From Rhipicephalus microplus (Eukaryota; Arthropoda; Arachnida; Ixodida; Ixodidae): DNA of 64,000 bases. The stretch lies in NCBI RefSeq assembly GCF_043290135.1, contig NW_027464602.1, forward strand, positions 2,170,001 to 2,234,000, read 5' to 3'. The position numbers and the translations under genes were made by a program. This document shows, piece after piece, positions 1-64,000 of this stretch (position 1 is the first letter of the stretch; each line of letters opens with the position of its first letter). Under the pieces are notes generated by a model that saw only the letters and a program-made list of their open reading frames with translations, was not told where the DNA came from and did not search any database.

Positions 1-1694
1 CCCCCCCCCTTCCCCCCCCCCAAGTGTTTTAAACAGTGCTGATGTTGAGCTTGAGCCTCTTTGATTGCAATTTGTGAAAATAGTCGAGGAAAATATTATA
101 CAAGGCAGATAGAGACTTTGCGTGGTGTGTGCCGCGGTAACGCCAGTCATCACTTTATTTTTCGCGTATGCTTTAACACACTTTTCACTTTGTATTTTGC
201 TTTTGTTGTACGCTAATGTACAGTGGAGTCACTGAACATGATAGAGACCGTGTATAGAATTAATTGACTAATTAAAAAAAATCCTGACACCCAACTTGAA
301 CCGATCGGCTATGCTTCAAAGTGAACTAATATTGTTTCCCATTCTTTATAGTTTGTTTCAATGCAATACCAAATCTCCGCGATCGCCGTCACGATTTTAA
401 ACGCCTTCCTCGCCATCATGATTTTAACTGCGGACAAGCTTGTATGTACAGTATCTTGGTAAGCTATATCTGTTTGCAGGTAAATACTTGGCTATGGCAC
501 TTACCCATAATGAAGTTGCACCTGAAGATGCAAATATTGCAAAGTTTCTTCAAGTAGCTTTTGTTAATCTGCACCAGCCAAATACGCTGGTACTTTTAGG
601 AAAATCGGAATGTGTGTTCTCAATTTCAGGTTATAACTTTCAGCGAAGAAACACCCTAAGCTCTGCTCCCTCTGCGTGGACTACTAAATCAACTTGCCTC
701 ACTAGCAGCTCATAATTTCTCAAACTTGCATCGTGAGGCAAAACTAAACGGGTGCAAGCATGAGGAGACAACATGGCAGTTGTAGGCGATAGATTCGGTT
801 GGTGCCCGGGCATGTTGGTGGCGCATTTCGGAAGTGATGAAAAGGCGCTGCGAGATGCACGTGCACACTTTGTATAGTTTCTGTATTGGACAGCAAACTT
901 TTTTTCTTATCTGAGCAGTTTTACCACAGGAAGCTTCATCATATGGCGTGATAAATGAAGCGAATCCACAGGTTGAACCACATCATAGCCTCGCTGTGCT
1001 TTTGTACTTTTTTTAGCTCGCGAAATTTATTTGTACATATAAGTGACAACTTGCCAGTAATAAGGCAGCACTTGTTTCTTTACCATATGATCATCTCCGG
1101 TGTGCTGCTGCCTCAATATTTCAAATTCTAAGCATTTACACCATTGTATGCTAACTTTTCCTTCAAAGTGAGACAAGCCACATGTGTATCGTAGATCGAG
1201 AAGCATGCCAGTTTTACGTACTTGCAAGGTAAACATCAGAAATGCACAGTTGATCAAAAATACTAGTTTAATGGTGCATCTACATAGCAGAGCACCTGTG
1301 GCACCTCGGGAACAAGATAATGCCACATATGTTACAAGAGATAATTAAAAAAGACAGGGGACGTTTCGTGAACAAATAGAAACAAAAATAAAATGGCACG
1401 TGGCAGCGAGCGAAGGCGACAAGGGGGTGGGGGGAGCCCGTGGGACTTCAGCGGATGAACGTAAGGTGTGTGTTTAATATGTGGAAGAAAAAAAAATTCA
1501 AAATTTTGGCGACTGAAATGAGGGTGACTTAGTGAGTGCGCTCATGACGAGAGTAAACACGGTTATTATTTTTTTTTTTCAAATCTCTTTTGAAAGCCAC
1601 AAAAAATTTGTATGTGGTGCAGCCTAACAGAAGGTCCGTGAAGGCAAATTATGAATTCGTCGTTGTACAAGGGCCTATTTTTTTTTTTTTTTTT
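1..1694. other. No supportable gene; low-complexity and AT-rich DNA
   Basis: The stretch opens with a C-rich run (1-21) and holds scattered A and T homopolymers, including a long T run at about 1,675-1,695 just before the SINE. The open frames here (for example 440-715 on plus and 1,027-1,326 on minus) are short and show no family motif that I recognise. An exon of the downstream gene could be hidden here, but nothing in the sequence singles one out. Confidence 0.6.
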
Positions 1695-1962
1695 TCATGC
1701 GCACCATCCCCGCCGCGGTGGTCTAGTGGCTAAGGTACTCGGCTGCTGACCCGCAGGGCGCGGGCTCGAATCCCGGCTGCGGCGGCTGCATTTCCGATGG
1801 AGGCGGGAATGTTGTAGGCCCGTGTGCTCAGATTTAGGTGCACGTTAAAGAACCCCAGGTGGTCTAAATTTCCGGAGCCCTCCACTACGGCGTCTATCAT
1901 AATCATATAGTGGTTTTGGGACGTTAAACACCACATATCAATCAATCAATCATGCGCACCAT
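1695..1962 (+). mobile_element. tRNA-derived SINE, Ruka-like, with target-site duplication
   Basis: The 13-base direct repeat TCATGCGCACCAT occurs at 1,695-1,707 and again at 1,950-1,962 and brackets the element, so the insertion is well delimited. The head (about 1,713-1,785) is tRNA-like: TGGTCTAGTGG fits the Pol III A box and GGCTCGAATCC fits the B box. A tRNA-unrelated body follows, then a short tail built on ATCA/AATC repeats (about 1,937-1,950). This structure resembles the Ruka SINE family known from ixodid ticks, and that family name is from memory. It is unrelated to the tRNA-Asn array further right and has a different body and tail. The call of SINE is firm; the family name is less so. 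Confidence 0.85.
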
Positions 1963-2669
1963 AAATAGTGCTCAAAATTTATTTGCATATGTTGTTTTCA
2001 TCCTCGCTGTATTCCGTGCTGTTTATGATGTAAAAAAAAAGTTGCACGCTGAAGTGGTGCTGCTTTTGGGCAACAGTTGAAAATGGCGGGGTGCATGAAT
2101 GCGGAATACTGCCGCTTGCACTCAAATCACTCTTGTGGTCACCTCCCACTGTTTGCAGCATGTGTTGTGTATACACAGCTGCATATTTCCTAGCTAGAAA
2201 AATTTGATTTTAGGTGTTTCACGCCATTTTCCATGTAACTATTCCACAATTGCACACACTGATCAGCAGGCTTTCAATTGCGCTGAAGGACACAGGTGCC
2301 ATAAAATTCATAGTCGATTCTTTCAAGAAACCGTATGTAAAGGCTGAAGCTTCATGTGTACATACACACACACATATTGTTTTTTGTACTTTATGAAAGC
2401 TGCGAAGGTCCCATGTGCCTCCAAGCGTAACCTGTCTTATTTATTCTCCATCACCGCAAAAGTTTTGTGAGTTTCAAATAAAAGTGCTTTGCGCATGGCC
2501 ACTTTTGGGTAATTTTTTGGTGTAGGTGTTATTTGAGCAGCCTACAGTGTTTACCTTATAAGCCTGTATGTATATGTTGCATTATAAGGACGCAGAATGT
2601 GTGTAGCTGTACAATATAGATGAAGTGTAAAAATTAAGTGTGTCTATTGTAGTGTTCTTGCAACCAATC
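1963..2669. other. Non-coding stretch, nothing specific seen
   Basis: The sequence is AT-rich and unique-looking, with a short CA run near 2,362-2,372 and an AATAAA-like hexamer near 2,478. No motif-bearing frame, RNA gene or repeat was recognised. Confidence 0.5.
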
Positions 2670-2896
2670 TTACCCCCGTATTCTAGAACGTCCCTCCACT
2701 CAACGCTTCACCTTCACTTGAGATGGCTGATGGGAGCGCCGTCTTTAAGCAGAGAAAATTGCTGCATGTCAGCAATAATCTGCTGTGATTCTCGAGTAGC
2801 GCAGCGTCGCTTTCAAACGAGTAGCGGCACAGTGCTCAACTCTGTCAAGTGAAGGGTGAAAGTCGAGTCGGGGAGCGTTTATGAATATGGGGGTTA
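2670..2896. mobile_element. Foldback/MITE-like element with long imperfect inverted ends
   Basis: The left end starts TTACCCCC (2,670-2,677) and the right end finishes GGGGGTTA (2,889-2,896). The inverted similarity continues inward for about 50 bases, including a shared TTCACTTG-type block. At about 227 bp with no coding capacity, the element has the form of a non-autonomous foldback transposon. No clear target duplication was established and the superfamily is not assigned. Confidence 0.6.
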
Positions 2897-2952
2897 GTTT
2901 TGTTGTCTTGTTAGCCTGCCATTAACACTGGATTGATGCTACTTTGCTCTAG

Positions 2953-3015
2953 CTGTACAGTGCTCTCCAATGCTCAAGGAGGCACCGCACGGGGAAGGCT
3001 CGGAGCAAACCATGC
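2953..3015 (+). CDS. Candidate internal exon of the DUF4806-type gene
   Basis: This short open segment is bounded by a plausible acceptor (CTCTAG ending at 2,952, with an alternative CAG ending at 2,960) and a consensus donor GTGAGT at 3,016. Its frame ends after one base of a codon, which matches the two leading bases needed by the exon at 5,176. It encodes a short hydrophilic, proline- and glutamate-containing peptide around SPMLKEAPHGEGSEQTM, with no domain. The case rests only on splice signals and phase, so it could be a chance match. Any 5' exons lie further left or outside the window. Confidence 0.35.
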
Positions 3016-5175
3016 GTGAGTTTCCTTTCATTGTTACCCTATGCACGTATTAAGTGATAGACTTTAATGTATGCTATTTGTATTGTGCAAGTTTTTGGGG
3101 ACATACAACTTCCAACACTTATATGTTCTGATGAAAATCACGCAAGAATGAGAGAAGCTTGTGCAAAAATTATGCAAGAGTGTAAGAAGCTTTTGCAGAA
3201 GTCTGTGAAATGAAGTTTTGAAATTTTGTGGCAATGTGTCATTGTACAGTGGTCAACAGTCTTGCTCAGCATGCTTGACTGCAGGGCTCCCGGCTGCACA
3301 GGCGCATCTACGGAGTGCCTGATGCATGATGGGCCAAATGTCAGCCTGCACACTGGTGCCTCTTATCCCCGTTTGTCTGTTACATCAGTGTCTCTTGTAA
3401 AGGGGATCAACTGTGCTACCTTTTTTTTTTTCGAATGTAATGAGTTCTTTTTCCAGATTATTGTTGTTTTAAGGTAGAGCCTCACATTTCTATCAAATAC
3501 TGAAGATTCTATTTTTCCTTCTAGATGCTATGAAGTCACTCCTTGTGTTACAATAGAGTGAACACTGTTATGAGAAAAGCTACTTTATGGAGTTAACTCA
3601 CTCCATATTGACTTAACACACAGAATTGGTAAAAACTACACTCCATTCCAGCTGCATTAGGAATAATATTCATTTGCATACTTCTGTTTCTTTTGTTTGT
3701 TTGTTGGCTGGAGGTTTGGAGTATAGGGTGGCCAGAGGGCACTGTGTAGTCTTTTTTCATCTTCCCAATTTTGTGAACATCAATTGATAGCCGTATCGGA
3801 AGCAGCCAGCATGCTGAAACAGCGGTGCAAGCATGCAAGATATTCACCATTGCATGCAGTCAGTTGCTGTGAGCAACCTACTGCATACAATTAACTGCGA
3901 GTGGTGAACTAACGCTGCACTATGTGTGCCTCCTGGAAAGCTGCAATGGTAAAGTGCCACAATCGTATAGTAACATGGATAACATCGCAATTTGTTTGTT
4001 GAATAATTTTGCAACAGAATCAATGGAGTTTTGGATAAATTTGTGTATCTGCCTGGTTCATCAAAGCTACAGAGTCAAATGCGGTATATACTCGCGTATT
4101 ATGTGTACTTTTTTTGTCAATCCGATCATGTGCGAAGCTAGTAGGAATCGCTGGCCTAAAAGCTCAACTGGGAATATATGTTGCAGGCGCTGTCACAGCT
4201 GTCTCAAAGCGGATTGTCATTTGTTTGCTAAGCCTGTTCAAATGCCCCCATTTTCTTGAAGTTCTTCCGAACAGTGCTCACAAAAACCAGTTCCCACGAC
4301 AGGATTATACCAGAGAACATAAGTACTCTCCAATAATTGTCGGGAACCCAACGTAAAGTAAGATGCAGACAAGGAAGCACGATGCCAACACAGTGCTGTG
4401 TGTGTCGCCCTTCATGTGTGTGTGTGTCCATTCCTTGTCCCAGTCTTCTATTGCGTTGTGTTCCCTCCGATATCTAACCAACACACCCAAGCTTCTATGC
4501 TAAGTCTTATTCAACGCACTCTTCTGCTGGCTCCCATACTGAATATTGCATGTCGAAGAACTCCACGCTGATGTGCTTAGCGGTAGCACGGTTTCAGTTT
4601 TCTTCGGTAAGCTTTATAACAGCAATCTGCCTCATATATAATTATTGTAGCCTATCACAAGGAACGGTAAAAACGCAATGGCCAGATGGCGAAACGGGGA
4701 AAAAAAAAAAAAAAATGAGTGCGAAAACCTGCCTCATCTTGTTGATGTGACAGGTCCTTGCACGCGTTCAACATCTGTGCTGTGTCTCGGGAATACATTC
4801 TTGCCGTGGAAAAGGTGGGAAGATAGGAGGCAAACCTTTAGGCATTTCGGACTACACATAAACAGGTTTCAGTTTTCAAGTTCAATATTCTAGGGAAAGC
4901 ATAAAAGTTCATGGAAGAAGGGACCTTGCACTCAGTCCATTTTGTGTAAGACTGCACTCGCCTGCTCGACAAGAGATGTGCCTGACCAGAGCATCATGAA
5001 GTCAAATATGTCTGTGTGTGTGCTGGCAAGGTGGCTCGGGCTGGTTGGGGAGGGCAAAGTATGCGAGCAAAAAGTTTCTTGTAGTAAAGCAGGCTGGCTA
5101 ATTATACTGGTGAGCAAATTATGTGAGGATGCAAATTGTGCGAGTAAATATGGTATGTACTCTTGTATGTTTCAG
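3016..5175 (+). other. Presumed intron, no gene seen inside
   Basis: If the flanking exons are correct this is an intron of about 2.2 kb. It contains simple repeats (a TG-rich stretch at about 4,397-4,432 and an A run at about 4,700-4,716). Its right end has a sequence like the inverted ends of the Tigger-like element further on (TGTGCGAGTAAATATGGTA near 5,138), and a weakly similar opposite end lies near 4,083. A decayed DNA transposon between them is possible but not demonstrated. Short open frames here carry no recognisable motif. Confidence 0.4.
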
Positions 5176-5402
5176 CTCTATTGCTATTGATCCTGCGGAT
5201 CCAACTTGGCATCCGGCAGCAACAAAGAGAGGTTCTGCAGGAGGTGCGACAGCTGAAGCACAAGGTACGGCTCTTGTCCGTGCCTCGGCACGCCCAGCCA
5301 GCACAGCGCCCCTCTGACCTTCCGCGGCTGCCTGCTGGTACAATTGGAGAAGTGGAGGCAGCAGAGGCAGCTGTGCAGAGTAAAGCTGTGGCTGCGGCTT
5401 TG
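5176..5402 (+). CDS. Exon of DUF4806-type protein, coiled-coil part
   Basis: The acceptor is the pyrimidine-rich TGTTTCAG ending at 5,175, and the preferred donor is GTGTAT at 5,403. The exon begins with two bases completing a codon and ends in phase 0, which fits the exon at 8,422. It encodes a leucine-rich helix (LLLILRIQLGIRQQQ followed by REVLQEVRQLK), then a basic, proline-containing linker, then an acidic/alanine-rich helix (GEVEAAEAAVQSKAVAAAL). This helix-linker-helix order is what I expect just before the core of DUF4806 proteins. An earlier donor (GTACGG at 5,265) has the same phase and would give a shorter isoform. The molecular function of the DUF4806 family is unknown to me. Confidence 0.65.
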
Positions 5403-5595
5403 GTGTATATTTCTTGATTTTTAATATGCCTATGTAACATGCAGAAATTTAGTACTGCTTTAAGATACTGTGTTTCGGGAAACAAACTAGTCAGGTTATC
5501 TCATGAGCCACTGTACTACAGTCGAATATGAATAATTCGTACTCAAAGAGGCCAGAAAATTTGTTCAAATTAAAAGAAGTTCAAAATAATGAAAG

Positions 5596-6719
5596 TTACC
5601 GTAATTACTTGAATCTAACACGCACCTTTTTTCCGGTTAAGAGAGTTCATAAATCGCATGTGCGTTAGAATCGAGTACGAAAAAAAAAAATGAATATGGT
5701 CATTCTATTGCCATCGCCACTTACAAAATGGCCGCCCCCTACGTGCGTCGGCATGGCGCGTCGGTCATTTATGCCTATGTGTTTCCCATGCGCAGCACTT
5801 CATACGTGTGCTGAGGAGTTCGTCGTCATCTTGTAGCACATTAGCATCGACGGCATGGTAGGGCCGACTCCAAAACCTCGACGAGTGCACCACAATGCTG
5901 CTTCTAAAAGAAAAGTCGTCGCGTGTGCCGGAACGGACAGAAATCGGGCCGCATCGCGGTCATTCGGAGTTCCCGAAACGTGCGTGCGGGACTGGCGGAA
6001 ACAAAAGCAGAATATTGTCGACAGCAAAGATTCACGCAAAGGCTTCAGTGGACCACAGCAGGGTCGGTTTCCAGAAATTGAAAAGCTGCTCGGCGAGTAT
6101 GTGATTAAGCAGTGAGCGGCACAGCGGCCCGTGACGACAGAACTGCTCCAAGTGCAGGCTATGCAGTTAGCCTTAGAAAAAGGGCTAATGCAGAGCCATT
6201 TTAAAGCGAGCAGGTGCTGGCTAACGAACTTTATGAAGAGAAAAGGCTTTTCCCTCCGAAGGCGAACGGGCATATGCCGGAAGTTGCCGTAGGAGTACGA
6301 AGAAAAGCTTCAGAGTCTTCAGAGGTTCCTCCTAAACTTGCGGCACAACAACGGCTACCTGCTTGGGCAAATCGGGAATGCCGATCACACGCCTCTTTAC
6401 TTCGACATGCCTGGCACCACAACCGTCTAGGAGAAGGGGGCGAAGCAAGTTTGTGTACTGACATCGGGCCACGGTAAAACTAGAGTGACAGCAATGCTTT
6501 GTTGCACGTCAGATAGGCATAAGCTTCCCCCGTACTTCATATTTAAACGGAAGACGCTCTCAAAAAGAGTCGTTTTCGCGAGTGGTGTGATCAAGCGGGC
6601 CAACGAGAAAAAAGGGGGTGCGCGTTGCAACCGATGTCTTAGTTTTTTTTTTTTTTTTGTCGTGGAAACCGGGCGCGCGTTACAATCAAGGGCGCGGTAG
6701 AATAGAGTAAATACGGTAA
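5596..6719 (+). mobile_element. Inner Tigger-like transposon with degraded transposase
   Basis: The ends are imperfect inverted repeats of about 30 bp: the left begins TTACCGTAATTACT (5,596) and the right reads, on the minus strand, TTACCGTATTTACT (ending at 6,719). Between them lies a broken pogo/Tigger transposase. A subterminal copy of the end sequence in inverse orientation occurs near 5,655-5,685. The element lies inside the outer relic and inside an intron of the DUF4806-type gene. At about 1.1 kb it is shorter than an autonomous Tigger element, so it is internally deleted. Confidence 0.65.
5855..6640 (+). pseudogene. Broken pogo/Tigger (CENP-B-like) transposase
   Basis: One frame from 5,855 shows the N-terminal Psq-type helix-turn-helix (RAASRSFGVPETCVRDWRKQ), followed by the CENP-B-type DNA-binding region (TTELLQVQAMQLALEKG, then SRCWLTNFMKR). 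The start of the DDE domain follows (NADHTPLYFDMPG, then TSGHGKTRVTAMLCC, then KLPPYFIFKRKTL). The frame is interrupted by TGA at 6,113-6,115, a TAG near 6,290 and another TAG after the DMPG block. It stops before the later catalytic acidic residues, so the coding region is truncated as well as mutated. It is non-functional as it stands. Confidence 0.8.
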
Positions 6720-7059
6720 ACGAGCGGAGGGTTCACCATGCAGTGATGCATGTGCATGGAGAAGGTTTATTCACAAATTACAGGACATCCGTGATTAATT
6801 AAAGTAGTCAATACATGTCTGTACACGTTGGCCTTGCAACGAGTCAACAAGTTTTGCGTGCAGTTTGCAAAGCTTTTGTACTTCGGCTTCAGTATTCTCC
6901 TGGCAAAAGAAGTTGAGCGCGGCAATGTCCAGTGCTGACACTCTTCGAAGACAACTGTGTTTCCACTGTTACCATCTGCGCTGCAGCCGGAGCGTGGCCA
7001 GCACACATGATGAGAATGGAGGAGTGTCTCCACCTGGAGAAAAGCAGATCGGCATTCGA

Positions 7060-7400
7060 GAGAGAAACACTCCGCGGCAGCTTTTTTTTCTCTCTCTCTC
7101 TTCATGCGCGGTGTTGAAAGGAGAAGAGTCTCTACATAGCAGGAACGAAAAACAGGGGAGCGTGACACCGGCGCGTTGCAGATCGGCATGAGAGAGCCAA
7201 CTCTCTGCGACAGCTTTTTTTCCCCTCTTTCTCTTCATGCGCAGTGTTAAGAGGAGAAGGGTCTCTACATGGCAGGGACAGAAACAGCCAAAGCGGGGCA
7301 CAGGAATGTCGCAGATTGGCATTTGGCAAACATTCCACCGCAGTCTTTTCTTTCCTTTTCTTCATTTTCTTCTTCAAGCATAGCGATGAGGTGTCTGAAG
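7060..7400. repeat. Tandem repeat of about 130 bp, 2-3 degenerate copies
   Basis: Blocks starting with GGCAGC or CGACAGC plus a T/C-rich run, then CTTCATGCGC, then GGAGAAG and TCTCTACAT, recur near 7,075, 7,205 and (partly) 7,335. The repeats lie inside the outer transposon relic and carry no coding frame of their own. Confidence 0.6.
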
Positions 7401-8421
7401 TGCCACCGCAGGATTGGGCGGGGTGCTGAGAGCATTTTCGGAGCGCGGTATAGCTTTGATAAGACCACAGCGTCAGTTCGAATTAAGTGTGTTGGAATTA
7501 ATGAGATTCGACTGTATTTACTATAGTCTGTGAAGTCCGAGTGAACTGTCCTAAGCTAGCAGACGATGTAGGCGGCATCGTGTGTTTGATGGGCAGTGAC
7601 TAGCAATAGCCTGCTTAAAACAGACATTCAGTAATTTTGTTCATTTATCACCCTATTTCGTGTCCGCTGCGGCTCTCTCTACTTTGAGCTACAGTTCACC
7701 CTGCCTTGTGTTAGCCGATTTCTTACCTTTTTAAAAATCTAACATGCACCCAATTTCGCAGTGTGAAGAAAAATGCACCTTTGTTTATTGTGATGAGATT
7801 TCTATAGCGACATGCCTCTTTGTTGGCTATCACAGAAAAAGATAAACAGCAAATGGTGCGACCATCTAGTGCGACCTTTATTTTTCTATCAGTTTCATCT
7901 ATGACCAAGATTTGGTCGCTCTAAGGTTGCCTCTTAGTACACCTTGATCATGTTCATTTATCTTGTTGTGCTCTGCTTACAATGCATTGATTAAAAACAT
8001 GTCCAAGCTTCTTTTTGAATTCCACATATTTTATCGTTTTTCACCTGTAGAAGCTACTCCTGGTCAACATTCAGGCAAAGACATTGTAACCTCGAAGAAA
8101 CGTGGTACAAAGTAATTATACTATTTCATAGCTAGAATCAATATTTATTAAGGGTTATAACAGTGTTGTATTTGATTTCATAACCGCGAAACTGCATTCA
8201 GAGAAGGACTTTGAAAGGTTCTCACACTGAGTGTGAGAGGGCTGATGTGGAAACCATTTTAGGTCAAGTGAGTTGAAGTTAGCGTAAAAAAACAATGAAA
8301 TGTGATGCCCAAAAATTCAAGTTGTTGTTTTCAGTGTCCTCTTCTTGCAGAATTTTATCATGAAAACATTTCGATGTGCTGTAGCGTTTACCCCATCTAT
8401 GCTTCTTGCATTTTTTTACAG

Positions 8422-8581
8422 CGCAAGCACCTCCTGCAGATTGGGGGACGTGGCCTCCGAAAAATTGGTGTGAATGCCATGAAGGCTGTATTGGCACATG
8501 ACGTGCAAGTGCTGTACAGCCTTCATGGCAGAAAAGGGAAAAGGGCCTTTGTGAACCTGAGGCTCTGTAGATTAGTGATAG
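8422..8581 (+). CDS. Exon of DUF4806-type protein, core domain part 1
   Basis: A T-rich tract and ACAG acceptor end at 8,421, and the donor GTTAGA starts at 8,582. The exon opens in phase 0, matching the 5,176-5,402 exon, and ends with one base of a codon that is completed by the next exon to give Asp. The translation contains LLQIGGRGLRKIG, then VLAHDVQVLYSLHG, then RKGKRAFVNLRLCRLVI. The GG motif, the YS-x-x-G turn and the basic G-K-(R)-A-F segment followed by a hydrophobic helix are the pattern I associate with the DUF4806 core. Assignment rests on motif recognition, not on a profile search. Confidence 0.75.
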
Positions 8582-8678
8582 GTTAGACTTGTTCATTGTT
8601 TTATGTGTGTGTACCCTTGTGTATTCTCTGTACAGCAGTGCTTCATGTGTACTATGGTATTTCTGTTCTTGTATGCAG

Positions 8679-8941
8679 ATGTCATCTGCCAAAAAGCTGG
8701 GTGCGACCAGGCGGAGGCCCTCAACTTTATTAAGAGGTGGCTGCCAGGGTCTGGTGATCGCTGTGGGGGCAGGAAGCGGCGCTTCAGAGAAGAATTTGTT
8801 GTGGAGCAGCCCGATGATCCCCACTCTCAGAGTGCAGATTATCGGCTGCTCGCGGCAGCTGGCTTCCTGCCCAGCCACAGCAGCCAGGGCCTTGACAGCA
8901 CCACTGTCACTGTGCCCCCAAAGCAACCTGACCTGCACTAG
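8679..8941 (+). CDS. Terminal coding exon of DUF4806-type protein
   Basis: The acceptor is TTGTATGCAG ending at 8,678 and the frame runs to TAG at 8,939-8,941. It completes the domain's last helix (VICQKAGCDQAEALNFIKRWL). A short basic patch follows (GGRKRRF), which could be a nuclear localisation signal, then an acidic/serine-rich tail ending PPKQPDLH. Exons 5,176-5,402, 8,422-8,581 and this one add to 650 bases, that is 2 leading bases plus exactly 216 codons including the stop. This agreement in phase supports the model. The N-terminal part of the protein is not in the window or was not recognised. Confidence 0.75.
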
Positions 8942-9001
8942 AGCGGGCCTTTTTTAGTTGTGTATATATATTTTTCAATGTATACATTTTTTGTTGTACC
9001 A

Positions 9002-9011
9002 AATAAATAAA
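9002..9011 (+). promoter_or_regulatory. Polyadenylation signals of the DUF4806-type gene
   Basis: Two overlapping AATAAA hexamers (9,002-9,007 and 9,006-9,011) lie about 60 bases after the stop codon, followed by an A-rich stretch. The implied 3' UTR is short, about 80-90 bases. A further AATAAA near 9,244 could serve as a distal site. Confidence 0.6.
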
Positions 9012-9489
9012 AAAAAAACAAAGAATAAATAGTCTGCAGACTGTCGGTGGTGCACTGTTCGGCTAGCTTATGCTGATTCGGAAGCACCATCACCATGTTT
9101 TAGTTACAAAAAATGCTCTAAACTATGAATACTCTCGATTACCATGTGGGGGACATATGTGGGGATTGCAAGTGGGGGACATACGCTTTCAACATTTACT
9201 TCCTAACGACTTTTTTCGATCTGCTGTACCAAATACCAGTACCAAATAAAGCACTCGCTATTGCAAAAGATAAATTGGTAAAAAAATAAACTACACTTCT
9301 AGTGTTAGCAAAGGGAATGAGGTATAAAAGATGAAATAGATCGAGTAACTGCTTTCAGTTCTCAGCATTCAATTTTCTGTTGCCCCAAGTATACAGGGCT
9401 GCAAAGCTACAAGAGCGGGTCACCGAGGCATATTGTTTAAATATTCCGGTAAGAAAAATTCCCTACTAATAATGGTTACATAATGGCAA

Positions 9490-9869
9490 GCCAATCAGTA
9501 GCCAATATTCGTCGTGCAGGAAACATCGGTGTAATAACGGCATTTGATGGGCTGCAATGTGGCCCTGGATTGGTCCAATGTCGGTCGCACATCCGTAGCC
9601 AATATTCCTCGTGCAGCAAACATCGGCGTAAAAATGGCATGTGATTGGCTGAAATATGGCCCAATGTTGGCCGAACATTGGCAGCTTTGTCGGCAATACG
9701 ATGGGCCTTCGTCGGCCCAATGTTGGTTGCATACTGGCTTAAACATCGGCAAAACGTCGGTCCATCATTGGCTTGAACGTCGGCCCGACATTGGTTTGAA
9801 GTTGCACTTCCGACGTCGGCCCGACGTCGGTGCCGATGTTAGCCGATGTTGGTCCAAGATCTGCCTGGG
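9490..9869. repeat. Degenerate minisatellite rich in GTTGG/CGACGTCGG words
   Basis: The segment has two layers. A block beginning AGCCAATATTCGTCGTGCAG at about 9,499 recurs with changes about 97 bases later. From about 9,650 to 9,860 there is a succession of roughly 10-20 base words built on CAATGTTGGC, CATCGGC, ACGTCGG and GGCCCGAC. Several words are palindromic (CGACGTCGG). It directly abuts the tRNA-like array. Open frames across it are by-products of the repeat. Confidence 0.7.
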
Positions 9870-12800
9870 TATCTTCAAACTATCAGCGCAAAAAAAAGCG
9901 CCGCACCACCACCGGGTGGGCTCGAAACTCCAACCTTTTGGTTAACAGCCGATTGCGCAAGCCAATTGCGCCACGGAGACAGTCCTGCTCCACTCTCACC
10001 ACCATCAGAACATATCTTCAAAGCTATCAGCCTAAAGAAAAAAAGCACCGCGCCACCACCAGGTGGGCTCGAACTTCCAACCTTTCGGTTAACAGCCAAT
10101 TGCGCCACGGAGACAGTCCTGCTTCACTCTCACCACCATCAGAACATATCTTCAAAGCTATCAGCACAAAGAAAAAAAAGCGCCACACCATCGTCGGGTG
10201 GGCTCGAACCTCCAACCTTTCGGTTAACAGCCGATCGCGCAAGCCAATTGCGCCACGGAGACAGTCCTGCTCCACACTCACCACCGTCAAAACATTTCTT
10301 CAGAGCTATCACCCCAAAGAAAAAAAAGCGCCGCACCACCACCGGGTGGGCTCGAAACTCCAACCTTTCGGTTAACAGCCGATCGCGCTAGCCAATTGCG
10401 CCATGGAGACAGTCCTGCTCCACTCTCACCACCATCAGAACATATCTTCAAAGCTATTACCACAAAGAAAAAAAGCGCCGCAACACCACCGGGTTGGCTC
10501 GAACCTCCAACCTTTCGGTTAACAGCCGATCGCGCTAGCCAATTGCGCCACGAAGACAGTCCTGCTGCACTCTCACCACCATCAGAACATATCTTCAAAG
10601 CTATTACCGCAAAGAAAAAAGCAACACACCACTCCCGGGAGGGCTCGAAATTCCAACCTTTCGGTTAACAGCCGATCGCGCTCCACTCTCACCACCATCA
10701 GAACATATCTTCAAACTATCAGCGCAAAAAAAAGCGCAGCACCACCACCGGGTGGGCTCGAAATTCCAACCTTTTGGTTAACAGCCGATCGCGCTTGCCC
10801 ATTGCGCCACGGGGACAGTCTTGCTCCACTCTCACCACCATCAGAACATATCATCAAAGCTATCAGCCCAAAGAAAAAAAAGCGCCGCACCACCACCGGG
10901 TGGGCTCGAACCTTCAACCTTTCGGTTAACAGCCGATCGCACTAGCCAATTGCGCCACGGAGGCAGTCGTGCTCCACTCTTACCACCATCAGAACATATC
11001 TTCAAAGCTATCAGCACAAAGAAAAAAGCAACACACCACTCCCGGGAGGGCTCGAACCTCCAACTTTTCGGTTAACAGCCGATCGCGCTGGCCAATTGCT
11101 CCACGGAGACAGTCCTGCTCCACTCTCACCACCATTAGAACATATCTTTCAAGCTATCAGCCCAAAGAAAAAAAAAGCGCCGCACCACCACCGGGTGGGC
11201 TCGAACCTCCACCCTTTTGGTTAACGGCCGATCGCGCTAGCCAATTGCGCCACGTAGACAATCGTGCTCCACGCTCACCAACATCAGAAAATATCTTCAA
11301 AGCTATCATCGCAAAGAAAAAAGCAACACACCCCACCCGGGAGGGCTCGAACCTCCAACTTTTTGGTTAAAAGCCGATCGCGCTAGCCAATGGCGCCACG
11401 GGGACAGTCCTGCTCCACTCTCACCACCGTCAGAACATTTCTTCAGAGCTATCAGCCTAAAGAAAAAAAGCGCCGCACCACCACCGGGTGGGCTCGAACC
11501 TACAACCTTTCGGTTAACAGCCGATCGCGCTAGCCAATTGCGCCACAGAGACAGTCGTGCTTCACTCTCACCACCGTCAGACCATTTCTTCAGAGCTATC
11601 GCCCCAAAGAAAAAAAAAGCGCCGCACCACCACCGGGTGGGCTCGAACCTCCAACCTTTCGGTTAAAAGTTGATCGCGCTAGCCAATTGCGCCACGGAGA
11701 CAGTCCTGCTCCACTCTCACCACCGTCAGAACATTTCTTCAGAGCTATCAGCCCAAAGAAGAAAAAGCGCCGCACCACCACCGGGTGGGCTCGAACCTCC
11801 AACCTTTCGGTTAACAGCCGATCGCGCTAGCCAAATGCGCCACGGAGACAGTCGTGCTCCACTCTCACCACCATCAGAACATATCTTCAAAGCTATCAGC
11901 CCAAAGAAAAAAAAAGCGCCGCACCACCACCAGGTGGGCTCGAACCTCCAACCTTTCGGTTAACAGCCGATCGCGCTAGCCAATTGCGCCACGGGGACAG
12001 TCTTGCTCCACCCTCACCACCATCAGAACATATCTTCAAAGCTATCAGCGCAAAGAAAAAAAAGCGCCGCACCCCCACCGGGTGGGCTCGAAACTCCAAC
12101 CTTTCGGTTAACAGCCGATCGCGCTAGCCAATTGCACCATGGAGACAGTCCTGCTCCACTCTCACCACCGTCAGAACATATCTTCAAAGCTATTACCACA
12201 AAGAAAAAAGCAACACACCACTCCTGGGAGGGCTCGAAACTCCAACCTTTCGGTTAACAGCTGATCGCGGCAGCCCATTGCGCCACGGAGACAGCCTTGC
12301 TCCAATCTCAACACCATCAGAACATATCTTCAAAGCTATTAGCGCAAAGAAAAAAAGCGCCGCACCACCACCGGGTGGGCTCGAACATCCAACCTTTCGG
12401 TTAACAGCCGATCGCGCTAGCCAATTGCGCCACGGAGACAGTCCTGCTCCACTCTCACCACCATCAGAACATATCTTCAAAGCTATTAGTGCAAAGAAAA
12501 AAGCAGCACACCACTCCCGGGAGGGCTCGAAACTCCAACCTTTCGGTTAACAGCCGATCGCGCTAGCCCATTGCGCCACGGGGACAGTCTTGCTCCACTC
12601 TCACCACCATCAGTACATATCTTCAAAGCTATCAGCACAAAGAAAAAAAATGCCGCACCACCTCCGGGTGGGCTCGAACCTCCAACCTTTCGGTTAACAG
12701 CCGATCGCGCTAGCCTATTGCCCCACGGAGACAGTCGTGCTCCACTCTCACCACCGTCAGAACATTTCTTCAGAGCTATCACCCCAAAGAAAAAAAAGAG

Positions 12801-13650
12801 CCGCAGCACCACCGGGTGGGCTCGAACCATCAACCTTTCGGTTAACAGCCGATCGCGCTAGCCAATTGCGCCACGAAGACAGTCCTGCTGCACTCTCACC
12901 ACCACCAGAACATATCTTCAAACTATCAGCGCAAAAAAAAGCGCCGCACCACCACCGGGTGGGCTCGAAACTCCAACCTTTTGGTTAACACCCGATCGCG
13001 CTAGCCAATTGCGCCACAGAGACAGTCTTGCTCCACTCTGAACACCATCAGAACATATCTTCAAAGCTACAAGCGCAAAGAAAAAAAAGCGCCGCACCAC
13101 CACCAGGTGGGCTCGAACCTCCAACCTTTCGGTTAACAGCCGATCGCGCTAGCCAATTGCGCCACGGGGACAGTCTTGCTCCACCCTCACCACCATCAGA
13201 ACATATCTTCAAAGCTATCAGCGCAAAGAAAAAAAAGCGCCGCACCACCACCGGGTGTGCTCGAACCTCCAACCTTTCGGTTAACAGCCGATCGCGCTAG
13301 CCAATTGCGCCAGGGAGACAGTCCTGCTCCACTCTCACCACCATCAGAACATATCTTCAAAGCTATCAGCCCAAAGAAAAAAAAGCACCGCACCACCACC
13401 GGGTGGGCTCGAACCTCCAACCTTTCGTTTAACAGCCAATCGCGCTAGCCAATTGCGCCACGGAGACAGTCCTGCTCCACTCTCACCACCATCAGAACAT
13501 ATCTTCAAAGCTATCAGCACAAAGAAAAAAAAGCGCCGCACCACCACCGGGTAGGCTCGAAACTCCAACCTTTCGGTTAACAGCCGATCGCGCTAGCCAA
13601 TTGCGCCATGGAGACAGTCCTGCTCCACTCTCACCACCATCAGAACATAT
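9870..13650 (-). repeat. tRNA-Asn-like 148-bp tandem array, segment A (about 25 units)
   Basis: Head-to-tail units of about 148 bp (for example, equivalent positions at 13,048, 13,196, 13,344 and 13,492) all have the tRNA-like part on the minus strand. In plus-strand order a unit has an A-run (4-9 A), a 9-base GC-rich stretch, the reverse complement of the 74-nt tRNA-like sequence, and a spacer of about 60 bases containing TCAGAACATATCTTCAAAGC. Several units carry the alternative acceptor/T-arm sequence CACTCCCGGGAGGG. The left edge abuts the minisatellite at about 9,869. The right edge is the Ty3 insertion. Confidence 0.95.
11037..11110 (-). tRNA. tRNA-Asn(GUU)-like unit, 'CTCCC' variant (representative)
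   Basis: On the minus strand, 74 bases from 11,110 to 11,037 give a tRNA-Asn-like cloverleaf: acceptor 5' strand GTCTCCG, anticodon loop CTGTTAA (anticodon GTT) and T loop TTCGAGC. In this variant the T stem GGAGG/CCTCC pairs perfectly, unlike the majority type. The acceptor 3' strand CGGGAGT pairs with mismatch C-A and several G-U pairs. A T6 run (11,022-11,027 on plus as A6) lies 9 bases beyond the 3' end and could terminate Pol III. It is probably not a canonical tRNA because the acceptor stem is weak. Confidence 0.6.
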
Positions 13651-13820
13651 TGCCACAAGGCAGTAGTGGGATTGGGGCATAAAGCGGTAGAGGGTCCCTG
13701 GCAAAAAGAGAAGACTACGAAGTGGATAGAGACTGGTTCCAGCCCGCCAGTGCGCCAGGCATTGTCATCGCGTGTAATCGTTGTAAATATCTGTAAATAT
13801 ACGTTTTCTTGTAAGATTAT
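13651..13820 (+). repeat. 5' LTR of the Ty3/gypsy element
   Basis: The LTR begins TGCCACAAGG and ends GTAAGATTAT. It matches 18,712-18,881 except at two positions (ACGAAG versus ACGATG, and GTAAAT versus GTAAGT). At 170 bp it is short for a Ty3/gypsy LTR. The 3' end does not show the usual terminal CA. Confidence 0.9.
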
Positions 13821-13838
13821 TGGTGGAGGTGCGGGGTA
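13821..13838 (+). promoter_or_regulatory. Putative minus-strand primer binding site
   Basis: TGGTGGAGGTGCGGGGTA directly follows the LTR. It starts with TGG, the complement of a tRNA CCA end, as expected for a primer binding site. The priming tRNA was not identified. It is not complementary to the 3' end of the array's tRNA-Asn-like sequence. Confidence 0.5.
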
Positions 13839-13906
13839 CGCCTACCTGGCTTTTCCGGCAAACCAACACGGAACTTCGGAGTGGTTGCCACCTTCATTTT
13901 TCTGCA

Positions 13907-15166
13907 ATGGCTCAACAGGCCCACTCACAAGAGCAACAGCAGCCGCAGCTGCAGCAGCAGCAGCAGCAGCACCACCAGCACCAGCACCAGCAGCACCAGC
14001 AGCACCAGCACCAGCAGCAGCAGCTGCCTCCTCTGATTCTCCTGCCTCCACGAGACCCCGGAACCTTCTCGGGCACAGGCAAGGACAAGGTGAATGTTGA
14101 AGATTGGGTCGCTTTGTACGAGCGCGTGAGCGAATACTATAGGTGGGACCCTACGTTGATGCTGGCCAACGTTGTATTTTACTTGCGGGATACGGCGCTC
14201 ACCTGGTATGAGACGCACGAGTCGGAGTTGACCAGCTGGGACGTTTGCAAACTGAAGCTTCTCGAGTTATTCAGCAGGCCATTTGGGCGACAGCAGGCCG
14301 CGAGGAAAGACCTGGAATGTCGCGTGCAGACATCGACAGAATCGTATGTATCTTACATACAGGACGTATTGGGCCTCTGTCGAAAGGTGGACGAGAACAT
14401 GAGCGAAACTGACAAAATCGCTCACATATTGAAGGGAATTGCCGATGACGCGTTCAATCTGTTGATCGTTAAAGATTGCGCCACCGTCGACGCGGTTGTG
14501 AAGGAGTGTCAGCGCTTCGAGCACGCCAAGAACCGTCGCATAACCCGCCAGTTTGCGCGTCTGCCTAATACTGCAGCCACTTCGACCTGTGAATACAGCC
14601 CCAAGTTCACGCAAGCTACATCGTCCGAAAATGTCACCCGAATCGTTCGTCGCGAACTCGAAGCAATGGCTCCTGCAGCCATCGCCTCTGACGGTCCTCA
14701 AGACAACGCATCCACCGTCTCCCTCATCCAAGCCGTCGTTCGCCAAGAAATAGCAAATCTCGGCATCACACCTGTTTGCGCTGTTCGCACCACCGAGAGC
14801 TCGGCTTCTGTTAACCAGATTCCGGTGTACCCTTCACGCTACCCTTCCCGCTACCGGAACCCTGCTGAATGGAGAACGTCGGATGATAGACCAATCTGCT
14901 TTCACTGCTCTCGCGCCGGCCACATTGCACGCTACTGTCGCAATCGTTGGTCATCCAATTCATCTTGGAACACTGGGACATGGCGTCGCTTTGAAGGCAG
15001 TTCTCGCCGCTTTTCTACTTCGTACGATCCACAGCCTGCTCCTACTAACGTTCAGGGCCGAAGGTTCAGCCGGTCGCCTTCACCCCAAGGCCGCCGATCT
15101 CTCTCGCCGATGATTTCTCGATCCAGGTCCCCTGCACGACCTGGGCCCTCAACCTCGGGAAACTAG
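13907..15166 (+). CDS. gag: Gag polyprotein of the Ty3/gypsy element
   Basis: The 419-residue protein is read from ATG at 13,907; the open frame reaches back to 13,820, but that part overlaps the LTR end and primer site. Residues 6-50 are a glutamine/histidine-rich tract encoded by CAG/CAC repeats. A retrotransposon-gag capsid-like region follows (WVALYERVSEYYRWD, then VFYLRDTALTWYET, then LFSRPFGRQQAARKDLE). One CCHC zinc knuckle, CFHCSRAGHIARYC (C-x2-C-x4-H-x4-C), lies near residue 331. The C terminus is basic and serine/arginine-rich. The stop TAG (15,164-15,166) lies immediately after a -1 slippery heptamer, so part of Gag should be extended into Pol. The protein forms the particle and binds the RNA. 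Confidence 0.9.
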   Translation: MAQQAHSQEQQQPQLQQQQQQHHQHQHQQHQQHQHQQQQLPPLILLPPRDPGTFSGTGKDKVNVEDWVALYERVSEYYRWDPTLMLANVVFYLRDTALTWYETHESELTSWDVCKLKLLELFSRPFGRQQAARKDLECRVQTSTESYVSYIQDVLGLCRKVDENMSETDKIAHILKGIADDAFNLLIVKDCATVDAVVKECQRFEHAKNRRITRQFARLPNTAATSTCEYSPKFTQATSSENVTRIVRRELEAMAPAAIASDGPQDNASTVSLIQAVVRQEIANLGITPVCAVRTTESSASVNQIPVYPSRYPSRYRNPAEWRTSDDRPICFHCSRAGHIARYCRNRWSSNSSWNTGTWRRFEGSSRRFSTSYDPQPAPTNVQGRRFSRSPSPQGRRSLSPMISRSRSPARPGPSTSGN

Positions 15167-15196
15167 ACCATGCAGCTCCCGGAGGTGACGCTGCAT
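15157..15196 (+). promoter_or_regulatory. Predicted -1 ribosomal frameshift signal, gag to pol
   Basis: In the gag frame the sequence reads TCG GGA AAC TAG, so G GGA AAC (15,157-15,163) is a canonical X XXY YYZ heptamer directly before the gag stop. Six bases downstream, ATGCAGC (15,170-15,176) pairs with GCTGCAT (15,190-15,196) over 7 bp with a 13-base loop. Pol is open in the -1 frame from this point onward. Its first in-frame ATG (about 15,313) lies beyond the protease active site at 15,292. The same heptamer is used at the gag-pro junction of the simian type D retrovirus SRV-1. Confidence 0.85.
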
Positions 15197-18100
15197 TAAC
15201 GACCCATTCTGCAAATCCTCTGTTGACGATTCCTACACGCCGCAATATTTTGGACCTTTTGGTGGATGATGTTACCGTTACAGCCCTGATAGACACTGGT
15301 GCACAAGTTTCAGTCATGAGCGCTGCTCTCTGTACTAAACTGCGAAAAGTGATCACGCCTCCTATTAAGTGTGCAGTAATGCTTGCCGATGGGAGCACAT
15401 CTGCCGTTCTCGGCATGTGTACTTCTCGCGTATGTATTGCTGGGCGCCAGACCGTCGTATTGTTCACCGTGCTTGAGCAGTGCCCACATGACGTGATTCT
15501 TGGCCTCGACTTTCTCTCTGCGCACTCCGCCCTTATCGACTGCTCGACAGGTCTTCTTCAGTTGGAACTGCCTTTTGACGCCGCTGTTGCCCATAACGCT
15601 CAAAGTCGCCTTTGTGCCACCGAGTTCCTGCATCTTCCGCCGCAAGCCGCGACTTACGTGCAGCTCGTGTGTGATCCGCCTGTGCGCGATGGTGAATATG
15701 TCGTTTCACCTATTACCGACGTTGTGCTAAAGCACTCCATTGCTGTCCCGCACACCGTGGTGAGAGTATGCCACAATCAGACCCATTTGTCTCTTTTGAA
15801 CTTTGGTTTCTCCACGCATGTGCTGCCTGCTGGTATTAAACTAGGCGTCATGTCGTCGCTGCAAGAGTGTGATATTTCTGAACTGTCGGCTCAGCAACCT
15901 ACTCCACATGTCAACTTGCTCACTGCGCCCAACCTGTCAAGCATTGACATTGCCAAAATGATAGCGCCAGATCTTTCGCCCTCCGAAGCACAAGACCTCC
16001 ACCGTCTGTTGACATCCTATGCGGACATGTTCGATCTTGACAACCGCCCTTTAGGCCAGACATCAGTTGTGACCCATCACATCAACACCGGCGATGCCAA
16101 CCCAATTCATCGCCGCCCTTACCGCGTCTCGGTCGCCGAACGCTCTGTCATCCAGAAAGAGGTCGAGAAAATGCTCGCCAAAGGCGTCGTCGAACACTCA
16201 TCTAGTCCGTGGGCATCCCCGGTAGTGCTTGTCAAGAAGAAGGACAACACATGGCGATTTTGTGTCGACTATAGACATCTCAACAAGGTCACTAAGAAGG
16301 ACGTTTACCCTTTACCAAGAATAGATGACGCCCTTGACTGCCTTCATGGCGCAAAGTTTTTCTCGTCCATTGACCTTCGATCTGGTTATTGGCAGATCGC
16401 TGTTGACCCACGGGACCGAGAAAAAACAGCATTTGTAACCCCCGATGGGTTATATCAATTTAAAGTAATGCCGTTTGGGCTTTGTAATGCGCCGGCCACC
16501 TTTGAGCGCATGATGGACTCCCTTCTGCGCGGCTTCAAATGGTCCACTTGCTTATGCTACTTGGATGATAAAATTGTTTTTTCACCGACGTTCGCAAGCC
16601 ATCTAGAGCGACTGTCCAGTATTCTCCAAGTATTTCGCAACGCTGGTCTTCAGCTGAACTCTTCCAAATGCCGTTTCGGCCGTCGCGAAATAACTGTACT
16701 TGGTCACCTCGTTAACGCATCTGGGGTACAGCCCGATCCGGACAAAATTCGCGCATTGACTCAATTTCCCGTGCCCTCTTCTCATAAGGATGTCCGGAGC
16801 TTCCTTGGTTTGTGCTCCTATTTTCGCCGCTTCATCCGAAATTTCGCCGATATTGCGCGGCCTCTCACCGAGCTTCTTAAAAAAGACGTCCCATTTACTT
16901 GGAATTCGCCTCAGAGTGCTGCATTTTCGGCGCTCATTGCAGCCCTCACGACTACGCCAATATTAGCCCACTTCGATCAGACTGCCCCGACAGAAGTTCG
17001 TACGGACGTGAGTGGCCACGGAATTGGTGCTGTTTTAGCTCAGCGTCAGCATGGACGTGACTGTGTCATCGCCTACGCCAGCCGCCTTTTATCCCCTGCC
17101 GAGAGGAACTATTCAATCACCGAAAGAGAGTGTCTTGCTCTTGTTTGGGCTGTCGCTAAATTTCGCCCGTACCTCTTCGGCCGCAGTTTTACTGTTGTAA
17201 CTGATCACCATGCACTCTGCTGGCTTTCCTCGCTAAAGGATCCCACGGGACGTCTCGGTCGTTGGTCTCTACGCCTCCAAGAATACACCTTCTCGGTCGT
17301 GTATAAATCTGGTCACCTCCATCAAGACGCCGACTGCCTGTCACGGTATCCAGTGGATCCACCAGACGCCACAGAGAGAGCTACGGAGGCTTGCGTCTTA
17401 TCAATATCAGACTTTCTTGATATAGCTTCTGAGCAACGCCGCGACCCGGATTTACTTCCCATCATAGAAAGCCTGAGTTCCGCTACTCCACCCACTTCTC
17501 TGAACTTGTATTTCCTTCATGTAGGAGTTCTCTACCGCCACAACATGCGCCCTAACGGCCCTGACCGCCTTCTCGTCGTGCCTTCCCATTTGCGTGTAGA
17601 TGTTCTCCGACAGCTTCACGATGAACCTGCCGCCGGTCACCTTGGAGTCACTCGCACTTATGATCGCGTCCGGCGCCGTTTTTTCTGGCCACGCCTATAT
17701 CGCTCTGTGCAAAAGTATGTTGCCAGCTGCGACCTTTGTCAACGTCGAAAACGACCAACATCGCTTCCAGCTGGCCTTCTTAACCCTATTGATATCCCTG
17801 CTGAACCATTCTACCGCGTAGGGCTCGACCTTCTCGGGCCATTTCCCACTTCTGCATCAGGGAACAAATGGGTTGCCGTGGCGACCGACTACGCGACACG
17901 TTATGCGATCACCCGCGCTCTTCCAACCAGCTGCGCTACCGATGTCGCCGACTTTCTGCTACATGACATCATATTGCATCACGGCGCTCCTCGACAGCTC
18001 GTTACTGACCAAGGCCGATACTTTTTATCTCGCATCGTCCAGGATATCGTACGTTCCTGTTCCACGAACCACAAGTTCACAACGGCATACCATCCACAAA

Positions 18101-18675
18101 CTAATGGACTTACAGAGCGCCTGAATCGCACTATCACGGACATGTTGTCAATGTATGTTTCTCCAGACCACCGTGACTGGGACGCAACGTTACCCTACGT
18201 CACCTTCGCTTACAACTCCTCCAGACATGACACCGCAGGCTCTTCCCCGTTCTACCTTCTTTATGGACGGGAACCCTCGCTGCCTCTTGATACACTCCTT
18301 CCCGCTGGTTCAAGCTCCCCTGTCACATACGTCCGCGATGCCATAGAGCGAGCCGACGCAGCACGACAGATTGCCCGAGAACGACTCATGCTTTCTCAAG
18401 CCTCTCAGAAATATCGATACGATCGTCACCACCGTGAAGTTTCGTATGCACCAGGTTCTCTCGTACTCTTGTGGACCCCATGTCGTCACATCGGCCTCTC
18501 CGAAAAACTTTTATTTCGCTATGACGGACCATACAAAGTCCTTCGCAAGATCAGCAACCTCTCCTACGAGATACAGCGAGTCGTCGACGAAGCGCACTCA
18601 ATGCAACAACCATCCACTGTTGTGCACGTCGTAAGACTGAAGCCTTATGTGTCACCCAACACTCCCCTTTCGTGA
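15163..18675 (+). CDS. pol: Pol polyprotein of the Ty3/gypsy element (by -1 frameshift)
   Basis: The frame is open for about 1,170 codons after the slip site, with no ATG before the protease core, so it is expected as Gag-Pol. Domains in order: aspartic protease with LIDTGAQVS (15,286 on) and VILGLDFL; reverse transcriptase with SPWASPVVLVKKKD, SSIDLRSGYWQI, MPFGLCNAPATFERMMD and catalytic YLDD at 16,558-16,569; RNase H with TDVSGHGIGAVLA, ITERECLALVWAV and TDHHAL; integrase with the HHCC finger (H-x6-H ... CDLC) and the DDE core (GLDLLGPF, VTDQGRYF, HPQTNGLTERLNR); and a C-terminal GPY/F-type module (FRYDGPYKVL). No chromodomain and no env follow. All catalytic motifs are present and there is no internal stop, so the enzyme set may be active. 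Confidence 0.92.
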   Translation, partial: LDHAAPGGDAALTTHSANPLLTIPTRRNILDLLVDDVTVTALIDTGAQVSVMSAALCTKLRKVITPPIKCAVMLADGSTSAVLGMCTSRVCIAGRQTVVLFTVLEQCPHDVILGLDFLSAHSALIDCSTGLLQLELPFDAAVAHNAQSRLCATEFLHLPPQAATYVQLVCDPPVRDGEYVVSPITDVVLKHSIAVPHTVVRVCHNQTHLSLLNFGFSTHVLPAGIKLGVMSSLQECDISELSAQQPTPHVNLLTAPNLSSIDIAKMIAPDLSPSEAQDLHRLLTSYADMFDLDNRPLGQTSVVTHHINTGDANPIHRRPYRVSVAERSVIQKEVEKMLAKGVVEHSSSPWASPVVLVKKKDNTWRFCVDYRHLNKVTKKDVYPLPRIDDALDCLHGAKFFSSIDLRSGYWQIAVDPRDREKTAFVTPDGLYQFKVMPFGLCNAPATFERMMDSLLRGFKWSTCLCYLDDKIVFSPTFASHLERLSSILQVFRNAGLQLNSSKCRFGRREITVLGHLVNASGVQPDPDKIRALTQFPVPSSHKDVRSFLGLCSYFRRFIRNFADIARPLTELLKKDVPFTWNSPQSAAFSALIAALTTTPILAHFDQTAPTEVRTDVSGHGIGAVLAQRQHGRDCVIAYASRLLSPAERNYSITERECLALVWAVAKFRPYLFGRSFTVVTDHHALCWLSSLKDPTGRLGRWSLRLQEYTFSVVYKSGHLHQDADCLSRYPVDPPDATERATEACVLSISDFLDIASEQRRDPDLLPIIESLSSATPPTSLNLYFLHVGVLYRHNMRPNGPDRLLVVPSHLRVDVLRQLHDEPAAGHLGVTRTYDRVRRRFFWPRLYRSVQKYVASCDLCQRRKRPTSLPAGLLNPIDIPAEPFYRVGLDLLGPFPTSASGNKWVAVATDYATRYAITRALPTSCATDVADFLLHDIILHHGAPRQLVTDQGRYFLSRIVQDIVRSCSTNHKFTTAYHPQTNGLTERLNRTITDMLSMYVSPDHRDWDATLPYVTFAYNSSRHDTAGSSPFYLLYGREPSLPLDTLLPAGSSSPVTYVRDAIERADAARQIARERLMLSQASQKYRYDRHHREVSYAPGSLVLLWTPCRHIGLSEKLLFRYDGPYKVLRKISNLSYEIQRVVDEAHSMQQPSTVVHVVRLKPYVSPNTPLS

Positions 18676-18678
18676 CAA

Positions 18679-18711
18679 GCGCCGGGTCGGCGCTTTAACG
18701 CCGCGGGGTAG
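18679..18711 (+). promoter_or_regulatory. 3' end of the internal region: hairpin and polypurine-like tract
   Basis: Directly after the pol stop, GCGCCG (18,679-18,684) and CGGCGC (18,688-18,693) form a perfect 6-bp hairpin with loop GGT. The G-rich GCGGGGTAG (18,703-18,711) abuts the 3' LTR and is the best candidate for the plus-strand priming tract, though it is short and interrupted. Confidence 0.45.
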
Positions 18712-18881
18712 TGCCACAAGGCAGTAGTGGGATTGGGGCATAAAGCGGTAGAGGGTCCCTGGCAAAAAGAGAAGACTACGATGTGGATAGAGACTGGTTC
18801 CAGCCCGCCAGTGCGCCAGGCATTGTCATCGCGTGTAATCGTTGTAAGTATCTGTAAATATACGTTTTCTTGTAAGATTAT
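18712..18881 (+). repeat. 3' LTR of the Ty3/gypsy element
   Basis: This 170-bp copy of the 5' LTR has two substitutions. It is followed directly by CTTCAAAGC, the continuation of the interrupted array unit. Confidence 0.9.
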
Positions 18882-21800
18882 CTTCAAAGCTATTACCACA
18901 AAGAAAAAAGCAACACACCACTCCTGGGAGGGCTCGAACCTCCAACCTTTTGGTTAACAGCCGATCGCGCAAGCCAATTGCGCCACGGAGACAGTCCTGC
19001 TCCACTCTCACCACCATCAGAACATATCTTCAAAGCTATTAGCGCAAAGAAAAAAAGCGCCGCGCCACCACCGGGTGGGCTCGAACCTCCAACCTTTCGG
19101 TTAACAGCCGATCGCGCTAACCCAATGCGCCACGGGGACAGTCTTGCTCTACTCTCACCACCATCAGAACATATCTTCAAAGCTATCAGCGCAAAAAAAA
19201 GCGCCGCACCACCACCGGGTGGGCTCGAACCTCCAACCTTTCGGTTAACAGCCGATCGCGCTAGCCAATTGCGCCACGGAGACAGTCTCGCTCCACTCTC
19301 AACACCATCAGAACATATCTTCAAAGCTATCAGCACAAAGAAAAAAAAACGCCGCACCACCACCGGGTGGGCTCGAACCTCAAACCTTTCGGTTAACAGC
19401 CGATCGCGCAAGCCAATTGCGCCATGGAGACAGTCCTGCTCCACTCTCACCACCATCAGAACATATCTTCAAAGCTATCAGCACAAAGAGAAAAAAGCGC
19501 CGCACCACCACCGGGTGGGCTCGAAACTCCAACCTTTCGGTTAACAGCCGATCGCGCTAGCCAATTGCGCCATGGAGACAGTCCTGCTCCACTCTCACCA
19601 CCATCAGAACATATCTTCAAAGCTATTACCACAAAGAAAAAAGCAACACACCACTCCTGGGAGGGATCGAAACTCCAACCTTTCAGTTAACAGCTGATCG
19701 CGCTAGCCCATTGCGCCACGGAGACAGCCTTGCTCCAATCTCAACACCATCAGAACATATCTTCAAAGCTATTAGCGCAAAGAAAAAAAGCGCCGCACCA
19801 CCACCGGGTGGGCTCGAACATCCAACCTTTCGGTTAACAGCCGATCGCGCTAGCCAATTGCGCCACGGAGACAGTCCTGCTCCGCTCTCACCACCATCAG
19901 AACATATATATCTTCAAAGCTATTAGTGCAAAGAAAAAAGCAGCACACCCCTCCCGGGAGGGCTCGAAACTCCAACCTTTCGGTTAACAGCCGATCGCGC
20001 TAGCCCATTGCGCCACGGGGACAGTCTTGCTCCACACTCACCACCATCAGTACATATCTTCAAAGCTATCAGCACAAAGAAAAAAAAACGCCGCACCACC
20101 ACCGGGTGGGCTCGAACTTCCAACCTTTCGGTTAACAGCCGATCGCGCAAGCCAATTGCGCCACGGAGACAGTCCTGCTCTACTCTCACCACCATCAGAA
20201 CATATCTTCAAAGCTATCGACCCAAAGAAAAAAAGCACCGCACCACCACCGGGTGGGCTCGAACCTCCAACCTTTCGGTCAACAGGTAATCGCGCTAGCC
20301 AATTGCGCCACGGAGACAGTCCTGCTCCACTCTCACCACCATCAGAACATATCTTCAAAGCTATCAGCACAAAGAAAAAAAAGCGGCACACCATCACCGC
20401 GTGGGCTCGAACCTCCAACCTTTCGGTTAACAGCCGATCGCGCTAGCCAACTGCGCAACGGAGACAGTCGTGCTCCACTCTCACCACCATCAGAACATAT
20501 CTTCAAAGCTATTAGCCCAAAGAAAAAAAAAGCGCCGCACCACCTCCGGGTGGGCTCGAACCTTCAACCTTTCGGTTAACAGCCGATCGCGCTAGCCTAT
20601 TGCCCCACGGAGACAGTCGTGCTCCACTCTCACCACCGTCAGAACATTTCTTCAGAGCTATCACCCCAAAGAAAAAAAAGAGCCGCAGCACCACCGCGTG
20701 GGCTCGAACCTCCAACCTTTCGGTTAACAGCCGATCGCGCTAGCCAATTGCGCCACGAAGACAGTCCTGCTGCACTCTCACCACCATCAGAACATATCTT
20801 CAAACTATCAGCGCAAAAAACAGCGCCGCACCACCACCGGGTGGGCTCGAAACTCCAACCTTTTGGTTAACAGCCGATCGCGCATGCCCATTGCGCCACG
20901 GGGACAGTCTTGCTCCACTCTCACCACCATCAGAACATATCTTCAAAGCTATCATCCCAAAGAAAAAAAAAGCGCCGCACCACCACCGGGTGGGCTCGAA
21001 CCTTCAACCTTTCGGATAACAGCTGATCGCACTCGCCAATTGCGCCACGGAGGCAGTCGTGCTCCACTCTTACCACCATCAGAACATATCTTCAAAGCTA
21101 TCAGCACAAAGAAAAAAAAGCGCCGCACCACCACCGGGTGGGCTCGAACCTCCAACCTTTCGGTTAACAGCCGATCGCGCTAGCCCATTGCGCCACGGAG
21201 ATAGCCTTGCTCCACTCTCAACACCATCAGAACATATCTTCAAAGCTATTAGCGCAAAGAAAAAAAGCGCCGCACCTCCACCGGGTGGGCTCGAACCTCG
21301 AACCTTTCGGTTAAAAGCCGATCGCGCTAGCCATTCGCGCCACGAAGACAGTCCTGCTCCACTTTCACCACCATCAGAAAATATCTTCAAAGCTATTAGT
21401 GCAAAGTAAAAAGCAACACACCATTCCCGGGAGGGCTCGAAACTCCAACCCTTCGGTTTACAGCCGATCGCGCTAGCCCATTGCGCCACGAGGACAGTCT
21501 TGCTCCACTCTCACCACCATCAGAACATATCTTCAAAGCTATCAGCACAAAGAAAAAAAAAGCGCCGCACCACCACCGGGTGGGCTCGAACCTCCAACCT
21601 TTCGGTTAACAGCCGATTGCGCTAGCCCATTGTGCCACGGAGACAGTCTTGCTCCCTTCTCACCACCATCAGAACATATCTTCAAAGCTATCAGCCCAAA
21701 GAAAAAAAAGCGCCGCACCACCACCGGGTGGGCTCGAACCTCCAACCTTTCGGTTAACAGCCGATCGCACTAGCCAATTGCGCCACGGAGACAGTCGTGC

Positions 21801-24800
21801 TCCACTCTTACCACCATCAGAACATATCTTCAAAGCTATCAGCGCAAAGAAAAAAGCAACACACCACTCCCGGGAGGGCTCGAACCTCCAACTTTTGGGT
21901 TAACAGCCGATCGCGCTGGCCAATTGCGCCACGGAGACAGTCCTGCTGCACTCTCACCACCATCAGAACATATCTTCAAAGCTATTAGCGCAAAGAAAAA
22001 AAAGCGCCGCACCACCACCGGGTGGGCTCGAACATCCAACCTTTCGGTTAACAGCCGATCGCGCTAGCCAATTGCGCCACGGAGACAGTCCTGCTCCACT
22101 CTCACCACCATCAGAACATATCTTCAAAGCTATTAGTGCAAAGAAAAAAGCAGCACACCACTCCCGGGAGGGCTCGAAACTCCAACCTTTCGGTTAACAG
22201 CCGATCGCGCTAGCCCATTGCGCCACGGGGACAGTCTTGCTCCACTCTCACCACCATCAGTACATATCTTCAAAGCTATCAGCACAAAGAAAAAAAAAAC
22301 GCCGCACCACCACCGGGTGGGCTCGAACCTCCAACCTTTCGGTTAACAGCCGATCGCGCAAGGCAATTGCGCCACGGAGACAGTCCTGCTCCACTCTCAC
22401 CACCATCAGAACATATCTTCAAAGCTATCAGCACAAAGAAAAAAAAGCGGCACACCATCACCGCGTGGGCTCGAACCTCCAACCTTTCGGTTAACAGCCG
22501 ATCGCGCTAGCCAAATGCGCCACGGAGACAGTCGTGCTCCACTCTCACCGCCATCAGAACATATCTTCAAAGCTATCAGCCCAAAGAAAAAAAAAGCGCC
22601 GCACCACCTCCGGGTGGGCTCGAACCTCCAACCTTTCGGTTAACAGCCGATCGCGCTAGCCTATTGCCCCACGGAGACAGTCGTGCTCCACTCTCACCAC
22701 CGTCAGAACATTTCTTCAGAGCTATCACCCCAAAGAAAAAAAAGAGCCGCAGCACCACCGGGTGGGCTCGAACCTCCAACCTTTCGGTTAACAGCCGATC
22801 GCGCTAGCCAATTGCGCCACGAAGACAGTCCTGCTGCACTCTCACCACCATCAGAACATATCTTCAAACTATCAGCGCAAAAAAAAGCGCCACACCATCA
22901 TCGGGTGGGCTCGAACCTCCAACCTTTCGGTTAACAACCGATCGCGCAAGCCAATTGCGCCACGGAGACAGTCGTGCTCCACTCTCACCGCCATCAGAAC
23001 ATATCTTCAAAGCTATCAGCCCAAAGAAAAAAAAAGCGCCGCACCACCACCGGGTGGGCTCGAACCTTCAACCTTTCGGATAACAGCTGATCGCACTCGC
23101 CAATTGCGCCACGGAGGCAGTCGTGCTCCACTCTTACCACCATCAGAACATATCTTCAAAGCTATCAGCACAAAGAAAAAAAAGCGCCGCACCACCACCG
23201 GGTGGGCTCGAACCTCCAACCTTTCCGTTAACAGCCGATTGCGCTAGCCCATTGTGCCACGGAGACAGTCTTGCTCCCTTCTCACCACCATCAGAACATA
23301 TCTTCAAAGCTATCAGCCCAAAGAAAAAAAAGCGCCGCACCACCACCGGGTGGGCTCGAACCTCCAACCTTTCGGTTAACAGCCGATCGCACTAGCCAAT
23401 TGCGCCACGGAGACAGTCGTGCTCCACTCTTACCACCATCAGAACATATCTTCAAAGCTATCAGCGCAAAGAAAAAGCAACACACCACTCCCGGGAGGGC
23501 TCGAACCTCCAACTTTTGGGTTAACAGCCGATCGCGCTGGCCAATTGCGCCACGGAGACAGTCCTGCTGCACTCTCACCACCATCAGAACATATCTTCAA
23601 AGCTATTAGCGCAAAGAAAAAAAGCGCCGCACCACCACCGGGTGGGCTCGAACATCCAACCTTTCGGTTAACAGCCGATCGCGCTAGCCAATTGCGCCAC
23701 GGAGACAGTCCTGCTCCACTCTCACCACCATCAGAACATATCTTCAAAGCTATTAGTGCAAAGAAAAAAGCAGCACACCACTCCCGGGAGGGCTCGAAAC
23801 TCCAACCTTTCGGTTAACAGCCGATCGCGCTAGCCCATTGCGCCACGGGGACAGTCTTGCTCCACTCTCACCACCATCAGTACATATCTTCAAAGCTATC
23901 AGCACAAAGAAAAAAAAACGCCGCACCACCACCGGGTGGGCTCGAACCTCCAACCTTTCGGTTAACAGCCGATCGCGCAAGGCAATTGCGCCACGGAGAC
24001 AGTCCTGCTCCACTCTCACCACCATCAGAACATATCTTCAAAGCTATCAGCACAAAGAAAAAAAAGCGGCACACCATCACCGCGTGGGCTCGAACCTCCA
24101 ACCTTTCGGTTAACAGCCGATCGCGCTAGCCAAATGCGCCACGGAGACAGTCGTGCTCCACTCTCACCGCCATCAGAACATATCTTCAAAGCTATCAGCC
24201 CAAAGAAAAAAAAAGCGCCGCACCACCTCCGGGTGGGCTCGAACCTCCAACCTTTCGGTTAACAGCCGATCGCGCTAGCCTATTGCCCCACGGAGACAGT
24301 CGTGCTCCACTCTCACCGCCGTCAGAACATTTCTTCAGAGCTATCACCCCAAAGAAAAAAAAGAGCCGCAGCACCACCGGGTGGGCTCGAACCTCCAACC
24401 TTTCGGTTAACAGCCGATCGCGCTAGCCAATTGCGCCACGAAGACAGTCCTGCTGCACTCTCACCACCATCAGAACATATCTTCAAACTATCAGCGCAAA
24501 AAAAAGCGCCGCACCACCACCGGGTGGGCTCGAAACTCCAACCTTTTGGTTAACAGCCGATCGCGCTAGCCAATTGCGCCACAGAGACAATCTTGCTCCA
24601 CTCTCAACACCATCAGAACATATCTTCAAAGCTACAAGCGCAAAGAAAAAAAAAGCGCCGCAGCACCACCGGGTGGGCTCGAACCTCCAACCTTTCGGTT
24701 AACAGCCGATCGCGCTAGCCAATTGCGCCACGGGGACAGTCTTGCTCCACCCTCACCACCATCAGAACATATCTTCAAAGCTATCAGCCCAAAGAAAAAA

Positions 24801-27800
24801 AGCACCGCACCACCACCGGGTGGGCTCGAACTTCCAACCTTTCGGTTAACAGCCAATCGCGCTAGCCAATTGCGCCACGGAGACAGTCCTGCTTCACTCT
24901 CACCACCATCAGAACATATCTTCAAAGCTATCAGAACAAAGAAAAAAAAGCGCCACGCCATCATCGGGTGGGCTCGAACCTCCAACCTTTCGGTTAACAA
25001 CCGATCGCGCAAGCCAATTGCGCCACGGAGACAGTCCTGCTCCACACTCACCACCGTCAAAACATTTCTTCAGAGCTATCACCCCAAAGAAAAAAAAGCG
25101 CCGCAACACCACCGGGTGGGCTCGAACCTCCAACCTTTCGGTTAACAGCCGATCGCGCTAGCCAATTGCGCCACGGAGACAGTCCTGCTTCACTGTCACC
25201 ACCATCAGAACACATATTCAAAGCTATCAGCCCAAAGAATAGAAAGCGCCGCACCACCACCGGGTGGGCTCGAACCTCCAACCTTTCGGTTAACAGCCGA
25301 TCGCGCTAGCCCATTGCGCCACGGAGACAGCCTTGCTCCACTCTAACACTATCAGAACATATCTTCGAAGCTATTAGCGCAAAGAAAAAAAGCACCGCGC
25401 CACCACCGGGTGGGCTCGAACCTCCAACCTTTCGGTTAACAGCCGATCGCGCTAGCCAATTGCGCCACGGAGACAGTCCTGCTCCATTTTCACCACCATC
25501 AGAACATATCTTCAAACCTAATAGTGCAAAGAAAAAAGCGCCACAACATCACCGGGTGGGCTCGAACCTCCAACCTTTCGGTTAACAGCCGATCGCGCTT
25601 GCCCATTGCGCAACGGGGACAGTCTTGCTCCACTCTCACCACCATCAGAACATATCTTCAAAGCTATCAGCCCAAAGAAAAAAAAAGCGCCGCACCACCA
25701 CCGGGTGGGCTCGAACCTCCAACCTTTCGGTTAACAGCCGATCGCGCTAGCCAATTGCGCCACGGGGACAGTCTTGCTCACCCTCACCACCATCAGAACA
25801 TATCTTCAAAGCTATCAGCCCAAAGAAAAAAAGCACCGCACCACCACCGGGTGGGCTCGAACTTCCAACCTTTCGGTTAACAGCCAATCGCGCTAGCCAA
25901 TTGCGCCACGGAGACAGTCCTGCTTCACTCTCACCACCATCAGAACATATCTTCAAAGCTATCAGAACAAAGAAAAAAAAGCGCCACGCCATCATCGGGT
26001 GGGCTCGAACCTCCAACCTTTCGGTTAACAACCGATCGCGCAAGCCAATTGCACCACGGAGACAGTCCTGCTCCACACTCACCACCGTCAAAACATTTCT
26101 TCAGAGCTATCACCCCAAAGAAAAAAAAGCGCCGCACCACCACCGGGTAGGCTCGAAACTCCAACCTTTCGGTTAACAGCCGATCGCGCTAGCCAATTGC
26201 GCCATGGAGACAGTCCTGCTCCACTCTCACCACCATCAGAACATAACTTCAAAGCCATCAGCCCAAAGAAAAAAAAGCACCGCACCACCACCGGGTGGGC
26301 TCGAACCTTCAACCTTTCGGTTAACAGCCAATCGCGCTAGCCAATTGCGCCACGGAGACAGTCCTGCTCCACTCGCACCACCATCAGAACATATCTTCAA
26401 AGCTATTAGCGCAAAGAAAAAAAGCGCCGCGCCACCACCGGGTGGGCTCGAACCTCAAACCTTTCGGTTAACAGCCGATCGCGCTAACCCAATGCGCCAC
26501 GGGGACAGTCTTGCTCCACTCTCACCACCATCAGAACATATCTTCAAAGCCATCAGCCCAAAGAAAAAAAAGCACCGCACCACCACCGGGTGGGCTCGAA
26601 CCTCCAACCTTTCGGTTAACAGCCAATCGCGCTAGCCAATTGCGCCACGGAGACAGTCCTGCTCCACTCTCACCACCATCAGAACATATCTTCAAAGCTA
26701 TCAGCGCAAAGAAAAAAAGCGCCGCGCCACCACCGGGTGGGCTCGAACCTCCAACCTTTCGGTTAACAGCCGATCGCACTAGCCAATTGCGCCACGGAGA
26801 CAGTCGTGCTCCACTCTTACCACCATCAGAACATATCTTCAAAGCTATCAGCGCAAAGAAAAAAGCAACACACCACCACCGGGTGGGCTCGAACATCCAA
26901 CCTTTCGGTTAACAGCCGATCGCGCTAGCCAATTGCGCCACGGAGACAGTCCTGCTCCACTCTCACCACCATCAGAACATATCTTCAAAGCTATTAGTGC
27001 AAAGAAAAAAGCAGCACACCACTCCCGGGAGGGCTCGAAACTCCAACCTTTCGGTTAACAGCCGATCGCGCTAGCCCATTGCGCCACGGGGACAGTCTTG
27101 CTCCACTCTCACCACCATCAGTACATATCTTCAAAGCTATCAGCACAAAGAAAAAAAAACGCCGCACCACCACCGGGTGGGCTCGAACCTCCAACCTTTC
27201 GGTTAACAGCCGATCGCGCAAGGCAATTGCGCCACGGAGACAGTCCTGCTCCACTCTCACCACCATCAGAACATATCTTCAAAGCTATCAGCACAAAGAA
27301 AAAAAAGCGGCACACCATCACCGCGTGGGCTCGAACCTCCAACCTTTCGGTTAACAGCCGATCGCGCTAGCCAAATGCGCCACGGAGACAGTCGTGCTCC
27401 ACTCTCACCGCCATCAGAACATATCTTCAAAGCTATCAGCCCAAAGAAAAAAAAAGCGCCGCACCACCTCCGGGTGGGCTCGAACCTCCAACCTTTCGGT
27501 TAACAGCCGATCGCGCTAGCCTATTGCCCCACGGAGACAGTCGTGCTCCACTCTCACCACCGTCAGAACATTTCTTCAGAGCTATCACCCCAAAGAAAAA
27601 AAAGAGCCGCAGCACCACCGGGTGGGCTCGAACCTCCAACCTTTCGGTTAACAGCCGATCGCGCTAGCCAATTGCGCCACGAAGACAGTCCTGCTGCACT
27701 CTCACCACCATCAGAACATATCTTCAAACTATCAGCGCAAAAAAAAGCGCCGCACCACCACCGGGTGGGCTCGAAACTCCAACCTTTTGGTTAACAGCCG

Positions 27801-30225
27801 ATCGCGCTAGCCAATTGCGCCACAGAGACAATCTTGCTCCACTCTCAACACCATCAGAACATATCTTCAAAGCTACAAGCGCAAAGAAAAAAAAAGCGCC
27901 ACAGCACCACCGGGTGGGCTCGAACCTCCAACCTTTCGGTTAACAGCCGATCGCGCTAGCCAATTGCGCCACGGGGACAGTCTTGCTCCACCCTCACCAC
28001 CATCAGAACATATCTTCAAAGCTATCAGCCCAAAGAAAAAAAGCACCGCACCACCACCGGGTGGGCTCGAACTTCCAACCTTTCGGTTAACAGCCAATCG
28101 CGCTAGCCAATTGCGCCACGGAGACAGTCCTGCTTCACTCTCACCACCATCAGAACATATCTTCAAAGCTATCAGAACAAAGAAAAAAAAGCGCCACGCC
28201 ATCATCGGGTGGGCTCGAACCTCCAACCTTTCGGTTAACAACCGATCGCGCAAGCCAATTGCGCCACGGAGACAGTCCTGCTCCACACTCACCACCGTCA
28301 AAACATTTCTTCAGAGCTATCACCCCAAAGAAAAAAAAGCGCCGCAACACCACCGGGTGGGCTCGAACCTCCAACCTTTCGGTTAACAGCCGATCGCGCT
28401 AGCCAATTGCGCCACGGAGACAGTCCTGCTTCACTCTCACCACCATCAGAACACATATTCAAAGCTATCAGCCCAAAGAATAGAAAGCGCCGCGCCACCA
28501 CCGGGTGGGCTCGAACCTCCAACCTTTCGGTTAACAGCCGATCGCGCTAGCCCATTGGGCCACGGAGACAGCCTTGCTCCACTCTAACACTATCAGAACA
28601 TATCTTCGAAGCTATTAGCGCAAAGAAAAAAAGCACCGCGCCACCACCGGGTGGGCTCGAACCTCCAACCTTTCGGTTAACAGCCGATCGCGCTAGCCAA
28701 TTGCGCCACGGAGACAGTCCTGCTCCATTTTCACCACCATCAGAACATATCTTCAAACCTAATAGTGCAAAGAAAAAAGCGCCACACCATCACCGGGTGG
28801 GCTCGAACCTCAAACCTTTCGGTTAACAGCCGATCGCGCTTGCCCATTGCGCAACGGGGACAGTCTTGCTCCACTCTCACCACCATCAGAACATATCTTC
28901 AAAGCTATCAGCCCAAAGAAAAAAAAAGCGCCGCACCACCACCGGGTGGGCTCGAACCTCCAACCTTTCGGTTAACAGCCGATCGCGCTAGCCAATTGCG
29001 CCACGGGGACAGTCTTGCTCACCCTCACCACCATCAGAACATATCTTCAAAGCTATCAGCCCAAAGAAAAAAAGCACCGCACCACCACCGGGTGGGCTCG
29101 AACTTCCAACCTTTCGGTTAACAGCCAATCGCGCTAGCCAATTGCGCCACGGAGACAGTCCTGCTTCACTCTCACCACCATCAGAACATATCTTCAAAGC
29201 TATCAGAACAAAGAAAAAAAAGCGCCACGCCATCATCGGGTGGGCTCGAACCTCCAACCTTTCGGTTAACAACCGATCGCGCAAGCCAATTGCACCACGG
29301 AGACAGTCCTGCTCCACACTCACCACCGTCAAAACATTTCTTCAGAGCTATCACCCCAAAGAAAAAAAAGCGCCGCACCACCACCGGGTAGGCTCGAAAC
29401 TCCAACCTTTCGGTTAACAGCCGATCGCGCTAGCCGATTGCGCCATGGAGACAGTCCTGCTCCACTCTCACCACCATCAGAACATAACTTCAAAGCCATC
29501 AGCCCAAAGAAAAAAAAGCACCGCACCACCACCGGGTGGGCTCGAACCTTCAACCTTTCGGTTAACAGCCAATCGCGCTAGCCAATTGCGCCACGGAGAC
29601 AGTCCTGCTCCACTCGCACCACCATCAGAACATATCTTCAAAGCTATTAGCGCAAAGAAAAAAAGCGCCGCGCCACCACCGGGTGGGCCCGAACCTCAAA
29701 CCTTTCGGTTAACAGCCGATCGCGCTAACCCAATGCGCCACGGGGACAGTCTTGCTCCACTCTCACCACCATCAGAACATATCTTCAAAGCCATCAGCCC
29801 AAAGAAAAAAAAGCACCGCACCACCACCGGGTGGGCTCGAACCTCCAACCTTTCGGTTAACAGCCAATCGCGCTAGCCAATTGCGCCACGGAGACAGTCC
29901 TGCTCCACTCTCACCACCATCAGAACATATCTTCAAAGCTATTAGCGCAAAGAAAAAAAGCGCCGCGCCACCACCGGGTGGGCTCGAACCTCCAACCTTT
30001 CGGTTAACAGCCGATCGCGCTAACCCAATGCGCCACGGGGACAGTCTTGCTCCACTCTCACCACCATCAGAACATATCTTCAAAGCTATCAGCGCAAAGA
30101 AAAATAGCGCCGCACCACCACCGGGTGGGCTCGAACCTCCAACCTTTCGGTTAACAGCCGATCGCGCTAGCCAATTGCGCCACGGAGACAGTCTTGCTCC
30201 ACGCTCAACACCATCAGAACATATC
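18882..30225 (-). repeat. tRNA-Asn-like 148-bp tandem array, segment B (about 77 units)
   Basis: The segment continues segment A with the same orientation and unit structure. It includes majority units (acceptor side CACCACCACCGGG on plus) and interspersed variant units (CACTCCCGGGAGGG or CACTCCTGGGAGGG). Others have altered spacer words such as ACATTTCTTCAGAGCTATCACC. Units differ mainly by single substitutions, A-run length and a one- to a few-base change in the spacer. Long open reading frames that cross several units arise from repetition and are not genes. Confidence 0.95.
23624..30105. repeat. Tandem higher-order duplication, 2 x 3,241 bp
   Basis: Everything from about 23,624 to 26,864 recurs at +3,241 (about 26,865-30,105), including private substitutions. 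Examples are pairs at 23,753/26,994, 24,632/27,873, 25,306/28,547, 26,204/29,445 and 26,511/29,752. About 22 units were duplicated together. A chimeric unit near 26,865-26,890 (left half of the GCAACACAC type, right half of the CACCACCGGG type) marks the junction. The few differences seen imply a recent event. Confidence 0.85.
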
Positions 30226-30229
30226 CATA

Positions 30230-30281
30230 GCGCCGCCGCTAGGGGCCCGCCCGCGCGCCCCTAGCGGCGGCGCGCGGGCGG
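30230..30281 (+). promoter_or_regulatory. 5' leader stem-loop with pseudoknot potential
   Basis: GCGCCGCCGCTAGGGGC (30,230-30,246) pairs perfectly over 17 bp with 30,257-30,273. The 10-base loop CCGCCCGCGC (30,247-30,256) is exactly complementary to GCGCGGGCGG at 30,272-30,281, of which 8 bases lie outside the hairpin. An H-type pseudoknot could therefore form at the very 5' end of the element RNA. It lies about 30 bases before the ORF1 start region. It could influence translation or 5' end processing. I could not fit it to the HDV-like ribozyme fold known from other retrotransposons. Confidence 0.6.
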
Positions 30282-30313
30282 GTGGTGCGCGCGAAACGAA
30301 CGGCAGACCGGCC

Positions 30314-30973
30314 ATGCCAGCGGCCAAGCAAGCTTCCCCGCAAGGAGAAAGGATGAAGCAATTGGAGAGCACTATCCAAGTACTTCAGGAAACTATCAAG
30401 AAACAGCAGGAGACTATCGACAAGCTCCTGGCTGCACAAGAACGGCTGAAGGCGACTCCCACGTGGACGCTAGGATCGGCACCAAAGCCGGCCAGCTTCA
30501 CGGCGCTGGGCGCCAAGCCACCGGTCGAGAAGATCACGCTACCAACGGCAACACCATCGCCACCGGCTCCACCGAAAACGCCGACGCCGCCGCGAACGCC
30601 GACGTCCAGTCCAACACCACTCAAGCTTCGGAAGCGGGCCCCGGCTCCCCTCACCGACAGCGAGGACGAAAGATTCCAGCAAGAAGAGGACATCACCGAC
30701 CCGGCGTCGCCATCCAGCGGCGGGTTTGACTACGAAACGAGAATCAGGCAGATAAACGCGCGCCTAGTGAAACACGACAGGGAGATCGGCTCCCTCACCG
30801 CACGGGTGGGCGCCCTGAAGATCAAAGTCGAGAGAGGATTTGCTGAGGTAAAGAAAGAATTCGCCGAGGTGAAGCAATCAATCGAGGACCTGAAGAAATT
30901 CATAGTGAGCCAATTCAACATGACTGGTAAAGGAGCCCAAATTCAGGTGGAAACCCTACCCAAACATGGATAG
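30314..30973 (+). CDS. ORF1 of the I/R1-like element, coiled-coil protein
   Basis: The 219-residue protein starts at ATG 30,314; the open frame begins further upstream, but that part lies in the structured leader and flanking array. Residues about 13-50 form a strong heptad-type coiled coil (MKQLESTIQVLQETIKKQQ). A proline/threonine-rich linker spans about 60-125, followed by a short acidic patch (TDSEDERFQQEED). A second charged helical segment covers about 145-205 (RVGALKIKVERGFAEVKKEF). No CCHC knuckle and no RRM are visible, which is unusual for this group. The role by analogy is RNA binding and particle assembly. Its stop overlaps the ORF2 start by 8 bases. Confidence 0.8.
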   Translation: MPAAKQASPQGERMKQLESTIQVLQETIKKQQETIDKLLAAQERLKATPTWTLGSAPKPASFTALGAKPPVEKITLPTATPSPPAPPKTPTPPRTPTSSPTPLKLRKRAPAPLTDSEDERFQQEEDITDPASPSSGGFDYETRIRQINARLVKHDREIGSLTARVGALKIKVERGFAEVKKEFAEVKQSIEDLKKFIVSQFNMTGKGAQIQVETLPKHG

Positions 30974-33900
30974 ACGGCCCCAAGGAGATCGGATAGTGAT
31001 GTGGCACTGGAACGCTAACGGCTACCGGTGCCGCAAGGCAGTACTTCAACAGCACCTGCGGTCGCTTGATCAGAAGGAGCTTCCCGACGTGATAGCGATC
31101 CAGGAAACACACGCTGAAGACCCCAAGATCACCTCGCTGCCGGGTTACCGAGCGTACGCCCGCCCGCCGAGCGCCCGCACCTGTGGGAAAGGCGCCGCGC
31201 AGGGCGTGTGCACGTTTGTGAGGAAAGGTATCACGAGCGTAGGCAAGGACGAAATCCTAAACTACAAAGACTCCGCCATCGAAGCCAACGTGACGGAAAT
31301 CATCATTGCGGGCAAGAAGGGAAGAGGCAAGAACAAGGCTTCGACCACGGTGTACATAGCAAATGTATATAGCAACCCACAGCACGGAAACCAAAGATTC
31401 AAGACCCTGTTGCACAAGATCCGCGACGCCGCCCACGGCTCTGGGGCCGCGGCGGTCGTCTGCGGGGACTTTAACGCACCGCACGAGGAACTAGGGTACA
31501 CTCGCACAACGGTGAAGGGAAAGAGATTACTGGAAGACGCCGAGGAAGCGAGCTTCGAGCTGCTCACCGACCCGGCACAACCAACGCGAATCGGAACGTC
31601 GACAGCCAGAGACACCACGCCCGATCTTTCGTTCGTGCATCTGCCGCGAGGCGGGACTGCGCGATGGAAGAACACGGGCTGGAATCTCGGAAGCGACCAC
31701 TACATCGTCGAAGTCACGATACCGCTCGCCCACGCTCGTGTGGTCGACGGAACGACCAAACGACGTCAGCTCCTCACCGATTGGCACAAGTTCAGGGAAG
31801 CCGATCTGGGCGAGGTGGACGACGTGGAGAGATGGTCGGCGAGCCTTGTCTCCGCCGCCAAGGACGCCACGACCGAAGTCGAGGTACCGGAGGAAGCCGA
31901 TCGGGTGGACCCGCGCCTCGCCCATCTCGTGGAGGCGAGGAGATCGCTACAACGAAGATGGAAAAGACAAAGGCACAACCGAACGCTGCGCAAACGCGTC
32001 GCGGCACTCGGGAAGGAAATCGAGCGCTACAGCCGCCAACTGTGTGCCCAGCAATGGTATGCCATGTGTAGCGAAGCGGATGGCCAACTCCATAGGGGAG
32101 GCACGTGGGCCCTCCTGCGCCACCTCATGGACGAGACCAAGAGTAAGGAACATCAACGACACCGCATGTCGCAGATCCTCCACGCCGCGGCCAACCAGCT
32201 AGGCGAAGCGGAGATGCACAAGCGGCTAAACAAGTACCTCCCGGCCACAAACCACGTGGAGCATCCGGAATACGACGGCGCGCCCAACCCGCTGCTCGAC
32301 CGCGAAATCGAGGAGTGGGAGGTGCGCCAGGCAACGAACGCCCTGAACTGTCGCTCAGCCGCGGGACCGGACAAAGTGACAAACAAGGCTCTGCGTAACA
32401 TCAGCGACGCTGCAGTCTCGGCCCTGACGAAGTACTTCAACGCCTGCTGGACGAGCGGAAGCCTTCCCAAGCAGTGGAAGACGGCCAAGACGATACTACT
32501 GCCCAAGCCCAACAAGCCGCCGGGAATAGAGGGCCTGCGCCCCATTTCGCTCACGTCCTGCGTGGGCAAGGTGTTGGAGCACGTCCTCAACAACCGGTGG
32601 CAGCGGTACTTGGAGGAGAATGGTCACTACAACGACTCCATGCTGGGATTCCGGTCTCGCCTGGGGACGCAAGACGCGATGTTGCTGCTGCAACGCGAGG
32701 TACTAGAGCCAGCCGGAGGCGTTCCGCAGAAAGACAACCGGGCCATTCTCGGCCTGGACCTGCAGAGCGCCTTCGATAAGGTGGAGCACTCGGCCATCCT
32801 TGCCTGCGTGGCAAAGCTCAACATGGGCAAGCGCACGTACGACTACGTAAGATCCTTCCTCACTCGTCGCACGGCGAGGCTAGAGGTGGGAGGCGAACGA
32901 CTCGAAGAGAGGGAGCTAGGAAGCGTCGGAACCCCACAAGGGTCCGTGATATCCCCGCTTCTATTCAACATCGTGATGATCGCCGTCGCCAAGAGCCTTG
33001 ACGCGCTCGGACCGAAGATCCGGTACTGCATCTATGCCGATGACGTCACGATATGGGCGACGGGCGGCAGTGACGGCGACATCGAGGCCGGACTGCAGGC
33101 AGCGATCGACGCCGTGGAGACCACGCTGAGAGACACGGGGCTGAAGTGCTCGCCACAGAAGTCCCAGTTATTGGTGCTCCCACCACCGGGAAGATGGAGA
33201 AAGCGGGCCGCGGAAGAAGCGGAACGCAACATAGTCGTCCGAGCCAGCGACGGCACGCCGGTCCCGCACGTCCAGAGCCTCCGAGTACTAGGCATGTACG
33301 TGGACGCCCACCGCACGAACGGGACGGCAGCCAACCACATAGTAACGAAGATCGGGATAGCGACGAGACTCGTCAAGAGGGTCACGTCGAGGTCCCGAGG
33401 AATCCGAGAAGCGAGCCTCCTGCGACTGCTGCAGGCCTTTGCAGTTAGCCACGCAGCATACGCGGGGGCCTTTCACAAGTGGACGGAAGCGGAGAGGAAG
33501 CGAATCGACGCGGCCATCCGCAAGGCGTATGCGGGTGCCATGGGCCTGCTCAACGGCACCAAGACGACGGCCTTGCTATCTCTGGGAGCGCACAACACGC
33601 TCTCGGAGATCGGCGAGGCCCAACGTACTGCTCAATTGACGCGCCTGGGCCGCACCGCGGTCGGCAGGCGGCTGCTGGAACGAGTGGGCCTGTCCTCCCC
33701 CGAGGAACAAGACCACGAAACGTCTCCACTCACGGAGTCAACCATGCGAAGACTGGTGGTGTATCCGCTGCCAAAGAACATGGGTCCCGGCGAAAGCGAG
33801 GGACGACGAGCGGCGCGAGCCAGGGCGCTGCTGCTGCAACATCAGAACGACGAGGGCGCCGTCTACGTGGACGTGGCCAAAGTCAAGAACAAGGACGCCT

Positions 33901-34703
33901 ACGTGGCGGCAACGGTCGCCGCAACGACGGGCAAGATCGTCACGTCATGCAGCGTGCGTACGCGGAGCGCGAGCCAGGCCGAGGAGATGGCGATAGCCTT
34001 GGCGGCGCGCTCCCCGGGCGTGCGGACAATACTCAGTGACAGCAAGACGGCCATCCGTAGCTTCTCGCGCGGAGCCGTGTGCGGGGCGGCTGCTAGGGCG
34101 TTGGCAAGCGACGAGTCCAAGTCGAGGCTGACGCTAAAATGGTTCCCGGCTCACATGGGTAGGGACCTGATACCAGGATCTCCGAACCGCAACGAGGAGG
34201 CGGATGCCGCGGCCCGTGGTCTCGCCACGTGCCGGACCGCGGCCGCGCCCGCCTCCGAAGACACGACGGCGACCGAAGAAGAAGGCGAGGAGCAGCTGCT
34301 CGATTACGGCGACATCCTCGCGTGGTACAGGGAGCAACGGCGTGGCTTCCCGCCTCCGCACAGGGATCTTACCCGGTGGGAGGCGGTGAGGTTGCGCCAG
34401 CTCCAAACCGAGACTGTGCTGACCCCATCGCTAGCGCGACACGTGTGCCCCGAACTCTACGTGAGTGAAATGTGCAGTGTGTGCGCGAGCGCGAGAGCCA
34501 CCCTGGCTCACATACTCTGGGGATGTGACGCAGACAGCGCGGACGGTCCGGTGTTACCGCCGCAAGTAGAACAGCGTGTGGGGTCTACGGACCCAGAAGA
34601 CCAGCGAAGGGCCGTCCGGCAGCTCGAGGTCGCACTGGCGCTGCAAAGGCGAAAGGGGGACACCCCCAGTAACCCGAGCGGCGACGGGGCACGAAGGCCT
34701 TGA
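30966..34703 (+). CDS. ORF2 of the I/R1-like element: APE, RT, RNase H, zinc finger
   Basis: The 1,245-residue protein begins at ATG 30,966, inside the ORF1 stop (ATGGATAG overlap), which suggests coupled translation. Apurinic-type endonuclease: HWNANGYRCRK, IQETHAEDP, CGDFNAPHEE (about residue 166) and SDHYIVEV (about 243). Reverse transcriptase: RPISLTSCVGKVLEHVL, LGLDLQSAFDKVEH (about 596), GTPQGSVISPLLFNI and catalytic YADD (about 690). RNase H: YVDVAKVK (about 967), AEEMAIALA, SDSKTAI and NEEADAAARG (about 1,076), covering the acidic catalytic positions. C-terminal finger C-x2-C-x8-H-x4-C (CSVC ... HILWGC). No internal stops are present. The protein nicks the target and copies the element RNA in place. 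Confidence 0.93.
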   Translation: MDRRPQGDRIVMWHWNANGYRCRKAVLQQHLRSLDQKELPDVIAIQETHAEDPKITSLPGYRAYARPPSARTCGKGAAQGVCTFVRKGITSVGKDEILNYKDSAIEANVTEIIIAGKKGRGKNKASTTVYIANVYSNPQHGNQRFKTLLHKIRDAAHGSGAAAVVCGDFNAPHEELGYTRTTVKGKRLLEDAEEASFELLTDPAQPTRIGTSTARDTTPDLSFVHLPRGGTARWKNTGWNLGSDHYIVEVTIPLAHARVVDGTTKRRQLLTDWHKFREADLGEVDDVERWSASLVSAAKDATTEVEVPEEADRVDPRLAHLVEARRSLQRRWKRQRHNRTLRKRVAALGKEIERYSRQLCAQQWYAMCSEADGQLHRGGTWALLRHLMDETKSKEHQRHRMSQILHAAANQLGEAEMHKRLNKYLPATNHVEHPEYDGAPNPLLDREIEEWEVRQATNALNCRSAAGPDKVTNKALRNISDAAVSALTKYFNACWTSGSLPKQWKTAKTILLPKPNKPPGIEGLRPISLTSCVGKVLEHVLNNRWQRYLEENGHYNDSMLGFRSRLGTQDAMLLLQREVLEPAGGVPQKDNRAILGLDLQSAFDKVEHSAILACVAKLNMGKRTYDYVRSFLTRRTARLEVGGERLEERELGSVGTPQGSVISPLLFNIVMIAVAKSLDALGPKIRYCIYADDVTIWATGGSDGDIEAGLQAAIDAVETTLRDTGLKCSPQKSQLLVLPPPGRWRKRAAEEAERNIVVRASDGTPVPHVQSLRVLGMYVDAHRTNGTAANHIVTKIGIATRLVKRVTSRSRGIREASLLRLLQAFAVSHAAYAGAFHKWTEAERKRIDAAIRKAYAGAMGLLNGTKTTALLSLGAHNTLSEIGEAQRTAQLTRLGRTAVGRRLLERVGLSSPEEQDHETSPLTESTMRRLVVYPLPKNMGPGESEGRRAARARALLLQHQNDEGAVYVDVAKVKNKDAYVAATVAATTGKIVTSCSVRTRSASQAEEMAIALAARSPGVRTILSDSKTAIRSFSRGAVCGAAARALASDESKSRLTLKWFPAHMGRDLIPGSPNRNEEADAAARGLATCRTAAAPASEDTTATEEEGEEQLLDYGDILAWYREQRRGFPPPHRDLTRWEAVRLRQLQTETVLTPSLARHVCPELYVSEMCSVCASARATLAHILWGCDADSADGPVLPPQVEQRVGSTDPEDQRRAVRQLEVALALQRRKGDTPSNPSGDGARRP

Positions 34704-34801
34704 GGTCTAGGCCCGCGTGACATTAGGACTTCTAGTGTAACGTGAGATAGGGTGAACCCCACGCCCTGCGCGGCCGGAGGGAATCCCGCATGCTGGAACC
34801 C

Positions 34802-34825
34802 AATAAAGTTTATTCTCTCTCTCTC
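34802..34825 (+). terminator. Polyadenylation signal and (TC)n tail of the I/R1-like element
   Basis: AATAAA (34,802-34,807) is followed by GTTTATT and then a run of TC dinucleotides directly joined to the target duplication TCAGAACATATC. The 3' end is therefore a microsatellite tail, not poly(A). The tail's TC matches the first two bases of the target, which could help the RNA anneal to the nicked site. Confidence 0.7.
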
Positions 34826-37800
34826 TCAGAACATATCTTCAAAGCTACAAGCGCAAAAAAGAAAAAGCGCCACACCACCTCCGGGTGGGCTCGAACCTCC
34901 AACCTTTCGGTTAACAGCCAATCGCGTTAGCCAATAGCGCCACAAAGACAGTCCTGCTCCACTCTCACCACCATCAGAACATATCTTCAAAGCTATCAGC
35001 ACAAAGAGAAAAAAGCGCCGCACCACCACCGGGTGGGCTCGAAACTCCAACCTTTCGGTTAACAGCCGATCGCGCTAGCCAATTGCGCCAGGGAGACAGT
35101 CCTGCTTCACTCTCACCACCATCAGAACATATCTTCAAAGCTATTAGCGCAAAGAAAAAAAGCGCCGCGCCACCTTCGGGTGGGCTCGAACCTCCAACCT
35201 TTCGGTTAACAGCCGATCGCGCTAACCCATTGCGCCACGGGGACAGTCTTGCTCCACTCTCACCACTATCAGAACATATCTACAAAGCTATCAGCGCAAA
35301 GAAAAAAAGCGCCGCACCACCACCGGGTGGGCTCGAACCTCCAACCTTTCGGTTAACAGCCGATTGTGCAAGCCAATTGCGCCACGGAGACAGTCCTGCT
35401 CCACTCTCACCACCATCAGAACATATCTTCAAAGCTATCAGCGTAAAGAAAAAAAGCACCGCACCACCACCGGGTGGGCTCGAACTTCCAGCCTTTCGGT
35501 TAACAGCCAATCGCGCTAGCCGATTGCGCCACGGAGACAGCCCTGCTTCACTCTCACCACCATCAGAACATATCTTCAAAGCTATCAGCACAAAGAAAAA
35601 AAAGCGCCACACCATCATCGGGTGGGCTCGAACCTCCAACCTTTCGGTTAACAGCCGATCGCGCAAGCCAATTGCGCCACGGAGACAGTCCTGCTCCACA
35701 CTCACCACCGTCAAAACATTTCTTCTGAGCTATCACCCCAAAGAAAAAAAAGCGCCGCACCACCACCGGGTGGGCTCGAACCTCCAACCTTTCAGTTAAC
35801 AGCCGATCGCGCTAGCCGATTGCGCCACGGAGACAGTCCTGGTCCACTCTCACCACCTTCAGAACATATCTTCAAAGCTACAAGCGCAAAGAAAAAAAAG
35901 CGCCGCACCACCACCGGGTGGGCTCGAACCTCCAACCTTTCGGTTAACAGCCGATCGCGCTAGCCAATTGCGCCACGGGAACAGTCTTGCTCCACTCTCA
36001 CCACCATCAGAACATATCTTCAAAGCTATCAGCGCACAGAAAAAAAAGCGCCGCACCACCACCGGGTGGGCTCGAACCTCCAACCTTTCGGTTAACAGCC
36101 GATCGAGCCAGCCAATTGCGCCAGGGAGACAGTCCTGCTCCACTCTCACCACCATCAGAACATATCTTCAAAGCTATCGGCCCAAAGAAAAAAAGCACCG
36201 CACCACCACCGGGTGGGCTGGAACCTCCAACCTTTCGGTTAACAGCCAATCGCGTTAGCCAATTGCGCCACGGAGACAGTCCTGCTCCACTCTCACCACC
36301 ATCAGAACATATCTTAAAGCTATCAGCACAAAGAGAAAAAAGCGCCGCACCACCACCGGGTGGGCTCGAAACTGCAACCTTTCGGTTAACAGCCGATCGG
36401 GCTAGCCAATTGCGCCATGGAGACAGTCCTGCTCCACTCTCACCACCATCAGAACATATCTTCAAAGCTATTACCACAAAGAAAAAAAAGCGCCGCAACA
36501 CCACCGGGTTGGCTCGAACCTCCAACCTTTCGGTTAACAGCCGATCGCGCTGGCCAATTGCGCCACGAAGACAGTCCTGCTGCACTCTCACCACCATCAG
36601 AACATATCTTCAAAGCTATTACCGCAAAGAAAAAAGCAACACACCACTCCCGAGAGGGCTCGAAATTCCAACCTTTCGGTTAACAGCCGATCGCGCTAGC
36701 GCATTGCGCCACGGAGACAGTCTTGCTCCACTCTCACCACCATCAGAACATATCTTCAAACTATCAGCGCAAAAAAGCGCAGCACCACCACCGGGTGGGC
36801 TCGAAATTCCAACCTTTTGGTTAACAGCCGATCGCGCTTGCCCATTGCGCCACGGGGACAGTCTTGCTCCACTCTCACCACCATCAGAACATATCATCAA
36901 AGCTATCAGCCCAAAGAAAAAAAAAGCGCCGCACCACCACCGGGTGGGCTCGAACCTTCAACCTTTCGGTTAAAAGCCGATCGCGCTAGCCAATGGCGCC
37001 ACGGGGACAGTCCTGCTCCACTCTCACCACCGTCAGAACATTTCTTCAGAGCTATCAGCCTAAAGAAAAAAAGCGCCGCACCACCACCGGGTGGGCTCGA
37101 ACCTACAACCTTTCGGTTAACAGCCGATCGCGCTAGCCAATTGCGCCACAGAGACAGTCGTGCTTCACTCTCACCACCGTCAGACCATTTCTTCAGAGCT
37201 ATCGCCCCAAAGAAAAAAAGCGCCGCACCACCACTGGGTGGGCTCGAACCTCCTCCCTTTCGGTTAAAAGTTGATCGCGCTAGCCAATTGCGCCACGGAG
37301 ACAGTCCTGCTGCACTCTCACCACCGTCAGAACATTTCTTCAGAGCTATCAGCCCAAAGAAGAAAAAGCGCCGCACCACCACCGGGTGGGCTCGAAACTC
37401 CAACCTTTCGGTTATCAGCCGATCGCGCTAGCCAATTGCGCCACGGAGACAGTCTTGCTCCACTCTCACCACCATCAGAACATATCTTCAAAGCTATTAG
37501 CGCAAAGAAAAAAAGTGCCGCACCACCACCGGGTAGGCTCGAAACTCCAACCTTTCGGTTAACAGCCGATCGCGCTAGCCAATTGCGCCATGGAGACAGT
37601 CCTGCTCCACTCTCACCACCATCAGAACATATCTTCAAAGTTATTACCACAAAGAAAAAAGCAACACACCACTCCTGGGCGGGCTCGAACCTCCAACCTT
37701 TTGGTTAACAGCCGATCGCGCAAGCCAATTGCGCCACGGAGACAGTCCTGCTCCACTCTCACCACCATCAGAACATATCTTCAAAGCTATTGGCGCAAAG

Positions 37801-37964
37801 AAAAAAAGCGCCGCGCCACCACCGGGTGGGCTCGAACCTCCAACCTTTCGGTTAACAGCCGATCGCGCTAACCCAATGCGCCACTGGGACAGTCTTGCTC
37901 CACTCTCACCACCATCAGAACATATCTTCAAAGCTATCAGCGCAAAGAAAAAAAAGCGCCGCAC

Positions 37965-38038
37965 CACCACCGGGTGGGCTCGAACCTCCAACCTTTCGGT
38001 TAACAGCCGATCGCGCTAGCCAATTGCGCCACGGAGAC
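37965..38038 (-). tRNA. tRNA-Asn(GUU)-like unit, majority type (representative)
   Basis: On the minus strand from 38,038: acceptor GTCTCCG, D stem GCGC/GCGC, D loop AATTGGCTA, anticodon stem ATCGG/CCGAA with loop CTGTTAA (anticodon GTT at 38,004-38,002), T stem GGAGG/CCACC with loop TTCGAGC, acceptor CGGTGGT and discriminator G. It departs from normal tRNA-Asn by A-A at 27-43, A-A in the T stem, U-U at 4-69 and two G-U pairs at the acceptor end. The A box (TGGCGCAATTGG) and B box (GGTTCGAGCCC) are intact. Nine bases after the 3' end comes a T8 run (37,948-37,955 on plus). It looks transcribable by Pol III but poorly suited to be a working tRNA. Confidence 0.65.
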
Positions 38039-39540
38039 AGTCTTGCTCCTCTCTCAACACCATCAGAACATATCTTCAAAGCTACAAGCGCAAAGAAAAA
38101 AAAGCGCCGCACCACCACCGGGTGGGCTCGAACCTCCAACCTTTCGGTTAACAGCCAATCGCGTTAGCCAATTGCGCCACAGAGACAGTCCTGCTCCACT
38201 CTTACCACCATCAGAACATATCTTCAAAGCTATCAGCACAAAGAGAAAAAAGCGCCGCACCACCACCGGGTGGGCTCGAAACTCCAACCTTTCGGTTAAC
38301 AGCCGATCGCGCTAGCCAATTGCGCCATGGAGACAGTCCTGCTCCACTCTCACCACCGTCAGAACATATCTTCAAAGCTATTACCACAAAGAAAAAAGCA
38401 ACACACCACTCCTGGGAGGGCTCGAAACTCCAACCTTTCGGTTAACAGCTGATCGCGCTAGCCCATTGCGCCACGGAGACAGCCTTGCTCCAATCTCAAC
38501 ACCTACAGAACATATCTTCAAAGCTATTAGCGCAAAGAAAAAAAGCGCCGCACCACCACCGGGTGGGCTCGAACATCCAACCTTTCGGTTAACAGCCGAT
38601 CGCGCTAGCCAATTGCGCCACGGAGACAGTCCTGCTCCACTCTCACCACCATCAGAACATATCTTCAAAGCTATTAGTGCAAAGAAAAAAGCAGCACACC
38701 ACTCCCGGGAGGGCTCGAAACTCCAACCTTTCGGTTAACAGCCGATGGCGCTAGCCCATTGCGCCACGGGGACAGTCTTGCTCCACTCTCACCACCATCA
38801 GTACATATCTTCAAAGCTATCAACACAAAGAAAAAAAAACGCCGCGCCACCACCGGGTGGGCTCGAACCTCCAACCTTTCGGTTAACAGCCGATCGCGCA
38901 AGGCAATTGCGCCACGGAGACAGTCCTGCTCCACTCTCACCACCATCAGAACATATCTTCAAAGCTATCGGCCCAAAGAAAAAAAAGCACCGCACCACCA
39001 CCGGGTGGGCTCGAACCTCCAACCTTTTGGTTAACAGCCGATCGCGCTAGCCAATTGCGCCACAGGGACAGTCTTACTCCGCCCTCACCACCATCAGAAC
39101 ATATCTTCAAAGCTATCAGCGCAAAGAAAAAAAAGCGCCGCACCACCACCGGGTGTGCTCGAACCTCCAACCTTTCGGTTAACAGCCGATCGCGCTAGCC
39201 AATTGCGCCAGGGAGACAGTCCTGCTCCACTCTCACCGCCATCAGAACATATCTTCAAAGCTATCAGCCCAAAGAAAAAAAAGCACCGCACCACCACCGG
39301 GTGGGCTCGAACCTCCAACCTTTCGTTTAACAGCCAATCGCGCTAGCCAATTGCGCCACGGAGACAGTCCTGCTCCACTCTCACCACCATCAGAACATAT
39401 CTTCAAAGCTATCAGCACAAAGACAAAAAAGGGCCGCACCACCACCGGGTAGGCTCGAAACTCCAACCTTTCGGTTAACAGCCGATCGCGCTAGCCAATT
39501 GCGCCATGGAGACAGTCCTGCTCCACTCTCACCACCATCA

Positions 39541-39560
39541 GAACATATCTTCAAAGCTAT
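39541..39560. other. Empty-site paralogue of the Ty3 insertion
   Basis: The units around 39,360-39,700 share private variants with those flanking the Ty3 element (a TTTCGTTTAAC unit, then a GGGTAGGCTCGAAAC unit, then a TTACCACAAAG unit with CACTCCTGGGAGGG). Here AGAACATAT runs straight into CTTCAAAG. The Ty3 insertion point corresponds to 39,548/39,549. Further copies of this arrangement lie near 42,040 and 53,080. Confidence 0.75.
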
Positions 39561-42299
39561 TACCACAAAGAAAAAAGCAACACACCACTCCTGGGAGGGC
39601 TCGAACCTCCAACCTTTTGGTTAACAGCCGATCGCGCAAGCCAATTGCGCCACGGAGACAGTCCTGCTCCACTCTCACCACCATCAGAACATATCTTCAA
39701 AGCTATTAGTGCAAAGAAAAAAAGCGCCGCGCCACCACAGGGTGGGCTCGAACCTCCAACCTTTCGGTTAACAGCCGATCGCGCTAACCCAATGCGCCAT
39801 GGGGACAGTCTTGCTCTACTCTCACCACCATCATAACATATCTTCAAAGCTATCAGCGCAAAGAAAAAAAAGCGCCGCACCACCACCGGGTGGGCTCGAA
39901 CCTCCAACCTTTCGGTTAACAGCCGATCGCGCTAGCCAATTGCGCCACGGAGACAGTCTTGCTCCACTCTCAACACCATCAGAACATATCTTCAAAGCTA
40001 TCAGCACAAAGAAAAAAAACGCCGCACCACCACCGGGTTGGCTCGAACCTCCAACCTTTCGGTTAACAGCCGATCGCGCAAGCCAATTGCGCCACGGAGA
40101 CAGTCCTGCTCCACTCTCACCACCATCAGAACATGTCTTCAAAGCTATCAGCACAAAGAGAAAAAAGCGCCGCACCACCACCGGGTGGGCTCGAAACTCC
40201 AACCTTTCGGTTAACAGCCGATCGCGCTAGCCAATTGCGCCATGGAGACAGTCCTGCTCCACTCTCACCACCATCAGATCATATCTTCAAAGCTATTACC
40301 ACAAAGAAAAAAGCAACACACCACTCCTGGGAGGGATCGAAACTCCAACCTTTCAGTTAACAGCTGATCGCGCTAGCCCATTGCGCCACGGAGACAGCCT
40401 TGCTCCAATCTCAACACCATCAGAACATATCTTCAAAGCTATTAGCGCAAAGAAAAAAAGCGCCGCACCACCACCGGATGGGCTCGAACATCCAACCTTT
40501 CGGTTAACAGCCGATCGCGCTAGCCAATTGCGCCACGGAGACAGTCCTGCTCCACTCTCACCACCATCAGAACATATCTTCAAAGCTATCAGAACAAAGA
40601 AACAAAAGCGCCACGCCATCATCGGGTGGGCTCGAACCTCCAACCTTTCGGTTAACAACCGATCGCGCAAGCCAATTACACCACGGAGACAGTCCTGCTC
40701 CACACTCACCACCGTCAAAACATTTCTTCAGAGCTATCACCCCAAAGAAAAAAGAGCACCGCACCACCACCGGGTAGGCTCGAAACTCCAACCTTTCGGT
40801 TAACAGCCGATCGCGCTAGCCAATTGCGCCATGGAGACAGTCCTGCTCCACTCTCACCACCATCAGAACATATCTTCAAAGCCATCAGCCCAAAGAAAAA
40901 AAGCACCGCACCACCACCGGGTGGGCTCGAACCTCCAACCTTTCGGTTAACAGCCAATCGCGCTAGCCACTTGCGCCACGGAGACAGTCCTGCTCCACTC
41001 TCACCACCATCAGAACATATCTTCAAAGCTATTAGCGCAAAGAAAAAAGCGCCGCGCCACCACCGGGTGGGCTCGAACCTCCAACCTTTCGGTTAACAGC
41101 CGATCGCGCTAGCCTATTGCCCCACGGAGACAGTCGTGCTCCACTCTCACCACCGTCAGAACATTTCTTCAGAGCTATCACCCCAAAGAAAAAAAAGAGC
41201 CGCAGCACCACCGGGTGGGCTCGAACCTCCAACCTTTCGGTTAACAGCCGATCGCGCTAGCCAATTGCGCCACGAAGACAGTCCTGCTGCACTCTCACCA
41301 CCATCAGAACATATCTTCAAACTATCAGCGCAAAAAAAAGTGCCGCACCACCACCGGGTGGGCTCGAAACTCCAACCTTTTGGTTAACAGCCGATCGCGC
41401 TAGCCAATTGCGCCACAGAGACAGTCTTGCTCCACTTTCAACACCATCAGAACATATGTTCAAAGCTACAAGCGCAAAGAAAAAAAAGCGCCACACCACC
41501 ACCGGGTGGGCTCGAACCTCCAACCTTTCGGTTAACAGCCGATCGCGCTAGCCAATTGCGCCACAGGGACAGTCTTGCTCCACCCTCACCACCATCAGAA
41601 CATATCTTCAAAGCTATCAGCGCAAAGAAAAAAAAGCGCCGCACCACCACCGGGTGTGCTCGAACCTCCAACCTTTCGGTTAACAGCCGATCGCGCTAGC
41701 CAATTGCGCCAGGGAGACAGTCCTCCTCCACTCTCACCGCCATCAGAACATATCTTCAAAGCTATCAGCCCAAAGAAAAAAAAGCACCGCACCACCACCG
41801 GGTGGGCTCGAACCTCTAACCTTTCGTTTAACAGCCAATCGCGCTAGCCAATTGCGCCAAGGAGACAGTCCTGCTCCACTCTCAACACCATCAGAACATA
41901 TCTTCAAAGCTATCAGCACAAAGACAAAAAAGCGCCGCACCACCACCGGGTAGGCTCGAAACTCCAACCTTTCGGTTAACAGCCGATCGCGCTAGCCAAT
42001 TGCGCCATGGAGACAGTCCTGCTCTACTCTCACCACCATCAGAACATATCTTCAAAGCTATTACCACAAAGAAAAAAGCAACACACCACTCCTGGGAGGG
42101 CTCGAACCTCCAACCTTTTGGTTAACAGCCGATCGCGCAAGCCAATTGCGCCACGGAGACAGTCCTGCTCCACTCTCACCACCATCAGAACATATCTTCA
42201 AAGCTATTAGCGCAAAGAAAAAAAGCGCCGCGCCACCACCGGGTGGGCTCGAACCTCCAACCTTTCGGTTAACAGCCGATCGCGCTAACCCAATGCGCC

Positions 42300-45200
42300 A
42301 CGGGGACAGTCCTGCTCCACTCTCACCACCATCAGAACATATCTTCAAAGCTATCAGAACAAAGAAAAAAAAGCGCCACGCCATCATCGAGTGGGCTCGA
42401 ACCTCCAACCTTTCGGTTAACAACCGATCGCGCAAGCCAATTGCACCACGGAGACAGTCCTGCTCCACACTCACCACCGTCAAAACATTTCTTCAGAGCT
42501 ATCACCCCAAAGAAAAAAAAGCGCCGCACCACCACCGGGTAGGCTCGAAACTCCAACCTTTCGGTTAACAGCCGATCGCGCTAGCCAATTGCGCCATGGA
42601 GACAGTCCTGCTCCACTCTCACCACCATCAGAACATATCTTCAAAGCCATCAGCCCAAAGAAAAAAAAGCACCGCACCACCACCGGGTGGGCTCGAACCT
42701 CCAACCTTTCGGTTAACAGCCAATCGCGCTAGCCACTTGCGCCACGGAGACAGTCCTGCTCCACTCTCACCACCATCAGAACATATCTTCAAAGCTATTA
42801 GCGCTAAGAAAAAAAGCGCCGCGCCAACACCGGGTGGGCTCGAACCTCCAACCTTTCGGTTAACAGCCGATCGCGCTAACCCAATGCGCCACGGGGACAG
42901 TCTTGCTCCACTCTCACCACCATCAGAACATATCTTCAAAGCCATCAGCCCAAAGAAAAAAAACACCGCACCACCACCGGGTGGGCTCGAACCTCCAACC
43001 TTTCGGTTAACAGCCAATTGCGCTAGCCAATTGCGCCACGGAGACAGTCCTGCTCCACTCTCACCACCATCAGAACATATCTTCAAAGCTATTAGCGCAA
43101 AGAAAAAAAGCGCCGCGCCACCACCGGGTGGGCTCGAACCTCCAACCTTTCGGTTAACAGCCGATCGCGCTAATCCAATGCGCCACGGGGACAGTCTTGC
43201 TCCACTCTCACCACCATCAGAACATATCTTCAAAGCTATCAGCGCAAAGAAAAATAGCGCCGCACCACCACCGGGTGGGCTCGAACCTCCAACCTTTCGG
43301 TTAACAGCCGATCGCGCTAGCCAATTGCGCCACGGAGACAGTCTTGCTCCACGCTCAACACCATCAGAACATATCTTCAAAGCTACAAGCGCAAAGAAAA
43401 AAAAGCGCCGCACCACCTCCGGGTGGGCTCGAACCTCCAACCTTTCGGTTAACAGCCAATCGCCTTAGCCAATAGCGCCACAAAGACAGTCCTGCTCCAC
43501 TCTCACCACCATCAGAACATATCTTCAAAGCTATCAGCACAAAGAGAAAAAAGCGCCGCACCACCACCGGGTGGGCTCGAAACTCCAACCTTTCGGTTAA
43601 CAGCCGATCGCGCTAGCCAAATGCGCCAGGGAGACAGTCCTGCTTCACTCTCACCACCATCAGAACATATCTTCAAAGCTATTAGCGCAAAGAAAAAAAG
43701 CGCCGCGCCACCTTCGGGTGGGCTCGAACCTCCAACCTTTCGGTTAACAGCCGATCGCGCTAACCCATTGCGCCACGGGGACAGTCTTGCTCCACTCTCA
43801 CCACTATCAGAACATATCTACAAAGCTATCAGCGCAAAGAAAAAAAAGCGCCGCACCACCACCGGGTGGGCTCGAACCTCCAACCTTTCGGTTAACAGCC
43901 GATTGTGCAAGCCAATTGCGCCACGGAGACAGTCCTGCTCCACTCTCACCACCATCAGAACATATCTTCAAAGCTATCAGCCTAAAGAAAAAAAGCACCG
44001 CACCACCACCGGGTGGGCTCGAACTTCCAGCCTTTCGGTTAACAGCCAATCGCGCTAGCCAATTGCCCCACGGAGACAGCCCTGCTTCACTCTCACCACC
44101 ATCAGAACATATCTTCAAAGCTATCAGCACAAAGAAAAAAAAGCGCCACACCATCATCGGGTGGGCTCGAACCTCCAACCTTTCGGTTAACAGCCGATCG
44201 CGCAAGCCAATTGCGCCACGGAGACAGTCCTGCTCCACACTCACCACCGTCAAAACATTTCTTCTGAGCTATCACCCCAAAGAAAAAAAAGCGCCGCACC
44301 ACCACCGGGTGGGCTCGAACCTCCAACCTTTCAGTTAACAGCCGATCGCGCTAGCCGATTGCGCCACGGAGACAGTCCTGGTCCACTCTCACCACCATTA
44401 GAACATATCTTCAAAGCTATCAGCGCAAAGAAAAAAAAGCGCCGCGCCACCACCGGGTGGGCTCGAACCTCCAACCTTTCGGTTAACAGCCGATCGCGCT
44501 AACCCATTGCGCCACGGGGACAGTCTTCCTCCACTCTCACCACTATCAGAACATATCTTCAAAGCTATCAGCGCAAAGAAAAAAAGCGCCGCACCACCAC
44601 CGGGTGGGCTCGAACCTCCAACCTTTCGGTTAACAGCCGATCGCGCTAGCCAATTGCGCCACAGAGACAGTCTTGCTCCACTCTCAACACCATCAGAACA
44701 TATCTTCAAAGCTACAAGCGCAAAGAAAAAAAAGCGCCGCACCACCACCGGGTGGGCTCGAACCTCCAACCTTTCGGTTAACAGCCGATCGCGCCAGCCA
44801 ATTGCGCCAGGGAGACAGTCCTGCTCCACTCTCACCACCATCAGAACATATCTTCAAAGCTATCAGCCCAAAGAAAAAAAGCACCGCACCACCACCGGGT
44901 GGGCTGGAACCTCCAACCTTTCGGTTAACAGCCAATCGCGTTAGCCAATTGCGCCACGGACACAGTCCTGCTCCACTCTCACCACCATCAGAACATATCT
45001 TAAAGCTATCAGCACAAAGAGAAAAAAGCGCCGCACCACCACCGGGTGGGCTCGAAACTGCAACCTTTCGGTTAACAGCCGATCGGGCTAGCCAATTGCG
45101 CCATGGAGACAGTCCTGCTCCACTCTCACCACCATCAGAACATATCTTCAAAGCTATTACCACAAAGAAAAAAAGCGCCGCAACACCACCGGGTTGGCTC

Positions 45201-48200
45201 GAACCTCCAACCTTTCGGTTAACAGCCGATCGCGCTAGCCAATTGCGCCACGAAGACAGTCCTGCTGCACTCTCACCACCATCAGAACATATCTTCAAAG
45301 CTATTACCGCAAAGAAAAAAGCAACACACCACTCCCGGGAGGGCTCGAAATTCCAACCTTTCGGTTAACAGCCGATCGCGCTAGCCCATTGCGCCACGGA
45401 GACAGTCTTGCTCCACTCTCACCACCATCAGAACATATCTTCAAACTATCAGCGCAAAAAAAGCGCAGCACCACCACCGGGTGGGCTCGAAATTCCAACC
45501 TTTTGGTTAACAGCCGATCGCGCTTGCCCATTGCGCCACGGGGACAGTCTTGCTCCACTCTCACCACCATCAGAACATATCATCAAAGCTATCAGCACAA
45601 AGAGAAAAAAGCGCCGCACCACCATTGGGTGGGCTCGAAACTCCAACCTTTCGGTTAACAGCCGATAGCGCTAGCCAATTGCGCCATGGAGACAGTCCTG
45701 CTCCACTCTCACCACCATCAGAACATATCTTCAAAGCTATTACCACAAAGAAAAAAGCAACACACCACTCCTGGGAGGGATCGAAACTCCAACCTTTCAG
45801 TTAACAGCTGATCGCGCTAGCCCATTGCGCAACGGAGACAGCCTTGCTCCAATCTCAACACCATCAGAAAATATCTTCAAAGCTATTAGCGCAAAGAAAA
45901 AAAGCGCCGCACCACCACCGGGTGGGCTCGAACATCCAACCTTTCGGTTAACAGCCGATCGCGCTAGCCAATTGCGCCACGGAGACAGTCCTGCTCCACT
46001 CTCACCACCATCAGAACATATCTTCAAAGCTATCAGAACAAAGAAAAAAAAGCGCCACGCCATCATCGGGTGGGCTCGAACCTCCAACCTTTCGGTTAAC
46101 AACCGATCGCGCAAGCCAATTGCACCACGGAGACAGTCCTGCTCCACACTCACCACCGTCAAAACATTTCTTCAGAGCTATCACCCCAAAGAAAAAAAAG
46201 CGCCGCACCACCACCGGGTAGGCTCGAAACTCCAACCTTTCGGTTAACAGCCGATCGCGCTAGCCAATTGCGCCATGGAGACAGTCCTGCTCCACTCTCA
46301 CCACCATCAGAACATATCTTCAAAGCCATCAGCCCAAAGAAAAAAAAGCACCGCACCACCACCGGGTGGGCTCGAACCTCCAACCTTTCGGTTAACAGCC
46401 AATCGCGCTAGCCAATTGCGCCACGGAGACAGTCCTGCTCCACTCTCACCACCATCAGAACATATCTTCAAAGCTATTAGCGCAAAGATAAAAAGCGCCG
46501 CGCCACCACCGGGTGGGCTCGAACATCCAACCTTTCGGTTAACAGCCGATCGCGCTAATCCAATGCGCCACGGGGACAGTCTTGCTCCACTCTCACCACC
46601 ATCAGAACATATCTTCAAAGCTATCAGCGCAAAGAAAAATAGCGCCGCACCACCACCGGGTGGGCTCGAACCTCCAACCTTTCGGTTAACAGCCGATCGC
46701 GCTAGCCAATTGCGCCACGGAGACAGTCTTGCTCCACGCTCAACACCATCAGAACATATCTTCAAAGCTACAAGCGCAAAGAAAAAAAAGCGCCGCACCA
46801 CCTCCGGGTGGGCTCGAACCTCCAACATTTCGGTTAACAGCCAATCGCCTTAGCCAATAGCGCCACAAAGACAGTCCTGCTCCACTCTCACCACCATCAG
46901 AACATATCTTCAAAGCTATCAGCACAAAGAGAAAAAAGCGCCGCACCACCACCGGGTGGGCTCGAAACTCCAACCTTTCGGTTAACAGCCGATCGCGCTA
47001 GCCAAATGCGCCAGGGAGACAGTCCTGCTTCACTCTCACCACCATCAGAACATATCTTCAAAGCTATTAGCGCAAAGAAAAAAAGCGCCGCGCCACCTTC
47101 GGGTGGGCTCGAACCTCCAACCTTTCGGTTAACAGCCGATCGCGCTAACCCATTGCGCCACGGGGACAGTCTTGCTCCACTCTCACCACTATCAGAACAT
47201 ATCTACAAAGCTATCAGCGCAAAGAAAAAAAGCGCCGCACCACCACCGGGTGGGCTCGAACCTCCAACCTTTCGGTTAACAGCCGATTGTGCAAGCCAAT
47301 TGCGCCACGGAGACAGTCCTGCTCCACTCTCACCACCATCAGAACATATCTTCAAAGCTATCAGCCTAAAGAAAAAAAGCACCGCACCACCACCGGGTGG
47401 GCTCGAACTTCCAGCCTTTCGGTTAACAGCCAATCGCGCTAGCCAATTGCCCCACGGAGACAGCCCTGCTTCACTCTCACCACCATCAGAACATATCTTC
47501 AAAGCTATCAGCACAAAGAAAAAAAAGCGCCACACCATCATCGGGTGGGCTCGAACCTCCAACCTTTCGGTTAACAGCCGATCGCGCAAGCCAATTGCGC
47601 CACGGAGACAGTCCTGCTCCACACTCACCACCGTCAAAACATTTCTTCTGAGCTATCACCCCAAAGAAAAAAAAGCGCCGCACCACCACCGGGTGGGCTC
47701 GAACCTCCAATCTTTCAGTTAACAGCCGATCGCGCTAGCCGATTGCGCCACGGAGACAGTCCTGGTCCACTCTCACCACCATCAGAACATATCTTCAAAG
47801 CTATCAGCGCAAAGAAAAAAAAGCGCCGCGCCACCACCGGGTGGGCTCGAACCTCCAACCTTTCGGTTAACAGCCGATCGCGCTAACCCATTGCGCCACG
47901 GGGACAGTCTTCCTCCATTCTCACCACAATCAGAACATATCTTCAAAGCTATCAGCGCAAAGAAAAAAAAGCGCCGCACCACCACCGGGTGGGCTCGAAC
48001 CTCCAACCTTTCGGTTAACAGCCGATCGCGCTAGCCAATTGCGCCACAGAGACAGTCTTGCTCCACTCTCAACACCATCAGAACATATCTTCAAAGCTAC
48101 AAGCGCAAAGAAAAAAAAGCGCCGCATCACCACCACCGGGTGGGCACGAACCTCCAACCTTTCGGTTAACAGCCGATCGCGCTAGCCAATTGCGCCACGG

Positions 48201-49100
48201 GGACAGTCTTGCTCCACTCTCACCACCATCAGAACATATCTTCAAAGCTATCAGCGCAAAGAAAAAAAAGCGCCGCACCACCACCGGGTGGGCTCGAACC
48301 TCCAACCTTTCGGTTAACAGCCGATCGCGCCAGCCAATTGCGCCAGGGAGACAGTCCTGCTCCACTCTCACCACCATCAGAACATATCTTCAAAGCTATC
48401 AGCCCAAAGAAAAAAAGCACCGCACCACCACCGGGTGGGCTGGAACCTCCAACCTTTCGGTTAACAGCCAATCGCGTTAGCCAATTGCGCCACGGAGACA
48501 GTCCTGCTCCACTCTCACCACCATCAGAACATATCTTAAAGCTATCAGCACAAAGAGAAAAAAGCGCCGCACCACCACCGGGTGGGCTCGAAACTGCAAC
48601 CTTTCGGTTAACAGCCGATCGGGCTAGCCAATTGCGCCATGGAGACAGTCCTGCTCCACTCTCACAACCATCAGAACATATCTTCAAAGCTATTACCACA
48701 AAGAAAAAAAGCGCCGCAACACCACCGGGTTGGCTCGAACCTCCAACCTTTCGGTTAACAGCCGATCGCGCTAGCCAATTGCGCCAAGAAGACAGTCCTG
48801 CTGCACTCTCACCACCATCAGAACATATCTTCAAAGCTATTACCGCAAAGAAAAAAGCAACACACCACTCCCGGGAGGGCTCGAAATTCCAACCTTTCGG
48901 TTAACAGCCGATCGCGCTAGCCCATTGCGCCACGGAGACAGTCTTGCTCCACTCTCACCACCATCAGAACATATCTTCAAACTATCAGCGCAAAAAAAGC
49001 GCAGCACCACCACCGGGTGGGCTCGAAATTCCAACCTTTTGGTTAACAGCCGATCGCGCTTGCCCATTGCGCCACGGGGACAGTCTTGCTCCACTCTCAC
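42300..49100. repeat. Higher-order duplication inside the array, offset about 3.4-3.7 kb
   Basis: The block from about 42,330 to 45,660 recurs from about 46,010 to 49,100. The offset is 3,679 at the start (42,332/46,011, 42,628/46,307). It falls to 3,385 after two units missing from the second copy (43,364/46,749, 43,621/47,006), then rises to about 3,536 after one extra unit (44,693/48,229). A third copy of part of it follows the I/R1-like element from 34,838. The tract records unit gains and losses after duplication. Confidence 0.8.
43364..43375. other. Empty-site paralogue of the I/R1-like insertion
   Basis: TCAGAACATATC occurs once here, between flanks that match both sides of the inserted element. 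The left flank has an AAAAATAGCGCC unit with CCACGCTCAACACC. The right flank has CTACAAGCGC, a CCACCTCCGGG unit and AATAGCGCCACAAAG. A second such site is at 46,749-46,760. These uninterrupted copies confirm the element's boundaries and the 12-base duplication. Confidence 0.85.
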
Positions 49101-51499
49101 CACCATCAGAACATATCATCAAAGCTATCAGCCCAAAGAAAAAAAAGCGCCGCACCACCACCGGGTGGGCTCGAACCTTCAACCTTTCGGTTAACAGCCG
49201 ATCGCACTAGCCAATTGCGCCACGGAGGCAGTCGTGCTCCACTCTTACCACCATCAGAACATATCTTCAAAGCTATCAGCACAAAGAAAAAGCAACACAC
49301 CACTCCCGGGAGGGCTCGAACCTCCAACTTTTCGGTTAAACGCCGATCGCGCTTGCCAATTGCTCCACGGAGACAGTCCTGCTCCACTCTCACCACCATT
49401 AGAACATATCTTTCAAGCTATCAGCCCAAAGAAAAAAAAAAGCGCCGCACCACCACCGGGTGGGCTCGAACCTCCAACCTTTTGGTTAACGGCCGATCGC
49501 GCTAGCCAATTGCGCCACGGAGACAATCGTGCTCCACGCTCACCAACATCAGAAAATATCTTCAAAGCTATCATCGCAAAGAAAAAAGCAATACACCCCA
49601 CCCGGGAGGGCTCGAACCTCCAACTTTTCGGTTAAAAGCCGATCGCGCTAGCCAATGGCGCCACGGGGACAGTCCTGCTCCACTCTCACCACCGTCAGAA
49701 CATTTCTTCAGAGCTATCAGCCTAAAGAAAAAAAGCGCCGCACCACCACCGGGTGGGCTCGAACCGACAACCTTTCGGTTGACAGCCGATCGCGCTAGCC
49801 AATTGCGCCACAGAGACAGTCGTGCTTCACTCTCACCACCGTCAGACCATTTCTTCAGAGCTATCGCCCCAAAGAAAAAAAAGCGCCGCACCACCACCGG
49901 GTGGGCTCGAACCTCCACCCTTTCGGTTAAAAGTTGATCGCGCTAGCCAATTGCGCCACGGAGACAGTCCTGCTCCACTCTCACCACCGTCAGAACATTT
50001 CTTCAGAGCTATCAGCCCAAAGAAGAAAAAGCGCCGCACCACCACCGGGTGGGCTCGAAACTCCAACCTTTCGGTTATCAGCCGATCGCGCTAGCCAATT
50101 GCGCCATGAAGACAGTCCTGCTCCACTCTCACCACCATCAGAACATATCTTCAAAGCTATTAACGCAAAGAAAAAAAGCGCCGCGCCACCACCGGGTGGG
50201 TTCGAACCTCCAACCTTTCGTTTAACAGCCAATCGCGCTAGCCAATTGCGCCACGGAGACAGTCCTGCTCCACTCTCACCACCATCAGAACATATCTTCA
50301 AAGCTATCAGCACAAAGAAAAAAAGCGCCGCACCACCACCGGGTAGGCTCGAAACTCCAACCTTTCGGTTAACAGCCGATCGCGCTAGCCAATTGCGCCA
50401 TGGAGACAGTCCTGCTCCACTCTCACCACCATCAGAACATATCTTCAAAGTTATTACCACAAAGAAAAAAGCAACACACCACTCCTGGGAGGGCTCGAAC
50501 CTCCAACCTTTTGGTTAACAGCCGATCGCGCAAGCCAATTGCGCCACGGAGACAGTCCTGCTCCACTCTCACCACCATCAGAACATATCTTCAAAGCTAT
50601 TAGCGCAAAGAAAAAAAGCGCCGCGCCACCACCGGGTGGGCTCGAACCTCCAACCTTTCGGTTAACAGCCGATCGCGCTAACCCAATGCGCCACGGGGAC
50701 AGTCTTGCTCCACTCTCACCACCATCAGAACATATCTTCAAAGCTATCAGCGCAAAGAAAAAAAAGCGCCGCACCACCACCGGGGGGCTCGAACCTCCAA
50801 CCTTTCGGTTAACAGCCGATCGCGCTAGCCAATTGCGCCACGGAGACAGTCTTGCTCCTCTCTCAACACCATCAGAACATATCTTCAAAGCTACAAGCGC
50901 AAAGAAAAAAAAGCGCCGCACCACCACCGGGTGGGCTCGAACCTCCAACCTTTCGGTTAACAGCCAATCGCGTTAGCCAATTGTGCCACAGAGACAGTCC
51001 TGCTCCACTCTCACCACCATCAGAACATATCTTCAAAGCTATCAGCACAAAGAGAAAAAAGCGCCGCACCACCACCGGGTGGGCTCGAAACTCCAACCTT
51101 TCGGTTAACAGCCGATCGCGCTAGCCAATTGCACCATGGAGACAGTCCTGCTCCACTCTCACCACCGTCAGAACATATCTTCAAAGCTATTACCACAAAG
51201 AAAAAAGCAACACACCACTCCTGGGAGGGCTCGAAACTCCAACCTTTCGGTTAACAGCTGATCGCGCTAGCCCATTGCGCCACGGAGACAGCCTTGCTCA
51301 AATCTCAACACCATCAGAACATATCTTCAAAGCTATTAGCGCAAAGAAAAAAAGCGCCGCACCACCACCGGGTGGGCTCGAACATCCAACCTTTCGGTTA
51401 ACAGCCGATCGCGCTAGCCAATTGCGCCACGGAGACAGTCCTGCTCCACTCTCACCACCATCAGAACATATCTTCAAAGCTATGAGTGCAAAGAAAAAA

Positions 51500-54400
51500 G
51501 CAGCACACCACTCCCGGGAGGGCTCGAAACTCCAACCTTTCGGTTAACAGCCGATCGCGCTAGCCCATTGCGCCACGGGGACAGTCTTGCTCCACTCTCA
51601 CCACCATCAGTACATATCTTCAAAGCTATCAGCACAAAGAAAAAAAAACGCCGCACCACCACCGGGTGGGCTCGAACCTCCAACCTTTCGGTTAACAGCC
51701 GATCGCGCAAGGCAATTGCGCCACGGAGACAGTCCTGCACCACTCTCACCACCATCAGAACATATCTTCAAAGCTATCTGCCCAAAGAAAAAAAGCACCG
51801 CACCACCACCGGGTGGGCTCGAACCTCCAACCTTTCGGTCAACAGGTAATCGCGCTAGCCAATTGCGCCACGGAGACAGTCCTGCTCCACTCTCACCACC
51901 ATCAGAACATATCTTCAAAGCTATCAGCACAAAGAAAAAAATGCGGCACACCATCACCGCGTGGGCTCGAACCTCCAACCTTTCGGTTAACAGCCGATCG
52001 CGCTAGCCAAATGCGCCACGGAGACAGTCGTGCTCCACTCTCACCACCATCAGAACATATCTTCAAAGCTATCAGCCCAAAGAAAAAAAAGCGCCGCACC
52101 ACCTCCGGGTGGGCTCGAACCTCCAACCTTTCGGTTAACAGCCGATCGCGCTAGCCTATTGCCCCACGGAGACAGTCGTGCTCCACTCTCACCACCGTCA
52201 GAACATTTCTTCAGAGCTATCACCCCAAAGAAAAAAAAGAGCCGCAGCACCACCGGGTGGGCTCGAACCTCCAACCTTTCGGTTAACAGCCGATCGCGCT
52301 AGCCAATTGCGCCACGAAGACAGTCCTGCTGCACTCTCACCACCATCAGAACATATCTTCAAACTATCAGCGCAAAAAAAAGTGCCGCACCACCACCGGG
52401 TGGGCTCGAAACTCCAACCTTTTGGTTAACAGCCGATCGCGCTAGCCAATTGCGCCACAGAGACAATCTTGCTCCACTTTCAACACCATCAGAACATATC
52501 TTCAAAGCTACAAGCGCAAAGAAAAAAAAGCGCCGCACCACCACCGGGTGGGCTCGAACCTCCAACCTTTCGGTTAACAGCCGATCGCGCTAGCCAATTG
52601 CGCCACAGGGACAGTCTTGCTCCATCCTCACCACCATCAGAACATATCTTCAAAGCTATCAGCGCAAAGAAAAAAAAGCGCCGCACCACCACCGGGTGTG
52701 CTCGAACCTCCAACCTTTCGGTTAACAGCCGATCGCGCTAGCCAATTGCGCCAGGGAGACAGTCCTGCTCCACTCTCACCGCCATCAGAACATATCTTCA
52801 AAGCTATCAGCCCAAAGAAAAAAAAGCACCGCACCACCACCGGGTGGGCTCGAACCTCCAACCTTTCGTTTAACAGCCAATCGCGCTAGCCAATTGCGCC
52901 ACGGAGACAGTCCTGCTCCACTCTCACCACCATCAGAACATATCTTCAAAGCTATCAGCACAAAGACAAAAAAGCGCCGCACCACCACCGGGTAGGCTCG
53001 AAACTCCAACCTTTCGGTTAACAGGCGATCGCGCTAGCCAATTGCGCCATGGAGACAGTCCTGCTCCACTCTCACCACCATCAGAACATATCTTCAAAGC
53101 TATTACCACAAAGAAAAAAGCAACACACCACTCCTGGGAGGGCTCGAACCTCCAACCTTTTGGTTAACAGCCGATCGCGCAAGCCAATTGCGCCACGGAG
53201 ACAGTCCTGCTCCACTCTCACCACCATCAGAACATATCTTCAAAGCTATTAGCGCAAAGAAAAAAAGCGCCGCGCCACCACCGGGTGGGCTCGAACCTCC
53301 AACCTTTCGGTTAACAGCCGATCGCGCTAACCCAATGCGCCACGGGGACAGTCTTGCTCTACTCTCACCACCATCATAACATATCTTCAAAGCTATCAGC
53401 GCAAAGAAAAAAAAAGCGCCGCACCACCACCGGGTGGGCTCGAACCTCCAACCTTTCGGTTAACAGCCGATCGCGCTAGCCAATTGCGCCACGGAGACAG
53501 TCTTGCTCCACTCTCAACACCATCAGAACATAGCTTCAAAGCTATCAGCACAAAGAAAAAAAACGCCGCACCACCACCGGGTTGGCTCGAAACTCCAACC
53601 TTTCGGTTAACAGCCGATCGCGCTAGCCAATTGCGCCATGGAGACAGTCCTGCTCCACTCTCACCACCATCAGAACATATCTTCAAAGCTATTACCACAA
53701 AGAAAAAAGCAACACACCACTCCTGGGAGGGCTCGAACCTCCAACCTTTTGGTTAACAGCCGATCGCGCAAGCCAATTGCGCCACGGAGACAGTCCTGCT
53801 CCACTCTCACCACCATCAGAACATATCTTCAAAGCTATTAGCGCAAAGAAAAAAAGCGCCGCGCCACCACCGGGTGGGCTCGAACCTCCAACCTTTCGGT
53901 TAACAGCCGATCGCGCTAGCCAATTGCGCCACGGAGACAGTCCTGCTCCACTCTCACCACCATCAGAACATATCTTCAAAGCTATTAGTGCAAAGAAAAA
54001 AGCAGCACACCACTCCCGGGAGGGCTCGAAACTCCAACCTTTCGGTTAACAGCCGATCGCGCTAGCCCATTGCGCCACGGGGACAGGCTTGCTCCACTCT
54101 CACCACCATCAGTACATATCTTCAAATCTATCAGCACAAAGAAAAAAAAACGCCGCACCACCACCGGGTGGGCTCGAACCTCCAACCTTTCGGTTAACAG
54201 CCGATCGCGCAAGGCAATTGCGCCACGGAGACAGTCCTGCTCCACTCTCACCACCATCAGAACATATCTTCAAAGCTATCGGCCCAAAGAAAAAAAGCAC
54301 CGCACCACCACCGGGTGGGCTCGAACCTCCAACCTTTCGGTCAACAGGTAATCGCGCTAGCCAATTGCGCCACGGAGACAGTCCTGCTCCACTCTCACCA

Positions 54401-55506
54401 CCATCAGAACATATCTTCAAAGCTATCAGCACAAAGAAAAAAAAGCGGCACACCATCACCGCGTGGGCTCGAACCTCCAACCTTTCGGTTAACAGCCGAT
54501 CGCGCTAGCCAAATGCGCCACGGAGACAGTCGTGCTCCACTCTCACCACCATCAGAACATATCTTCAAAGCTATCAGCCCAAAGAAAAAAAAGCGCCGCA
54601 CCACCTCCGGGTGGGCTCGAACCTCCAACCTTTCGGTTAACAGCCGATCGCGCTAGCCTATTGCCCCACGGAGACAGTCGTGCTCCACTCTCACCACCGT
54701 CAGAACATTTCTTCAGAGCTATCACCCCAAAGAAAAAAAAGAGCCGCAGCACCACCGGGTGGGCTCGAACCTCCAACCTTTCGGTTAACAGCCGATCGCG
54801 CTAGCCAATTGCGCCACGAAGACAGTCCTGCTGCACTCTCACCACCATCAGAACATATCTTCAAACTATCAGCGCAAAAAAAAGTGCCGCACCACCACCG
54901 GGTGGGCTCGAAACTCCAACCTTTTGGTTAACAGCCGATCGCGCTAGCCAATTGCGCCACAGAGACAGTCTTGCTCCACTTTCAACACCATCAGAACATA
55001 TCTTCAAAGCTACAAGCGCAAAGAAAAAAAAGCGCCGCACCACCACCGGGTGGGCTCGAACCTCCAACCTTTCGGTTAACAGCCGATCGCGCTAGCCAAT
55101 TGCGCCACAGGGACAGTCTTGCTCCACCCTCACCACCATCAGAACATATCTTCAAAGCTATCAGCGCAAAGAAAAAAAAGCGCCGCACCACCACCGGGTG
55201 TGCTCGAACCTCCAACCTTTCGGTTAACAGCCGATCGCGCTAGCCAATTGCGCCAGGGAGACAGTCCTGCTCCACTCTCACCGCCATCAGAACATATCTT
55301 CAAAGCTATCAGCCCAAAGAAAAAAAAGCACCGCACCACCACCGGGTGGGCTCGAACCTCCAACCTTTCGTTTAACAGCCAATCGCGCTAGCCAATTGCG
55401 CCACGGAGACAGTCCTGCTCCACTCTCACCACCATCAGAACATATCTTCAAAGCTATCAGCACAAAGACAAAAAAGCGCCGCACCACCACCGGGTAGGCT
55501 CGAAAC
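51500..55506. repeat. Higher-order duplication, offset 2,502 bp (about 17 units)
   Basis: Positions 51,607, 51,902, 52,050, 52,359, 52,489 and 52,785 have near-identical counterparts at +2,502 (54,109, 54,404, 54,552, 54,861, 54,991 and 55,287). A similar pair with offset 2,501 links 39,242 and 41,743. The second copy is cut by the CR1-like element at 55,506. The corresponding uncut site is at 53,004/53,005. Confidence 0.8.
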
Positions 55507-55508
55507 GG

Positions 55509-56194
55509 AGTGGGTGTGGCGGACCAGGCCTCGCCATGCTGCCTAATAGGCCGTTCCTCTGCGTTATGCAGGTCCTGCTGGCGCAATTGGCCGCTCTTCA
55601 GTCGGTCGGGATTCAGCCGGACGGGACTCAATTCGATGCACGCGCGGATCCAACAGTTCTACTGGCGCAGTTGGCCGCTCTTCAGTCGGTCGGGATTCAG
55701 CCGGACGGGACTCAATTCGATGCACGCGCGGATCCTACATTACGCTCTGCACCGCATCGTCAGTGCTTCTGGCCTCACGTTATAAACCCGCCATACCACG
55801 TGACTCCTTCAGACGCCTTTATAAGAGCCATGCCGCATCGCTTCAACTTCAGTGGGTGTGGCGGACCAGGCCTCGCCATGCTGCCTAATAGGCCGTTCCT
55901 CTGCGTTATGCAGGTCCTGCTGGCGCAATTGGCCGCTCTTCAGTCGGTCGGGATTCAGCCGGACGGGACTCAATTCGATGCACGCGCGGATCCAACAGTT
56001 CTACTGGCGCAGTTGGCCGCTCTTCAGTCGGTCGGGATTCAGCCGGACGGGACTCAATTCGATGCACGCGCGGATCCTACATTACGCTCTGCACCGCATC
56101 GTCAGTGCTTCTGGCCTCACGTTATCAATCCCGCCATACCACGTGACTCCTTCAGACGCCTTTATAAGAGCCATGCCGCATCGCTTCAACTTCA
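55509..56194 (+). repeat. Two 5' promoter monomers (342-343 bp) of the CR1-like element
   Basis: The word GTGGGTGTGGCGGACCAGG begins at 55,510, 55,852 and 56,195, so two full monomers and the start of a third are present. Each full monomer contains two copies of an 84-bp subrepeat starting CTGGCGCA (for example 55,578 and 55,662), then CCACGTGA and TATAAGAG near its 3' end. The monomers are CpG-rich and differ by few bases. The 231-codon open frame at 55,536-56,231 follows from the repeat and would act as an upstream frame in RNAs starting at the first monomer. Confidence 0.88.
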
Positions 56195-56197
56195 GTG
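56163..56197 (+). promoter_or_regulatory. TATA box and TCAGT initiator at the monomer boundary
   Basis: TATAAG starts at 56,163 and TCAGTG starts at 56,192, which puts the initiator A (56,194) 31 bases downstream of the first T. TCAGT is the arthropod initiator consensus. The same pair occurs one monomer earlier (TATAAG at 55,820, TCAGTG ending the first monomer). The inserted copy itself begins within AGTGGGTG at 55,509, exactly at the predicted start site. These would be Pol II promoters. Confidence 0.8.
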
Positions 56198-56220
56198 GGT
56201 GTGGCGGACCAGGCCTCGCC

Positions 56221-57066
56221 ATGCTGCCTAATAGGCCGTTCCTCTGCGTTATGCAGGTTAGTGTTTATTATAGCTCTATCAAAAGTGGCTATCGTGGCCT
56301 CCTGGTCCTGCCATGCCCACGCCAGTGTCTTGAAATTTTATGCAATGTTTTTTGTGCATGCAAACTTTTGTTATGTGGGGATGTTGAGTTGAACCCTGGG
56401 CCGAGCACTGAAGCCTTATTGACTAAACTGCTGGAAGGCCAAAATAAGTTGGTCACAGAGATGGCTACTTTGAGGGATCAGCAGTCCAACATGGAAAAAA
56501 TGATTTCAGACCTTAACAAGCGTTTTCTCGAATTTGGAATGCATATCGATCGAATAGATGGCCTAGAACAGGCGGTCAAATCGCTACAAGCGAAAGTAGC
56601 TGACATTGATGATAGGAGCAGGCGTTCAAACCTGGTTTTGTTTGGCATTCAGGAGGGCAGCACTGAAACTGAGACAACTCTTCGCGCTGAGGTGATTGAC
56701 AACCTTTTTTGGGACAAGCTAAACGTAAGATGCAGCTCTGTTGTAAGAATCCACCGCATTGGAAAGCCGGGTAAAATGAGGCCAGTAATTGTATCCTTTC
56801 AAAATTATAACGAAAAGCAGGATGTTCTTAAAAATGCACGAAAGTTAAAGGGAACAAAAATTTACATTCAGAATGACTATTCGGTGGATACTCTAAGGAA
56901 ACGCAAGCTTTTATGGCAAAGTGCAAAAGAGGAAAAAAAACAGGGCAAGAAAGTGATTCTTCTGCATGATAAACTGCGAATAGATAACGAACTTTACGTA
57001 TGGGATGATGTCACACATTCGAGGGTAGAACTGGTTACTCGGCGAAAAGTTTCCTCCAGGGATTGA
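56221..57066 (+). CDS. ORF1 of the CR1-like element with 2A peptide, coiled coil, RRM-like
   Basis: The 281-residue protein is read from ATG 56,221, the first ATG after the predicted start site at 56,194; ATG 56,251 is an alternative. The N terminus is cysteine- and leucine-rich (LLVLPCPRQCLEIL, then CACKLLLC) and ends in GDVELNPGP, a consensus 2A ribosome-skipping motif with the break predicted between G60 and P61. A coiled coil follows (about 75-135), then an RRM-like region (SNLVLFGIQEG, RIHRIGKPGKMRPVIVSF, KGTKIYIQNDYS) and a basic C-terminal domain, as in L1-type ORF1 proteins. The stop is TGA at 57,064. 2A motifs at ORF1 N termini are known from other non-LTR elements. The RNA-binding role is inferred. 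Confidence 0.88.
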   Translation: MLPNRPFLCVMQVSVYYSSIKSGYRGLLVLPCPRQCLEILCNVFCACKLLLCGDVELNPGPSTEALLTKLLEGQNKLVTEMATLRDQQSNMEKMISDLNKRFLEFGMHIDRIDGLEQAVKSLQAKVADIDDRSRRSNLVLFGIQEGSTETETTLRAEVIDNLFWDKLNVRCSSVVRIHRIGKPGKMRPVIVSFQNYNEKQDVLKNARKLKGTKIYIQNDYSVDTLRKRKLLWQSAKEEKKQGKKVILLHDKLRIDNELYVWDDVTHSRVELVTRRKVSSRD

Positions 57067-57069
57067 CAG
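57064..57069 (+). other. Single in-frame UGA between ORF1 and ORF2
   Basis: ORF1 and ORF2 share frame 1. The codons read AGG GAT TGA CAG ATA, and the frame then stays open to 59,805. The stop is followed by C, a context that favours readthrough. No in-frame ATG exists between the UGA and 57,577, which is past the endonuclease motifs ITETW and AGDFN. Readthrough is the simplest way to make ORF2 protein; a recent nonsense mutation of a fused frame is the alternative. Confidence 0.75.
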
Positions 57070-59808
57070 ATACCTTCTCGCCTTGAGGAACTGCGCCTCT
57101 TAAATATCAATGCGCGTAGCATTGTGAACAAAAGTGATAATCTTGAAGCTTTGATCTTGGGATACAGCCCTCATGTTGTTGTGATCACTGAAACTTGGCT
57201 CCGAAGTGAAGTTCACGACAACAGTATATTTCCGCCTTCGTACCAAGTATTTCGTCGAGATAGAAGTTCAAAAGGAGGTGGCGTTGCCGTCCTGATTAAA
57301 CAAAACATTTCAGCAGCACTTTCAAAACAAATCAATAACCATGAAACTATTACCTTGAAATTGCCATGCTGGGGCTTTTCCTTAGTACTAGTAGCCATTT
57401 ATCGCCGTCCCGATGCTCCTCCGGAGTTTTTGCAGGATTTATGTGATCACGTCTTGGGTTTTAGACAACAAAAAATAATTATTGCTGGTGACTTCAACCT
57501 TCCTGGTGTAAATTGGGAGAACCCGTTTGCTTCTAATGAACCCAGTGCTCATGTTCACAGTGTACTGGACTTATTGATGTGCTGTAATTTGGAACAGGTG
57601 GTTAGACAACCTACTCGTGTTCAGGGTAGTTCCTCTTCTATATTAGATCTTGTTTTTTTGAGCCGATGCATGACCGACTTTTCTGTGACAATTGAACCTG
57701 GTCTTTCAGACCACTATATGGTGAAGTGCGTATGCCACTTCTTGACAAAGAAAAGTGCTCCTTCTAAAACTGTCGCAGTCAAAGATTACCTTCATGCAGC
57801 GGATGAAAGCGTCTTACACTTTCTTGACATAAACTTGAGCAATTTTGGTGGGTCTGATGTTTCTGAGCTATGGGAGACATTTAAAAGGTCATGTCTATAC
57901 TGCATAGATCATTTTGTGCCAAATAAAATGAAAAGGATCGCGAAAAAAAATCCGTGGATTACCCGTGACATCTTGCATCAAAAAAGGAAACTAAAACGAT
58001 TACGACGTCACCGCGCATCTCAGACAACTATTCACACAAACCAGACACTTTTAAACCAGTCTATCCGATGTGCTAAGCAATTTTATTTTCAACACACTCT
58101 TCCAGACTTCATACGGACGGCTCCTGATAAATTCTGGTCGCAATTATCTCGCAAGAAAGAAGGTACTCTTCAAATAATTCACAATGATACAATCGTTGTA
58201 GATGAAACAAGCATAGCGACACATTTCAATGAGTACTTTCAAAGCGTTTTCCAAAAAGATTGCGACAGCGCACGGGCTTCTGCTACCTCTCCTTATCTCG
58301 ACGCAGACATCGTGTCCTTATCTGGTGTTGTATCTATGCTTCTGAATTTAAAGACTAAAGCTTCGCCTGGTCCCGATAACATTCACAACGCGTTTCTGCG
58401 TCGATACGCTGAGATGGTTGCTAAATTCCTTGTGATCATTTTCCGCGCCTCCCTGTCTTCTTCTTCTGTTCCGATAGATTGGAAAATAGCGCGAATTGTA
58501 CCAATACTCAAATCAGGAGATAAATTATTGATTACAAATTATCGCCCTATATCTATTACCTGTTCTTGTTGTAAGCTTCTCGAGCACGTCATAGCTAACT
58601 ACATCACTAATTTTCTTAATGAGAACAATATATTAACCCCATTTCAACATGGGTTCAGAAAAGGTTTGTCCACTGTTACTCAACTGGTCACAGTCATACA
58701 TACTTTCGCATCTATTCTTGATAAATCCGGGCAAATTGATGTTATTTTCTTAGACTTTAGGAAGGCTTTTGATCTAGTTCCCCACAATAAATTGATTTTC
58801 AAACTTAAAAATATTGGCCTTCCAGAGTTTATTGTAAATTGGGTATCCGCATACTTGTCAAATCGAACACAATTTGTTGATATAAATGGTCACTGCTCAT
58901 CCAAACTTCAGGTTACATCAGGAGTTCCTCAGGGAAGTGTTTTAGGGCCCCTACTTTTTTTAATCTATATAAATGATATTGTTGAAGTTGTCCCTGAATA
59001 TGTCGGAATAAGGCTATTTGCCGATGATTGCGTGCTGTACAAGGAAATTGTTACCATAAATGATCAACAGCTTTTAAATACCTGCCTTGATAACGTTTAC
59101 CAGTGGTGTAAGCAATGGGATATGAAGCTAAACTCAGACAAAACAGTGTACATGAACATCACTAGAAAGAAAAACTTCTTTTCTTTTCCATATGCGCTAC
59201 AAACTCACGTACTCAGGGAGGTCAGTGTGTATAAGTACCTTGGCGTAACGATAACCAAAAATCTAAGTTGGAATATGCATGTATCGAACATTTGCGCATC
59301 CGCCTTCCGTAAGCTATGCTTTCTCAAGTACAAACTTCGTTTTGCCCCGTCATCAGTGAAGCTGTTAGCCTATAATACCATCATTAGACCTTCTCTCGAG
59401 TATGCGTGCGTCATTTGGGACCCATACACTAGGAAAAACATTCATGCCATAGAAATGATTCAACGTAAATGCATCAGGTTTATATTTTCTAAGTACCGCA
59501 TGACAGACTCCCCTACAGCTATCATGAAAGAAAATAATATACAAGAACTTCAACTTCGTCGCAAAATTCTGAGATTAAAATTTCTTTTTCAGTTAAAACA
59601 CAAACATTTCGCACTAGATGCCTCTACGTTTATACAACCACTGACGTCACGAGAAACTAGAAATCGCCATGCTGCGTCAATAACACCATTCCAGACACGT
59701 ACTAATACATTTAAGTTCTCTTTTTTTCCTAGGACCATTGTAGACTGGAACGCCCTGCCGTTTGAGTCGTTACAGAACATTGAACACTTTGATTTTATCA
59801 CTTCATAA
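57067..59808 (+). CDS. ORF2 of the CR1-like element: APE endonuclease and RT
   Basis: The frame is open for 913 codons after the UGA. The endonuclease begins at once (LLNINARSIVNKSDNLEA), then VVVITETWL, AIYRRPDAPPEF, IIAGDFNLPGVNWE, SSILDLVFLS and GLSDHYMVKC. Reverse transcriptase: YRPISITCSCCKLLEHVI, FLDFRKAFDLVPHNKL, SGVPQGSVLGPLLFLIYI and catalytic FADD near 59,020. The C-terminal part (PSLEYACVIWDPYTRKNI, then IQRKCIRFIF, ending WNALPFESLQ) is typical of the CR1/Jockey side of the tree. There is no RNase H and no zinc finger. All motifs needed for target-primed reverse transcription are present. There is no AUG at its start. Confidence 0.92.
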   Translation, partial: QIPSRLEELRLLNINARSIVNKSDNLEALILGYSPHVVVITETWLRSEVHDNSIFPPSYQVFRRDRSSKGGGVAVLIKQNISAALSKQINNHETITLKLPCWGFSLVLVAIYRRPDAPPEFLQDLCDHVLGFRQQKIIIAGDFNLPGVNWENPFASNEPSAHVHSVLDLLMCCNLEQVVRQPTRVQGSSSSILDLVFLSRCMTDFSVTIEPGLSDHYMVKCVCHFLTKKSAPSKTVAVKDYLHAADESVLHFLDINLSNFGGSDVSELWETFKRSCLYCIDHFVPNKMKRIAKKNPWITRDILHQKRKLKRLRRHRASQTTIHTNQTLLNQSIRCAKQFYFQHTLPDFIRTAPDKFWSQLSRKKEGTLQIIHNDTIVVDETSIATHFNEYFQSVFQKDCDSARASATSPYLDADIVSLSGVVSMLLNLKTKASPGPDNIHNAFLRRYAEMVAKFLVIIFRASLSSSSVPIDWKIARIVPILKSGDKLLITNYRPISITCSCCKLLEHVIANYITNFLNENNILTPFQHGFRKGLSTVTQLVTVIHTFASILDKSGQIDVIFLDFRKAFDLVPHNKLIFKLKNIGLPEFIVNWVSAYLSNRTQFVDINGHCSSKLQVTSGVPQGSVLGPLLFLIYINDIVEVVPEYVGIRLFADDCVLYKEIVTINDQQLLNTCLDNVYQWCKQWDMKLNSDKTVYMNITRKKNFFSFPYALQTHVLREVSVYKYLGVTITKNLSWNMHVSNICASAFRKLCFLKYKLRFAPSSVKLLAYNTIIRPSLEYACVIWDPYTRKNIHAIEMIQRKCIRFIFSKYRMTDSPTAIMKENNIQELQLRRKILRLKFLFQLKHKHFALDASTFIQPLTSRETRNRHAASITPFQTRTNTFKFSFFPRTIVDWNALPFESLQNIEHFDFITS

Positions 59809-60020
59809 CGTTAAGCCCCAAAATGCTCCTATCGCTGCGCCATATGCTATTGCGAATATGTATTGGTGTGTATAGTTTTGTGTAAATATACTTAATTTGG
59901 TCACGAATTGTTACTAATTTATGTGATGAAAATTGCTGTTGAATATTGATTGTCATGCGTACATTTATTAATTTTGTGTGCCTTGACTGCTGATTGCTTG
60001 TGATTTTTTTTTTCCCACTC

Positions 60021-60077
60021 CTGCATGGGCTCTGAAGTGAGCCTGCAGTATTCTGTAAAAAAAAAAAAAAAAAAAAC
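60021..60077 (+). terminator. 3' hairpin, ATTCTGT motif and poly(A) of the CR1-like element
   Basis: CTGCA (60,021-60,025) and GGCTC (60,028-60,032) pair with GAGCC (60,039-60,043) and TGCAG (60,044-60,048). This gives a 10-bp stem with a 2-base bulge and loop TGAAGT. TATTCTGT follows, like the ATTCTRT octamer at CR1 3' ends, then about 19-20 A residues. In L2-type LINEs a 3' hairpin is what the reverse transcriptase recognises, so this is the likely recognition signal. Confidence 0.65.
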
Positions 60078-63000
60078 TCCAACCTTTCGGTTAACAGCCG
60101 ATCGCGCTAGCCAATTGCGCCATGGAGACAGTCCTGCTCCACTCTCACCACCATCAGAACATATCTTCAAAGCTATTACCACAAGAAAAAAGCAACACAC
60201 CACTCCTGGGAGGGCTCGAACCTCCAACCTTTTGGTTAACAGCCGATCGCGCAAGCCAATTGCGCCACGGAGACAGTCCTGCTCCACTCTCACCACCATC
60301 AGAACATATCTTCAAAGCTATTAGCGCAAAGAAAAAAATCGCCGCACCACTCCTGGGAGGGCTCGAACCTCCAACCTTTTGGTTAACAGCCGATCGCGCA
60401 AGCCAATTGCGCCACGGAGACAGTCCTGCTCCACTCTCACCACCATCAGAACATATCTTCAAAGCTATTAGCGCAAAGAAAAAAAGCGCCGCGCCACCAC
60501 CGGGTGGGCTCGAACCTCCAACCTTTCGGTTAACAGCCGATCGCGCTAACCCAATGCGCCACGGGGACAGTCTTGCTCTACTCTCACCACCATCAGAACA
60601 TATCTTCAAAGCTATCAGCGCAAAGAAAAAAAAGCGCCGCACCACCACCGGGTGGGCTCGAACCTCCAACCTTTCGATTAACAGCCGATCGCGCTAGCCA
60701 ATTGCGGCACGGAGACAGTCTTGCTCCACTCTCAACACCATCAGAACATATCTTCAAAGCTATCAGCACAAAGAAAAAAAAACGCCGCACCACCACCGGG
60801 TGGGCTCGAACCTCCAACCTTTCGGTTAACAGCCGATCGCGCAAGCCAATTGCGCCACGGAGACAGTCCTGCTCCACTCTCACCACCATCAGAACATATC
60901 TTCAAAGCTATCAGCGCAAAGAAAAAAAAGCGCCGCACCACCACCGGGTGTGCTCGAACCTCCAAACTTTCGGTTAACAGCCGATCGCGCTAGCCCATTG
61001 CGCCACGGAGACAGCCTTGCTCCAATCTCAACACCATCAGAACATATCTTCAAAGCTATTAGCGCAAAGAAAAAAAGCGCCGCACCACCACCGGGTGGGC
61101 TCGAACATCCAACCTTTCGGTTAACAGCCGATCGCGCTAGCCAATTGCGCCACGGAGACAGTCCTGCTCCACTCTCACCACCATCAGAACATATCTTCAA
61201 AGCTATTAGTGCAAAGAAAAAAGCAGCACACCACTCCCGGGAGGGCTCGAAACTCCAACCTTTCGGTTAACAGCCGATCGCGCTAGCCCATTGCGCCACG
61301 GGGACAGTCTTGCTCCACACTCACCACCATCAGTACATATCTTCAAAGCTATCAGCACAAAGAAAAAAAAACGCCGCACCACCACCGGGTGGGCTCGAAC
61401 TTCCAACCTTTCGGTTAACAGCCGATCGCGCAAGCCAATTGCGCCACGGAGACAGTCCTGCTCCACTCTCACCACCATCAGAACATATCTTCAAAGCTAT
61501 CGGCCCAAAGAAAAAAAGCACCGCACCACCACCGGGTGGGCTCGAACCTCCAACCTTTCGGTCAACAGGTAATCGCGCTAGCCAATTGCGCCACGGAGAC
61601 AGTCCTGCTCCACTCTCACCACCATCAGAACATATCTTCAAAGCTATCAGCACAAAGAAAAAAAAGCGGCACACCATCACCGCGTGGGCTCGAACCTCCA
61701 ACCTTTCGGTTAACAGCCGATCGCGCTAGCCAACTGCGCCACGGAGACAGTCGTGCTCCACTCTCGTCACCATCAGAACATATCTTCAAAGCTATTAGCC
61801 CAAAGAAAAAAAAAGCGCCGCACCACCTCCGGGTGGGCTCGAACCTCCAACCTTTCGGTTAACAGCCGATCGCGCTAGCCTATTTCCCCACGGAGACAGT
61901 CGTGCTCCACTCTCACCACCGTCAGAACATTTCATCAGAGCTATCACCCCAAAGAAAAAAAAGAGCCGCAGCACCACCGCGTGGGCTCGAACCTCCAACC
62001 TTTCGGTTAACAGCCGATCGCGCTAGCCAATTGCGCCACGAAGACAGTCCTGCTGCACTCTCACCACCATCAGAACATATCTTCAAACTATCAGCGCAAA
62101 AAACAGCGCCGCACCACCACCGGGTGGGCTCGAAACTCCAACCTTTTGGTTAACAGCCGATCGCGCTTGCCCATTGCGCCACGGGGACAGTCTTGCTCCA
62201 CTCTCACCACCATCAGAACATATCTTCAAAGCTATCAGCCAAAAGAAAAAAAAGCGCCGCACCACTCCTGGGAGGGCTCGAACCTCCAACCTTTTGGTTA
62301 ACAGCCGATCGCGCAAGCCAATTGCGCCACGGAGACAGTCCTGCTCCACTCTCACCACCATCAGAACATATCTTCAAAGCTATTAGTGCAAAGAAAAAAA
62401 GCGCCGCGCCACCACCGGGTGGGCTCGAACCTCCAACCTTTCGGTTAACAGCCGATCGCGCTAACCCAATGCGCCACGGGGACAGTCTTGCTCTACTCTC
62501 ACCACCATCAGAACATATCTTCAAAGCTATCAGCGCAAAGAAAAAAAAGCGCCGCACCACCACCGGGTGGGCTCGAACCTCCAACCTTTCGATTAACAGC
62601 CGATCGCGCTAGCCAATTGCGCCACGGAGACAGTCTTGCTCCACTCTCAACACCATCAGAACATATCTTCAAAGCTATCAGCACAAAGAAAAAAAAACGC
62701 CGCACCACCACCGGGTGGGCTCGAACCTCCAACCTTTCGGTTAACAGCCGATCGCGCAAGCCAATTGCGCCACGGAGACAGTCCTGCTCCACTCTCACCA
62801 CCATCAGAACATAACTTCAAAGCTATCAGCGCAAAGAAAAAAAAGCGCCGCAACACCACCGGGTGTGCTCGAACCTCCAACCTTTCGGTTAACAGCCGAT
62901 CGCGCTAGCCAATTGCGCCAGGGAGACAGTCCTGCTCCACTCTCACCGCCATCAGAACATATCTTCAAAGCTATCAGCCCAAAGAAAAAAAAGCACCGCA

Positions 63001-64000
63001 CCACCACAGGGTGGGCTCGAACCTCCAACCTTTCGTTTAACAGCCAATCGCGCTAGCCAATTGCGCCACGGAGACAGTCCTGCTCCACTCTCACCACCAT
63101 CAGAACATATCTTCAAAGCTATCAGCACAAAGACAAAAAAGCGCCGCACCACCACCGGGTAGGCTCGAAACTCCAACCTTTCGGTTAACAGCCGATCGCG
63201 CTAGCCAATTGCGCCATGGAGACAGTCCTGCTCCACTCTCACCACCATCAGAACATATCTTCAAAGCTATTACCACAAAGAAAAAAGCAACACACCACTC
63301 CTGGGAGGGCTCGAACCTCCAACCTTTCGGTTAACAGCCGATCGCGCTAGCCCATTGCGCCACGGAGATAGCCTTGCTCCACTCTCAACACCATCAGAAC
63401 ATATCTTCAAAGCTATCAGCACAAAGAAAAAAAGCGCCACACCATCATCGGGTGGGCTCGAACCTCCAACCTTTCGGTTAACAACCGATCGCGCAAGCCA
63501 ATTGCGCCACGGAGACAGTCCTGCTCCACACTCACCACCGTCAAAACATTTCTTCAGAGCTATCACCCCAAAGAAAAAAAAGCGCCGCAACACCACCGGG
63601 TGGGCTCGATTCTCCAACCTTTCGGTTAACAGCCGATCGCGCTAGCCAATTGCGCCACGGAGACAGTCCTGCTTCACTCTTACCACCATCAGAACATATA
63701 TTCAAAGCTATCAGCCCAAAGAATAGAAAACGCCGCGCCACCACCGGGTGGGCTCGAACCTCCAACCGTTCGGTTAACAGCCGATCGCGCTAGCCCATTG
63801 CGCCACGGGGACAGTCTTGCTCCACTCTCACCACCATCAGAACATATCTTCAAAGCTATCAGCACAAAGAGAAAAAAGCGCCGCACCACCACCGGGTGGG
63901 CTCGAAACTCCAACCTTTCGGTTAACAGCCGATCGCGCTAGCCAATTGCGCCATGGAGACAGTCCTGCTCCACTCTCACCACCACCAGAACATATCTTCA
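60078..64000 (-). repeat. tRNA-Asn-like 148-bp tandem array, segment D (about 26 units, continues off window)
   Basis: The array resumes with the rest of the unit cut by the CR1-like element and continues in the same orientation to the last base. An internal duplication of 13 units is visible: 60,593/62,508, 60,721/62,636 and 60,741/62,656, offset 1,915. A block from about 61,206 to 62,150 matches 19,923-20,870 in segment B, so higher-order blocks are shared over more than 40 kb. Confidence 0.95.

What the first reader, a model, noticed from the sequence alone, without database searches (positions are those of the whole stretch)
9870..64000. A roughly 40-kb satellite made of about 268 tandem tRNA-Asn(GUU)-like Pol III units
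Seen: a 148-bp unit repeats head to tail in one orientation. On the minus strand it contains a 74-base sequence colinear with eukaryotic tRNA-Asn, including anticodon loop CTGTTAA, T loop TTCGAGC, A box TGGCGCAATTGG and B box GGTTCGAGCCC. A T run of 4-9 follows about 9 bases after the 3' end. Known: tRNA genes with internal A/B boxes and a downstream T run are Pol III units, and large tandem tRNA arrays exist in some eukaryotes. Inference: this is a tRNA gene together with its flanks that turned into a satellite. It may be transcribed, bind TFIIIC, feed tRNA-fragment production, or act as a chromatin domain. The array is not complete in the window, so the real locus is larger.
Basis: partly seen in the sequence, partly recalled or inferred. 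Interest (0 to 1): 0.93.

Follow-up and report, generated by a model that had tools for sequence, protein, structure and literature searches.

The report
Tick satellite built from tRNA pseudogenes
A tick genome carries megabases of a tandem repeat made of broken copies of the gene for asparagine transfer RNA, beside shorter arrays of intact copies, so one genome shows how an essential gene can turn into satellite DNA.

Summary
The repeat is real: 265 near full-length and 9 partial copies of a 148-bp unit, in one orientation, form four blocks split by one LTR and two non-LTR retrotransposons. Each unit holds a tRNA-Asn-like sequence and a spacer with a T run. The window is a fragment: probes of the same 3.26-Gb genome suggest about 17.8 Mb (~120,000 units, interpolated) on at least seven contigs, on two of them beside TTAGG repeats. 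The units are pseudogenes: 252 of 252 aligned window units have at least 3 broken pairs among 21 stem pairs, without compensatory excess, and the tRNA part varies as much as the spacer outside its T-run region. The same genome holds a lone intact tRNA-Asn gene and tandem 149-150-bp units with the identical tRNA (67.2 bits; best in the window 47.3) and a homologous spacer. So a tRNA gene plus about 75 bp of flank was amplified; some arrays stayed intact, another branch became a pseudogene satellite. Of 1,323 sampled units, 747 keep A box, B box and terminator; transcription is untested.

The parts
9870..13650 (-). satellite block 1, 148-bp tRNA-Asn-like units
   Evidence: TRF, unit profile
13651..18878 (+). 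LTR retrotransposon (gypsy-type by appearance) inserted in a unit; LTRs of about 170 bp
   Evidence: LTR alignment (2 differences inside the LTRs, a third at a flank base); RVT_1 in one piece; the same insertion in L013 and L018
18879..30225 (-). satellite block 2, with a 19-unit segmental duplication (units beginning at 23851-26653 against 27092-29894, 99.7%)
30226..34825 (+). non-LTR retrotransposon with TCTC tail and an 11-bp target duplication
   Evidence: sequence, junctions, RVT_1 in one piece
34826..55504 (-). satellite block 3
55505..60076 (+). non-LTR retrotransposon with poly(A) tail, inserted in the B-box region of a unit
   Evidence: sequence, junctions, RVT_1 in one piece
60077..64000 (-). 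satellite block 4, continuing beyond the window
   Evidence: continuation L012
63296..63369 (-). best-scoring tRNA-like sequence of the window (47.3 bits)
44448..44521 (-). example unit, tRNA-like part (46.8 bits); its spacer with T run follows at lower + coordinates

Best explanation
In this hard-tick lineage a tRNA-Asn gene was tandemly duplicated together with about 75 bp of flank. Some arrays keep intact tRNA genes (shown for four units read on contig C9; contig C45 is partly decayed). Another branch carries substitutions that break stems (in 74-nt numbering, A at nt 28 in 1,308, A at 64 in 1,048 and T at 70 in 1,000 of 1,323 sampled units; direction of change inferred). It spread by segmental duplication (shown) and unequal exchange (inferred) into a satellite of roughly 18 Mb on at least seven contigs. 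The window is a 54-kb piece of it with three retrotransposon insertions. Its units do not encode normal tRNA-Asn (inferred from the broken stems). They probably lie in mostly silent chromatin, while many keep the A box, B box and terminator that Pol III factors use (inferred, untested).
For: (1) 265 near full-length plus 9 partial units in one orientation. (2) 252 of 252 aligned window units have at least 3 of 21 stem pairs broken; of 1,323 units from 8 contigs (the 252 included; pairs with an unread base counted as paired) 1 has one, 8 have two and 1,314 have three or more. No overall covariation. (3) tRNA part and spacer without the T-run region (columns 77-100) diverge alike: 4.9% v 4.4%, p=0.55; 5.8% v 4.7%, p=0.16. 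Stem sites vary more than loop sites (p=0.017, p=0.015). (4) The same unit fills probes of C4, C13, C14, C16, C29, C39, C79 and one of C38; interpolated 17.8 Mb. (5) L126: lone tRNA-Asn gene with unrelated flanks. L125: four tandem units with the identical 74-nt tRNA. Both have 0 broken pairs and 67.2 bits; the satellite profile matches the L125 units over nearly their whole length. C45 units score 51-62 bits with 0, 1 and 3 broken pairs. (6) Intact tRNA against satellite consensus: 6 of 74 differences; spacer identical at 60 of 78 aligned positions. (7) Near-identical unit blocks, e.g. 19 units at 99.7%; one gypsy insertion in three places with 900-bp 3' flanks 98-99.7% identical against a background mean of 89%.
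Against: The T-loop TTCGAGC is the least diverged 7-base window (rank 1 of 110; rank 2 by tree-based counts), and three stem pairs pair slightly more than shuffles (z 3.2-3.7), so some constraint is not excluded. With the T-run region included the spacer diverges more than the tRNA (7.4% v 4.9%). One group for the satellite is weakly supported (UFBoot 48; FastTree 0.69), so several founding events are possible. Other T28/T52 copies are decayed too (C17: 5 broken pairs, 34 bits; C293 and C502: 3 broken pairs, 48 bits). Total size is interpolated on contigs chosen because they matched. Only 4 units of C9 and 3 of C45 were read.
Confidence: 0.82

Rival explanations
1. The units are functional tRNA-Asn genes amplified to raise translational capacity, as a 2026 preprint on Dermacentor andersoni suggests for the tRNA expansion in ticks generally.
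For: 181 of 188 ARAGORN calls are Asn(GUU). PMC13105059 reports 20-30-fold more predicted tRNA genes in ticks and reads it as translational capacity (passages and one section seen). Tandem units with intact tRNA do exist on C9.
Against: At least 3 broken stem pairs in each of 252 aligned window units, best score 47.3 against 67.2 bits for intact genes of the same genome, no covariation. This rival may hold for C9, not for the window.
Confidence: 0.04
2. The array is a satellite grown from a tRNA-derived SINE rather than from a tRNA gene.
For: tRNA-headed SINEs are described in ticks (PMC3160391, passages), and one lies at 1712-1950.
Against: In the consensus the T run begins 9 bases after the tRNA end and no SINE-type tail is seen; tandem units with an intact tRNA and a homologous spacer exist in the same genome.
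Confidence: 0.05
3. The satellite has an active chromatin role (pericentromeric or subtelomeric domain, bound by TFIIIC or Pol III), so selection acts on the B-box core and unit length rather than on the tRNA.
For: T-loop core least diverged of 110 windows; 747 of 1,323 units keep A box, B box and terminator; unit length 148 bp; arrays beside TTAGG-bearing ends of C13 and C29; array edges cluster about 32-36 bp upstream of the next tRNA start.
Against: The A box is not conserved beyond background (rank 69 of 102) and the 9-base B box ranks 38 of 106; the edge bin was chosen after the fact on 11 events; no ChIP or RNA data.
Confidence: 0.2
4. The long array is an assembly artefact.
For: Long satellite arrays are hard to assemble, and several of the contigs are small.
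Against: Each of the three inserts interrupts one unit whose two parts add up, one with an 11-bp target duplication; 191 of 252 units are distinct; the arrays also lie inside a 243-Mb contig.
Confidence: 0.03

Closest known systems
Human 1q23.3 tRNA variable number tandem repeat (PMC4041453; abstract and outline seen)
   Same: tandem copies of a unit that contains tRNA genes
   Different: 7.3-kb unit whose tRNA genes are conserved in mouse, 9-43 copies per allele; here 148 bp, pseudogenes, about 120,000 copies (interpolated)
Arabidopsis SYY cluster of tandem tRNA-Ser/Tyr genes (PMC12308677; passages seen)
   Same: tandem tRNA genes intersecting heterochromatin; 13 of 54 clustered tRNA-Tyr genes there give only tRNA-like RNA
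   Different: dozens of mostly intact genes; here megabases of broken copies and separate tandem units with intact tRNA
Ixodes scapularis ISR-1/2/3 satellites (PMC4748124, PMC12140222; passages seen)
   Same: tick tandem repeats; [quoted passage not shown] ISRs reported methylated
   Different: ISR-2 unit is 95-99 bp; each of 9 ISR primers tested (of 12 in the table) has at least 5 mismatches in the window; no tRNA link in the passages seen
Tick SINE Ruka (PMC3160391; passages seen)
   Same: tRNA-headed Pol III-type repeat of ticks
   Different: dispersed and described as serine tRNA-like; not a tandem satellite
Xenopus tDNA repeats and Entamoeba tRNA arrays (recalled; no call)
   Same: large tandem arrays of tRNA genes
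   Different: as recalled, their units hold intact tRNA genes

Membership tests
satellite DNA | long head-to-tail arrays in one orientation with local duplication | tested here: met
   orientation switches between probes on C4, C13 and C39
functional tRNA-Asn gene | intact cloverleaf stems | tested here: not met
   252 of 252 aligned window units with at least 3 of 21 pairs broken; 1,314 of 1,323 sampled units
functional tRNA-Asn gene | anticodon GUU | tested here: met
   241 of 252; 93% of 1,323
Pol III type 2 transcription unit | A box, B box and T-run terminator | tested here: met
   all three in 157 of 252 and 747 of 1,323, so the rest lack one; consensus matches recalled, not functional tests
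Pol III type 2 transcription unit | transcribed by Pol III | not testable with these tools
   needs RNA or ChIP data
tandem tRNA gene array with homologous spacer | intact tRNA copies in tandem in the same genome | tested here: met
   L125 (4 of 4 units) and L122 (1 of 3 units); these are relatives, not the window
tRNA-derived SINE | dispersed insertions with target duplication and 3' tail | tested here: inconclusive
   the unit profile gives no hit in the window outside the array blocks; dispersed copies were not searched for genome-wide
Ixodes ISR-1/2/3 | sequence identity to ISR | tested here: not met
   9 of 12 published primers tested, best 5 mismatches; full ISR sequences not available
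centromeric satellite | CENP-A binding | not testable with these tools
   only position relative to TTAGG repeats on two contigs

The most novel reading that the evidence does not exclude
The pseudo-tRNA satellite is a chromosomal domain occupied by TFIIIC/TFIIIB: the tRNA lost its coding role, but the B-box core is kept as a protein-binding site in some 100,000 units of nucleosome length, and retrotransposons of different types land about 32-36 bp upstream of the tRNA start because Pol III factors sit there.
Probability: 0.13. Interest if true: 0.87.

Novelty: new variant of a known kind. Interest (0 to 1): 0.63.

Why it matters
One genome holds what look like the stages of a gene becoming a satellite: a lone gene, tandem units with intact tRNA, partly decayed arrays and megabases of pseudogenes, all tandem forms sharing a spacer. 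It also warns that the 20-30-fold tRNA expansion reported for ticks and read as translational capacity (PMC13105059) may partly be satellite-type amplification; placing the predicted tRNAs on assemblies and tRNA sequencing would tell. That preprint used a score cut of 50 and a confidence filter, so many units of this window may already be excluded there; units like those on C9 probably would not be.

Tried and rejected
Rejected: that this is ISR-2 of Ixodes. I first recalled a 148-bp ISR unit; the paper gives 95-99 bp and 9 tested primers do not match. Rejected: purifying selection on the whole tRNA part. Rejected: that the gypsy element found three times at one unit position proves site-specific insertion; the 3' flanks show one insertion copied with the array (98.2%, 98.1% and 99.7% against a background mean of 89.4%, maximum 93.7%). 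The only 5' flank pair compared is 91.9% identical, which is within background and less clear.

Led nowhere: exact pattern scans of viral and prokaryote contigs (0 matches); a protein search with a plus-strand array ORF, which found 11 proteins that I read as antisense tRNA-Asn translations; folding of the satellite consensus and a variant (z +0.94 and +1.18), where a recalled human tRNA-Asn did not fold as a cloverleaf either, though it scored z -2.30, so the shape is not decisive. One search returned 0 because I set the gap range wrongly (the window's own copy has a gap of 66 bases, outside 70-95); the corrected request (93, 102) did not complete. Genome-wide counts of a satellite pattern (58, 107 and repeats), of the intact tRNA (123 and repeats) and of RF00005 (103, 106) did not complete. 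In the Ixodes chromosome paper PMC10561763 the words tRNA, satellite and ISR do not occur in the main text (passages); passages of PMC5295604 and PMC10085805 gave nothing used here.
Full report
OBSERVATION. A profile of the unit finds 274 pieces in the window, 265 near full-length and 9 partial, all on the minus strand, most often 146-148 bp apart. TRF gives period 148 in four blocks, 9870-13650, 18879-30225, 34826-55504 and 60077-64000. ARAGORN tRNAs, 181 of them Asn(GUU). RF00005 passes gathering 218 times with a best score of 47.3 bits (150 rows shown, one of them outside the array at 1712-1784).

INSERTS. 13651-18878 is an LTR retrotransposon (LTRs of about 170 bp with 2 differences inside them); 30226-34825 and 55505-60076 look like non-LTR elements, one with an 11-bp target duplication; a piece of each carries RVT_1. 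Each insert cuts a single unit whose two parts add up, so the array predates them and is not an assembly collapse.

PSEUDOGENES. 252 full units were aligned, 191 distinct sequences; about 19 units that are partial or match the profile less completely were left out. With 21 cloverleaf pairs, every one of the 252 has at least 3 broken pairs; the first anticodon-stem pair is A-A in 251 of 252. The paired fraction is not above that of shuffled partners (500 of 500 shuffles at least as high with all units, 480 of 500 with distinct ones). The tRNA part and the spacer without its T-run region (columns 77-100) diverge alike, 4.9% and 4.4%, p=0.55; with that region the spacer diverges by 7.4%. In 1,323 units from 8 contigs (the 252 included; pairs with an unread base counted as paired) 1 unit has one broken pair, 8 have two and 1,314 have three or more. 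Covariation is again absent overall (144 of 500 shuffles reach the value, 1,012 distinct units, 20 pairs), though three pairs reach z 3.2-3.7. Stem sites vary more than loop sites (p=0.017; p=0.015).

WHAT IS KEPT. A box, B box and a T run of 4 or more are together present in 157 of 252 window units and 747 of 1,323 sampled units; the box consensus is recalled. The T-loop/B-box core TTCGAGC is the least diverged 7-base window of 110 in both sets and second in a tree-based count of changes. The A box (rank 69 of 102) and the 9-base B box (38 of 106) do not stand out by divergence; by tree-based counts the B box ranks 9 of 106. Transitions at CpG sites are more frequent than at other C/G sites (7.0% v 2.9%, p=0.005; p=0.001 by tree events; 7.1% v 3.2%, p=0.0002). 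That fits germline cytosine methylation, as reported for ISR satellites of Ixodes (PMC12140222, passages), but CpG observed/expected is still about 1 in the array, so methylation is only an inference.

SCALE. The window is G000:C29:2170001-2234000 of a 3.26-Gb assembly with 1,202 contigs; a 301-base query gave 85 matches from 40 scored of 1,243 candidates. Short probes find the same array on C29 (16 of 17 between 0.1 and 5.2 Mb, then 0 of 3), C13 (11 of 11 between 0.7 and 5.0 Mb; 0 of 2 before, 0 of 1 at 20 Mb), C4 (8 of 8 between 230.4 and 233.4 Mb, partial at 229.5 and 234.0, 90% at 229.0, none at 229.8 and 230.0, none in 7 further probes of the last 16 Mb at 228 and from 235 Mb on), C14 (5 of 5, two of them partial), C16 (4 of 5), C39 (4 of 4 between 2.6 and 3.7 Mb counting the longer L019, 0 of 3 before) and C79 (6 of 6). 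Of 20 probes on other contigs one is positive (C38), and 4 of 4 probes inside C1-C4 at 50 or 100 Mb are negative. Interpolation over seven contigs gives 17.8 Mb, about 120,000 units, 0.55% of the assembly; the contigs were picked because they matched, so this is an estimate and not a census. TTAGG-type repeats lie beyond the array in 2 of 2 probes at the start of C13 and in 2 of the 3 negative probes at the end of C29. Identity is the same within and between contigs (0.891 and 0.890) and slightly higher within a locus (0.900). Local blocks such as 19 units at 99.7% show recent segmental duplication.

ORIGIN. An exact search for a tRNA-Asn core with T at nt 28 and 52 gave 6 places. The four fetched (C17, C45, C293, C502) lie in repeats with a spacer homologous to the satellite, with units about 78-82% identical to satellite units (C45, C17 and C293 measured). 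Three tandem C45 units have 0, 1 and 3 broken pairs and 51-62 bits; the C17 unit has 5 broken pairs and 34 bits, those of C293 and C502 have 3 and 48 bits, so decay is present in these branches too. A search with the intact C45 tRNA listed 110 matches (915 candidates, 40 scored): C45 3.11-3.19 Mb, C9 82.98-83.12 Mb with 149-150-bp spacing in many places, and four places on C8. L125 (C9) contains four tandem units with an identical tRNA, 0 broken pairs and 67.2 bits each; L126 (C8) is a lone gene with the same 74 bases and unrelated flanks. The satellite consensus differs from this tRNA at 6 of 74 positions and the spacer is identical at 60 of 78 aligned positions; no sampled unit has fewer than 5 differences over nt 2-74. 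Trees place the sampled satellite units as one group, with weak support.

HOW IT WORKS. Shown: tandem units, decay, segmental duplication and later insertions. Inferred: unequal exchange as the engine, no contribution to normal tRNA-Asn, mostly silent chromatin. Open: Pol III or TFIIIC binding. One search lists 22 array edges. Counting two edges of one insert once and the gypsy copies once, and dropping four short-gap edges of L022, leaves 11 events; 5 lie within unit columns 112-116, about 32-36 bp upstream of the next tRNA start (gypsy, the first non-LTR element, L023, L066 and the window's left edge). The chance is 1.8e-5 for a fixed 5-bp bin and 5e-4 after correction for 29 bins; without the window's left edge, 4 of 10, corrected 0.007. 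The bin was chosen after the fact, and the window's left edge and L066 are not shown to be insertions. As recalled, some retrotransposons of yeast and Dictyostelium target Pol III genes, so this is a lead and no more.

KNOWN. Tandem tRNA gene repeats are known in humans (PMC4041453, abstract and outline) and Arabidopsis (PMC12308677, passages). Ticks are reported to have 20-30-fold more predicted tRNA genes than other Acari and insects, uniformly across isotypes (PMC13105059, passages and section 14). I found no description of a tRNA-Asn satellite in ticks in ten library searches (listings seen, few papers opened); that library holds open-licence papers only.

Noticed in passing
window 1712-1950 (+): tRNA-headed SINE with a TCAA-type tail and a 12-bp target duplication; looks like the tick SINE Ruka (name from recall and PMC3160391, sequence not compared).
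   Followed up: partly
window 9870, 13651, 30225; L023, L066: Array edges cluster at unit columns 112-116, about 32-36 bp upstream of the next tRNA start, with different inserted sequences.
   Followed up: partly
G000:C9 82979249-83120238: Tandem near-identical tRNA-Asn matches; two sets of eight (from 83043506 and from 82996728) look like a segmental duplication offset by 46.8 kb.
   Followed up: partly
G000:C4 at 243.24 Mb (L040) and C39 at 0.3 Mb (L075): Tandem repeats of period 193 fill both probes; whether they are one family was not checked.
   Followed up: no
G000:C29 6.2 and 6.7 Mb, C13 0.1 and 0.4 Mb: TTAGG-type repeat stretches near contig ends beyond the satellite.
   Followed up: no
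window plus strand, e.g. 42596-43468: The antisense of the array gives long open frames with a repeated motif (GGLEPPTFRLT...), a likely source of false predicted proteins; similar translations occur in other public contigs.
   Followed up: partly
window 55579 and 55921: Repeats in the 5' part of the second non-LTR element hold a 13-base match to the satellite A-box region; probably chance.
   Followed up: partly
L123, L124 (C293, C502): Related units alternate with partial T-arm and spacer copies, a composite repeat.
   Followed up: no
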